This document shows, piece after piece, positions 1 through 64,000 of a DNA stretch of 64,000 nucleotides. Every line of letters begins with the position of its first letter. Within the stretch, counting starts at the first letter, position 1. Origin of the DNA: Odiellus spinosus (taxonomy: Eukaryota > Arthropoda > Arachnida > Opiliones > Phalangiidae); the NCBI GenBank assembly GCA_963920705.1, contig OY987232.1, positions 16,430,942-16,494,941 of the forward strand, written 5' to 3'. The position numbers were made by a program, and so were the translations under genes. The notes under the pieces are model-generated. The model did no database searches. It was not told the origin of the DNA and worked only from the letters and a program-made list of their open reading frames with translations.

Positions 1-530
1 AAAATAAATGAAAAGGCGGGATTCGAACCCGGGACCGTTTACTCCGCGCCCCAACACTATACCACGACGCCACAAGTGCGTCGAATTACAATTAACGAAA
101 CCTATACTTGAATTTAAACTTGACTATTTTTAATAATAAAACTTAGCGTTAATCGGGATTCGAACCCGGCACCCTTTGCCCAGCGATCCAACGCCTTAAA
201 ACGAAATACGAACGCGCTGGAATACAATTAACTTAACCTATACTTGAATTTAAAATTGATTATTTTTAAAAATAAAACTTAGCGTTAAGCGTGATTTGAA
301 CCCGGCACCCTTTGCCCAGCGATCCAACGCTTTAAAACGAAGCTACGAACGCGCTGGAATACAATTAACGAAACCTATACTTGAATTTAAAATTGACTAT
401 TTTTAAAAATAAAACTTACCGTTAAGCGGGATTCGAACCCGGCACCCTTTGCCCAGCGATCCAACGCTTTAAAACGAAGCTACGAACGCGCTGGAATACA
501 ATTAACGAAACCTATACTTGAAATGAAACT
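1..530 (-). repeat. Tandem array of ~137-bp tRNA-like (SINE-like) units
   Basis: Four copies of a motif reading GGGTTCGAATCCCG on the minus strand (a pol III B-box / T-arm) occur near 17, 153, 290 and 427, about 137 bp apart. Units 2-4 share the same flanks (TTTGCCCAGCGATCC, CGCGCTGGAATACAATTAAC). The first unit, 1-92, differs and reads a tRNA-like A-box (TGGTATAGTGTTGG) upstream of the B-box and TTTT after it, but no acceptor stem pairs. The units are therefore tRNA-derived or tRNA-like repeats rather than working tRNA genes. The third copy has a damaged B-box (GTGATTTGAACCC). The array runs off the left edge of the window. Confidence 0.7.
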
Positions 531-538
531 TGACATGG

Positions 539-540
<2 letters not shown>

Positions 541-581
<41 letters not shown>
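541..581. repeat. 41-T homopolymer at the left edge of the satellite
   Basis: An uninterrupted run of T separates the tRNA-like array from the satellite block. It could be a SINE-type poly-A tail read on the minus strand or an assembly or sequencing stutter point; its exact length should not be trusted. Confidence 0.8.
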
Positions 582-585
<4 letters not shown>

Positions 586-3500
586 GGGATACTCTTTGTA
601 AAATTTTTTATTATTTATTTTTCAGCGAGTGTATAATTTTTTTTACAAGAGGTACCCCTGTAAAAAAAAAAATGATATATACACCCCCTGTAAAAAAAAT
701 AAATGATAAATACACCCCCTGTAAAAGAAAAAATAAATGATAATTACACCCCCTGTAAAAATAAACGAACGATAACTACACCCCCTGTAAAAATGAACGA
801 ACGATAAATACACCCCCCTGTAAAAATAAATAAATAAAAAATACACCCCATGAAAAAATAAATAAATAATAAATACACCTCCTGTAAAAATAAACGAACA
901 ATAAATACATCCCCTGTAAAAATTAAATAATAAATACACCCCCTGTACAAATAAATAAATAATAATACACCCCCTGTAAAAATAAATAAATAATAAAAAC
1001 ACCCCTTGTAAAATAAATAAATAATAAAAACACCCCATGTAAAAATAAATAACCAATAAAACCACCCCCTGTAAAAAAATAAATAATAAATACACCCAGG
1101 CTGTAAAAATAAATAAACAATAAATACACCCCCTGTAAAAAAAATAAATAATAAATACACACCCTGTAAAAATGAACGAACGATAAATACACCCCCTGTA
1201 AAAATAAATAAATAATAAATACACCCCCTGTAAAAATAAATACATAATAAATACACCCCCTGTAAAAATGAACGAACGATAAATACACCCCCTGAAAAAA
1301 TAAATAAATAATAAATACACCCCCTGTAAAAATAAATAAATAATAAATACAACCCCTGTAAAAATAAATAAATAATAAATACACCCCCTGTAAAAATAAA
1401 TAATAAATACACCCCCTGTAAAAATAAATAAATAATAAATACACCCCCTGTAAAAATAAATAAATAATAAATACACCCCCTGTAAAAATAAATAAATAAT
1501 AAATACACCCCCTGTAAAAATAAACGATAAATACACCCCCTGTAAAAATAAATAATAAATACACCCCCTGTAAAAATAAATAAATAATAAATACACCCCC
1601 TGTAAAAATAAACGATAAATACACCCCCTGTAAAAATAAATAAATAATAAATACACCCCCTGTAAAAATTATTAAACAATAAATACACCCCCTGTAAAAA
1701 TAAATAAATAATAATACACCCCCTGTAAAAATAAATAAATAATAAAAACACCCTTTGTAAAATAAATAAATAATAAAAACAGCCCATGTAAAAATAAATA
1801 ACCAATAAAAACACCCCCTGTAAAAATGAACGAACGATAAATACACCCCCTGTAAAAATAAATAAATAATAAATACACCCCCTGTAAAAATAAATACATA
1901 ATAAATACACCCCCTGTAAAAATGAACGAACGATAAATACACCCCCTGAAAAAATAAATAAATAATAAATACACCCCCTGTAAAAATAAATAAATAATAA
2001 ATACACCCCCTGTAAAAATAAATAAATAATAAATACACCCCCTGTAAAAATAAATAAATAATAAATACACCCGCTGTAAAAATGAACGAACGATAAATAC
2101 ACCCCCTGTAAAAATAAATAATAAATACACCCCCTGTAAAAATAAATAATAAATACACCCCCTGTAAAAATAAATAATAAATACACCCCCTGTAAAAATA
2201 AATAAATAATAAATACACCCCCTGTAAAAATAAATAAATAATAAATACACCCCCTGTAAAAATAAATAAATAATAAATACACCCCCTGTAAAAATAAATA
2301 AATACACCCCCTGTAAAAATAAATAAATAATAAATACACCCCCTGTAAAAATAAATAAATAATAAATACACCCCCTGTAAAAATGAACGAACGATAAATA
2401 CACCCCCTGTAAAAATAAATAATAAATACACCCCCTGTAAAAATAAATAATAAATACACCCCCTGTAAAAATAAATAATAAATACACCCCCTGTAAAAAT
2501 GAACGAACGATAAATACACCCCCTGTAAAAATAAATAAATAATAAATACACCCCCTGTAAAAATAAATAAATAATAAATACACCCCCTGTAAAAATAAAT
2601 AAATAATAAATACACCCCCTGTAAAAATAAATAAATAATAAATACACCCCCTGTAAAAATAAATAAATAATAAATACACCCCCTGTAAAAATTAATACAC
2701 CCCCTGTAAAAATGAACGAACGATAAATACACCCCCTGTAAAAATAAATAAATAATAAATACACCCCCTGTAAAAATAATAAATACACCCCCTGTAAAAA
2801 TAAATAAATAATAAATACACCCCTGTAAAAATAAATAAATAATAAATACACCCCCTGTAAAAATAAATAAATAATAAATACACCCCCTGTAAAAATAAAT
2901 AAATACACCCCCTGTAAAAATAAATAAATAATAAATACACCCCCTGTAAAAATGAACGAACGATAAATACACCCCCTGTAAAAATAAATAATAAATACAC
3001 CCCCTGTAAAAATAAATAATAAATACACCCCCTGTAAAAATAAATAATAAATACACCCCCTGTAAAAATAAATAATAAATACACCCCCTGTAAAAATAAA
3101 TAATAAATACACCCCCTGTAAAAATAAATAATAAATACACCCCCTGTAAAAATAAATAATAAATACACCCCCTGTAAAAATAAATAATAAATACACCCCC
3201 TGTAAAAATAAATAATAAATACACCCCCTGTAAAAATGAACGAACGATAAATACACCCCCTGTAAAAATGAACGATACGATAAATACACCCCCTGTAAAA
3301 ATGAACGATACGATAAATACACCCCCTGTAAAAATGAACGATACGATAAATACACCCCCTGTCAAAAATGAACGATTCGATAAGTACACCCCCTGTAAAA
3401 ATGAACGATTCGATAAGTACACCCCCTGTAAAAATGAACGATTCGATAAGTACACCTCCTGTAAAAATGAACGATTCGATAAGTACACCCCCTGTAAAAA

Positions 3501-3743
3501 TGAACGATTCGATAAGTACCCCCCTGTAAAAATGAACGATTCGATAAGTACACCCCCTGTAAAAATGAACGATTCGATAAGTACACCCCCTGTAAAAATG
3601 AACGATTCGATAAGCACACCCCGTGTAAAAATGAACGATTCGATAAGTACACCCCCTGTAAAAATGAACGATTCGATAAGTACACCCCCTGCAAAAATGA
3701 ACGATACGATAAATACACCCCCTGTAAAAATGAACGAACGATA

Positions 3744-4266
3744 TTGGTTGAGATTGGTTGAGATTGGTTGAGATTGGTTGAGATTGGTTGAGATTGGTTG
3801 AGATTGGTTGAGATTGGTTGAGATTGGTTGAGATTGGCTGAGATTGGTTGAGATTGGCTGAGATTGGTTGAGATTGGTTGAGATTGGTTGAGATTGGTTG
3901 AGATTGGTTGAGATTGGTTGAGATTGGTTGAGATTGGTTGAGATTGGTTGAGATTGGTTGAGATTGGTTGAGATTGGTTGAGATTGGTTGAGATTGGTTG
4001 AGATTGGTTGAGATTGGTTGAGATTGGTTGAGATTGGTTGAGATTGGTTGAGATTGGTTGAGATTGGTTGAGATTGGTTGAGATTGGTTGAGATTGGTTG
4101 AGATTGGTTGAGATTGGTTGAGATTGGTTGAGATTGGTTGAGATTGGTTGAGATTGGTTGAGATTGGTTGAGATTGGTTGAGATTGGTTGAGATTGGTTG
4201 AGATTGGCTGAGATTGGTTGAGATTGGCTGAGATTGGCTGAGATTGGTTGAGATTGGCTGAGATTG
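3744..4266. repeat. Decamer satellite array 1 (TTGGTTGAGA)n
   Basis: About 52 copies of TTGGTTGAGA with scattered TTGGCTGAGA variants, which cluster near both ends. Entered from the ATGAACGAACGATA unit and left through GATTGAAAAAATAAATAAAT. Confidence 0.97.
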
Positions 4267-5014
4267 AAAAAATAAATAAATAATAAATACACCCCCTGTA
4301 AAAATAAATAAATAATAAATACACCCCTGTAAAAATGAACAAACGATAAATACACCCCCTGTAAAAATAAATAATAAATACACCCCCTGTAAAAATAAAT
4401 ACATAATATATACACCCCCTGTAAAAATGAACGAACGATAAATACACCCCCTGTAAAAATAAATAAATAATAAATACAACCCCTGTAAAAATAAATAAAT
4501 AATAAATACACCCCCTGTAAAAATAAATAATAAATACACCCCCTGTAAAAATAAATAATAAATACACCCCCTGTAAAAATAAATAAATACACCCCCTGTC
4601 AAAAATGAACGATTCGATAAGTACACCCCCTGTAAAAATGAACGATTCGATAAGTACACCCCCTGTAAAAATGAACGATTCGATAAGTACACCCCCTGTA
4701 AAAATGAACGATTCGATAAGTACACCCCCTGTAAAAATGAACGATTCGATAAGTACACCCCCTGTAAAAATGAACGATTCGATAAGTACATCCCCTGTAA
4801 AAATGAACGATTCGATAAGTACACCCCCTGTAAAAATGAACGATTCGACAAGTACACCCCCTGTAAAAATGAACGATTCGATAAGTACACCCCCTGTAAA
4901 AATGAACGATTCGATAAGTACACCCCCTGTAAAAATGAACGATTCGATAAGTACACCCCCTGTAAAAATGAACGATACCATAAATACACCCCCTGTAAAA
5001 ATGAACGAACGATA

Positions 5015-5287
5015 TTGGTTGAGATTGGTTGAGATTGGTTGAGATTGGTTGAGATTGGTTGAGATAAGCTGAGATAAGTTGAGATTGGTTGAGATTGGTT
5101 GAGATTGGTTGAGATTGGTTGAGATTGGTTGAGATTGGTTGAGATTGGTTGAGATTGGTTGAGATTGGTTGAGATTGGTTGAGATTGGTTGAGATTGGTT
5201 GAGATTGGTTGAGATTGGTTGAGATTGGTTGAGATTGGTTGAGATTGGCTGAGATTGGCTGAGATTGGCTGAGATTGGCTGAGATTG
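5015..5287. repeat. Decamer satellite array 2
   Basis: About 27 decamers, including two TAAGCTGAGA/TAAGTTGAGA variants near the start and a run of GGCTGAGA at the end. Same left and right junctions as array 1. Confidence 0.97.
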
Positions 5288-7053
5288 AAAAAATAAATAA
5301 ATAATAAATACACCCCCTGTAAAAATAAATAAATAATAAATACACCCCACCCCCTGTAAAAATAAATAAATAATAAATACACCTCCTGTAAAAATAAATA
5401 AATAATAAATACACCCCCTGTAAAAATGAACAAACGATAAATACACCCCCTGTAAAAATAAATAATAAATACACCCCCTGTAAAAATAAATAATAAATAC
5501 ACCCCCTGTAAAAATAAATACATAATATATACACCCCCTGTAAAAATGAACGAACGATAAATACACCCCCTGTAAAAATAAATAAATAATAAATACAACC
5601 CCTGTAAAAATAAATAAATAATAAATACACCCCCTGTAAAAATAAATAATAAATACACCCCCTGTAAAAATAAATAAATACACCCCCTGTAAAAATAAAT
5701 AAATACACCCCCTGTAAAAATAAATAAATAATAAATACACCCCCTGTAAAAATGAACGAACGATAAATACACCCCCTGTAAAAATAAATAAATAATAAAT
5801 ACACCCCCTGTAAAAATAAATAAATAATAAATACACCCCCTGTAAAAATAAATAAATAATAAATACACCCCCTGTAAAAATTAATACACCCCCTGTAAAA
5901 ATGAACGAACGATAAATACACCCCCTGTAAAAATAAATAAATAATAAATACACCCCCTGTAAAAATAAATAAATAATAAATACACCCCCTGTAAAAATAA
6001 ATAATAAATACACCCCCTGTAAAAATAAATAAATACACCCCCTGTAAAAATAAATAAATACACCCCCTGTAAAAATAAATAAATAATAAATACACCCCCT
6101 GTAAAAATGAACGAACGATAAATACACCCCCTGTAAAAATAAATAAATAATAAATACACCCCCTGTAAAAATAAATAAATAATAAATACACCCCCTGGAA
6201 AAATAAATAAATAATAAATACACCCCCTGTAAAAATTAATACACCCCCTGTAAAAATGAACGAACGATAAATACACCCCCTGTAAAAATAAATAAATAAT
6301 AAATACACCCCCTGTAAAAATAAATAAATAATAAATACACCCCCTGTAAAAATAAATAAATAATAAATACACCCCCTGTAAAAATGAACGAACGATAAAT
6401 ACACCCCCTGTAAAAATGAACGAACGATAAATACACCCCCTGTAAAAATGAACGAACGACAAATACACCCCCTGTAAAAATAAATAATAAATACACCCCC
6501 TGTAAAAATAAATAATAAATACACCCCCTGTAAAAATAAATAATAAATACACCTCCTGTAAAAATAAATAATAAATACACCCCCTGTAAAAATAAATAAT
6601 AAATACACCCCCTGTAAAAATAAATAATAAATACACCCCCTGTAAAAATGAACGAACGATAAATACACCCCCTGTAAAAATGAACGATACGATAAATACA
6701 CCCCCTGTAAAAATGAACGAACGATAAATACACCCCCTGTAAAAATGAACGATACGATAAATACACCCCCTGTAAAAATGAACGATTCGATAAGTACACC
6801 CCCTGTAAAAATGAACGATTCGATAAGTACACCCCCTGTAAAAATGAACGATTCGATAAGTACACCCCTGTAAAAATGAACGATTCGATAAGTACACCCC
6901 CTGTAAAAATGAACGATTCGATAAGTACACCCCCTGTAAAAATGAACGATTCGATAAGTACACCCCCTGCAAAAATGAACGATTCGATAAGTACAACCCC
7001 TGTAAAAATGAACGATACCATAAATACACCCCTGTAAAAATGAACGAACGATA

Positions 7054-7285
7054 TTGGTTGAGATTGGTTGAGATTGGTTCAGATTGGTTGAGATTGGTTG
7101 AGATTGGTTGAGATTGGTTGAGATTGGTTGAGATTGGTTGAGATTGGTTGAGATTGGTTGAGATTGGTTGAGATTGGTTGAGATTGGTTGAGATTGGTTG
7201 AGATTGGTTGAGATTGGTTGAGATTGGTTGAGATTGGTTGAGATTGGTTGAGATTGGTTGAGATTGGTTGAGATTGGCTGAGATT
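7054..7285. repeat. Decamer satellite array 3
   Basis: About 23 decamers. The right junction is of the second type, GATTTAATAAATAAT, and leads into A-rich degenerate units. One decamer has TTCAGA in place of TTGAGA. Confidence 0.97.
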
Positions 7286-9939
7286 TAATAAATAATAAAT
7301 ACACCCCCTGTAAAAAAAAATAATAAATACACCCCCTGTAAAAAAAAAAATACACCCCCTGTAAAAAAAAAAATAAATACACCCCCTTAAAAATACACCC
7401 CCTGTAAAAAAATTTAAATAATAAATACACGCCCTGTAAAAAAAATAAATAATAAATACACCCCCTGTAAAAATAAATAAATAATAAATACACCCCCTGT
7501 AAAAATGAACGAACGATAAATACATCCCCTGTAAAAATAAATAATAAATACACCCCCTGTAAAAATAAATAAATAATAAATACACCCCCTGTAAAAATAA
7601 ATAAATAATAAATACACCCCCTGTAAAAATAAATAAATAATAAATACACCCCCTGTAAAAATAAACGATAAATACACCCCCTGTAAAAATAAATAATAAA
7701 TACACCCCCTGTAAAAATAAATAAATAATAAATACACCCCCTGTAAAAATAAACGATAAATACACCCCCTGTAAAAATAAATAAATAATAAATACACCCC
7801 CTGTAAAAATAAATAAACAATAAATACACCCCCTTTAAAAATAAATAAATAATAATACACCCCCTGTAAAAATAAATAAATAATAAAAACACCCTTTGTA
7901 AAATAAATAAATAATAAAAACAGCCCATGTAAAAATAAATAACCAATAAAAACACCCCCTGTAAAAATGAACGAACGATAAATACACCCCCTGTAAAAAT
8001 AAATAAATAATAAATACACCCCCTGTAAAAATAAATACATAATAAATACACCCCCTGTAAAAATGAACGAACGATAAATACACCCCCTGTAAAAATAAAT
8101 AATAAATACACCCCCTGTAAAAATAAATAATAAATACACCCCCTGTAAAAATAAATAAATAATAAATACACCCCCTGTAAAAATAAATAAATAATAAATA
8201 CACCCCCTGTAAAAATAAATAAATACACCCCCTGTAAAAATAAATAAATAATAAATACACCCCCTGTAAAAATAAATAATAAATACACCCCCTGTAAAAA
8301 TGAACGAACGATAAATACACCCCCTGTAAAAATAAATAATAAATACACCCCCTGTAAAAATAAATAATAAATACACCCCCTGTAAAAATGAACGAACGAT
8401 AAATACACCCCCTGTAAAAATAAATAAATAATAAATACACCCCCTGTAAAAATAAATAAATAATAAATACACCCCCTGTAAAAATAAATAAATAATAAAT
8501 ACACCCCCTGTAAAAATTAATACACCCCCTGTAAAAATGAACGAACGATAAATACACCCCCTGTAAAAATAAATAAATAATAAATACACCCCCTGTAAAA
8601 ATAAATAATAAATACACCCCCTGTAAAAATAAATAAATAATAAATACACCCCCTGTAAAAATAAATAAATAATAAATACACCCCCTGTAAAAATAAATAA
8701 ATAATAAATACACCCCCTGTAAAAATAAATAAATAATAAATACACCCCCTGTAAAAATAAATAAATAATAAATACACCCCCTGTAAAAATAAATAAATAA
8801 TAAATACACCCCCTGTAAAAATAAATAAATACACCCCCTGTAAAAATAAATAAATAATAAATACACCCCCTGTAAAAATGAACGAACGATAAATACACCC
8901 CCTGTAAAAATGAACGAACGATAAATACACCCCCTGTAAAAATAAATAATAAATACACCCCCTGTAAAAATAAATAATAAATACACCCCCTGTAAAAATG
9001 AACGAACGATAAATACACCCCCTGTAAAAATAAATAAATAATAAATACACCCCCTGTAAAAATAAATAAATAATAAATACACCCCCTGTAAAAATAAATA
9101 AATAATAAATACACCCCCTGTAAAAATTAATACACCCCCTGTAAAAATGAACGAACGATAAATACACCCCCTGTAAAAATAAATAAATAATAAATACACC
9201 CCCTGTAAAAATAAATAATAAATACACCCCCTGTAAAAATAAATAAATAATAAATACACCCCCTGTAAAAATAAATAAATAATAAATACACCCCCTGTAA
9301 AAATAAATAAATAATAAATACACCCCCTGTAAAAATAAATAAATAATAAATACACCCCCTGTAAAAATAAATAAATAATAAATACACCCCCTGTAAAAAT
9401 AAATAAATAATAAATACACCCCCTGTAAAAATAAATAAATACACCCCCTGTAAAAATAAATAAATAATAAATACACCCCCTGTAAAAATGAACGAACGAT
9501 AAATACACCCCCTGTAAAAATAAATAATAAATACACCCCCTGTAAAAATAAATAATAAATACACCCCCTGTAAAAATAAATAATAAATACACCCCCTGTA
9601 AAAATAAATAATAAATACACCCCCTGTAAAAATAAATAATAAATACACCCCCTGTAAAAATAAATAATAAATACACCCCCTGTAAAAATAAATAATAAAT
9701 ACACCCCCTGTAAAAATAAATAATAAATACACCCCCTGTAAAAATAAATAATAAATACACCCCCTGTAAAAATAAATAATAAATACACCCCCTGTAAAAA
9801 TAAATAATAAATACACCCCCTGTAAAAATGAACGATTCGATAAGTACACCCCCTGCAAAAATGAACGATTCGATAAGTACAACCCCTGTAAAAATGAACG
9901 ATACCATAAATACACCCCTGTAAAAATGAACGAACGATA

Positions 9940-10242
9940 TTGGTTGAGATTGGTTGAGATTGGTTGAGATTGGTTGAGATTGGTTGAGATTGGTTGAGAT
10001 TGGTTGAGATTGGTTGAGATTGGTTGAGATTGGTTGAGATTGGTTGAGATTGGTTGAGATTGGTTGAGATTGGTTGAGATTGGTTGAGATTGGTTGAGAT
10101 TGGTTGAGATTGGTTGAGATTGGTTGAGATTGGTTGAGATTGGTTGAGATTGGTTGAGATTGGTTGAGATTGGTTGAGATTGGCTGAGATTGGCTGAGAT
10201 TGGTTGAGATTGGCTGAGATTGGTTGAGATTGGCTGAGATTT
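9940..10242. repeat. Decamer satellite array 4
   Basis: About 30 decamers with the second-type right junction (GATTTAATAAATAAT). Counterpart of array 8, which is three decamers shorter. Confidence 0.97.
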
Positions 10243-10691
10243 AATAAATAATAAATACACCCCCTGTAAAAAAAAATAATAAATACACCCCCTGTAAAAA
10301 AAAAAAAATACACCCCATGTAAAAAAAAAAAAAAATACACCCCCTTAAAAATACACCCCCTGTAAAAAAATTTAAATAATAAATACACGCCCTGTAAAAA
10401 AATAAATAATAAATACACCCCCTGTAAAAATAAATAAATAATAAATACACCCCCTGTAAAAATAAATAAATAATAAATACACCCCCTGTAAAAATGAACG
10501 AACGATAAATACATCCCCTGTAAAAATAAATAATAAATACACCCCCTGTAAAAATAAATAAATAATAAATACACCCCCTGTAAAAATAAATAAATAATAA
10601 ATACACCCCCTGTAAAAATAAATAAATAATAAATACACCCCCTGTAAAAATAAACGATAAATACACCCCCTGTAAAAATGAACGAACGATA

Positions 10692-11163
10692 TTGGTTGAG
10701 ATTGGTTGAGATTGGTTGAGATTGGTTGAGATTGGCTGAGATTGGCTGAGATTGGCTGAGATTGGCTGAGATTGGTTGAGATTGGTTGAGATTGGTTGAG
10801 ATTGGCTGAGATTGGTTGAGATTGGTTGAGATTGGCTGAGATTGGTTGAGATTGGTTGAGATTGGTTGAGATTGGTTGAGATTGGTTGAGATTGGTTGAG
10901 ATTGGTTGAGATTGGTTGAGATTGGTTGAGATTGGTTGAGATTGGTTGAGATTGGTTGAGATTGGTTGAGATTGGTTGAGATTGGTTGAGATTGGTTGAG
11001 ATTGGTTGAGATTGGTTGAGATTGGTTGAGATTGGTTGAGATTGGCTGAGATTGGTTGAGATTGGCTGAGATTGGTTGAGATTGGCTGAGATTGGTTGAG
11101 ATTGGCAGAGATTGGTTGAGATTGGCAGAGATTGGTTGAGATTGGCTGAGATTGGTTGAGATT
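10692..11163. repeat. Decamer satellite array 5
   Basis: About 47 decamers, with CT variants alternating at both ends and two GGCAGAGA variants near the right end. First-type right junction (GATTGAAAAAATAAAT). Counterpart of array 9. Confidence 0.97.
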
Positions 11164-11758
11164 GGCTGAGATTGAAAAAATAAATAAATAATAAATACAC
11201 CCCCTGTAAAAATAAATAAATAATAAATACACCCCCTGTAAAAATGAACAAACGATAAATACACCCCCTGTAAAAATAAATAATAAATACACCCCCTGTA
11301 AAAATAAATACATAATATATACACCCCCTGTAAAAATGAACGAACGATAAATACACCCCCTGTAAAAATAAATAAATAATAAATACAACCCCTGTAAAAA
11401 TTAATAAATAATAAATACACCCCCTGTAAAAATAAATAATAAATACACCCCCTGTAAAAATAAATAATAAATACACCCCCTGTAAAAATAAATAAATACA
11501 CCCCCTGTCAAAAATGAACGATTCGATAAGTACACCCCCTGTAAAAATGAACGATTCGATAAGTACACCCCCTGTAAAAATGAACGATTCGATAAGTACA
11601 CCCCCTGTAAAAATGAACGATTCGATAAGTACACCCCCTGTAAAAATGAACGATTCGATAAGTACACCCCCTGTAAAAATGAACGATTCGATAAGTACAC
11701 CCCCTGCAAAAATGAACGATACCATAAATACACCCCCTGTAAAAATGAACGAACGATA

Positions 11759-11961
11759 TTGGTTGAGATTGGTTGAGATTGGTTGAGATAAGCTGAGATA
11801 AGCTGAGATTGGCTGAGATTGGCTGAGATTGGTTGAGATTGGTTGAGATTGGTTGAGATTGGTTGAGATTGGTTGAGATTGGTTGAGATTGGTTGAGATT
11901 GGTTGAGATTGGTTGAGATTGGTTGAGATTGGCTGAGATTGGCTGAGATTGGCTGAGATTG
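11759..11961. repeat. Decamer satellite array 6
   Basis: About 20 decamers with two TAAGCTGAGA variants. Counterpart of array 10, with the same length. Confidence 0.97.
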
Positions 11962-14900
11962 AAAAAATAAATAAATAATAAATACACCCCCTGTAAAAAT
12001 TAATAAATAATAAATACACCCCCTGTAAAAATAAATAAATAATAAATACACCCCCTGTAAAAATAAATAAATAATAAATACACCCCCTGTAAAAATGAAC
12101 AAACGATAAATACACCCCCTGTAAAAATAAATAATAAATACACCCCCTGTAAAAATTAATACACCCCCTGTAAAAATGAACGAACGATAAATACACCCCC
12201 TGTAAAAATAAATAAATAATAAATACACCCCCTGTAAAAATAAATAAATAATAAATACACACCCTGTAAAAATAAATAAATAATAAATACACCCCCTGTA
12301 AAAATAAATAAATAATAAATACACCCCCTGTAAAAATAAATAATAAATACACCCCCTGTAAAAATGAACGAACGATAAATACACCCCCTGTAAAAATGAA
12401 CGAACGACAAATACACCCCCTGTAAAAATAAATAATAAATACACCCCCTGTAAAAATAAATACATAATATATACACCCCCTGTAAAAATGAACGAACGAT
12501 AAATACACCCCCTGTAAAAATAAATAAATAATAAATACAACCCCTGTAAAAATAAATAAATAATAAATACACCCCCTGTAAAAATAAATAATAAATACAC
12601 CCCCTGTGAAAATAAATAATAAATACACCCCCTGTAAAAATAAATAAATAATACACCCCCTGTAAAAATAAATAAATACACCCCCTGTAAAAATAAATAA
12701 ATACACCCCCTGTAAAAATAAATAAATAATAAATACACCCCCCCTGTAAAAATGAACGAACGATAAATACACCCCCTGTAAAAATAAATAAATAATAAAT
12801 ACACCCCCTGTAAAAATAAATAAATAATAAATACACCCCCAGTAAAAATAAATAAACAATAAATACACCCCCTGTAAAAATAAATAAATAATAATACACC
12901 CCCTGTAAAAATAAATAAATAATAAAAACACCCTTTGTAAAATAAATAAATAATAAAAACAGCCCATGTAAAAATAAATAACCAATAAAAACACCCCCTG
13001 TAAAAATGAACGAACGATAAATACACCCCCTGTAAAAATAAATAAATAATAAATACACCCCCTGTAAAAATAAATACATAATAAATACACCCCCTGTAAA
13101 AATGAACGAACGATAAATACACCCCCTGTAAAAATAAATAATAAATACACCCCCTGTAAAAATAAATAATAAATACACCCCCTGTAAAAATAAATAAATA
13201 ATAAATACACCCCCTGTAAAAATAAATAAATAATAAATACACCCCCTGTAAAAATAAATAAATACACCCCCTGTAAAAATTAATAAATAATAAATACACC
13301 CCCTGTAAAAATAAATAAATAATAAATACACCCCCTGTAAAAATGAACGAACGATAAATACACCCCCTGTAAAAATAAATAATAAATACACCCCCTGTAA
13401 AAATAAATAATAAATACACCCCCTGTAAAAATGAACGAACGATAAATACACCCCCTGTAAAAATAAATAAATAATAAATACACCCCCTGTAAAAATAAAT
13501 AAATAATAAATACACCCCCTTTAAAAATAAATAAATAATAAATACACCCCCTGTAAAAATTAATACACCCCCTGTAAAAATGAACGAACGATAAATACAC
13601 CCCCTGTAAAAATAAATAAATAATAAATACACCCCCTGTAAAAATTAATACACCCCCTGTAAAAATGAACGAACGATAAATACACCCCCTGTAAAAATAA
13701 ATAAATAATAAATACACCCCCTGTAAAAATAAATAATAAATACACCCCCTGTAAAAATAAATAAATAATAAATACACCCCCTGTAAAAATAAATAAATAA
13801 TAAATACACCCCCTGTAAAAATAAATAAATAATAAATACACCCCCTGTAAAAATAAATAAATAATAAATACACCCCCTGTAAAAATAAATAAATAATAAA
13901 TACACCCCCTGTAAAAATAAATAAATAATAAATACACCCCCTGTAAAAATAAATAAATAATAAATACACCCCCTGTAAAAATAAATAAATACACCCCCTG
14001 TAAAAATAAATAAATAATAAATACACCCCCTGTAAAAATAAATAAATAATAAATACACCCCCTGTAAAAATAAATAAATAATAAATACACCCCCTGTAAA
14101 AATAAATAAATACACCCCCTGTAAAAATAAATAAATAATAAATACACACCCTGTAAAAATAAATAAATAATAAATACACCCCCTGTAAAAATAAATAAAT
14201 AATAAATACACCCCCTGTAAAAATAAATAATAAATACACCCCCTGTAAAAATGAACGAACGATAAATACACCCCCTGTAAAAATGAACGAACGACAAATA
14301 CACCCCCTGTAAAAATAAATAATAAATACACCCCCTGTAAAAATAAATACATAATATATACACCCCTGTAAAAATGAACGAACGATAAATACACCCCCTG
14401 TAAAAATAAATAAATAATAAATACAACCCCTGTAAAAATAAATAAATAATAAATACACCCCCTGTAAAAATAAATAATAAATACACCCCCTGTGAAAATA
14501 AATAATAAATACACCCCCTGTAAAAATAAATAAATAATACACCCCCTGTAAAAATAAATAAATACACCCCCTGTAAAAATAAATAAATACACCCCCTGTA
14601 AAAATAAATAAATAATAAATACACCCCCCCTGTAAAAATGAACGAACGATAAATACACCCCCTGTAAAAATAAATAAATAATAAATACACCCCCTGTAAA
14701 AATAAATAAATAATAAATACACCCCCTGTAAAAATAAATAAACAATAAATACACCCCCTGTAAAAATAAATAAATAATAATACACCCCCTGTAAAAATAA
14801 ATAAATAATAAAAACACCCTTTGTAAAATAAATAAATAATAAAAACAGCCCATGTAAAAATAAATAACCAATAAAAACACCCCCTGTAAAAATGAACGAA

Positions 14901-17526
14901 CGATAAATACACCCCCTGTAAAAATAAATAAATAATAAATACACCCCCTGTAAAAATAAATACATAATAAATACACCCCCTGTAAAAATGAACGAACGAT
15001 AAATACACCCCCTGTAAAAATAAATAATAAATACACCCCCTGTAAAAATAAATAATAAATACACCCCCTGTAAAAATAAATAAATAATAAATACACCCCC
15101 TGTAAAAATAAATAAATAATAAATACACCCCCTGTAAAAATAAATAAATACACCCCCTGTAAAAATTAATAAATAATAAATACACCCCCTGTAAAAATAA
15201 ATAAATAATAAATACACCCCCTGTAAAAATGAACGAACGATAAATACACCCCCTGTAAAAATAAATAATAAATACACCCCCTGTAAAAATAAATAATAAA
15301 TACACCCCCTGTAAAAATGAACGAACGATAAATACACCCCCTGTAAAAATAAATAAATAATAAATACACCCCCTGTAAAAATAAATAAATAATAAATACA
15401 CCCCCTTTAAAAATAAATAAATAATAAATACACCCCCTGTAAAAATTAATACACCCCCTGTAAAAATGAACGAACGATAAATACACCCCCTGTAAAAATA
15501 AATAAATAATAAATACACCCCCTGTAAAAATTAATACACCCCCTGTAAAAATGAACGAACGATAAATACACCCCCTGTAAAAATAAATAAATAATAAATA
15601 CACCCCCTGTAAAAATAAATAATAAATACACCCCCTGTAAAAATAAATAAATAATAAATACACCCCCTGTAAAAATAAATAAATAATAAATACACCCCCT
15701 GTAAAAATAAATAAATAATAAATACACCCCCTGTAAAAATAAATAAATAATAAATACACCCCCTGTAAAAATAAATAAATAATAAATACACCCCCTGTAA
15801 AAATAAATAAATAATAAATACACCCCCTGTAAAAATAAATAAATAATAAATACACCTCCTGTAAAAATAAATAAATAATAAATACACCCCCTGTAAAAAT
15901 GAACAAACGATAAATACACCCCCTGTAAAAATAAATAATAAATACACCCCCTGTAAAAATAAATAATAAATACACCCCCTGTAAAAATAAATACATAATA
16001 TATACACCCCCTGTAAAAATGAACGAACGATAAATACACCCCCTGTAAAAATAAATAAATAATAAATACAACCCCTGTAAAAATAAATAAATAATAAATA
16101 CACCCCCTGTAAAAATAAATAATAAATACACCCCCTGTAAAAATAAATAAATACACCCCCTGTAAAAATAAATAAATACACCCCCTGTAAAAATAAATAA
16201 ATAATAAATACACCCCCTGTAAAAATGAACGAACGATAAATACACCCCCTGTAAAAATAAATAAATAATAAATACACCCCCTGTAAAAATAAATAAATAA
16301 TAAATACACCCCCTGTAAAAATAAATAAATAATAAATACACCCCCTGTAAAAATTAATACACCCCCTGTAAAAATGAACGAACGATAAATACACCCCCTG
16401 TAAAAATAAATAAATAATAAATACACCCCCTGTAAAAATAAATAAATAATAAATACACCCCCTGTAAAAATAAATAATAAATACACCCCCTGTAAAAATA
16501 AATAAATACACCCCCTGTAAAAATAAATAAATACACCCCCTGTAAAAATAAATAAATAATAAATACACCCCCTGTAAAAATGAACGAACGATAAATACAC
16601 CCCCTGTAAAAATAAATAAATAATAAATACACCCCCTGTAAAAATAAATAAATAATAAATACACCCCCTGGAAAAATAAATAAATAATAAATACACCCCC
16701 TGTAAAAATTAATACACCCCCTGTAAAAATGAACGAACGATAAATACACCCCCTGTAAAAATAAATAAATAATAAATACACCCCCTGTAAAAATAAATAA
16801 ATAATAAATACACCCCCTGTAAAAATAAATAAATAATAAATACACCCCCTGTAAAAATGAACGAACGATAAATACACCCCCTGTAAAAATGAACGAACGA
16901 TAAATACACCCCCTGTAAAAATGAACGAACGACAAATACACCCCCTGTAAAAATAAATAATAAATACACCCCCTGTAAAAATAAATAATAAATACACCCC
17001 CTGTAAAAATAAATAATAAATACACCTCCTGTAAAAATAAATAATAAATACACCCCCTGTAAAAATAAATAATAAATACACCCCCTGTAAAAATAAATAA
17101 TAAATACACCCCCTGTAAAAATGAACGAACGATAAATACACCCCCTGTAAAAATGAACGATACGATAAATACACCCCCTGTAAAAATGAACGAACGATAA
17201 ATACACCCCCTGTAAAAATGAACGATACGATAAATACACCCCCTGTAAAAATGAACGATTCGATAAGTACACCCCCTGTAAAAATGAACGATTCGATAAG
17301 TACACCCCCTGTAAAAATGAACGATTCGATAAGTACACCCCTGTAAAAATGAACGATTCGATAAGTACACCCCCTGTAAAAATGAACGATTCGATAAGTA
17401 CACCCCCTGTAAAAATGAACGATTCGATAAGTACACCCCCTGCAAAAATGAACGATTCGATAAGTACAACCCCTGTAAAAATGAACGATACCATAAATAC
17501 ACCCCTGTAAAAATGAACGAACGATA

Positions 17527-17758
17527 TTGGTTGAGATTGGTTGAGATTGGTTGAGATTGGTTGAGATTGGTTGAGATTGGTTGAGATTGGTTGAGATTGG
17601 TTGAGATTGGTTGAGATTGGTTGAGATTGGTTGAGATTGGTTGAGATTGGTTGAGATTGGTTGAGATTGGTTGAGATTGGTTGAGATTGGTTGAGATTGG
17701 TTGAGATTGGTTGAGATTGGTTGAGATTGGTTGAGATTGGTTGAGATTGGCTGAGATT
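17527..17758. repeat. Decamer satellite array 7
   Basis: Duplicate of array 3, same length (232 bp), with the second-type right junction. Confidence 0.97.
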
Positions 17759-20384
17759 TAATAAATAATAAATACACCCCCTGTAAAAAAAAATAATAAA
17801 TACACCCCCTGTAAAAAAAAAAATACACCCCCTGTAAAAAAAAAAATAAATACACCCCCTTAAAAATACACCCCCTGTAAAAAAATTTAAATAATAAATA
17901 CACGCCCTGTAAAAAAAATAAATAATAAATACACCCCCTGTAAAAATAAATAAATAATAAATACACCCCCTGTAAAAATGAACGAACGATAAATACATCC
18001 CCTGTAAAAATAAATAATAAATACACCCCCTGTAAAAATAAATAAATAATAAATACACCCCCTGTAAAAATAAATAAATAATAAATACACCCCCTGTAAA
18101 AATAAATAAATAATAAATACACCCCCTGTAAAAATAAACGATAAATACACCCCCTGTAAAAATAAATAATAAATACACCCCCTGTAAAAATAAATAAATA
18201 ATAAATACACCCCCTGTAAAAATAAACGATAAATACACCCCCTGTAAAAATAAATAAATAATAAATACACCCCCTGTAAAAATAAATAAACAATAAATAC
18301 ACCCCCTTTAAAAATAAATAAATAATAATACACCCCCTGTAAAAATAAATAAATAATAAAAACACCCTTTGTAAAATAAATAAATAATAAAAACAGCCCA
18401 TGTAAAAATAAATAACCAATAAAAACACCCCCTGTAAAAATGAACGAACGATAAATACACCCCCTGTAAAAATAAATAAATAATAAATACACCCCCTGTA
18501 AAAATAAATACATAATAAATACACCCCCTGTAAAAATGAACGAACGATAAATACACCCCCTGTAAAAATAAATAATAAATACACCCCCTGTAAAAATAAA
18601 TAATAAATACACCCCCTGTAAAAATAAATAAATAATAAATACACCCCCTGTAAAAATAAATAAATAATAAATACACCCCCTGTAAAAATAAATAAATACA
18701 CCCCCTGTAAAAATAAATAAATAATAAATACACCCCCTGTAAAAATAAATAATAAATACACCCCCTGTAAAAATGAACGAACGATAAATACACCCCCTGT
18801 AAAAATAAATAATAAATACACCCCCTGTAAAAATAAATAATAAATACACCCCCTGTAAAAATGAACGAACGATAAATACACCCCCTGTAAAAATAAATAA
18901 ATAATAAATACACCCCCTGTAAAAATAAATAAATAATAAATACACCCCCTGTAAAAATAAATAAATAATAAATACACCCCCTGTAAAAATTAATACACCC
19001 CCTGTAAAAATGAACGAACGATAAATACACCCCCTGTAAAAATAAATAAATAATAAATACACCCCCTGTAAAAATAAATAATAAATACACCCCCTGTAAA
19101 AATAAATAAATAATAAATACACCCCCTGTAAAAATAAATAAATAATAAATACACCCCCTGTAAAAATAAATAAATAATAAATACACCCCCTGTAAAAATA
19201 AATAAATAATAAATACACCCCCTGTAAAAATAAATAAATAATAAATACACCCCCTGTAAAAATAAATAAATACACCCCCTGTAAAAATAAATAAATAATA
19301 AATACACCCCCTGTAAAAATGAACGAACGATAAATACACCCCCTGTAAAAATGAACGAACGATAAATACACCCCCTGTAAAAATAAATAATAAATACACC
19401 CCCTGTAAAAATAAATAATAAATACACCCCCTGTAAAAATGAACGAACGATAAATACACCCCCTGTAAAAATAAATAAATAATAAATACACCCCCTGTAA
19501 AAATAAATAAATAATAAATACACCCCCTGTAAAAATAAATAAATAATAAATACACCCCCTGTAAAAATTAATACACCCCCTGTAAAAATGAACGAACGAT
19601 AAATACACCCCCTGTAAAAATAAATAAATAATAAATACACCCCCTGTAAAAATAAATAATAAATACACCCCCTGTAAAAATAAATAAATAATAAATACAC
19701 CCCCTGTAAAAATAAATAAATAATAAATACACCCCCTGTAAAAATAAATAAATAATAAATACACCCCCTGTAAAAATAAATAAATAATAAATACACCCCC
19801 TGTAAAAATAAATAAATAATAAATACACCCCCTGTAAAAATAAATAAATAATAAATACACCCCCTGTAAAAATAAATAAATACACCCCCTGTAAAAATAA
19901 ATAAATAATAAATACACCCCCTGTAAAAATAAATAAATAATAAATACACCCCCTGTAAAAATGAACGAACGATAAATACACCCCCTGTAAAAATAAATAA
20001 TAAATACACCCCCTGTAAAAATAAATAATAAATACACCCCCTGTAAAAATAAATAATAAATACACCCCCTGTAAAAATAAATAATAAATACACCCCCTGT
20101 AAAAATAAATAATAAATACACCCCCTGTAAAAATAAATAATAAATACACCCCCTGTAAAAATAAATAATAAATACACCCCCTGTAAAAATAAATAATAAA
20201 TACACCCCCTGTAAAAATAAATAATAAATACACCCCCTGTAAAAATAAATAATAAATACACCCCCTGTAAAAATGAACGATTCGATAAGTACACCCCCTG
20301 CAAAAATGAACGATTCGATAAGTACAACCCCTGTAAAAATGAACGATACCATAAATACACCCCTGTAAAAATGAACGAACGATA

Positions 20385-20657
20385 TTGGTTGAGATTGGTT
20401 GAGATTGGTTGAGATTGGTTGAGATTGGTTGAGATTGGTTGAGATTGGTTGAGATTGGTTGAGATTGGTTGAGATTGGTTGAGATTGGTTGAGATTGGTT
20501 GAGATTGGTTGAGATTGGTTGAGATTGGTTGAGATTGGTTGAGATTGGTTGAGATTGGTTGAGATTGGTTGAGATTGGTTGAGATTGGTTGAGATTGGCT
20601 GAGATTGGCTGAGATTGGTTGAGATTGGCTGAGATTGGTTGAGATTGGCTGAGATTT
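20385..20657. repeat. Decamer satellite array 8
   Basis: Duplicate of array 4, shorter by exactly 30 bp (three decamers). Confidence 0.97.
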
Positions 20658-21074
20658 AATAAATAATAAATACACCCCCTGTAAAAAAAAATAATAAATA
20701 CACCCCCTGTAAAAAAAAAAAAATACACCCCATGTAAAAAAAAAAAAAAATACACCCCCTTAAAAATACACCCCCTGTAAAAAAATTTAAATAATAAATA
20801 CACGCCCTGTAAAAAAATAAATAATAAATACACCCCCTGTAAAAATAAATAAATAATAAATACACCCCCTGTAAAAATGAACGAACGATAAATACATCCC
20901 CTGTAAAAATAAATAATAAATACACCCCCTGTAAAAATAAATAAATAATAAATACACCCCCTGTAAAAATAAATAAATAATAAATACACCCCCTGTAAAA
21001 ATAAATAAATAATAAATACACCCCCTGTAAAAATAAACGATAAATACACCCCCTGTAAAAATGAACGAACGATA

Positions 21075-21556
21075 TTGGTTGAGATTGGTTGAGATTGGTT
21101 GAGATTGGTTGAGATTGGCTGAGATTGGCTGAGATTGGCTGAGATTGGCTGAGATTGGTTGAGATTGGTTGAGATTGGTTGAGATTGGCTGAGATTGGTT
21201 GAGATTGGTTGAGATTGGCTGAGATTGGTTGAGATTGGTTGAGATTGGTTGAGATTGGTTGAGATTGGTTGAGATTGGTTGAGATTGGTTGAGATTGGTT
21301 GAGATTGGTTGAGATTGGTTGAGATTGGTTGAGATTGGTTGAGATTGGTTGAGATTGGTTGAGATTGGTTGAGATTGGTTGAGATTGGTTGAGATTGGTT
21401 GAGATTGGTTGAGATTGGTTGAGATTGGCTGAGATTGGTTGAGATTGGCTGAGATTGGTTGAGATTGGCTGAGATTGGTTGAGATTGGCAGAGATTGGTT
21501 GAGATTGGCAGAGATTGGTTGAGATTGGCTGAGATTGGTTGAGATTGGCTGAGATT
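21075..21556. repeat. Decamer satellite array 9
   Basis: Duplicate of array 5, longer by one decamer. The two GGCAGAGA variants are retained. Confidence 0.97.
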
Positions 21557-22141
21557 GAAAAAATAAATAAATAATAAATACACCCCCTGTAAAAATAAAT
21601 AAATAATAAATACACCCCCTGTAAAAATGAACAAACGATAAATACACCCCCTGTAAAAATAAATAATAAATACACCCCCTGTAAAAATAAATACATAATA
21701 TATACACCCCCTGTAAAAATGAACGAACGATAAATACACCCCCTGTAAAAATAAATAAATAATAAATACAACCCCTGTAAAAATTAATAAATAATAAATA
21801 CACCCCCTGTAAAAATAAATAATAAATACACCCCCTGTAAAAATAAATAATAAATACACCCCCTGTAAAAATAAATAAATACACCCCCTGTCAAAAATGA
21901 ACGATTCGATAAGTACACCCCCTGTAAAAATGAACGATTCGATAAGTACACCCCCTGTAAAAATGAACGATTCGATAAGTACACCCCCTGTAAAAATGAA
22001 CGATTCGATAAGTACACCCCCTGTAAAAATGAACGATTCGATAAGTACACCCCCTGTAAAAATGAACGATTCGATAAGTACACCCCCTGCAAAAATGAAC
22101 GATACCATAAATACACCCCCTGTAAAAATGAACGAACGATA

Positions 22142-22344
22142 TTGGTTGAGATTGGTTGAGATTGGTTGAGATAAGCTGAGATAAGCTGAGATTGGCTGAG
22201 ATTGGCTGAGATTGGTTGAGATTGGTTGAGATTGGTTGAGATTGGTTGAGATTGGTTGAGATTGGTTGAGATTGGTTGAGATTGGTTGAGATTGGTTGAG
22301 ATTGGTTGAGATTGGCTGAGATTGGCTGAGATTGGCTGAGATTG
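22142..22344. repeat. Decamer satellite array 10
   Basis: Duplicate of array 6, same length and same TAAGCTGAGA variants. Confidence 0.97.
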
Positions 22345-25300
22345 AAAAAATAAATAAATAATAAATACACCCCCTGTAAAAATTAATAAATAATAAATAC
22401 ACCCCCTGTAAAAATAAATAAATAATAAATACACCCCCTGTAAAAATAAATAAATAATAAATACACCCCCTGTAAAAATGAACAAACGATAAATACACCC
22501 CCTGTAAAAATAAATAATAAATACACCCCCTGTAAAAATTAATACACCCCCTGTAAAAATGAACGAACGATAAATACACCCCCTGTAAAAATAAATAAAT
22601 AATAAATACACCCCCTGTAAAAATAAATAAATAATAAATACACACCCTGTAAAAATAAATAAATAATAAATACACCCCCTGTAAAAATAAATAAATAATA
22701 AATACACCCCCTGTAAAAATAAATAATAAATACACCCCCTGTAAAAATGAACGAACGATAAATACACCCCCTGTAAAAATGAACGAACGACAAATACACC
22801 CCCTGTAAAAATAAATAATAAATACACCCCCTGTAAAAATAAATACATAATATATACACCCCCTGTAAAAATGAACGAACGATAAATACACCCCCTGTAA
22901 AAATAAATAAATAATAAATACAACCCCTGTAAAAATAAATAAATAATAAATACACCCCCTGTAAAAATAAATAATAAATACACCCCCTGTGAAAATAAAT
23001 AATAAATACACCCCCTGTAAAAATAAATAAATAATACACCCCCTGTAAAAATAAATAAATACACCCCCTGTAAAAATAAATAAATACACCCCCTGTAAAA
23101 ATAAATAAATAATAAATACACCCCCCCTGTAAAAATGAACGAACGATAAATACACCCCCTGTAAAAATAAATAAATAATAAATACACCCCCTGTAAAAAT
23201 AAATAAATAATAAATACACCCCCAGTAAAAATAAATAAACAATAAATACACCCCCTGTAAAAATAAATAAATAATAATACACCCCCTGTAAAAATAAATA
23301 AATAATAAAAACACCCTTTGTAAAATAAATAAATAATAAAAACAGCCCATGTAAAAATAAATAACCAATAAAAACACCCCCTGTAAAAATGAACGAACGA
23401 TAAATACACCCCCTGTAAAAATAAATAAATAATAAATACACCCCCTGTAAAAATAAATACATAATAAATACACCCCCTGTAAAAATGAACGAACGATAAA
23501 TACACCCCCTGTAAAAATAAATAATAAATACACCCCCTGTAAAAATAAATAATAAATACACCCCCTGTAAAAATAAATAAATAATAAATACACCCCCTGT
23601 AAAAATAAATAAATAATAAATACACCCCCTGTAAAAATAAATAAATACACCCCCTGTAAAAATTAATAAATAATAAATACACCCCCTGTAAAAATAAATA
23701 AATAATAAATACACCCCCTGTAAAAATGAACGAACGATAAATACACCCCCTGTAAAAATAAATAATAAATACACCCCCTGTAAAAATAAATAATAAATAC
23801 ACCCCCTGTAAAAATGAACGAACGATAAATACACCCCCTGTAAAAATAAATAAATAATAAATACACCCCCTGTAAAAATAAATAAATAATAAATACACCC
23901 CCTTTAAAAATAAATAAATAATAAATACACCCCCTGTAAAAATTAATACACCCCCTGTAAAAATGAACGAACGATAAATACACCCCCTGTAAAAATAAAT
24001 AAATAATAAATACACCCCCTGTAAAAATTAATACACCCCCTGTAAAAATGAACGAACGATAAATACACCCCCTGTAAAAATAAATAAATAATAAATACAC
24101 CCCCTGTAAAAATAAATAATAAATACACCCCCTGTAAAAATAAATAAATAATAAATACACCCCCTGTAAAAATAAATAAATAATAAATACACCCCCTGTA
24201 AAAATAAATAAATAATAAATACACCCCCTGTAAAAATAAATAAATAATAAATACACCCCCTGTAAAAATAAATAAATAATAAATACACCCCCTGTAAAAA
24301 TAAATAAATAATAAATACACCCCCTGTAAAAATAAATAAATAATAAATACACCCCCTGTAAAAATAAATAAATACACCCCCTGTAAAAATAAATAAATAA
24401 TAAATACACCCCCTGTAAAAATAAATAAATAATAAATACACCCCCTGTAAAAATAAATAAATAATAAATACACCCCCTGTAAAAATAAATAAATACACCC
24501 CCTGTAAAAATAAATAAATAATAAATACACACCCTGTAAAAATAAATAAATAATAAATACACCCCCTGTAAAAATAAATAAATAATAAATACACCCCCTG
24601 TAAAAATAAATAATAAATACACCCCCTGTAAAAATGAACGAACGATAAATACACCCCCTGTAAAAATGAACGAACGACAAATACACCCCCTGTAAAAATA
24701 AATAATAAATACACCCCCTGTAAAAATAAATACATAATATATACACCCCTGTAAAAATGAACGAACGATAAATACACCCCCTGTAAAAATAAATAAATAA
24801 TAAATACAACCCCTGTAAAAATAAATAAATAATAAATACACCCCCTGTAAAAATAAATAATAAATACACCCCCTGTGAAAATAAATAATAAATACACCCC
24901 CTGTAAAAATAAATAAATAATACACCCCCTGTAAAAATAAATAAATACACCCCCTGTAAAAATAAATAAATACACCCCCTGTAAAAATAAATAAATAATA
25001 AATACACCCCCCCTGTAAAAATGAACGAACGATAAATACACCCCCTGTAAAAATAAATAAATAATAAATACACCCCCTGTAAAAATAAATAAATAATAAA
25101 TACACCCCCTGTAAAAATAAATAAACAATAAATACACCCCCTGTAAAAATAAATAAATAATAATACACCCCCTGTAAAAATAAATAAATAATAAAAACAC
25201 CCTTTGTAAAATAAATAAATAATAAAAACAGCCCATGTAAAAATAAATAACCAATAAAAACACCCCCTGTAAAAATGAACGAACGATAAATACACCCCCT

Positions 25301-27275
25301 GTAAAAATAAATAAATAATAAATACACCCCCTGTAAAAATAAATACATAATAAATACACCCCCTGTAAAAATGAACGAACGATAAATACACCCCCTGTAA
25401 AAATAAATAATAAATACACCCCCTGTAAAAATAAATAATAAATACACCCCCTGTAAAAATAAATAAATAATAAATACACCCCCTGTAAAAATAAATAAAT
25501 AATAAATACACCCCCTGTAAAAATAAATAAATACACCCCCTGTAAAAATTAATAAATAATAAATACACCCCCTGTAAAAATAAATAAATAATAAATACAC
25601 CCCCTGTAAAAATGAACGAACGATAAATACACCCCCTGTAAAAATAAATAATAAATACACCCCCTGTAAAAATAAATAATAAATACACCCCCTGTAAAAA
25701 TGAACGAACGATAAATACACCCCCTGTAAAAATAAATAAATAATAAATACACCCCCTGTAAAAATAAATAAATAATAAATACACCCCCTTTAAAAATAAA
25801 TAAATAATAAATACACCCCCTGTAAAAATTAATACACCCCCTGTAAAAATGAACGAACGATAAATACACCCCCTGTAAAAATAAATAAATAATAAATACA
25901 CCCCCTGTAAAAATTAATACACCCCCTGTAAAAATGAACGAACGATAAATACACCCCCTGTAAAAATAAATAAATAATAAATACACCCCCTGTAAAAATA
26001 AATAATAAATACACCCCCTGTAAAAATAAATAAATAATAAATACACCCCCTGTAAAAATAAATAAATAATAAATACACCCCCTGTAAAAATAAATAAATA
26101 ATAAATACACCCCCTGTAAAAATAAATAAATAATAAATACACCCCCTGTAAAAATAAATAAATAATAAATACACCCCCTGTAAAAATAAATAAATAATAA
26201 ATACACCCCCTGTAAAAATAAATAAATAATAAATACACCCCCTGTAAAAATAAATAAATACACCCCCTGTAAAAATAAATAAATAATAAATACACCCCCT
26301 GTAAAAATAAATAAATAATAAATACACCCCCTGTAAAAATAAATAAATAATAAATACACCCCCTGTAAAAATAAATAAATACACCCCCTGTAAAAATAAA
26401 TAAATAATAAATACACCCCCTGTAAAAATGAACGAACGATAAATACACCCCCTGTAAAAATAAATAATAAATACACCCCCTGTAAAAATAAATAATAAAT
26501 ACACCCCCTGTAAAAATAAATAATAAATACACCCCCTGTAAAAATAAATAATAAATACACCCCCTGTAAAAATAAATAATAAATACACCCCCTGTAAAAA
26601 TAAATAATAAATACACCCCCTGTAAAAATAAATAATAAATACACCCCCTGTAAAAATAAATAATAAATACACCCCCTGTAAAAATAAATAATAAATACAC
26701 CCCCTGTAAAAATAAATAATAAATACACCCCCTGTAAAAATAAATAATAAATACACCCCCTGTAAAAATGAACGAACGATAAATACACCCCCTGTAAAAA
26801 TGAACGATACGATAAATACACCCCCTGTAAAAATGAACGATACGATAAATACACCCCCTGTAAAAATGAACGATAAGATAAATACACCCCCTGTCAAAAA
26901 TGAACGATTCGATAAGTACACCCCCTGTAAAAATGAACGATTCGATAAGTACACCCCCTGTAAAAATGAACGATTCGATAAGTACACCTCCTGTAAAAAT
27001 GAACGATTCGATAAGTACACCCCCTGTAAAAATGAACGATTCGATAAGTACCCCCCTGTAAAAATGAACGATTCGATAAGTACACCCCCTGTAAAAATGA
27101 ACGATTCGATAAGTACACCCCCTGTAAAAATGAACGATTCGATAAGTACACCCCCTGTAAAAATGAACGATTCGATAAGTACACCCCCTGTAAAAATGAA
27201 CGATTCGATAAGTACACCCCCTGCTAAAATGAACGATACCATAAATACACCCCCTGTAAAAATGAACGAACGATA

Positions 27276-27798
27276 TTGGTTGAGATTGGTTGAGATTGGT
27301 TGAGATTGGCTGAGATTGGCTGAGATTGGTTGAGATTGGTTGAGATTGGTTGAGATTGGTTGAGATTGGTTGAGATTGGTTGAGATTGGTTGAGATTGGT
27401 TGAGATTGGCTGAGATTGGTTGAGATTGGTTGAGATTGGTTGAGATTGGTTGAGATTGGTTGAGATTGGTTGAGATTGGTTGAGATTGGTTGAGATTGGT
27501 TGAGATTGGTTGAGATTGGTTGAGATTGGTTGAGATTGGTTGAGATTGGTTGAGATTGGTTGAGATTGGTTGAGATTGGTTGAGATTGGTTGAGATTGGT
27601 TGAGATTGGTTGAGATTGGTTGAGATTGGTTGAGATTGGTTGAGATTGGTTGAGATTGGTTGAGATTGGTTGAGATTGGTTGAGATTGGCTGAGATTGGT
27701 TGAGATTGGCTGAGATTGGTTGAGATTGGCTGAGATTGGTTGAGATTGGCTGAGATTGGTTGAGATTGGCTGAGATTGGTTGAGATTGGCTGAGATTG
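27276..27798. repeat. Decamer satellite array 11
   Basis: About 52 decamers. The right third alternates GGTTGAGA and GGCTGAGA regularly, a two-decamer higher-order unit. Confidence 0.97.
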
Positions 27799-28415
27799 AA
27801 AAAATAAATAAATAATAAATACACCCCCTGTAAAAATAAATAAATAATAAATACACCCCCTGTAAAAATGAACAAACGATAAATACACCCCCTGTAAAAA
27901 TAAATAATAAATACACCCCCTGTAAAAATAAATACATAATATATACACCCCCTGTAAAAATGAACGAACGATAAATACACCCCCTGTAAAAATAAATAAA
28001 TAATAAATACAACCCCTGTAAAAATAAATAAATAATAAATACACCCCCTGTAAAAATAAATAATAAATACACCCCCTGTAAAAATAAATAATAAATACAC
28101 CCCCTGTAAAAATAAATAAATACACCCCCTGTCAAAAATGAACGATTCGATAAGTACACCCCCTGTAAAAATGAACGATTCGATAAGTACACCCCCTGTA
28201 AAAATGAACGATTCGATAAGTACACCCCCTGTAAAAATGAACGATTCGATAAGTACACCCCCTGTAAAAATGAACGATTCGATAAGTACACCCCCTGTAA
28301 AAATGAACGATTCGATAAGTACACCCCCTGTAAAAATGAACGATTCGATAAGTACACCCCCTGCAAAAATGAACGATACCATAAATACACCCCCTGTAAA
28401 AATGAACGAACGATA

Positions 28416-28628
28416 TTGGTTGAGATTGGTTGAGATTGGTTGAGATTGGTTGAGATTGGTTGAGATTGGTTGAGATTGGTTGAGATAAGCTGAGATTGGC
28501 TGAGATTGGCTGAGATTGGTTGAGATTGGTTGAGATTGGTTGAGATTGGTTGAGATTGGTTGAGATTGGTTGAGATTGGTTGAGATTGGTTGAGATTGGC
28601 TGAGATTGGCTGAGATTGGCTGAGATTG
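28416..28628. repeat. Decamer satellite array 12
   Basis: About 21 decamers with one TAAGCTGAGA variant and the first-type right junction. Confidence 0.97.
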
Positions 28629-30348
28629 AAAAAATAAATAAATAATAAATACACCCCCTGTAAAAATAAATAAATAATAAATACACCCCCTGTAAAAATA
28701 AATAAATAATAAATACACCCCCTGTAAAAATAAATAAATAATAAATACACCCCCTGTAAAAATGAACAAACGATAAATACACCCCCTGTAAAAATAAATA
28801 ATAAATACACCCCCTGTAAAAATTAATACACCCCCTGTAAAAATGAACGAACGATAAATACACCCCCTGTAAAAATAAATAAATAATAAATACACCCCCT
28901 GTAAAAATAAATAAATAATAAATACACACCCTGTAAAAATAAATAAATAATAAATACACCCCCTGTAAAAATAAATAAATAATAAATACACCCCCTGTAA
29001 AAATAAATAATAAATACACCCCCTGTAAAAATGAACGAACGATAAATACACCCCCTGTAAAAATGAACGAACGACAAATACACCCCCTGTAAAAATAAAT
29101 AATAAATACACCCCCTGTAAAAATAAATACATAATATATACACCCCCTGTAAAAATGAACGAACGATAAATACACCCCCTGTAAAAATAAATAAATAGTA
29201 AATACAACCCCTGTAAAAATAAATAAATAATAAATACACCCCCTGTAAAAATAAATAATAAATACACCCCCTGTGAAAATAAATAATAAATACACCCCCT
29301 GTAAAAATAAATAAATAATACACCCCCTGTAAAAATAAATAAATACACCCCCTGTAAAAATAAATAAATACACCCCCTGTAAAAATAAATAAATAATAAA
29401 TACACCCCCCCTGTAAAAATGAACGAACGATAAATACACCCCCTGTAAAAATAAATAAATAATAAATACACCCCCTGTAAAAATAAATAAATAATAAATA
29501 CACCCCCTGTAAAAATTAATACACCCCCTGTAAAAATGAACGAACGATAAATACACCCCCTGTAAAAATAAATAAATAATAAATACACCCCCTGTAAAAA
29601 TAAATAATAAATACACACCCTGTAAAAATAAATAAATAATAAATACACCCCCTGTATAAATAAATAATAAATACACCCCCTGTAAAAATGAACGAACGAT
29701 AAATACACCCCCTGTAAAAATGAACGAACGACAAATACACCCCCTGTAAAAATAAATAATAAATACACCCCCTGTAAAAATAAATAATAAATACACCCCC
29801 TGTAAAAATAAATAATAAATACACCCCCTGTAAAAATAAATAATAAATACACCCCCTGTAAAAATAAATAATAAATACACCCCCTGTAAAAATAAATAAT
29901 AAATACACCCCCTGTAAAAATAAATAATAAATACCCCCTGTAAAAATAAATAATAAATACACCCCCTGTAAAAATGAACGAACGATAAATACACCCCCTG
30001 TAAAAATGAACGATACGATAAATACACCCCCTGTAAAAATGAACGAACGATAAATACACCCCCTGTAAAAATGAACGATACGATAAATACACCCCCTGTA
30101 AAAATGAACGATTCGATAAGTACACCCCCTGTAAAAATGAACGATTCGATAAGTACACCCCCTGTAAAAATGAACGATTCGATAAGTACACCCCCTGTAA
30201 AAATGAACGATTCGATAAGTACACCCCCTGTAAAAATGAACGATTCGATAAGTACACCCCCTGCAAAAATGAACGATTCGATAAGTACACCCCCTGTAAA
30301 AATGAACGATACCATAAATACACCCCCTGTAAAAATGAACGAACGATA

Positions 30349-30611
30349 TTGGTTGAGATTGGTTGAGATTGGTTGAGATTGGTTGAGATTGGTTGAGATT
30401 GGTTGAGATTGGTTGAGATTGGTTGAGATTGGTTGAGATTGGTTGAGATTGGTTGAGATTGGTTGAGATTGGCTGAGATTGGCTGAGATTGGTTGAGATT
30501 GGCTGAGATTGGTTGAGATTGGTTGAGATTGGTTGAGATTGGTTGAGATTGGTTGAGATTGGTTGAGATTGGTTGAGATTGGCTGAGATTGGCTGAGATT
30601 GGCTGAGATTT
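30349..30611. repeat. Decamer satellite array 13
   Basis: About 26 decamers with the second-type right junction, leading into the degenerate right end of the satellite block. Confidence 0.97.
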
Positions 30612-31440
30612 AATAAATAATAAATACACCCCCTGTAAAAAAAAATAATAAATACACCCCCTGTAAAAAAAAAAAATACACCCCCTGTAAAAAAAAAAAT
30701 AAATACACCCCCTTAAAAATACACCCCCTGTAAAAAAATTTAAATAATAAATACACGCCTTGTAAAAAAAATAAATAATAAATACACCCCCTGTAAAAAA
30801 ATAAATAATAAATACATCCCCTTTAAAAATACACCCCCTGTAAAAAAAATAAATAATAAATACACCCCCTGTAAAAAAATAAATAATAAATACACCCCCT
30901 GTAAAAAAATAAATAATAAATACACCCCCTTTAAAAATAAATAAAAAAATAAATACACTCCTGTAAAAAAAAAATACACTCCTGTAAAAAAAAAAATACA
31001 CTCCTGTAAAATAAATATACCCCTGTAAAAAAAATAAATACACCCCTGTAAAAAAAAATACACTCCTGTAAAAAAAATAAATACACCCCTGTAAAAAAAA
31101 ATAAATTCACCCCTGTAAAAAAAATAAATTCACCCCTGTAAAAAAAATAAATACACCCCTGTAAAAAAATAAATACACCCCTGTAAAACAAATAAATACA
31201 CCCCTGTAAAAAAAATAAATACACCCCTGTAAAAAAAAATAAATACACCCCTGTAAAAAAAAAATACACCCCTGTAAAAAAAATAAATACACCCCTGTAA
31301 AAAAAATAAATACACCCCTGTAAAAAAAATAAATACACCCCTGTAAAAAAAATAAATACACCCCTTGTAAAAAAAAATAATAAATACACCCCCTGTAAAA
31401 AAATAATAAATACACCCCCCCCCCCCCCCCCCCGTAAAAA
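30612..31440. repeat. Degenerate A-rich right end of the satellite, with a C19 run
   Basis: From 30612 the spacers turn into poly-A runs. From about 30950 the unit shrinks to about 22 bp with the core ACACCCCTGTAAAAAAA (one C fewer). The block ends with 19 consecutive C at 31415-31433, then unique sequence. Decay of unit length and sequence at an array edge is typical of satellites that are homogenised in the middle. Confidence 0.85.
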
Positions 31441-32640
31441 AAAGTCAATTGACTTATTTTTACAAGTTTGAGCTGTCGACTCTTTTGGAGACCCTTAAGT
31501 TTGAAGTCTTTGATACTTCAGGATTCCGGGAAATGGATGGTGAAATTAAAATCCTGCTATTCTGTAGAATATTTCAAAAACAGAATATGTCTGCTTTTGA
31601 CGGCCACTGTCTTAGGGAAGTAACCAAGAACATATTGAAAAATGAAACAATTTTTTTTTACTATTCAAATGATATAGTGCTTATTATTCGCTTTTCGAAC
31701 TTTCATACAGCTGCCTAATTTACAAGTACTCGTCTTAAATTAGCCTCAATTCCCAAACAATTGGGTGTATTTGAAGCGTAATTAAGTATTCATTAATTAA
31801 AATTAACAGACACGTCATCGGCGAAACTTGCCAAAGTTCATTAACTTTCATTTACACGAGAGTGTCTGTCTTGGAGTCATAATTTTTTGACATTTGAAAT
31901 TACTTTATGATCGATATTAATTAATTTTAGTTAAATGGCCAAATAACTTGGACCATATCAACCTTTCTTGGATTCATATCTCATCCCCTGTTCGTCGGTC
32001 CAGCGGACATATTTTTAAATCAATGATTTCACTTTCATAATTAATTATAATTAATTATAATTAAATTGAGGAAGAAGAACAAAATCAAGTGATTTTTGTT
32101 ATCGATTCTAATTATCCGCGTAGTTAATTATTCAGGAAATAAATCCTCGCTTGACACGAGTATTTTGTTCGCTGGAAGGCAGGGAGTTACACGATTGGTT
32201 GAAGGGAGAGATCAGTGAAATCTGGATTTAATTTGATTTTTTAAACCTTTTTGATTTATTTCCTGAAAGATTAACTACGCAGATAGGTCTTATAATTAAT
32301 AAAATAATCTATAAAGAAAATCACTCTATTTTCCTATTCACCCTCCCTTTAATTAATAATAATTATTAATAATCTATAATTAATAATTAAGGATTATTAA
32401 AAATTATTTATAATTCAGTGAACGCTAACGCGTTCAATGTTATGGGCTGATAGTCAAACGTAATGTTATTTATGATCCAAGACACTCTGCAAAGTTTTAG
32501 GAACACACTAACATACCTCGTATTCAAACCCTTTACATTTTAAGGGTTTTAATTACTTTCAAAATTAATTAATAATAATTAATTTTCGATCCACGAAACT
32601 GACCAAAATGTTTTTGGGTGAAACCAACCGTCCGGCGGTC
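31441..32640. other. A/T-rich flank without a recognisable gene
   Basis: Mostly AATTAATTAATAAT-type sequence between the satellite and the 3' end of the cyclase gene. One short plus-strand reading frame at 31449-31718 has no recognisable motif and no ATG at its start. The only structure seen is the foldback element at 32116-32282. Confidence 0.6.
32116..32282. mobile_element. Short foldback element (MITE-like)
   Basis: GCGTAGTTAATTATTCAGG near 32118 is repeated inverted as CCTGAAAGATTAACTACGC ending near 32280. The inverted repeats are about 29 bp around a roughly 110-bp centre. No clear target-site duplication was found. Confidence 0.5.
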
Positions 32641-32667
32641 TTTATTTTACATTTCAATGAATTTATT
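32641..32667 (-). terminator. Candidate poly(A) signals of the guanylyl cyclase gene
   Basis: Two AATAAA hexamers on the minus strand (TTTATT at 32641-32646 and 32662-32667) lie about 85-110 bp downstream of the cyclase stop codon. They are the nearest canonical signals. The real cleavage site cannot be fixed without transcripts. Confidence 0.4.
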
Positions 32668-32749
32668 GTGAAAATTAATTATTATTAATTAATAAACATT
32701 AATTAAAAGATAATAACCGCACATTCCGTGAAACTGGCCAAGTTTTTGT

Positions 32750-33724
32750 TCACACTACGCTTTCACCATTATTTTTATCAACGAAATTAGGTCGTACTCT
32801 GGCGCTACCGACCGAAGCGTCACTTCCGCGTCGATTTAAGTCTAAAAACTTTTTATTGAGAATTCCCGTAAAAAGATACCGTAAAGATTTATTATTAGCT
32901 TTAGGGGAATTAATTTCATCACACGAACGCCATCTTTTAGAGTCTAAAGGTAATAACGGTGCTTTTAAATGAGAATTACCATTCATAGTAGCGCCATCTA
33001 GGTATAATTTCCCATTTCCGGAAATACCACCAGGAATGAAATCAGAATTAGGAAGCAAAGGCTTAGAAGACTCATTCGTTATTATTGGAGGCTGGAATTG
33101 ATTAACCGTCATCATAAAACCATTTTTACTACGACGATGTAAGTCCGATCGAAATCTTAATCCGTAATCCGAATCAGAATTAATCTCGTTTTCCGAATTT
33201 AATTCAGATTCGTCGTCAAGTCCGTCTATTTTGCCGTTTGGTGTTTGAACAATTGGTGGCGATAGAGGGCGTTCTTTAATTTCATATAACGCCCTATTTG
33301 AATGTCCTCCACCATTAGGGTTAGGGTTAGGTATATCGCCGCAACTAGCGCTGTTTTTATCTTTAAAATCACTATCTCTCAAGCGTTGCATTCGATCGCG
33401 ACCCGATTGACCCGAACTTACGCGATTTATTTGAGGACTATCGTGTAGTACGCGTAAAAACGATGGCGCGCCTTGAACATTACTGTTTAGATTACCGTTA
33501 CCGTCTTCTAAATGTTGGTTAAGGTCGTGACGTAACGCTAAGGAACCACGTCGAGGATATTCGGCAATGCTTAACTTAGGACTTCGTCTGGAACGATTAT
33601 CACTGTCTTTTATTAATGGTTGGAATAATGGTTGTTGAGGAATAACCGTGTCAGTTGGACGACGTTTAAGGGGAGCTCCTGATGTTTTTCCTGTTAGCCA
33701 ATAAGTTTTCATTTCACCTTTTCC
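32750..33724 (-). CDS. Gyc76C: Cyclase last exon: C-terminal tail ending in a PDZ-ligand motif
   Basis: The exon starts [14 protein letters not shown], the end of the cyclase domain, and then continues for about 310 residues. Most receptor guanylyl cyclases stop soon after this point. The tail is rich in Ser, Asn, Arg and Pro, with an acidic stretch ([17 protein letters not shown]) and a proline patch ([11 protein letters not shown]), and it looks mostly disordered. The last four residues, ESVV, fit a class I PDZ ligand (S/T-x-hydrophobic). Drosophila Gyc76C is known to have an extended tail with a PDZ-binding end; that comparison is from general knowledge, not alignment. Confidence 0.9.
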   Translation of the reverse strand, partial: GKGEMKTYWLTGKTSGAPLKRRPTDTVIPQQPLFQPLIKDSDNRSRRSPKLSIAEYPRRGSLALRHDLNQHLEDGNGNLNSNVQGAPSFLRVLHDSPQINRVSSGQSGRDRMQRLRDSDFKDKNSASCGDIPNPNPNGGGHSNRALYEIKERPLSPPIVQTPNGKIDGLDDESELNSENEINSDSDYGLRFRSDLHRRSKNGFMMTVNQFQPPIITNESSKPLLPNSDFIPGGISGNGKLYLDGATMNGNSHLKAPLLPLDSKRWRSCDEINSPKANNKSLRYLFTGILNKKFLDLNRRGSDASVGSARVRPNFVDKNNGESVV

Positions 33725-36700
33725 CTGAAATATTTTTTAAAAACAAATTAATACATTTAAATGGTAAAGGATGTGTTTTAGTGATTAATTTTCATATCTC
33801 GCGATATTTTCCCATTTTTTCCGCACGGTGGCGCCACTTGTGGGGGTCTATTTTTTAATGCGCCTTACACTAAATTTTCGATTTGTAATACGTTTGTTTT
33901 GGCATTTTCTTGCTAGAAAAACTTGTTTAAAAGTTGGTTCCATGGTTAGGAACTTTTTCCCTTCCATAAGGGTCTTGTTGCGCGCACTCTAACATTGGTT
34001 GGCGCTGGGACGCACGCGTCGTTTGATTTTTCACATTATCGCAATACTGACGTTTGATTTAAGCTTATTATACCGAAAATGACGTTTCAAATTCAAACAG
34101 CAAACTTTAAATATGTTTTGTTACACATTTGAATTGTTCAAATAAGAATTATTACTGACCTTAAGTTTGATGAGCCCGCGGGCTTCTAAGGTGTAACCTC
34201 CTAGTTTTTCTAAAAGATCTCGGCATTGTGGACTAACGTGAATTTTTAGCGCTGAAACGAAAATTAATTGAAATTTAGATATTTTTTATATTTGAAATGA
34301 CGCAGTCGCATTGTTTGTCGAGCCCATTGAGCTTGGAAAAAAAGTGGACTTTTTACAAGGGGTACCCCTTGGATAAAAGTGAATTTTTTCCAAGGGGTAC
34401 CCCTGGTAAAAATGGGAATTTTTTGTAAGGGGTACCCCTTGTAAAAAAGTACTATATATATACTATATACTATAACTGGCTGGCTCAACCGAGCCCGTTG
34501 AGCCGGCTAAACCGAGCCCGTTGAGCCGGCTAAACCGAGCCCGTTGAGCCGGCTAAACCGAGCCCGTTGAGCCGGCTAAACCGAGCCCGTTGAGCCGGCT
34601 AAACCGAGCCCGTTGAGCCGGCTAAACCGAGCCCGTTGAGCCGGCTAAACCGAGCCCGTTGAGCCGGCTAAACCGAGCCCGTTGAGCCGGCTAAACCGAG
34701 CCCGTTGAGCCGGCTAAACCGAGCCCGTTGAGCCGGCTAAACCGAGCCCGTTGAGCCGGCTGGATAATGCCAGGTTATCCAGGTTCTGTACAAACCCTGA
34801 CCCAAGGTTACTTAGAATGTTTAAGCATACTGGTAAGTTCCATTATACAAACCTTCTCCATTACTTTCCATTCTGGATGCAGTATTAACCGTATCCCCGA
34901 AGAGACAATATCGAGGCATGGTCAATCCGACAACACCAGCCACAACTGGACCTAATTTAACAAATTTACACAAGGTTAAATTTCGATTAAAACACGGAAA
35001 ATAATCTCAATAGGGACAGAGATACGTCGAAACGCACCATATAGGGGCAAAAAACGCAGGATATATTGCATAACGAACAAAACCTTGCGTGTCTGGTCTT
35101 AGTTTACTTACCAGTATGCATTCCTATTCGCAACTTCAACGTCTGATCAGGTTTATGTCTGATATGAAAAGTCTTGATGGACTCGAGCAGTTCTATAGCC
35201 ATTGAGGCGATTTCGCTCGCGTGTAGGTCACCATTCTTAGATGGAAGTCCACTGACCACCATATACGCATCCCCAATCGTTTCAACTTTGTACACTTCGT
35301 AATTACGAATAATCGCGTCGAAAACCGTGTACAAGTCGTTAAGAAATGTGACCACCTAAATTTAAGAGATGAAAGGGAACGAATTAGTTTGTACCAATAC
35401 ATTCGGGATAATCCATAAAATCCTCATTGAGTCACGAAGTTTAGTACAGGAAGAAGCCGATAAAACCCTCCTTTGAAGTCTATTACTCCCGGGTCTTGTC
35501 TACCCCTCTCTGTATGGGTTAGTTTCAAAAAGCGCGATTCGTACGCCTCCTAACGGTAGATATTTTCGGAGCGGGAGTTCGTGGAGCCTTGGATTCGTCA
35601 AAAAAACGTCGTATGTGGGGAGAGAGAGTTTCCAATTTTCCGTAGACGGGGGGTGTGAAGTAGGACACCTTCAATCTCCTAAAATTGGGAATTTTACCCA
35701 TACAGAGAGGAGCGCTATATGGAACATTAGAGTAGTAGACTTCAAAGGAGGGTTTCATCGGCTTCTGGTACAGGGGAAAGCTTGCGAAACGCTTTACGCG
35801 AAGTGCTTCGCTAGCCAGACATTCCGTCCGTGAAGATAGTTTCCTTAAAGGTTCTTATGGGCTTCCATAGAAAGCATCATCTTACTTCCATAGGTGTACT
35901 GGAAGCGGACATCTCAGTGAAGCCCACGATATCGCTGAAGTAAATGGTGACAGCGTCAAAAGACTCCGGTTTAACATATTCACCTTTCATCAATTCTTCC
36001 GCCACAGATCTAAAGAAAATTTTAAATTAAAACCAAAGATGGGTAACTGAAATTTTACTACGACTTACTTTGGTAACATACGATGAAGTAAAGCTTCGGT
36101 CTTCTTTTTCTCCTCTTCGAGCTGGGCGGTTCTTTCGTCAACCACTTCTTCCAAATTATGAGAATATTTCTCAAGCATGGCAATCATATTGTCCATTATA
36201 TTTGCTTTCCTACAAATAACCAATCAGATTTATTTATTCAAAGGGCAGATTTAATTTAATTTAAAGGGCAGATTTTAATTCATTTATTTGGTTATTATGA
36301 TTGACCTCTACTATAATATATTGTCATAAGTACCATAGTTATAAATAAGTATGACCCTTTTCATTGTTTCAATGATAAATTTCTTATTCAACGGCGCGTT
36401 TATCATGGTGAAAAATCTGTTATTTTCAATAATAAGAGAGATATTGACTTACATTCCTTCCCTCATTTTGTTCAATCTTTCCCTGACATGTCGAAAATCA
36501 GGTCGAATATCTGGTTTTTCGTGCCAACAATCTTTGATGCATTGTTTAATAAAATCTTGGCAGTCGATACCAGTCAGACATGGCCGAAAGGGATCTTCCC
36601 CTTCCTTCAGATTAGTAACCCTATCAACAATTTCTAAAATAAATAGATATAACAAAATAAGCGAAAAGAAACGAATGACAAATCTAGTTTCCACTTAGCG

Positions 36701-39700
36701 AAAACTATTATATTGTGGAGAGCTCGGAATTCGTATAATTTTTATTAATTGGATAAAATCTATTAGATCCTGATGTATATTATCTGTTTATTTAAAAATA
36801 GACTATTTTTCATTCGAGTTAACTTATTCCAAGATAAAGTAAAAAAACAATCCATATCCGTTTTTATCCAAAAATGGCAACTTATCTTAGAATATTATAG
36901 ACGTTATACGTTCGGATAATAAAATTCAAAATTTATTTTCCGTGAAAAATAACGAATAAAAAGATGATTTAAAATCTTAGTTTCGTTGTTTTATTTATAT
37001 TCTTCGAATTAAAAGTCAATTTGAAATATTTTTCTTATATTTTAGACTAATTCTGGAAACGTGAATGTTTCTTATCCATCGATATACGTTTGAAAACGAG
37101 TAATTTGTAGATAGATAAAGCGCCAAACGCTTATCTTCGGGTAAACCTTATAACAATTATACGAATATACAAATTTCATTGTTTTAGTTTCAAACAATTT
37201 ATCCGAAAATAAAATATCTGAAAATATACGAATAACAGAAGATAATGGATCGATCCGATTCCGAGCTCTATGATTACCTAACCTAAGTTCCTAAAAATCG
37301 TATTTTGTAAAGTATATGACCTAAAGGAATAATCGATGGTCACACCAAATTTATTTAGAGTCAGATTTTACCCTAGGATGACGCTAAGAGATGATGACGT
37401 TAAGCCTAAACCTCAAATTCACTGGTGCGGGATCCATTTCAATTGCCCTTGACTCTAGATACTTTTTAACCATACAGATTGAATTTTTAAATAAGGTCAA
37501 TATATCTATTTTATAACTTGGATATTGGACAAGTTGCTTATTTATAAGGAACCAGAAAAAAAACTTTAGTTGTCTGAGATATGGAAGATATTTATATAAC
37601 CTACCTTTAGCCAGGAGATCCGGTGACCCCCAAGGTCCTTGTCTAGCCATTATTTCGTGCAAAATTATTCCAAAAGCATAAACATCCGCTTTCTGAGTCC
37701 CTGGAGAATTTGTAGGATGTCTCCTAAGTAACTCTGGTGCTTTCCACAAACTTCCTGCAAAAGATAATAGCGTCAAAAGTCGATCATTTTATCCCATAAA
37801 AGTAAACAACACCCCGTAGGTCCGGGTAAATGTACCGGCAGATTCTGATTCGAGACACTCTAGCGGCCGCAGTCGCCGTATAAATAGTCAAATCAGAAGC
37901 GCCACTCTGCGGAGAAATTCATTCCGGAGTTGGAAGGAGGGAAGACAATATAGCCAAGCGCAGCCCGCCTAAATTCCATCCCTCTCTCCTGACTTAAAAG
38001 ATCGAGGAAGAGTCCAAATCACTCGAGCCAGACAGGGGTGATGACTTTTTTAGCTGTTTTTAAATGATGGGCCTTTGCTGATAGTATTAAGCTATGGGGC
38101 GTGGTTTACTTTTATGGAATAAAATGATAACTTTTTCGTAAAGGGAGCTAACAGTACAGAATCTTAGAACGTCACACCCTTCTATCTCTCTCACGTACCC
38201 AGAGGGGATGAGTGGATATAATAGCAATGGATTTGGATATAATACCAATAATTTTACAAGGTTTAAGACAAAAAATCTTATTTTGACGGTGGTCCTTTGA
38301 AGAGGACACTATAGACTGCACATTATATCAAGGAGGATCAGAGAAGGAGAGGAAATGTGGGGCTGCGTTGAGTTAGAGAGAGAAGAGCCAACCTCCCACT
38401 CGGGTGGAAAGGGGGGATAGGAAATTCTCGAGGTAAACTGTTGTCACGTGGTCGCTACCTAGCGCGTCTCATAAAGGATTCGTTTTACCCACGCGACAAC
38501 ATTTTACCACGAAACGTCTCTACCCCCGTTCTCCCAGAGTGGGAGTTTAGGCCGACGCAGTAGGAACCGCGCCGTCCCCACATTTCCTCTCCTTCTCTGA
38601 TCCTCCTTGATTATATCTAGGTTAGGTCTTTTTTTAGTAATACTAGAATCACAAGGGTCGGCCTTGGTATAAGGTTAATGTTTGATTATTTTATTAATGC
38701 AACAAGGAAATTAGAACGGGATATTGAAGCCTTATTAAAATAAATTTCCCGAAAACAACTCGGATATCGATCTGGCTTAATTAATCCACGCCAAGAATCC
38801 CCTAAAGGCTGTTTTTCACTTAATGATCTTAAGAAAGGTGGGAAGCCATTTTTGCAAATTATTAAGTATCAGAAACAACCCAGAGAATCATAAATATCAC
38901 GACCCAAACACGTACCTTAATCGCTCAAAGCTTAACAATATGTCAGAAACCTCATTGTTTTCATTAATTGTCGTATTATCTTACTTACAGTTATACTTAA
39001 TGGAGGGCTGTAAAATTTGAATTCACTTCTTGGACTATGAAAATATAATGTCCAATATACCATTTTAGAAAAGATTAGGGCGGTATGTTTCTATGAAAAG
39101 CTATTTCCAGACTCTAATTTCCGATTTAAATTTAGCTTATTATTTCGTATCAGAAGCCGATGAAACCCTCCTTTGAAGTCTACTACTCCAATGTTCCATA
39201 TAGCGCTCCTCTCTGTATGGGTAAAATTCCCAATTTTACGAGTTAGAAGGGGTCCTACTTCATCCCCCTGTCTACGGAAAATTGGAAATTCTCTCTCTCC
39301 ACAAACGCCGACGTTTTTTGGACGAACTCCAAGGCTGCTAGAGATATTCGCTCGACGAGCTCCCGCTCCGAAAACATCTACCGTTAGGAGGCGTACGGAT
39401 CGCGCCTTTTGAGAATAACCCATACAGAGAGGGGTAGACAAGACCCGGAAGTAATAGACTTCAAAGGAGGGTTTCATCGGCTTCTGTTTCGTATGTATTT
39501 TCAATCTATTAAACTGTCGAAGAAAACCAATTCAAAGTCGTTTAAAACATATGGGAAGCGTATGGCAGAACGTTTTTAGCAAAATATATTCCCTCAGTAT
39601 AATTTTCGATTTAAATTCAGCATAAAATATCGTATCTAGCTTCTATCTTTTAAACTGTCGAGGAAAATAATTTAATTTGAAGGTCGTTTGTTTAATACAA

Positions 39701-42700
39701 ATGGGAAGCGTATGGCAGGCAGATTCTGCTAAACAATAATTCCGGGAGATAGTTTTTGATTTAAATTCTGTATGTTATATCGTATATATTTTCTATCTTT
39801 TAAATTGTCGAAGAAAATGACACAATTTCAGAGAATTTTGTCAAATGCATAAATTTTTCTTGAAAATAAATTCGGAATTTTTCTACACTTTGTGACTTCG
39901 TAATATTACTTCTAGACAAAGGATAAAATTAAAATAAAACTGACCTCTGTAATAGTATTCTTCGTCAGGTTTGACCGGTTCAGCATTCATTCTGATTTCA
40001 TGTAGTCCGAAATCGGCGACTTTCAATACCCATCGACTCGTGATGAGACAATTTGAGGATTTGAGATTACCGTGAATTTTTAAATCACTGTCATGTAAGA
40101 AAATCATTCCCTGCGTAAGAAATAAAACATTTATTGTATTACCACTTGACAACTTGGTGCAGAAATGGGTGCCAAAGGGTAATTTTATAATTTACCTTGA
40201 TGAGATCGAACACGAGTGACGCGATGAACATATTGTCCAACTTGAAATTATCATTTTCAAGAATGAACTACAAAGATTAAATGCCCAAATTTAACAACAG
40301 TAGAAAATAAGAACATTGGTTTCTAACGGCCATTTATTTACTAGACATTTCTAACGGCCAGTACTGGTTCCTAACGGACAGCTCCGTAAGTACTGGTTCC
40401 TAACGGACAGCTCCCTAAGTTCTGGTTCCTAACGGACAGCTCCCTAAGTTCTGGTTCCTAACGGACAGCTCCCTAAGTTCTGGTTCCTAATGGACAGCTC
40501 CCTAAGTTCTGGTTCCTAACGGACAGCTCCCTAAGTTCTGGTTCCTAATGGACAGCTCCCTAAGTTCTGGTTCCTAACGGACAGCTCCCTAAGTTCTGGT
40601 TCCTAATGGACAGCTCCCTAAGTTCTGGTTCCTAACGGACAGCTCCCTAAGTTCTGGCTTCTAACAGACAGCTCCCTAAGTTCTGGCTTCTAACAGACAG
40701 CTCCCTAAGTTCTGGCTCCTAACAGACAGCTCCCTAAGTTCTGGCTCCTAACAGACAGCTCCCTAAGTTCTGGCTCCTAACAGACAGCTCCCTAAGTTTT
40801 GGCTCCTAACAGACAGCTCCCTAAGTTCTGGCTTCTAACAGACAGATCCCTAAGTACTGGCTTCTAACAGACAGCTCCCTAAGTACTGGTTCCTAATGGA
40901 CAGTTACTCTCACCTGTAAACAACCTTTGCCACAATACTCATTGACCAGGTACATTCCGTTAGGTTCCACGCACGCTCCGATGAAAGGATTGACATTGTC
41001 TTGGTGAATTTCTCTCATCTGTAAAAAGCAAGAAATAAAATATTCTGTTATGCAAAATTCAAATATAATTCATTTTGAGAATTACTGGTAAATTACCCGG
41101 AGACGGTAAATTACCGCGCAATTTACCTATTTTCAAAAATAGTATAATTTTGGAACTCTTACACTACAAACTACGGTTCCTCTACCACAATTCCTCCAAG
41201 ATAATATCAAGGACTGTAGGAAACCCGAATCTTATTAAGTGATTTTGACTATCATAGTGTCGCGTTCGCTTTAATTACCATAATTAATTCCTCGTAAAGA
41301 ATAAATTGGATAAAGAAGCTATATTTAGTATCGCGCCCCTCTTAATTTAATAATCTTAAGGGATAGAGGAATATATCTTTAATTAAATTTTACGATCGAC
41401 TATATAGCAGGAACCAATCTTGGAAATAGTAGAATTAAAGGCAATGAAAACCTGTTTTCTGCGGTAAAAGTTACTGTTGCTAAGATTGATTAGTGGTATA
41501 GGCTAAAATACATCCGGGAACTTGATAGCGAGGGTAATTTAATTTGATTGCCTAGTGGCAGTAGGGACGCTTCAAAAACAATTATTTATGGAGGCAATTC
41601 AAGTTATTACTGGAGGCAGATGGCGCCTTCGACAACTCTATGGCTAAATACGTCAGACCCCCTTCGAGTAAACAACACGATGACCATGAACAGAAGCGGA
41701 TGGAAATTATAATTAGTCTATCACGTAAGCCCTTCCCCAACTTTGGTTGTAGCTACCTATTCCTTTTGGTGTCTAGTCACGCGTGTTCATGGTTAAAAAG
41801 AGAGGTACACAGAGCCCCGTATGGCTTACGTGCCAAAATTCTTATATTTTCCATGATATTTTGATAAAAAAATCTCTTACCAGTTTCATTTCTTTCTTAG
41901 TTTCTCTTGGAATGTCTGCAGATTTTCGGTTGAATTGCAAATGTTTGACAGCCACCCAAGTACCTTTGTACATAGCAGTCGTGGCAAAGATTGCTTGCGT
42001 TCCTCCTTTTGATTCCAAAGTCAAGCGACTGGCTAAACTCATCTGAAAGAAATATGGACCAAATATTAATTACTTAGATTACCTTTTTTATGAGTCTTCC
42101 TATTTTCTTCTGGAGTTACCCATTGACTACCGCTATTTCTAACAAACCATCTAGTACAAATCTATTAAAACTAACTTAAGGTATTCATGACAGTATCATG
42201 AATATCTATCTTTCATAATTAATTAACTGAAGATTAAAAAAAAAAAAAATCACTTCATATTTTTTTTGGTCTGACCTTACTAAGGTAGCCGACGATTCCA
42301 TCGGGAACTCCACGCTTCAGATCCTTGATATCGATTTTCCATAATAATCCAGCAATTTCCTGTTCATACTTCCAATTCCTGATAATTTAATCAATTGAAT
42401 ACCATTTATTAATAAGCATAATACCAAAAGTATATAACTTTATTCCATAAAAGTAAACAAGGCCTCGTCCCTAATACAATCAGAAGTAGATGAAACCCTC
42501 CTTTGAAGTCTACTACTCTAATGTTCCATATAGCGCTCCTCTCTGTATGGGTAAAATTACCAATTTTACGAGATCGGAGGGGTCCTACTTCATTCCCCTG
42601 TCTACGGAAAATTGGAAATTCTCTCTCTCCACAAACGACGATGTTTTTTTGACGAACTCCAAGGTTGCTAGAGATATTCGATGGACGAACTCCCGCTCCG

Positions 42701-45700
42701 AAAATATCTACCGTTAGGAGGCGTACGAATCGCGCTTTTTGAAACTAACCCATACAGAGAGGGGTAGACAAGATCCGGGAGTAATAGACTTCAAAGGAGG
42801 GTTTCATCTACTTCTGATACTATCAGCAAAGGTCCAGTTTTACATCTAAGCCAATCACTTAAAAATAGACAAAAAAGTCATCACCCCTGTCTGGTTCGAG
42901 TGATTTGAACTCTTCCTCGATATTTTGAGTCGGGTTATATTGTCTTCCCCCTACTCTGGAATTTCTCCACAGAGTGTCGCTTCCGTTTTCACTATTTACA
43001 CGGCGACTGCGGCCGCTAGAGTGTCTGGAATCAGAATCTGCCGGTACATTTACCCGGACCTTTTCTGATAGTATTACGACACGGGGTGTTGTTTACTTTT
43101 ATAGAATAAAGTGATAGGCTTTTGATAATACTATTTTTTTACTGTGATATTTTTTACCTGTATGTAATGGCGGCGACCAATGAGACTACGACTAGAAGAC
43201 TAGCTAAAACACTCGCTGCTATTTCCCTATTTTGGTCTAAAACAAACGAATTACACTATGAATATATTTTAACGACACAAATTTAATTTGGTTCAATTCA
43301 AACGAATTAATTTAGCCACTTTGAAATTACCAGGTGGGACGTAGCAAGCACTGCCATCGAAACCGCAAGGAGGTTCATCGCAGGGTGGATGTTCTGAAGA
43401 CCATTCCACTTTTTTTTCCAATATAAAGACCTGCGTTGTTAAAACAAATTAAAATTGGACTAAATCTTTAATAGCCCTCCAAAGATACGTCCTACAGTAA
43501 TTGCCCGCCAAAGGAAGTTCCTACAGTAATTGCCCGCCAAAGGAAGTTCCTACAGTAATTGCACGCCAAAGGAAGGTCCTACAGTAATTGCCCGGCAAAG
43601 GAAGGTCCTACAGTAATTGCCCGCCAAAGGAAGGTCCTACAGTAATTGCCCGCCAAAGGAAGGTCCTACAGTAATTGCCCGCCAAAGGAAGGTCCTACAG
43701 TAATTGCCCGCCAAAGGAAGGTCCTACAGTAATTGCCCGCCAAAGGAAGGTCCTACAGTAATTGCCCGCCAAAGGAAGGTCCTACAGTAATTGCCCGCCA
43801 AAGGAAGGTCCTACAGTAATTGCCCGCCAAAGGAAGGTCCTACAGTAATTGCCCGCCAAAGGAAGGTCCTACAGTAATTGCCCGCCAAAGGAAGGTCCTA
43901 CAGTAATTGCCCGCCAAAGGAAGGTCCTACAGTAATTGCCCGCCAAAGGAAGGTCCTACAGTAATTGCCCGCCAAAGGAAGGTCCTACAGTAATTGCCCG
44001 CCAAAGGAAGGTCCTACAGTAATTGCCCGCCAAAGGAAGGTCCTACAGTAATTGCCCGCCAAAGGAAGGTCCTACAGTAATTTCCCGCCAAAGGAAGGTC
44101 CTACAGTAATTGCCCGCCAAAGGAAGGTCCTACAGTAATTGCCCGCCAAAGGAAGGTCCTACAGTAATTGCCCGCCAAAGGAAGGTCCTAAAGTAATTGC
44201 CCGCCATAGGAAGGTCCTACAGTAATTGCCCGCCATAGGAAGGTCCTACAGTAATTGCCCGCCATAGGAAGGTCCTACAGTAATTGCCCGCCATAGGAAG
44301 GTCCTACAGTAATTGCCCGCCATAGGAAGGTCCTACAGTAATTGCCCGCCATAGGAAGGTCCTACAGTAATTGCCCTCCATAGGAAGGTCCTACAGTAAT
44401 TGCCCTCCATAGGAAGGTCCTACAGTAATTGCCCTCCATAGGAAGGTCCTACAGTAATTGCCCTCCATAGGAAGGTCCTACAGTAATTGCCCTCCATAGG
44501 AAGGTCCTACAGTAATTGCCCTCCATAGGAAGGTCCTACAGTAATTGCCCTCCATAGGAAGGTCCTACAGTAATTGCCCTCCATAGGAAGGTCCCACAGT
44601 AATTGCCCGCCAAAGGAAGGTCCTACAGTAATTGCCCGCCAAAGGAAGACCCTACAGTAATTGCCCTCCAAAGTAAGGTCCTACGGTAATTGCCCGCCAT
44701 AGGAAGGTCCTACGGTAATTGCCCGCCAAAGGAAGGTCCTACGGTAATTGCCCTCCAAAGGAAGGTCCTACGGTAATTGCCCGCCAAAGGAAGGTCCTAC
44801 GGTAATTGCCCGCCAAAGGAAGGTCCTACGGTAATTGCCCGCCAAAGGAAGGTCCTACGGTAATTGCCCTCCATAGTTGTTAACAAGATCACAAGTATAA
44901 TTGTTAAAATATGTCCTCCAGTAATTGTCTTGCACAGATTTGAGAAATTTCACAATATTCACCAACACATTGGTGAACATCAGTTGGTCACTTACCGGGT
45001 ATTTGGTAACGTGATCGTAATGAAAGTTTCCAACAGGAACCATACTCTTTCTTAAGCTACCAGTAATCCCTTTGAGAACGATATTGGGATCGAAAGGTAG
45101 AAGAGCCAATACCGTGTAATTGCCTTCAGCATCCCCGTTCTCATCAATGCTCATTTCGGCACCAGTAACGCCTATTCGAAATAAAATAGTTGTACCAGGC
45201 TTACAAGCAACGCCTCCTATATTTTATCAAAAACCAGTGTACGCGGAAAAAGATTCCAAAGCGGGAAACTTAGTTCGCCAGTTTTCCACTATAGAGGCGC
45301 GATTAACATACGATTTTGGAGACGCGTCTCACCCGTTAGCGTGGCAACTCCGTCGGGTTGCTACGGTAACGGGAGATACGAGCCCGCAAAAATCGCTGAG
45401 TGATCCCGCCACCTATCGATAAAAAAAATGGATAATCCTATAAATGGCAAAGTCAGGAGAGTACACTGACTTTGATAAAATATAGGAGGCGCTGTTTCAA
45501 GAGTTAAAGTTACAGTTAATTTAAATGGGAACGTGTGAATTATTAGTTATCTTACTCTTATAGCGTTGTCGCTGGATTATTTCTTGTATAATTGCAGTTC
45601 CGTTTCTTGGATCCATACCATTTTCGAGGATCTTGTTCAAAGCCGTGGCGTAAAGAATAACAGCGTCGTACAAATAAGAAGCATAGATGGTCACGTGCTA

Positions 45701-48700
45701 TTTAGAACCCAAAAATACATTGGGTAATATTTAAAATAATATCAAACGTCTATTACTGTATTCCTTAAAAGTAAACAACGCCCCGTTGCTTAATACTATC
45801 AGCAAAGGTCCAGTTTTACGTCATGGTCCATCACTTAAAAATAGCCGTCTCGCTCCGCAGAGTGGCGCATCAACACTTCAACTGCGGCCGCTAGAGTGTC
45901 TCGAATCAGAATCTGCCGGTACATTTACCGGGACCTTTGCTGATAGCAGAAGCCGATGAAACCCTCCTTTGAAGTCTACTACTCTAATGTTCCATAAAGC
46001 GCGCCTCACTGTATGGGTAAAATTCCCAATTTTACGAGATCGGAGGGGTCCTACTTCATACCCCCCTGTCTACGGAAAATTGGAAATTCTCTCTCTCCAC
46101 AAACAACGACGTTTTTTTGACGAACTCCGAGGCTGCTAGAAATATTCGCTGGACGAACTCCCGCTCCGAAAATATCTACCGTTAGAAGGCGTACGAATCG
46201 CGCTTTTTGAAACTAACCCATACAGAGAGGGGTAGACAAGACCCGGGAGTAATAGACTTCAAAGGAGGGTTTCATCGGCTTCTGATAGTATTAAGATTTG
46301 GGGTTGTTCTTTAATGGAATAAAGATATATATTTTTTTGATAATATTGAAAGGCAGTAAGCATACCTTTTTAAAATTTTTGAAAGGACTAAAGGTATCGT
46401 TCATGTTAAAGGGTTGCATCTTATTATATTCGCGAACTTTATCCTCAAACTCTATATAATTCTGCCCATTTGGTGGACTAGGGACGATAACTAATAGCGA
46501 ACTCGCTAGGTCGAAGTACTGTTCCATTTCTTCGGCTGTGTGTGATGGATAGGGCTCACTTCCAGTGCCAGCAGTTCGTGCTAAAGACAAAACATTTAAA
46601 TCTAAATGCTAAGTCTTCATTAATTAAATATTAAAAATAATAATCTTACGCCAGAAATATCTGTAAGACTCCGATACGGAGTAAGTTTCCAAATCTACAT
46701 GTATTACGACGTATTCTCCCGTCTGAAGCAATTTTCTGATTTTCATAGTTACCAACATTTTCACCAATTCTTGCGTGTTTCCGATAAAGACGTAGACTGA
46801 AATATTAAACAAAACAACAAGCAATTAATTGGCACCTCGATTGGTGATATGATTATGTTTTACCATTTTTGATAAGGTGGTGTCAGAAATAGATGAACCG
46901 AAATTATCAACGAGAGCTTAGATTGGGAAATGCATTTTATTTGGAGTGAATGGGGAGGGTAAGCACTGGGGGAATGGGCTTCCTCGGCCTCAATGAAATA
47001 CCGAGGAGGATCTTGGGAAACTGATCGCCCCACGTAGCGACGGCTGCAAACCAAGCCAGGTGGCGCATTCAACGTTTCTCGGCTAGGCGAAATTCCGCGG
47101 GGGAGGGGGCTACAACTGTCGTCTAAGAGAGGGGAAACGGAGAACTTGCCTGTGGCGTTAGAGGAATAGCTCGTTGATAATTTCGGTTCATCTATTTCTG
47201 GTGGTGTACTGAAATAAATTTAAAACGTACTATCAAAATAGGCTTAGCGGGTTTCATGGAGATCCTGATTTCCTCGAGTATAACAGGGTTGCCACAGTTT
47301 TTTCAGATTCAAATTCCCTGACTTTTCAAGGTTTTTCCCTGACCTTTTCAACTAATACAACCCAATTTTTAACCTTCTATTTTTTATATAATAGCGTTAG
47401 CCAAACTTTTTACACGCGTATCTTTGTTCTAATCTATACAACTGACACGGTCAGCTGAGAATCTTTTCCGCAGATAATGATTGTTATTTCCTGGCTTCTT
47501 GAAAGATCTTTAAATTCCCTGACTTTTTTTGGTTCATTTTCAAATTCCCTGCTTGAAACGGTGAAATTGAATCCAAACGCCGAGCCTATTATGTTACTTA
47601 TGCTATCATCTTTTTAATATAAAATTTTGTGTAAATATGAATACATAATATAACACGTAAAAAGAACTAACGTAGCTGAGTATGGTATTAAATTTTGTTA
47701 AGATAAACTTAACCACCTGAGTTTAAATTTAAACAAAGTTTATAATGTAGTATTGTTTAAAAGTTGACATAATTAATTAGGTAATCTTAAAAATTAGGTA
47801 TAAAAGCAGGACACACGAGTTGGAAGACAGTATCCAAGTCAGTTTCGTCAAAAATGGAATTTAAAATAGCCTCATCGGTCCTGTTGTTGGTAACTTTGTT
47901 CGTTTGGACCATAGAAGCCAGTAAGTATAAACTTTAACTTCAATCAGAAGCCGATGAAACCCTCCTTTGAAGTCTACTACTCTAATGTTCCATATAGCGC
48001 TCCTCTCTGTATGGGCTGCTAGAGATATTCGCTCGACGAACTCCCGCTCCAAAAATATCTACCGTTAGGAGGCGTACGAATCGCGCCTTTTGAGAATAAC
48101 CCATACAGAGAGGGGTAGACAAGACCCGGGAGTAATAGACTTCAAAGGAGGGTTTCATCGGCTTCTGACACTATCAGCAAAGGGTCAGATTCTGATTCGA
48201 GACACTATATATTTTTAAAATGTTCGTTATCCGAATTTTATAACTCGGATAATATTCTAGGATAAGTTGACATTTTCTTGGATAAGTTGACATTTTCTTG
48301 GATAAAAAGAGATATTATTTTGTTATTTTATCTTCGGATAAGTTAACTGGATTGATAAATAGTCTATTTTTAATCAAACGGATAATATCTGAATTTAATT
48401 CAGTAGATCTATCCCATTAATAAAAGTTATTCAAATTCCGAGCTCTATAATTAAGTTAACGAAGCTATTGATGGATCGCGATGAATTAAAGTAAAGCCGT
48501 GATGAATGTTGGATTTTCAAAGGGGGCGCGTATAATTTTTGCACCCTGGTACCAAATCGGCTATCCATTATCTTCTGTTATTCGTATATCTTCAGATATT
48601 TTATTTTCGGATAAATTGTTTTGTAACTAAAAAATGAAATTTGTATATTCGTATAATTGTTAAAAGGTTTACCCGAAGATAAGCGTTTGGCGCTTTATCT

Positions 48701-51700
48701 ATCTACAAATTACTCGTATTCAAACGTATAACGATGGATAAGAAACATTCGCGTTTCCAGAATTAGTCTAAAAAATAAGAAAAATATTTCAAATTGACTT
48801 TTAATTCGAAGAATATAAATAAAACGACGAAACTAAGATTTTAAATCATCTTTTTATTCGTTATTTTTAACGAAAATAAATTTTGAATTTTTTTATCCGA
48901 ACGTATAACGTCTATAATATTCTAAGATAAGTTGCCATTTTTGGATAAAAACGGATATGGATTGTTTTTTTTTTTACTTTATCTTCAAAAAAGTTAACTC
49001 AATTTTTAATCAAACAGAATTTAGTAGATTTTATCCAATTAATAAAAATTATACGAATTGCGAGCTCTAGCTATGATAGTCTGCTTTTCAAATTTATAAT
49101 TAATACAATGTACTATTTGTAGCCAACCGAATATGTCACTCAGACGAGCAGTGCAACACATGGTACCATTGCGCGGAGCAAAGCGCTCCCGATGTTAAAC
49201 TCGACAATTACAAATTGGTGTGCGATCGTGATTCTAAGCAATGTCAATGCAAGCCGCTATCGGGCCAACTGAATTACGAAAGAGCAGCCTTAATTAGAAA
49301 CAGTGGAAATTAAGCCAAAAGATACTAACCCATACGAAATAAAATTGAAATTAAGTCTTTATAATGTATATTACTTCGTTATTATTTAAACGACAACATG
49401 ATATTCTATTAAAAGGACAATGCAACCTAACAAGTGATTTTTATATCGATTTCTTATCGTTTAAACAAGAATCCATTCAGGTTCCATAAGAATATGGGAG
49501 GGCCGCGATTCAATAACCATCCTCCCAAACTTTGTAGCAAAAGTTCGTCCGCTTCGAATCGATTTTTCAAGTAAATCGCTCCTGACATTATATTATTAAC
49601 CCGCGCCACTAACGACCTTGACATAATATTTTGGGTAATAAAAATGGAGCCGACCGAAAAAAGATCTAAGCGTACAAATGTTGCGAAAATTGCGGACGAA
49701 CTTTTGTTACAAAGTTTGGGAGGATGGTACCAGAGGCTAAAGCTATGCTCCCATATTCTTATGGAACCTGAATGGATTCTTGGTTTAATCAGAAGCCGAT
49801 TAAAACCCTCCTTTGAAGTCTACTACTCTAATGTTCCTCTCTGTATGGGTAAAATTCACGATTTTACGAGATCGGAGGGGTCCTACTTCATACCCCCTGC
49901 CTACGGAAAATTGGAAATTCCAGGGCTCCCAGCGCACAACCCAAAAACTTTTATAGGTATTATAGGTTTCAAAAGCCAAAAATATAGGTTATTTATAGGT
50001 CCAAAAATATCAATTTATAGGACTTTTTATAGGTTTTTAGTGTCGAAAAATAGGAGTTTTATAGGTAGGTATTGCTGACACGTAGTGCAATACGCTACAT
50101 AACTTATAATAAAATATAATAATTATAACCAGTGACCAAGGAGAGGAAACCTTTCTGCCACAGCTTTGGTTTTTGCGAACATTTTCACTTTTTCGAGCAA
50201 AAGAATAATTTTTATAGTTATATGGATCATACATTTCGAATTTTATCAGCGAAGTTGAACAAATTACCCAAAAAAATAGGTATTATAGGTAAAAAAGTGA
50301 AATTATAGGTTTTTATAGGATCACTTCAGAAATATAGGTAATTATAGGTATTATAGGTGGTCTGGGAGCCCTGAAATTCTCTCTCTCCACAAACGACGAC
50401 GTTTTTTTGACGAACTCCAAGACTGCTTGAGATATTCGCTCGACGAACTCCCGCTCCGAAAATATCAACCGTTAGGAGGCGTACGAATCGCGCTTTTTGA
50501 AACTAACCCATACAGAGAGGGGTAGACAAGATCCTGGAGTAGTAGACTTCAAAGGAGGGTTTCATCGGCTTCTGGTTTAAATAGGCCTAAACAAAGCAGC
50601 AAGTTCAAGTAAAGTTTTTACCTCTGGTTCCTTTGTACGTTTCGTCAATGAGGTGAAACATTCCCTCGCAACAAGGTAAGCGTTCTTCGCAGCATACGTA
50701 ATGCTTATCAAATGTTTTTTTATGGTTGATGGTGAAGTTCTTGTTGTGTTTCAGCTCGCTCAGCAAATGGTACGCTACCGTTTGGTACTGAGGAGTGTTT
50801 TCGCTGATGAGGCTGAATTTGTACCACTGGTAGTATTCAAGCAATGCTATCACTGATCGAACTACCTAAAGGAAAAGGCATGTTTCATTAACAATTGATA
50901 GAATTTATCTTGTAGCCTTTTACAGTTATGAATATTAGAAGCCGATGAAACCCTCCTTTGAAGTCTATTACTCTCGGGTCTTGTCTACCCCTCTCTGTAT
51001 GGGTTAGTTTCAAAAAGCGCGATTCGTACGCCTCCTAACGGTAGATATTTTCGGAGCTGGAGTTTGTCGAGCGAATATCTCTAGCAGCCTCGGAGTTCGT
51101 CAAAAAAACGTCGTCGTTTGTGGAGAGAGAGAATTTCCAATTTTCCGTAGACAGGGGAGTATGAAGTAGGACCCCTCCAATCTCGTAAAATTGGGAATTT
51201 TACCCATACAGAGAGGAGCGCTATATCGAACATTAGAGTAGAAGACTCCAAAGGAGGGTTTCATCGACTTCTGATATTAGACTATGTCATAATCTTTCTA
51301 TCACGTGGTCAAGGTGACCACTGAAAATTTGAAAATCCTATATATTGCGAAATATAGGATAATATAGGAAGAATTTTATGTAAAATATAGGATAAAATAG
51401 GAAAATAATTAAAAGTAGGAACCATGTTTATTATTGAATCACAACTCTCGCCACATCAGGTTTAAACATTAATATGATCCAATTGCTTAAATAGTATGGA
51501 ATTTTACAGACTATTTTAACTGGAAAATGTACAGTTAAGCTAAAATAATCTTATACAGCCACAGCTGACAGTATGATTTATAACTTTACCCTTAACTAGA
51601 GATTTTGAGTAGAAATATAGGAGATTATAGGAATTGCCGCTATATTATAGGAGAAAATAGGAAGGAGGTGAAAATATAGGAAAAAATAGGAAATATAGGA

Positions 51701-52328
51701 AAAATGGTCACCCTGCGTTATTTTTTTGAACGCAAGTATGATTTGTTTCATTAGCTATAAATTTAACAAAGCTTTGAGCTTGAGGTGGCATTGCATGGAG
51801 ATAATTCTGTTTTAACGGCAAACGGTGTAGGAAAAAGGAAGGAACTATCCATAGTAGCCACGACCGAGGTTTTGTTATAGCAAAAGTATATCAGTTTATT
51901 ACATAAAAGTAAACGCCCATCACTTAAAAATAGACATGAAAGTCATCACCCCTGTCTGGCTCAAGTGATTTGGACTGTTCCTCGATATTTTCGGTCGGGA
52001 GAGAGGGACGGAATTTAGGCGGGCCGTGCTTGACTATACTGTCTTACCTCCCAACTAAGTAATTTCTTCAAAGAGTGTCGCTTCCTCCGTTCACTGTCTC
52101 GAATCAGAATCTGCCTGTATATTTACCCGGACCTTTGCTGATATAATTAAGCTACAGGGCGTTGTTTACTTTTAAGGAATAAAGTGATAAACTTCTGCTA
52201 CTACATTGTCCTAGATTTTGTAAAACAAAATAGATTAAAACAATGGTTCTCACCCGGTCTTCGGTGGGAAATGTTCTGAGAAAAGTTGGGTACAATTCCT
52301 TATTGGAAACTTTGGAATCGGCACATTT
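32750..52328 (-). CDS. Gyc76C: Receptor guanylyl cyclase, Gyc76C-like (21 exons, 5' end missing)
   Basis: Membrane receptor that converts GTP to cGMP when a ligand binds outside the cell. Exons read from high to low coordinate: 52328-52254, 50865-50622, 46796-46650, 46580-46366, 45697-45556, 45171-44996, 43430-43331, 43236-43158, 42378-42276, 42042-41881, 41018-40914, 40267-40196, 40110-39945, 37754-37605, 36633-36453, 36209-36069, 36009-35886, 35355-35112, 34951-34853, 34251-34160, 33724-32750 (TGA). All introns are GT-AG and all phases agree. The exons sum to 3792 nt, or 1263 residues plus stop. The domain order (ANF-receptor, TM, kinase homology, linker, cyclase) identifies the family. The long tail with a C-terminal PDZ-ligand-like motif favours Gyc76C over the other insect receptor cyclases; that assignment is inference. 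The first exons, with the signal peptide and roughly 150-200 residues, are not visible in the remaining 11.7 kb upstream. Confidence 0.95.
34160..36009 (-). CDS. Gyc76C: Cyclase exons 17-20: guanylyl cyclase catalytic domain
   Basis: Contains both metal-binding aspartates (YFSDIVGFT and TIGDAYMVV). The guanine-specifying Glu in [10 protein letters not shown] and Cys in [10 protein letters not shown] are present, as are the catalytic Asn and Arg in NTASRMES. All residues expected of an active, GTP-specific homodimeric cyclase are there. The domain closes with [19 protein letters not shown] and EARGLIKLK. The intron between the last two of these exons contains the 23-bp minisatellite and three GGTACC-centred palindromes. 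Confidence 0.95.
34347..34448. repeat. Three GGTACC-centred palindromes in a cyclase intron
   Basis: Three units about 38 bp apart carry AAGGGGTACCCC, one within TTTACAAGGGGTACCCCTTG. The same palindrome, slightly decayed, sits at the left edge of the large satellite (near 581-612 and 633-662). The TTTACAGGGGGTGTA core of the satellite's minus strand resembles half of it. Confidence 0.75.
34490..34762. repeat. 23-bp minisatellite (about 12 copies)
   Basis: Near-perfect head-to-tail copies with core GTTGAGCCGGCTAAACC. It lies in the cyclase intron between exons 34853-34951 and 34160-34251, and the array ends about 90 bp from the donor of the upstream exon. Confidence 0.95.
35451..35767 (-). 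mobile_element. MITE family E, copy 1
   Basis: Non-autonomous element of about 337 bp when complete, with terminal repeats starting CAGAAGCCGATGAAACCC, here in reverse orientation and slightly shortened. Exact 7-bp target duplication GTACAGG at 35444-35450 and 35768-35774. First terminal base mutated to A. Lies in an intron of the cyclase domain. Confidence 0.9.
36069..36209 (-). CDS. Gyc76C: Cyclase exon 16: dimerisation/linker helix
   Basis: Encodes [20 protein letters not shown] followed by [20 protein letters not shown] and LPK. This is the heptad-patterned signalling helix that joins the kinase-homology and cyclase domains and sets dimer geometry in receptor guanylyl cyclases. Confidence 0.94.
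36453..42378 (-). CDS. Gyc76C: Cyclase exons 9-15: kinase-homology (pseudokinase) domain
   Basis: Begins with [20 protein letters not shown], the conserved start of the regulatory kinase-homology domain. The VAVK lysine motif is present in exon 42042-41881. The catalytic loop reads HGNLKSSNC, so the Asp of a true kinase HRD motif is missing, while the DFG motif is kept (VADFGL). The distal lobe has [20 protein letters not shown] and [12 protein letters not shown]. In this family the domain binds ATP and relays the receptor signal rather than phosphorylating. Exon 41018-40914 ends in GKGCLQ where relatives have a GSLQ-type sequence. Confidence 0.94.
36719..37269 (+). mobile_element. 551-bp inverted-repeat-ended element (AGAGCTCGGAAT family), copy 1
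   Basis: Begins AGAGCTCGGAAT and ends with its complement ATTCCGAGCTCT. Interior A/T-rich with GGATAA/TTATCC motifs. A second copy in the opposite orientation lies at 48554-49068 in another intron of the same gene, and a decayed third at 48208-48448. No clear target duplication. Confidence 0.75.
37774..38137 (-). mobile_element. MITE family B, copy 1
   Basis: Termini of the family read CAAAAGT and continue as long inverted repeats containing CATAAAAGTAAACAACGCCC and CTATCAGCAAAGGTCC. Copy 1 starts only 19 bp upstream of the acceptor of exon 37754-37605, so its end now supplies the branch-point region of that intron. Confidence 0.8.
38329..38609. mobile_element. MITE family F
   Basis: 281-bp foldback element with terminal repeats of about 35 bp starting CAAGGAGGATCAGAGAAGGA. 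Exact 7-bp target duplication ATTATAT (38322-38328 and 38610-38616). Located in the cyclase intron 37755-39944. Confidence 0.88.
39151..39486 (+). mobile_element. MITE family E, copy 2
   Basis: Complete 336-bp copy. The flanking duplication reads as 8 bp (TTTCGTAT, 39143-39150 and 39487-39494), one base longer than the 7 bp of most relatives. In the same cyclase intron as family F. Confidence 0.9.
40330..40906. repeat. 29-bp minisatellite (about 19 copies) beside a splice donor
   Basis: Core GGACAGCTCCCTAAGTTC, with variant blocks TTCCTAACGG, TTCCTAATGG, TTCTAACAG and CTCCTAACAG in runs. The array fills the intron 40268-40913 and reaches to within about 10 bp of the donor of exon 41018-40914. 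Confidence 0.95.
42425..43124 (+). mobile_element. MITE family B, copy 2 (with family E copy 3 nested inside)
   Basis: Exact 7-bp target duplication ATAATAC at 42418-42424 and 43125-43131. The outer element is about 364 bp once the nested E copy (42481-42816) is discounted. Lies in the intron just upstream of the exon that follows the membrane helix. Confidence 0.9.
42481..42816 (+). mobile_element. MITE family E, copy 3 (nested in B)
   Basis: 336 bp, termini CAGAAGTAGATG and its complement (TAG in place of CCG on both ends, so the two ends have been co-converted or this is a subfamily). Flanks ATACAAT/ATACTAT match 6 of 7. Confidence 0.88.
43158..43430 (-). CDS. Gyc76C: Cyclase exons 7-8: juxtamembrane region and transmembrane helix
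   Basis: Exon 43430-43331 encodes [20 protein letters not shown], the PPCGF-type cysteine-bearing juxtamembrane motif of receptor guanylyl cyclases. Exon 43236-43158 encodes a hydrophobic run ([19 protein letters not shown]), the only membrane helix visible, placing the ligand-binding part outside and the catalytic part in the cytosol. Confidence 0.93.
43466..44877. repeat. 29-bp minisatellite (about 48 copies)
   Basis: Core GGTCCTACAGTAATTGCC. Variants are zoned: CGCCAAAGG (43.5-44.2 kb), CGCCATAGG (44.2-44.35), CTCCATAGG (44.37-44.6), then a mixed zone in which ACAGTAAT becomes ACGGTAAT. Fills most of the cyclase intron 43431-44995. Confidence 0.96.
44996..52328 (-). CDS. Gyc76C: Cyclase exons 1-6 of those visible: extracellular ANF-receptor-type domain
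   Basis: The first visible exon begins [20 protein letters not shown], the segment after the first lobe strand of ANF-receptor domains. It is followed by [20 protein letters not shown]. Later exons carry [52 protein letters not shown] and [18 protein letters not shown], all in the order known for natriuretic-peptide-type receptors. Two CC pairs ([14 protein letters not shown]) stand out. N-glycosylation sequons are seen at NFT, NGT and NDT. The introns hold MITEs, one complete opposite-strand gene (47854-49313) and a 1.4-kb minisatellite. Confidence 0.93.
45208..45494. mobile_element. MITE family G
   Basis: 287-bp foldback element with termini CAACGCCTCCTATATTTTAT and the complement of CAGCGCCTCC. 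Flanks TTACAAG (45201-45207) and TTTCAAG (45495-45501) match at 6 of 7 bases. It lies in the intron between cyclase exons 45697-45556 and 45171-44996. Confidence 0.75.
45743..46339 (+). mobile_element. MITE family B, copy 3 (with family E copy 4 nested)
   Basis: Exact 7-bp target duplication ATAATAT at 45736-45742 and 46340-46346. The nested E element splits the right terminal repeat. The outer element ends 27 bp downstream of a cyclase splice donor (exon 46580-46366, gene orientation). Confidence 0.88.
45947..46284 (+). mobile_element. MITE family E, copy 4 (nested in B)
   Basis: 338 bp, complete termini. Inserted into the CTGATAGTATT stretch of the family B terminal repeat; only ATAG is duplicated. 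Confidence 0.88.
46884..47200. mobile_element. MITE family D
   Basis: 317-bp element with about 31-bp terminal repeats starting CAGAAATAGATGAACCGAAA. Exact 7-bp target duplication GTGGTGT (46877-46883 and 47201-47207). Lies in the large cyclase intron 46797-50621. Confidence 0.9.
47284..47566. mobile_element. Possible hAT-like fragment (AATTCCCTGACTTTT repeats)
   Basis: Starts CAGGGTTGCCACAG, a hAT-like terminus, and repeats AAATTCCCTGACTTTT/TTTTTCCCTGACCTTTTC several times, a pattern seen in non-autonomous hAT elements of many animals. The right terminus was not found, so it may be truncated. Confidence 0.4.
47799..47805 (+). promoter_or_regulatory. TATA box of the nested secreted-peptide gene
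   Basis: TATAAAA 49 bp before the ATG. An arthropod-type initiator TCAGTT follows at 47839-47844; its distance from the TATA box (about 42 bp) is somewhat long, so transcription may start nearer 47830. Confidence 0.6.
47854..49313 (+). CDS. Small secreted six-cysteine peptide, two exons, nested in the cyclase intron
   Basis: Exon 1 (47854-47920) encodes 22 residues plus one base and is a signal peptide: short charged start, then [12 protein letters not shown], ending EA. Donor GTAAGT. Exon 2 runs from 49123 (after TATTTGTAG) to the TAA at 49311-49313. The joined product is 85 residues, about 63 after signal removal. Its six cysteines are spaced C-x5-C-x5-C-x16-C-x6-C-x-C, beginning [16 protein letters not shown] and ending [11 protein letters not shown]. 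The final C-x6-C-x-C resembles insect defensins, but the C-x5-C spacing does not fit a CS-alpha-beta fold, where C-x3-C is expected. An EB-like or other disulfide-rich module is possible. TATA box and AATAAA flank it. Function unknown; an extracellular role is inferred. The gene sits entirely inside cyclase intron 46797-50621 on the opposite strand. Confidence 0.85.
47945..48167 (+). mobile_element. MITE family E, copy 5 (internally deleted)
   Basis: 223 bp; both termini intact but about 110 bp of the interior is missing. It lies in the single intron of the secreted-peptide gene, 24 bp after its donor. A remnant of family B (CACTATCAGCAAAGG) follows directly at 48168-48207. Confidence 0.88.
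48208..48448 (-). mobile_element. AGAGCTCGGAAT-family element, decayed copy 3
   Basis: Contains the family's GGATAAGTTGACATTTTC and ATTCCGAGCTCT end, but is shortened, with an internal tandem duplication of TTGGATAAGTTGACATTTTC. Confidence 0.6.
48554..49068 (-). mobile_element. AGAGCTCGGAAT-family element, copy 2 (inverted relative to copy 1)
   Basis: Matches 36719-37269 as its reverse complement along nearly the whole length, including ACCCGAAGATAAGCGTTTGG and GGATAAAAACGGATATGG. The left end is truncated. It ends 55 bp before exon 2 of the secreted-peptide gene. Confidence 0.75.
49338..49343 (+). terminator. Poly(A) signal of the secreted-peptide gene
   Basis: AATAAA 24 bp after the stop codon. 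Confidence 0.7.
49466..49783 (+). mobile_element. MITE family C, copy 1
   Basis: 318-bp foldback element starting CAAGAATCCATTCAGGTTCC and ending with the complement. Left flank GTTTAAA (49459-49465); the matching right flank GTTTAAA is at 50575-50581, displaced because a family E element later inserted directly beside it. Confidence 0.88.
49791..50574 (+). mobile_element. MITE family E, copy 6 (carrying a nested element)
   Basis: Termini as in the other E copies. The interior is split by another transposon at 49921-50373. Flanks GTTTAAT/GTTTAAA differ at one base. With family C copy 1 on its left, this is a three-step nest. Confidence 0.9.
49921..50373. mobile_element. hAT-like non-autonomous element nested in MITE E copy 6
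   Basis: 453 bp with perfect 12-bp termini CAGGGCTCCCAG...CTGGGAGCCCTG. AAATTC is repeated on both sides (hAT elements duplicate 8 bp; two bases appear lost). The interior holds many TATAGGTATTATAGGT repeats, mostly at the ends. Confidence 0.8.
50936..51273 (-). mobile_element. MITE family E, copy 7
   Basis: 338 bp; first base mutated (TAGAAGCC). Lies in cyclase intron 50866-52253. No clear target duplication (ATATTAG-like similarity only). Confidence 0.85.
51310..51715. mobile_element. hAT-like element with ATATAGGA repeats
   Basis: 406 bp between CAAGGTGACCA and TGGTCACCCTG, with dense ATATAGGA/AAATAGGA motifs near both ends. Structurally similar to the nested 49921-50373 element (TATAGG-rich subterminal repeats), although its termini differ. 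No target duplication found. Confidence 0.6.
51881..52197 (+). mobile_element. MITE family B, copy 4
   Basis: Termini CAAAAGTATATCA and the complement-like ACTTCTG. Interior contains AGTCATCACCCCTGTCTGG as in other B copies, with the left arm shortened. It ends 56 bp before cyclase exon 52254-52328. Confidence 0.8.
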
Positions 52329-52398
52329 CTGGAAATAAAATTAAAGAATTTAAAATATATTACAAGACTAATAAGAAAAGAGCTACTACGGATAAGTG

Positions 52399-52735
52399 CA
52401 GAAGCCGATGAAACCCTCCTTTGAAGTATACTACTCTAATGTTCAATATAGCGCTCCTCTCTGTATGGGTAAAATTCACAATTTTACGAGATTGGAGGGG
52501 TCCTACTTCATACCCCCTGTCTATGGAAAATTCTAAATTCTCTCTCTCCACAAACGACGACGTTTTTATGACGAACTCCAAGGCTGCTAGAGATATTCGC
52601 TCGACGAACTCCCGCCCCGAAAATATCTACCGTTAGGAGGCGTACGAATCGCGCTTTTTGAAACTAACCCATACAGAGAGTGGTAGACAAGACCAGGGAG
52701 TAATAGACTTCAAAGGAGGGTTTCATCGGCTTCTG
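52399..52735 (+). mobile_element. MITE family E, copy 8
   Basis: 337 bp, exact 7-bp target duplication ATAAGTG (52392-52398 and 52736-52742). Starts 70 bp upstream of the first visible cyclase exon. Confidence 0.92.
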
Positions 52736-52742
52736 ATAAGTG

Positions 52743-53720
52743 TTAAATTGATTTCTACTAGTAATATTTTTACTTCAAGACAAGGCCTATTTTCCGGGTA
52801 AGTTTTAAATATATTTCTAGTTTAATATTTGTTCGTAATTTTTTTTACTGGTGGATAATGGCTATTTAAATTATAAAGAAATCTATAAAAAATTAGGCTT
52901 AATTCTCCCTTTCTTCTAAAACAACTTTCCATCGACGCAAAATCAAGATAAATTAAAAACTAATATTTGAAGACCGTCTGTATATTTTGGGTAAACATCG
53001 ACGATGGCGGAAAATTTGGTTTACTTTGCCCTAACACTATTTCCATTTTGCATCTCAAAATAGTCAACACAATCACGGTATTATAGTCACCAGGCCCTGG
53101 TAGTAGCTTAACAAAGTACCGAAAATATAAAGGTCAAACTTTATTGAATTGAGGATAAGGAAACCAATTATTTAACCGGAAATTACAATTTAATATACAG
53201 AAAGTAAAGCTTAATACTATCAGTAAAGGCACAGGTAAATCATGCTTCAAGTCTACAACCGGGCATATAACGAATGAACTGAAGGTCTGAGAGTTGTGTC
53301 GTCACAACTTTCGCGCGGGGAGAGAGGAAAAATCTCAAAATTGTAAAACGGCCGAGAAACAGAAGTCGAAATTGCCCTCTCTAGCGGTTAAGGTAGGAAC
53401 TAAGTAGGCGGTGCTAATTATTTTGCCTTCGTTGAAGTTCGTTCGCGACTTCGCGCGTCGTTTGTAGAATCGTTAAGGGGGGGTAGGAAATGTAACTAAG
53501 AAACTCGGCTTTCCCCTCTCTCTCGCGAAACGAAAGAGGCCCTCGCCGGTGCGTCGCGAGTTCAAGTTTGATTTACTCTACCAGCAATACTGGGCCATAC
53601 CGCTCTTCTGTAGAAATTTGGAATACTTAGGGTGGAATCATTGACTGAGGAAATCGGACCTTCATCATTGTAACCCGTAGTATGTCGTCTTGTAGACTTG
53701 GGGATGATTTACTTGTGGTA
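52743..53720. other. Non-coding stretch with repeat remnants
   Basis: No exon of the cyclase or any other gene was recognised on either strand. A family B remnant (ACTATCAGTAAAGG) lies near 53217. The next stretch, 53231-53343, recurs inverted and diverged at 59574-59667 (shared AGGTAAATCATGCTTCAAG and GGGGAGAGAGGAAA), so it belongs to another dispersed repeat. Confidence 0.5.
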
Positions 53721-53723
53721 AAG

Positions 53724-53863
53724 GTCATATCACATTACTTAAAAATAGACAAAAAAGTCATCACCCCTGTCTGGCTCGAGTGATTTGGACTCTTCCTCGA
53801 TATTTTGAGTCGGGAGAGAGTGTTGGAATTTAGGCGGGACGCGCTTGGATATATTGGCTTCTA
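53724..53863 (+). mobile_element. MITE family B fragment
   Basis: Only the central part of family B is present (AAAAATAGACAAAAAAGTCA through AATTTAGGCGGG); both terminal repeats are missing. Confidence 0.7.
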
Positions 53864-54859
53864 GTTTACTAGTGGACTGTGGATTAGGGCTATTTAAACC
53901 ATAAGGAATCGATAAACTCTTGTTGTTAGGTTGCATTCTCCCTTTAACCAATCAGAAATCAAGTAGAAAAGTCCGACGCTATATTTGGGTTCAAGTTGGT
54001 TGAAATTTTCTTTCCTACCCAGTTCGATTCACGACGTTCGGGTGTGAGCCAGAAGATTAAACCCCGAGACAATGGAACATTGCAATACATATTGAAACCC
54101 TAGCTACTCTAGAATGTGGATTCGTGGAGAGGAGATATAGATTAGTTTTGAAACGAGAGAGACGAGCATCTCTAGCTTTGATCGTAATGTTATTTTAGAG
54201 TGAATATTAGCTATGAAGTTTTGCACACAATTCAGAATCCCAATCGATTTAAAGGACGAATGATCGAGCGACTAAAGCGGATAATCTTAGCGCAGACATG
54301 ACGTACTATAAGACACTTAAGCCGCGTTCAAATCAAATTTTAAAAGACCACCGTTTTCGAGATATTTCTCTTCCCATACCCTCTATGACGTCGACAAACC
54401 GCGGGTTAATTAAAGCGCCACCTATGAGTCGGGTGGGATAATTCGTGCCTTTGACAGCACCTCCCACCTAGAGACTGGAGGTCACGTGAATGGATGACGC
54501 GTGCGTATTTGGTTTATAAAAACGTTAAGCCGAAATAGATAAAATATCACGTGTTTTTCTCATATGAAATATCTTAAGCTTGAAAAACATGTATTTGTGG
54601 TCGATTACCCATTTTCTCTGACATCAGTATAGACGTGTGAACGAGGATTATATTTCTTAAGCATCCTAACCCTATTCCCCTAAGCAGAGATAGGAAGACC
54701 CTTATGATACTTTCCCACTAGTCTAAACTAAAGATTAACGAAAGGATAGAGCAAAGGAAAGAATATTGGAACTTTCAATAGAACAGAGGCAAGTTATCCA
54801 ATAAAGCAAATTTGAATGCACCATTTTGTGGCAAGCAGTTCAGGCAATATAAGTATTGT
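53864..54859. other. Non-coding stretch, nothing recognised
   Basis: No splice-consistent coding segment, RNA gene or repeat structure was seen on either strand. Confidence 0.4.
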
Positions 54860-55195
54860 CAGAAGCCGATGAAACCCTCCTTTGAAGTCTATTACTCCCG
54901 GGTCTTGTCTACCCCTCTCTGTATGGGTTATTCTCAAAAGGCGCGATTCGTACGCCTCCTAACGGTAGATGTTTTCGGAGGGGGAGTTCGTCGAGCGAAT
55001 ATCTCTAGCAGCCTTGGAGTTCGTCCAAAAACGTCGTCGTTTGTGGAGAGAGAGAATTTCCAATTTTCCGTAGACAGGGGGTATGAAGTAGGACCCCTCC
55101 GATCTCGTAAAATTGGGAATTTTACCCATACATAGAGGAGCGCTATATGAAACATTGGAGTAGTAGACTTCAAAGGAGGGTTTCATCGGCTTCTG
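54860..55195 (-). mobile_element. MITE family E, copy 9
   Basis: 336 bp; flanks GTATTGT/GTATTAT match 6 of 7 bases. Confidence 0.9.
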
Positions 55196-55196
55196 G

Positions 55197-55423
55197 TATT
55201 ATATATTCTATAAAATTAAACAACGCCCCGTAACTTGACGCTATCAGCAAAGGACCAGTTTTACGCCATAGTCCATCACTTAAAAATAGACAAAAAGTCA
55301 TCACCCCTGTCTGGCTCGAGAGATTTGGACTCTTCCTCAATATTGATAGTCGGGAGAGAGCTAGGGACGGAATATTGTCTCCCCCCCCCCCAACTCTGGA
55401 ACTTCTCCAAAGAATGGCGCTAC
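55197..55423 (+). mobile_element. MITE family B fragment beside family C copy 2
   Basis: Left arm and centre of family B (AAACAACGCCCCGTAACTTG, GTCATCACCCCTGTCTGG), losing similarity at the point where the family C element sits. Contains an 11-C run at 55380-55390. Confidence 0.7.
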
Positions 55424-55740
55424 CAAGAATCCATTCAGGTTCCATAAGAATATGGGAGCATAGCTTTAGCCTCTGGTACCATCCTCCCAAACTTTGTAAC
55501 AAAAGTTCGTCCGCAATTTTCGCAACATTTGTACGCTTAGATCTTTTTTCGGTCGGCTCCATTTTTATTACCCAAAATATTATGTCAAGGTCGTTAGTGG
55601 CGCGGGTTAATAATATAATGTCAGGAGCGATTCACTTGAAAAATCGATTCGAAGCGGACGAACTTTTGCTACAAAGTTTGGGAGGATGGTTATTGAATCG
55701 CGGCCCTCCCATATTCTTATGGAACTTGAATGAATTCTTG
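55424..55740 (-). mobile_element. MITE family C, copy 2
   Basis: 317 bp, inverted relative to copy 1. Exact 7-bp target duplication GCGCTAC (55417-55423 and 55741-55747). Confidence 0.92.
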
Positions 55741-55747
55741 GCGCTAC

Positions 55748-56375
55748 TAAATAACCCTTTACTACAGTCTTAATAGTTTGAAATAAACTAGAAATATTAT
55801 CCATCGATCTTTAAATATAAAATTGTGTTGAAGGTTAACTCAGCTCTGTTTTAAGCCAGCGAAAGAGATTTCCCGAGTTTATCGCGAGTTTCCCATTTCA
55901 TCCAAGGTTACGTTATCCAATTCAAAGCTTTTTTTTTTGTCACAATTTTGCAAAATAGCTAAAGTAGATGCGGAAGAATACGGCATAATAAATCACGTAG
56001 GGTAGTAGTTTAGGAAAAGTCGGCGAAAATGAGAGTTTAGGAGCAACAGGCTTTATTGATTTGCCAAGGGAAATGTAGATTCCTTTAGAGACATCAACAA
56101 TTCACGCTTCGCCCAAAATAAACTAGATACCTAAGTGCACAATTATCTTCTTTTTGGCAACAATATCTTCCGTTGACAGCAATTTATTTTCAAAAAGGTG
56201 TTTGTCAAAAAAACGCTGTCTTCACGTTTACCTTTTTTTTAAACTTACGCACTTGTAAACTCCACGTAAATCTAGAATTTACAACACTAAATTGCCGTGT
56301 TTTATTAGATTTCTTAAGCCAAATAGATATTTATATACCCTATTCCAATAAATATCTTAGAAAGCTGACTTGAAT
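55748..56375. other. Non-coding stretch, nothing recognised
   Basis: A/T-rich sequence without a supported gene. The first 30 bases (ACTAAATAACCCTTTACTAC) resemble 57848-57868, suggesting a dispersed repeat. Confidence 0.4.
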
Positions 56376-56958
56376 ACACGCGTACGATATTTCTCGGGCA
56401 AATTCGAGACGCGTACGATGTCTGTCGAGCAAACTTCGAGACGCGTACGACGTCGCTCGGGCAAACTTCGAGACGCGTACGACGTCGCTCGGGCAAACTT
56501 CGAGACGCGTACGACGTCGCTCGGGCAAACTTCGAGACGCGTACGACGTCGCTCGGGCAACCTTCGAGACGCGTACGACGTCGCTCGGGCAAACTTCGAG
56601 ACGCGTACGACGTCGCTCGGGCAAACTTCGAGACGCGTACGACGTCGCTCGGGCAAACTTCGAGACGCGTACGACGTCGCTCGGGCAAACTTCGAGACGC
56701 GTACGACGTCGCTCGGGCAAACTTCGAGACGCGTACGACGTCGCTCGGGCAAACTTCGAGACGCGTACGACGTCGCTCGGGCAAATTCGAGACGCGTACG
56801 ACGTCGCTCGGGCAAATTCGAGACGCGTACGACGTCGCTCGGGCAAATTCGAGACGCGTACTACGTCGCTCGGGCAAATTCGAGACGCGTACGACGTCGC
56901 TCGGGCAAATTCGAGACGCGTACGACGTCGCTCGGGCAAATTCGAGACGCGTACGACA
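56376..56958. repeat. CpG-rich 32/31-bp minisatellite (about 18 copies)
   Basis: Core CGACGTCGCTCGGGCAA followed by CTTCGAGACGCGTA. The first dozen units are 32 bp, the last six 31 bp (one base fewer in CAAATTCGAG). Each unit has about six CpGs, in sharp contrast to the A/T-rich surroundings. Several frames on both strands are open because the unit lacks stops; no start, splice site or domain supports a protein. Confidence 0.95.
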
Positions 56959-57111
56959 GATATTCTAATACCTAACTAAATCATAATGACATCAATTTTA
57001 CATAATCATACAAACTGTTGCATTATAATGTTTTTTACATTTGAGGAATTTTCGCGTTGATAGATGTCACCACGTTCGCTGCCTACGTCTTTATGTAAAG
57101 ATTAAAGTAGA

Positions 57112-57134
57112 AGAGAAGAGAGAGAGAGAGCGAG
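57112..57134. repeat. GA microsatellite
   Basis: AGAGAAGAGAGAGAGAGAGC, about ten GA dinucleotides. Confidence 0.8.
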
Positions 57135-57669
57135 GGTGAAATTTATGAACTCGCGTGGTTATCTAGGTGTCGAGTATATATATATTCTCTCGCAACTATA
57201 ATAAACGAACGAGCTAGCTTTTTTAAAAACACGAAATGGAACGATAACGAATCGATGGTTACCATAAAGCGACTACGGGGAACAGAGGTCAATCGACAAG
57301 GAATATTAACCCGTCGTGCAATCTTATCTTTCATAGCGAGTTAATACATATATCAATCGTTATATTATTTGTAAACGATTTTTAACAACTAGAAATTTTC
57401 GTCACCCAGATTCATTTCCAACTTTCCAAGAGATATTTGGAAAGTTCTAGTTACAGGAACTTGCGTTCGAAGGGGGGATTCATGTTTTCATGATGTCAAA
57501 TCTTTTTTGATTCCATTTTTTTTCGGCAATTCACAAGGTATACACTCTGTGGGACTAGAAATCTTTCGGTAAATTTTGTGAAAGATATGGGAATGCTGAA
57601 AAATTTCATTTTGTATAGTTAAGAATAATAAATCTATATTATAACGGTGTTTTACGCGTAAACTCTAAG

Positions 57670-57873
57670 ATGTCGCCACAATACGAGACCCGTCTGGCCT
57701 ACAGCTTGCCCACCCGCTTCCGCGAGAGGCGGGATACTGTGGAAAGACTTGAGTTCAGAAGACTGGGAAATAAAACAATCCTTACCCCCAGAAAAACTAA
57801 CACACATATTATGAAAATCAGCGCCATCTCTTGTTTTTTCATCGTACTAAATAACACTTTACTACCGCCTTAA
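57670..57873 (+). other. Short open frame of uncertain status (67 codons)
   Basis: Begins with an ATG, and the first 35 codons are less A/T-rich than the surroundings (MSPQYETRLAYSLPTRFRER), but the rest is low quality and ends in a stretch that matches a dispersed repeat. No domain, signal peptide or splice partner was recognised. It could be a relic of a transposon or a 5' exon; most likely it is not a gene. Confidence 0.15.
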
Positions 57874-58167
57874 ACGTTGCCACAGCGAATTTAAGGATTG
57901 TTTAGTGGTTTTTTATGGTCTGGGTCATTCATACCAAAATTATGGGCGATCTTCTATAAAGAAAACCTATTTCTTTTAAATATATTTAGTTTAGCAGCCA
58001 ATGGTTCCTTTAACTTGTATTGAGGATAGCCGCATACACACTGAACCCCAATGTCGAAAGATTGATTTCGTCTACCCCAAGATGTCACTTGATTTTGACC
58101 GATATTCTTCTTCGTACAAAGATACAGGGTGTTTTTTGTTTTCAGTACGTCTGGCAATTAATAATCT

Positions 58168-58505
58168 CAGAAGCCGATGAAACCCTCCTTTGAAGTCTAT
58201 TACTCCCTGGTCTTGTCTACCCCTCTCTGTATGGGTTAGTTTCAAAAAGCGCGATTCGTACGCCTCCTAACGGTAGATATTGTCGGAGCGGGAGTTCGTC
58301 GAGCGAATATCTCTAGCAGCCTTGGAGTTCGTCAAAAAAACGTCGTCGTTTGTGGAGAGAGAGAATTTCCAATTTTCCGTAGACAGGGGGGTATGAAGTA
58401 GGACCCCTCCGATCTCGTAAAATTGGGAATTTTACCCATACAGAGAGGAGCGCTATATGGAACATTAGAGAAGTAGACTTCAAAGGAGGGTTTCATCTAC
58501 TTCTG
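58168..58505 (-). mobile_element. MITE family E, copy 10
   Basis: 338 bp, exact 7-bp target duplication ATAATCT (58161-58167 and 58506-58512). The right terminus has the TAG subfamily base change (CTACTTCTG) while the left has the common GCC form. Confidence 0.92.
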
Positions 58506-58512
58506 ATAATCT

Positions 58513-59965
58513 CTAATACTAGGCCACGAAATACCAGCTAAAACCTTTTTTTTCTTGACATTTTCAATTTGTAATTTGTCCGAGATAGATGTCACTTTCT
58601 CGAGGATTCTGTCTGGGGATTACGTAATGAATAGCCAATCGCGAGTCTCGCGTCAAAAAGAGCCAATTAGATAAGGCTCTATCGAAATAAGATCGTACAA
58701 CTCCTAGCGACATCTAGGTGATAATATAGAGATCTTGATTTAAATTTACTTTTTGATTTAGAACTTGTTTTAAATGTAAATATTTTAAAATCACCGTTTA
58801 TAATTATTTGACACTTGAAATAAATCCCAATTTATTTATTCTCGATTATTAACCAAACATTCGTATTTATTTTTGAATTTCCCGCTTTTTCTATCCTCAA
58901 GAAAGCGACATCTAACGATATTTTATAAAATCTGTACCGCTAACCCCCTTTATTTTCCTACGGATAAGCAAATTTTAAATTCACTAAAATTCAAATTTTA
59001 CCAAACTTTAGAAATTAATTTAAACACCAAAAACGTGTCTAAAAATTCCAAAAAAATGGTGATTCCGAAAATAAATTCAAAAGCTGTTCTATTTTTATCT
59101 ACAAGTTTCCCTTACACACCCTGTACCCATCAATATAAGTTCCTTGGCGATCACGTCGAGGCGCGAAAGAAAACAATGCTAGCTTCAATGTGCCTCTTCT
59201 AGATTCATAAACGCGATATTGACAGATCTATATTATAAACTATAGTGTTCAAAGGGAGTTTACACAGCCTACTTTTTCTTTACGAAGTTAAACACTAAGT
59301 ATCAATGCGCATTAACCTTTCTTATTAAGCCAACACATCTTAAAATAAACAAATATAGCCTAGATCTGCGGGAAACAATACAATAGAAAACATATGGAAA
59401 AAAAAAATTCCCAAATGCATTGAGAGAATCATATTAATAAAACATATCATTTTAGCATTTACTTCTAAATATAGAGTGCCCTAAAAGAAAGATCTCTAAA
59501 TAAATAATTTGACCTTAGAGGCCAGTAACGTTTCAAAACGATATTCTTTACACAATATGTTTCAACTTGATAATTAATTTTAATTTCCTCTCTCCTCGGG
59601 CGAAAGCTCTGACGACAAAACTTTCAGAACCACATACTAAACTTGAAGCATGATTTACCTATGATTACTCTCATAGAGACATTTTAACAGATAAATGTAC
59701 TTTATTAGAAGCGCGAAGCAAAACTAGTTTTTGAATGAATAGGATACTGGAATATTAACTCTGTAAGTTAAGTATATATAAATGTAAAGAGTATTATTAT
59801 TATTGTTATTACAATATATATTTTAGATAGTGACGAAAACTGTATACATAAACGGGCGCCTTTTCCTACTTCATATCGCGGTTAGATAATGATAACTACA
59901 GGCAAGAACTAATTATCTAACCAGGGAACGTAGGAAGATAGAATTCTACACTACAGTAGTCACCA
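58513..59965. other. Non-coding stretch with one diverged repeat
   Basis: A/T-rich. An open frame of 109 codons at 58873-59202 has no ATG at its start and no recognisable motif. 59574-59667 is the inverted, diverged copy of 53231-53343. A (TAT/TTA)-type microsatellite lies near 59790-59812. No gene supported. Confidence 0.45.
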
Positions 59966-60646
59966 TAACTTAATACTATCAGCAAAGGCCCGGGTAAATG
60001 TTCCGGCAGATTCTGATTCGAGACACTCTAGCGGCCGCAGTCGCCATGAAAATAGTGAAATCGGAAGCGCCACTCTGCGGAGAAATTCCGAAGTTGGGAG
60101 GGAAGACAATATAGCCAAGCGCGGCCCGCCTAAATTCAATCCCTCTCTCCCGACTCAAAATATCGAGGAAGAGTTCAAAGCACTAAAGCCAGACAGGGGT
60201 GATGACTGTCTATTTTTAAGTGGACTAAAACTGGGCCTTTGCTGATAGTATTAAGCTATGGGGCGTTGTTTTCTTTTATCAGAAGCCGATGAAACCCTCC
60301 TTTGAAGTCTATTACTCCCGGGTCTTGTCTACCCCTCTCTGTATGGGTTAGTTTCAAAAAGCGCGATTCGTACGCCTCCTAACGATAGATATTTTCGGAG
60401 CGGGAGTTCGTCGAGCGAATATCTCTAGCAGCCTTGGAGTTCGTCATAAAAACGTCGTCGTTTGTGGAAAGAGAGAATTTCCAATTTTCTGTAGACAGGG
60501 GGGTATGAAGTAGGACCCCTCCGATCTCGTAAAATCGTGAATTTTACCCATACAGAGAGGAGCGCTATATCGAACATTGGAGTAGTAGACTTCAAAGGAG
60601 GGTTTTATCGGCTTCTGCTTTTATGGGATGAAGTGATAGACTTTTG
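59966..60646 (-). mobile_element. MITE family B, left-truncated copy (with family E copy 11 nested)
   Basis: The outer terminal repeat is missing on the left, where the match begins at CTTAATACTATCAGC. The right end is complete (GATAGACTTTTG). The nested E element is at 60280-60617. Confidence 0.8.
60280..60617 (-). mobile_element. MITE family E, copy 11 (nested in B)
   Basis: 338 bp, exact 7-bp target duplication CTTTTAT (60273-60279 and 60618-60624) made inside family B sequence. Confidence 0.93.
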
Positions 60647-61028
60647 GTATGATTTACTGGAAACATAAGATCCTAATTTGTACATTCTCAGGATTTATTT
60701 ATTAGTTCTTGGACATATTGCGACACCGTTTTATCCCCTGATAAATCGAGAGCGGGGCTGCGTAGAGAGATAGTGCGGTAATGCCATGATCTTCTAAATC
60801 ACTTCGACGATGGATCGTCAATTAACCCCTCCCCGCTAAATCAACAAATCATTACACACCACGGTTAAAGCGAAGTACACACGAGATGATTCATCACTCA
60901 ATTTTGTCAGTTGTCTCCTATTTAAACTAGAGATTCATGCTAACTACGCAAGAACCTTAATCTCAATAAGGGAAAGGAAAACCGCAAGAACAAAATGCTC
61001 ATTAGCGTCGTCTACCTACAAACAAATG

Positions 61029-61365
61029 CAGAAGTAGATGAAACCCTCCTTTGAAGTCTACTACTCTAATGTTCGATATAGCGCTCCTCTCTGTATGGGT
61101 AAAATTCACAATTTTACGAGATCGGAGGTGTCCTACTTCATACCCCCCTGTCTACGGAAAATTGGAAATTCTCTCTCTCCACAAACGACGACGTTTTTTT
61201 GACGAACTCCTAGGCTGCTAGAGATATTCGCTGGACGAACTCGCGCTCCGAAAATATCTACCGTTAGGAGGCGTACGAATCGCGCTTTTTGAAACTAACC
61301 CATACAGAGAGGGGTAGACAAGACCCGGGAGTAAGAGACTTCAAAGGAGGGTTCATCGGCTTCTG
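61029..61365 (+). mobile_element. MITE family E, copy 12
   Basis: 337 bp. The left terminus is of the TAG subfamily and the right of the GGC form, the mirror image of copy 10. No target duplication is visible. Confidence 0.88.
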
Positions 61366-61865
61366 GTTTTACTTAATTCCTCTTCTTCACCCTCCCTTTA
61401 AATTACCAGAATATATTCATCGTATCGCGACTCTGATATTAAATTTCTAAATTAAGGCATTGGAACGACTAGTTTCGAAATTGAAGTAAGTCATTACAGT
61501 CTCGATTGAGAACGAGCGATAAGAATTAAGATGCGATAGAGCGAAAACGACGCCCGTAACCACCAATGATATCCGAAACTTTCACCACTCAGACTTAAAA
61601 TTTAAACAAAGCCATTAAAAGTCTCTTTAGCGTACTTAATTAAGCGGAAGTAATGTTCCAACGTTCGTTTAATGGGGAAGTTTCATCTTAACGGATGATG
61701 CTCAGCAAATTAAACTGTCTATAAAAAAATTTGTCTGAGAAATATTTAACCATTTTTTAGGAGAGAGTATTAGAAAGTGGCCGCTACTATAGTTTGAGTC
61801 TATCTAAAACAATTTTAGTTCAAAAGCCCCCGGTTAATTATATCGCGAGAATAAAGTAACGTGCT
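61366..61865. other. Non-coding stretch, nothing recognised
   Basis: No gene, RNA or repeat structure supported on either strand. Confidence 0.4.
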
Positions 61866-63083
61866 TACTTTCAACGGTCCATTAAGCCTACTTTCAACGG
61901 TCAATTAAGCCTACTTTCAACGGTCAATTAAGCCTACTTTCAACGGTCAATTAAGCCTACTTTCAACGGTCAATTAAGCCTACTTTCAACGGTCAATTAA
62001 GCCTACTTTCACCGGTCAATTAAGCCTACTTTCACCGGTCAATTAAGCCTACTTTCACCGGTCAATTAAGCCTACTTTCACCGGTCAATTAAGCCTACTT
62101 TCACCGGTCAATTAAGCCTACTTTCACCGGTCAATTAAGCCTACTTTCACCGGTCAATTAAGCCTACTTTCACCGGTCAATTAACCCTACTTTCACCGGT
62201 CAATTAACCCTACTTTCACCGGTCAATTAACCCTACTTTCACCGGTCAATTAACCCTACTTTCACCGGTCAATTAACCCTACTTTCACCGGTCAATTAAC
62301 CCTACTTTCACCGGTCAATTAACCCTACTTTCACCGGTCAATTAACCCTACTTTCACCGGTCAATTAAGCCTATTTTCACCGGTCAATTAAGCCTACTTT
62401 CACCGGTCAATTAAGCCTACTTTCACCGGTCAATTAAGCCTACTTTCACCGGTCAATTAAGCCTACTTTCACCGGTCAATTAACCCTACTTTCACCGGTC
62501 AATTAACCCTACTTTCACCGGTCAATTAACCCTACTTTCACCGGTCAATTAACCCTACTTTCACCGGTCAATTAACCCTACTTTCACCGGTCAATTAACC
62601 CTACTTTCACCGGTCAATTAACCCTACTTTCACCGGTCAATTAAGCCTACTTTCACCGGTCAATTAAGCCTATTTTCACCGGTCAATTAAGCCTATTTTC
62701 ACCGGTCAATTAAGCCTACTTTCACCGGTCAATTAAGCCTACTTTCAACGGTCAATTAAGCCTACTTTCAACGGTCAATTAAGCCTACTTTCAACGGTCA
62801 ATTAAGCCTACTTTCAACGGTCAATTAAGCCTACTTTCAACGGTCGATTAAGCCTACTTTCAACGGTCGATTAAGCCTACTATCAACGGTCGATTAAGCC
62901 TACTATCAACGGTCGATTAAGCCTCGTTTCAATCCCCAATTAAGCCTACTTTCAACCATCGAGTAAGCCTACTTTCAACGGTCGATTAAGCCTCGTTTCT
63001 AACGTCAATTAAACCTAGTTTCAAACGTCGATTAAGCCTACTTTTCAAACATCGATTAAGCCTACTTTCAAAGGTTGATTAAG
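61866..63083. repeat. 23-bp minisatellite (about 52 copies)
   Basis: Core AAGCCTACTTTCAACGG followed by TCAATT. Two sites vary in blocks: CAACGG versus CACCGG, and AAGCC versus AACCC. The order from left is CAACGG/AAGCC, CACCGG/AAGCC, CACCGG/AACCC, CACCGG/AAGCC, CACCGG/AACCC, CACCGG/AAGCC, CAACGG/AAGCC, then decayed units with CGATT. Confidence 0.96.
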
Positions 63084-64000
63084 TTTTACAAGATTACAAC
63101 CTTTTTTGCTATATTTAACTAAAAATTTAAAGCGAAATTTGTTTCTTGAAAAATTCTATCCACCAAAAAATAAATATTTCGTGGCGGAAAGAATATTTTC
63201 GTTGCTAAAATGTTTTGTTGCAAATTAACTCAAGTTACGGAAGGTTTTTTTATGCGTCATCACGGGGAAAGTTTAAATTACTAACAGAAACTTTTCCAGA
63301 GACTCGAGATTGGTTGATATCGCTTGTGCCCTCGCCCAAACCGGATTCTGCCAGATTTGAATTTTATACAGCTAAGATAAAATCACCCAACAATACTGCT
63401 GCCCCATAAAAACCTTGGCACCTTCAAAAAGCGTAAACTAAATAAAAATTCAACTAAGGATGAATCGATAGAAGCAGCAAAATCGCTCAGAAAATCTGCA
63501 GTAAATTATTGCACTTATGGACAGAAGACATGATGAAAAAAAAAATTGCCCCTTTGAAATGTTCTATTATGCACACTAGCTTTGACTGTACAAAGGTCAA
63601 CGTCGTCTGCTACTTAAGCTAGAAAAGAAGGTATATAATCTTCAGAGGTATATAATAACCCCCTTCGGGGGGAAGTATGAAAGGTAGGCAAAATCGACGA
63701 ACAACAAGTGCCCGGCGTAAATCGCGGCGGATCGACACACCGCTTTACTCACAAAAAATAGTTACACCATTTTGAACCTCACAAAATTTTCCCTACGCCC
63801 ACTTCCGGAACTCGCGAGCTGAAGTCAACCTTCGACTCCATTTTTAACAGACAGCCTGACTCCCGAGACAGGAAGTTCTAAACACAAATCGAGCCGTCTT
63901 GTTTATACAAAGACCATTTACTAGAGTAGCGACATTGAGAAGTCCAGCGCGAGCTAGTGGGTTAGATAGTCAGCAGCGGGCTCTTGTTCGTGATTTTTAA
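63084..64000. other. Right edge of window, no supported gene
   Basis: One plus-strand open frame (63215-63409) begins at TTG and includes TRDWLISLVPSPKPDSARFE; it has no recognised domain. The last 300 bp are less A/T-rich and could be near a promoter or exon beyond the window, but nothing in them proves it. Confidence 0.35.

Follow-up and report, generated by a model that had tools for sequence, protein, structure and literature searches.

Several families of short inverted repeat elements lie at one locus of Odiellus spinosus, in a 64,000-nucleotide stretch of DNA (the window), and the question they raise is whether one transposase system mobilized them all and whether that system belongs to a described superfamily. 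The initial annotation reported six unrelated MITE families with CA...TG termini and 7-bp target-site duplications (TSDs), and proposed that a single, possibly undescribed, transposase system may have moved them. These families (E, B, C, D, F and G) do exist where it placed them, and a seventh, H, which was absent from its list, is recognized here (Table 1). All seven consist of short elements with terminal inverted repeats (TIRs) that start with CA and end with TG, and no genes were detected within the elements. The elements occupy a probable receptor gene and its surroundings.

Termini and target-site duplications

CA...TG termini can be read directly from the sequence in all seven families, as had been claimed for six of them, although single ends of E1, E7 and B1 deviate; the boundary of B1 is uncertain because its right end is degraded. 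The TIRs extend over 38 bp in E, 35 bp in C, 34 bp in both F and B, 31 bp in D, 24 bp in G and 14 bp in H, and are perfect in D1 and F1, 96% identical in G1 and 93% identical in H1. Thus, five of the seven families (B, C, D, E and F) have TIRs of 31-38 bp, whereas those of G and H fall below the 30-50 bp of P-superfamily elements other than Galileo. A second inverted repeat is present in E8 (+59 to +83, 84%), C1 (+51-87, 37 nt, 97%) and F1 (+62 to +92, 77%). None was found at +51 to +92 in B, D, G or H, which counts against a P-type reading. THAP-like sites have the consensus TNNGGG; its occurrence in the second inverted repeat, scored post hoc, gave P values of 0.015 for E, 0.14 for C and 0.43 for F, and was accordingly set aside as evidence.

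The families are not all unrelated, since E and D share termini. One variant, CAGAAGTAGATGAA, accounts for 4 of the 24 E ends and matches D at 12/14 positions after CA; for the commonest E end the figure is 10/14. It could be argued that the likeness extends to every family, as the pairwise mean of TIR identity across families is 4.5/14 against 3.7 expected (P 0.017). With D removed, however, the mean falls to 4.1 against 3.6 (P 0.11); a TIR consensus common to all families was therefore rejected and only the E/D relation was kept. Apart from this pair, the TIRs are not significantly alike.

An exact 7-bp duplication flanks 10 of the 22 scored elements, and a further five match at 6/7, giving 15 of 22 at 6/7 or better; the respective expectations, obtained by shuffling right flanks among the 22 elements, are 0.54 and 1.22. 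Exact repeats of 4 bp occur in two elements (0.40 in the shuffles) and of 8 bp in one (0.05), with none of the 22 showing 5, 6, 9 or 10 bp. A duplication at 7/7 or 6/7 flanks one or more elements in each family, that of G being, as previously described, 6/7 only. The nine exact duplications listed in the initial annotation (E1, E8, E10, E11, B2, B3, C2, D1 and F1) are all present, and the GTTTAAA of C1 is found on the left and, with E6 set aside, on the right. A universal 7-bp duplication was not observed, however: seven of the 22 elements lack one, comprising E2 with 8 bp, E4 and E7 with 4 bp, and E5, E12, B1 and B4 with none. The mixed lengths that were named at the outset as arguing against the proposal are thus present to a slight extent, but a 7/8-bp mixture is also reported for Galileo. 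E4 has an alternative reading, with a TSD of CTGATAG, if one CTG was lost.

Table 1. Elements of the seven families, and the nested element I1, with positions in the window
Element	Family	Position	TSD	Remarks
E1	E	35451..35767	GTACAGG	5' end AA
E2	E	39151..39486	TTTCGTAT	8 bp, exact
E3	E	42481..42816	ATACAAT/ATACTAT	6/7; inside B2
E4	E	45947..46284	ATAG	net duplication 4 bp; inside B3
E5	E	47945..48167	none	shorter (223 bp); adjoins B remnant
E6	E	49790..50574	GTTTAAT/GTTTAAA	within C1 target duplication; contains I1
E7	E	50936..51273	ATAT	repeat of 4 bp only; 5' end TA
E8	E	52399..52735	ATAAGTG	TIR 38 nt (95%)
E9	E	54860..55195	GTATTGT/GTATTAT	6/7
E10	E	58168..58505	ATAATCT	
E11	E	60280..60617	CTTTTAT	inside B copy
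E12	E	61029..61365	none	
B1	B	37774..38138	none	right end degraded
B2	B	42425..43124	ATAATAC	hosts E3
B3	B	45743..46339	ATAATAT	hosts E4
B4	B	51881..52197	none	
C1	C	49466..49782	GTTTAAA	split by E6
C2	C	55424..55740	GCGCTAC	
D1	D	46884..47200	GTGGTGT	ends related to E
F1	F	38329..38609	ATTATAT	
G1	G	45208..45494	TTACAAG/TTTCAAG	6/7
H1	H	53230..53717	GTAAAGG	exact; in B-like sequence
I1		49921-50373	6 bp	CA...TG ends; nested in E6

The 7-bp pattern also emerges when neither families nor end sequences are presupposed. A scan of the masked interval 31.6-64 kb for TIRs matching at 11/12 or better, a span of 100-1000 and an exact flanking repeat returned, at 7 bp, six CA-ended pairs against one pair with any other ends, situated at 32.4 kb in an AT-rich region of low complexity. 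The scan recovered 6/10 of the exact 7-bp cases, missing E1, E10, B2 and B3 because it disallowed the mismatches in their TIRs.

Empty-site alignments were run for 13 insertions, of which five were informative. E3 and E11 fit best at 7, E4 (aligned to another B copy) at 4 and I1, whose empty site is intact E sequence, at 6. For E2, whose empty site is a neighbouring degenerate repeat, the score is 91 at 8 compared with 86 at 7 and 88 at 9, and the junction at 8 is without a gap. The other eight were uninformative. For E5, E6, E7, E12, B4 and C2 there was either no copy spanning both flanks or a flat, low profile (E6 scored 80 at every length; C2 scored 54 at 1 and 6 and 50 at 7), and the peak of E9 at 9 (66 versus 57 at 7) derives from an alignment covering the right flank only. 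The score of H1 climbs to a length of 12 (99 versus 79 at 7), but its empty site speaks neither for nor against 7 because the closest B copy differs by insertions or deletions nearby; the 7-bp assignment of H1 is based on the exact flanking repeat.

Target palindrome and order of insertion

The 15 sites with 7-bp TSDs, which are not fully independent because C1 and E6 share one target, reveal a preference for the palindrome RTANTAY. T at position 2 together with A at position 6 scores 23/30 against 9.4 expected, and the match to the published Galileo motif GTANTAC scores 48/90 against 24.4; neither value was reached in 20,000 random draws. The T2 and A6 score of 23 is obtained in the TSD frame, the 24 other frame offsets giving 4-17, and T occupies position 2 in 7/7 E sites and in 7/8 non-E sites. 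A longer motif of the 1360/P group, ANA-GTTNAAC-TNT, is matched at 62/150 against 43.2 (P 0.0009) with the TSD part included, its outer columns looking weak. Two features of the target count against a P-type reading: the ANA/TNT motif appears faint in the outer flanks, and positions 1 and 7 are R and Y, not G and C as in GTANTAC and GTTNAAC.

The nesting of elements is directly visible, and the location of E copies inside B copies suggests that amplification occurred in waves. A common integration mode is supported by the modal TSD length, palindromic target and CA...TG ends that the families have alike, and to this extent the proposal of one transposase system is supported. A single transposase for all of them is, however, doubtful, because TIRs outside the E/D pair are not significantly alike and E is nested in B. 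The transposases that moved the families over time were probably related rather than identical.

Candidate transposition systems

CA...TG termini fit the 1360/Galileo type of the P superfamily, and they also fit hAT elements, whose TIRs are usually shorter than 31-38 bp. The ends, duplications and target lead us to infer a superfamily, a transposase and the sites that it would bind: all seven families are likely to be nonautonomous, MITE-type P-superfamily elements of the 1360/Galileo kind. They would move by cut-and-paste through a transposase encoded elsewhere, which in this superfamily would have THAP, GTP-binding and RNase H-like domains and would bind the terminal region, probably the TIR and, in some families, the subterminal repeat as well. 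The enzyme would excise the CA...TG element and insert it, with a stagger of 7 bp, into a loose palindrome, RTANTAY; gap repair would then yield a duplication of 7 bp, occasionally 8. Mobilization probably proceeded in successive waves, through related transposases that differ in the TIRs they recognize, and E and D may share one of them. Another reading, to which we give a low probability, is that a transposase lineage not belonging to any described superfamily, or a P-type one with unusually many TIR specificities, kept to a single 7-bp palindromic chemistry of integration and mobilized, in one genome, at least seven MITE families with distinct TIRs.

It could be argued that these are instead hAT-superfamily MITEs whose transposase makes a stagger of 7 bp in place of the usual 8. 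The ends would suit, hobo and other hAT elements have targets with T second and A second-last (hobo GTNCGNAC, also NTNNNNAN), as found here, and the 8-bp duplication of E2, TTTCGTAT, fits NTNNNNAN. As this T/A pattern occurs in both groups, it is mainly duplication length that separates P-type from hAT, and here the mode is 7 bp with 8 bp in 1/22 elements, whereas the hobo duplication is given as 8 bp in 1,196/1,198 insertions. With the TIRs of five families also exceeding the usual hAT length, the hAT explanation is unlikely. Dada elements make TSDs of 6-7 bp, but those with definable ends target multicopy small RNA genes, and Dada-U6 and Dada-U1 are without the terminal inverted repeats that the elements here possess; no Rfam match at gathering score was obtained in 31.6-64 kb and ARAGORN found no tRNA in the window, leaving Dada with a negligible probability. 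MULEs were rejected, since the Tm1 report (PMC3169594) gives TSDs of 8-10 bp, mostly 9, against 1/22 at 8 and none at 9 or 10 in our set.

An undescribed 7-bp superfamily that mobilized all families would accord with the finding that none of 20 ORFs scanned with Pfam (from 108 listed in the window; at least seven of the 20 are host-gene exons) contained a transposase domain. This negative result also weighs against the P-type reading, as do the seven elements without a 7-bp duplication and the three informative empty sites that fit best at other lengths. Exact probes of 23-25 bases point the same way: the E TIR had no match in viral or prokaryote contigs, and the C TIR, B interior and D TIR had none in viral contigs. 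A comparison of C1 with phage records likewise gave no match. These absences weigh little because such collections are unlikely to contain the host. An undescribed transposase is, moreover, unneeded, because 7-bp TSDs at targets resembling GTANTAC and GTTNAAC are published for Galileo and 1360, from which the 7/8 mixture and the palindrome are already known; this part of the initial proposal thus appears quite improbable. A further view assigns the families to different superfamilies and regards the pattern as partly coincidence or selected examples. It draws on the 7/22 elements without a 7-bp pattern and on I1, which has CA...TG ends and a 6-bp duplication, but it must accommodate the 7/7 or 6/7 duplications in each of seven families and the T at position 2 in E and non-E sites alike, and we judge it highly improbable.

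Comparison with 1360, Galileo and other elements

The likely assignment to the P superfamily would extend a pattern, 7-bp duplication at a palindromic target, that in the literature consulted is described for Drosophila 1360 and Galileo. If true, the presence of such families in another genome would make the 7-bp branch of the superfamily broader; among the papers listed by searches for 7-bp TSDs, none was seen to report P-type MITEs with such duplications outside Drosophila. Duplication length and target palindrome can suggest the superfamily of a MITE without its transposase, and the window supplies TIR sequences usable for fetching that enzyme. Apart from these points, the families represent ordinary transposon biology.

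Similar to the locus described here, Anopheles gambiae contains several P-MITE families in one genome, derived from different P subfamilies, and its AgaP elements have TIRs of 27-31 bp; the Anopheles P-MITEs differ, however, in their 8-bp TSDs. The P-element itself makes 8 bp in 1,207/1,226 cases. The root-knot nematode report on Tm1 also mentions uncharacterized nested inverted-repeat elements, 936 and 923 bp long, with 7-bp duplications.

The closest parallels lie in Drosophila. 1360 (Hoppel), of the P superfamily, has a modal TSD of 7 bp in 274/279 sites and a palindromic target; this target is GTTNAAC compared with RTANTAY here, and the likeness noted is one of TSD and target. Galileo (including the subfamilies Newton and Kepler) likewise makes 7-bp TSDs, with three copies at 8 bp, at the consensus GTATTAC/GTANTAC, and like the families here consists of several subfamilies with the same duplication. 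In contrast, its TIRs span 0.5-1.2 kb rather than 14-38 bp, and the terminal 40 bp are near-identical between the subfamilies of D. buzzatii, whereas the TIRs here mostly differ by family. On the sharing of transposase between subfamilies the published Galileo evidence cuts both ways: their common TSD consensus and near-identical terminal 40 bp suggested a common transposase, but in vitro the THAP domain of the G subfamily proved unable to bind the TIR of the N subfamily. The Galileo THAP footprint extends from +63 to +80, and the second inverted repeats of E, C and F overlap this position.

Duplication lengths and target preference

Flanking sequences were tabulated after family ends had been located, and 22 elements from seven short-transposon (MITE) families were scored (E 12, B 4, C 2 and D, F, G and H one each), omitting I1, which lies inside the sixth E copy (E6), and B fragments without both ends, such as that with its right end at 60646. 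A 7-bp target-site duplication (TSD) was exact in 10 of the 22 and matched at six of seven positions in a further five, against expectations, on shuffling the right flank, of 0.54 exact and 1.22 with at least six matches. The others comprised one exact 8-bp duplication (E2), two of 4 bp (E4 and E7) and four elements with no duplication. At other lengths (k) there were two exact matches at k=4 (shuffled 0.40), one at k=8 (0.05) and zero elsewhere, and a scan at k=7 without preset families or ends recovered six CA-ended terminal inverted repeat (TIR) pairs compared with one for all other ends. Thus, the 7-bp rule proposed in the initial annotation, whose nine quoted duplication sequences are all correct, is real but not universal. 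H1, from a family absent from that annotation's list, is an independent case; it begins CACAGG, ends TTGTG, has a 14-bp TIR (93%) and is flanked by an exact duplication of GTAAAGG.

Target preference was analysed at the 15 sites with 7-bp duplications, excluding E2, E4, E5, E7, E12, B1 and B4 (7/22). T occupies position 2 in 14 sites and A position 6 in nine, the symmetrised motif being RTANTAY; the two positions together score 23/30, against an expectation of 9.4 drawn from 28,295 positions in this DNA, for a motif spotted before its test. The literature-derived Galileo motif GTANTAC scores 48/90 (24.4 expected) and the 1360/P-group motif 62/150 (43.2 expected). C1 and E6 are not fully independent sites, as one GTTTAAA target is common to both.

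Nested elements and order of insertion

Because elements are nested, pre-insertion sites could be read from other copies of the host element; 13 elements were tried, of which five were informative. The best k was 7 for E3 (score 121; 114 at both 6 and 8) and E11 (106; 101 at 6, 103 at 8), and 8 for E2 (91 versus 86 and 88). For E4 it was 4 (116 versus 111 and 109), which could reflect either a 4-bp event or a 7-bp duplication, CTGATAG, minus one of two adjacent CTG units. I1 peaked at k=6 (167 versus 160 and 162), and intact E sequence agrees with its 6-bp TSD, AAATTC; this element, whose TIR is CAGGGCTCCCAG and whose interior holds many TATAGG motifs, is a different transposon system that also has CA...TG ends. 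Among the eight uninformative tests, H1 and E9 peaked at k other than 7, but E9 could be aligned over its right flank alone, and the B copy nearest to H1 has insertions or deletions close to the site.

E3, E4 and E11 lie inside B copies, and B is therefore older than E; by the same reasoning C1, then E6, then I1 inserted at one locus. Flank reading suggests that H1 and C2 lie in B-like sequence. The ends, TIRs, TSDs, target motif and nesting are read directly from the DNA; what we infer is the enzyme, together with the sites that it binds. In this scheme the elements would be moved by cut-and-paste by a P-type transposase whose gene lies elsewhere, with joining staggered by 7 bp into a palindromic AT-rich site.

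Genomic setting

All results draw on the 64 kb of the window, whose G+C content is 34%, and on the literature. The minus-strand exons look like a receptor guanylyl cyclase gene, and the transposons appear to sit within its introns and beyond.

Features of the window and their positions
Feature	Position	Observations
Interleaved tandem arrays	1-31500 (~31 kb)	Several frames open; repeating FTGGVFII / NLNQSQPIST readings
Putative guanylyl cyclase exons, minus strand	~35-51 kb	Pfam: one guanylate-cyclase match above cut-off; five kinase-type, one above; ANF-receptor below
Inverted repeat pair	36921-37250 / 48563-48892	330 nt, 93% complementary; separate repeat family; GAGCTC near ends (by eye)
Minisatellite (limits by eye)	40331-40920	29 bp; apparently in a cyclase intron
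Minisatellite (limits by eye)	43480-44880	29 bp; apparently in a cyclase intron
Putative small secreted-type protein, plus strand (by eye)	about 47854-47920 and 49122-49314	Inside receptor gene region; perhaps two exons, the intron holding E5 and other repeats
I1	49921-50373	
Possible I1 relative	51310 to about 51716	Ends CAAGGTGACCA / TGGTCACCCTG (right end by eye); ATATAGG motifs inside; duplication not clear
H1	53230-53717	
Minisatellite (limits by eye)	56380-56970	31-32 bp
Minisatellite (limits by eye)	61860-63080	23 bp

Relatedness and comparison with known transposons

The initial annotation was mostly right in its observations, although its six unrelated families are better described as mostly distinct. 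Blastn comparisons that used one or two copies of each family yielded, E-with-E apart, short matches only (the top being 17 bp between F and H, E value 0.007), and TIR similarity between families was not significant with D excluded (P 0.11). An E variant, however, is identical to D at 12 of the 14 positions after CA, such a maximum occurring in 0.04% of 5,000 shuffles, and the commonest E end at 10 of 14 (1.2%).

The suggestion of a possibly undescribed transposase system is not supported, because this combination of features is already published for P-superfamily transposons of the 1360/Galileo branch. The families carry that signature and are probable members of the superfamily, proof of which would need the transposase. 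Published TSDs are 7 bp in 274/279 insertions of 1360 (target GTTNAAC) and 8 bp in 1,207/1,226 of P-element and 1,196/1,198 of the hAT element hobo (Linheiro and Bergman, PMC3276498); the comparison with Dada drew on PMC3706591. Galileo has 7-bp TSDs in Drosophila buzzatii (GTAGTAC; PMC2775673) and D. willistoni (consensus GTATTAC, three copies with 8 bp; PMC4168063), whereas Anopheles P-MITEs have 8-bp TSDs (PMC1562414), in contrast with the mostly 7 bp seen here. TIRs are 31-38 bp in five families and shorter in two; those of the P superfamily, Galileo aside, are given as 30-50 bp (PMC3688188).

Whether one transposase mobilized all the families can be weighed against Galileo. The D. buzzatii subfamilies agree in consensus and are almost identical over their terminal 40 bp, which is taken to suggest the same transposase (PMC2775673). 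In the THAP-footprint study, however, the N-subfamily TIR was not bound by the G-subfamily THAP domain, which argues against a single enzyme for TIR-distinct families. A second inverted repeat within +51 to +92, absent from the other four of the seven families, is present in E, C and F (complementarity 84%, 97% and 77%), in the same zone as the reported Galileo THAP footprint (+63 to +80).
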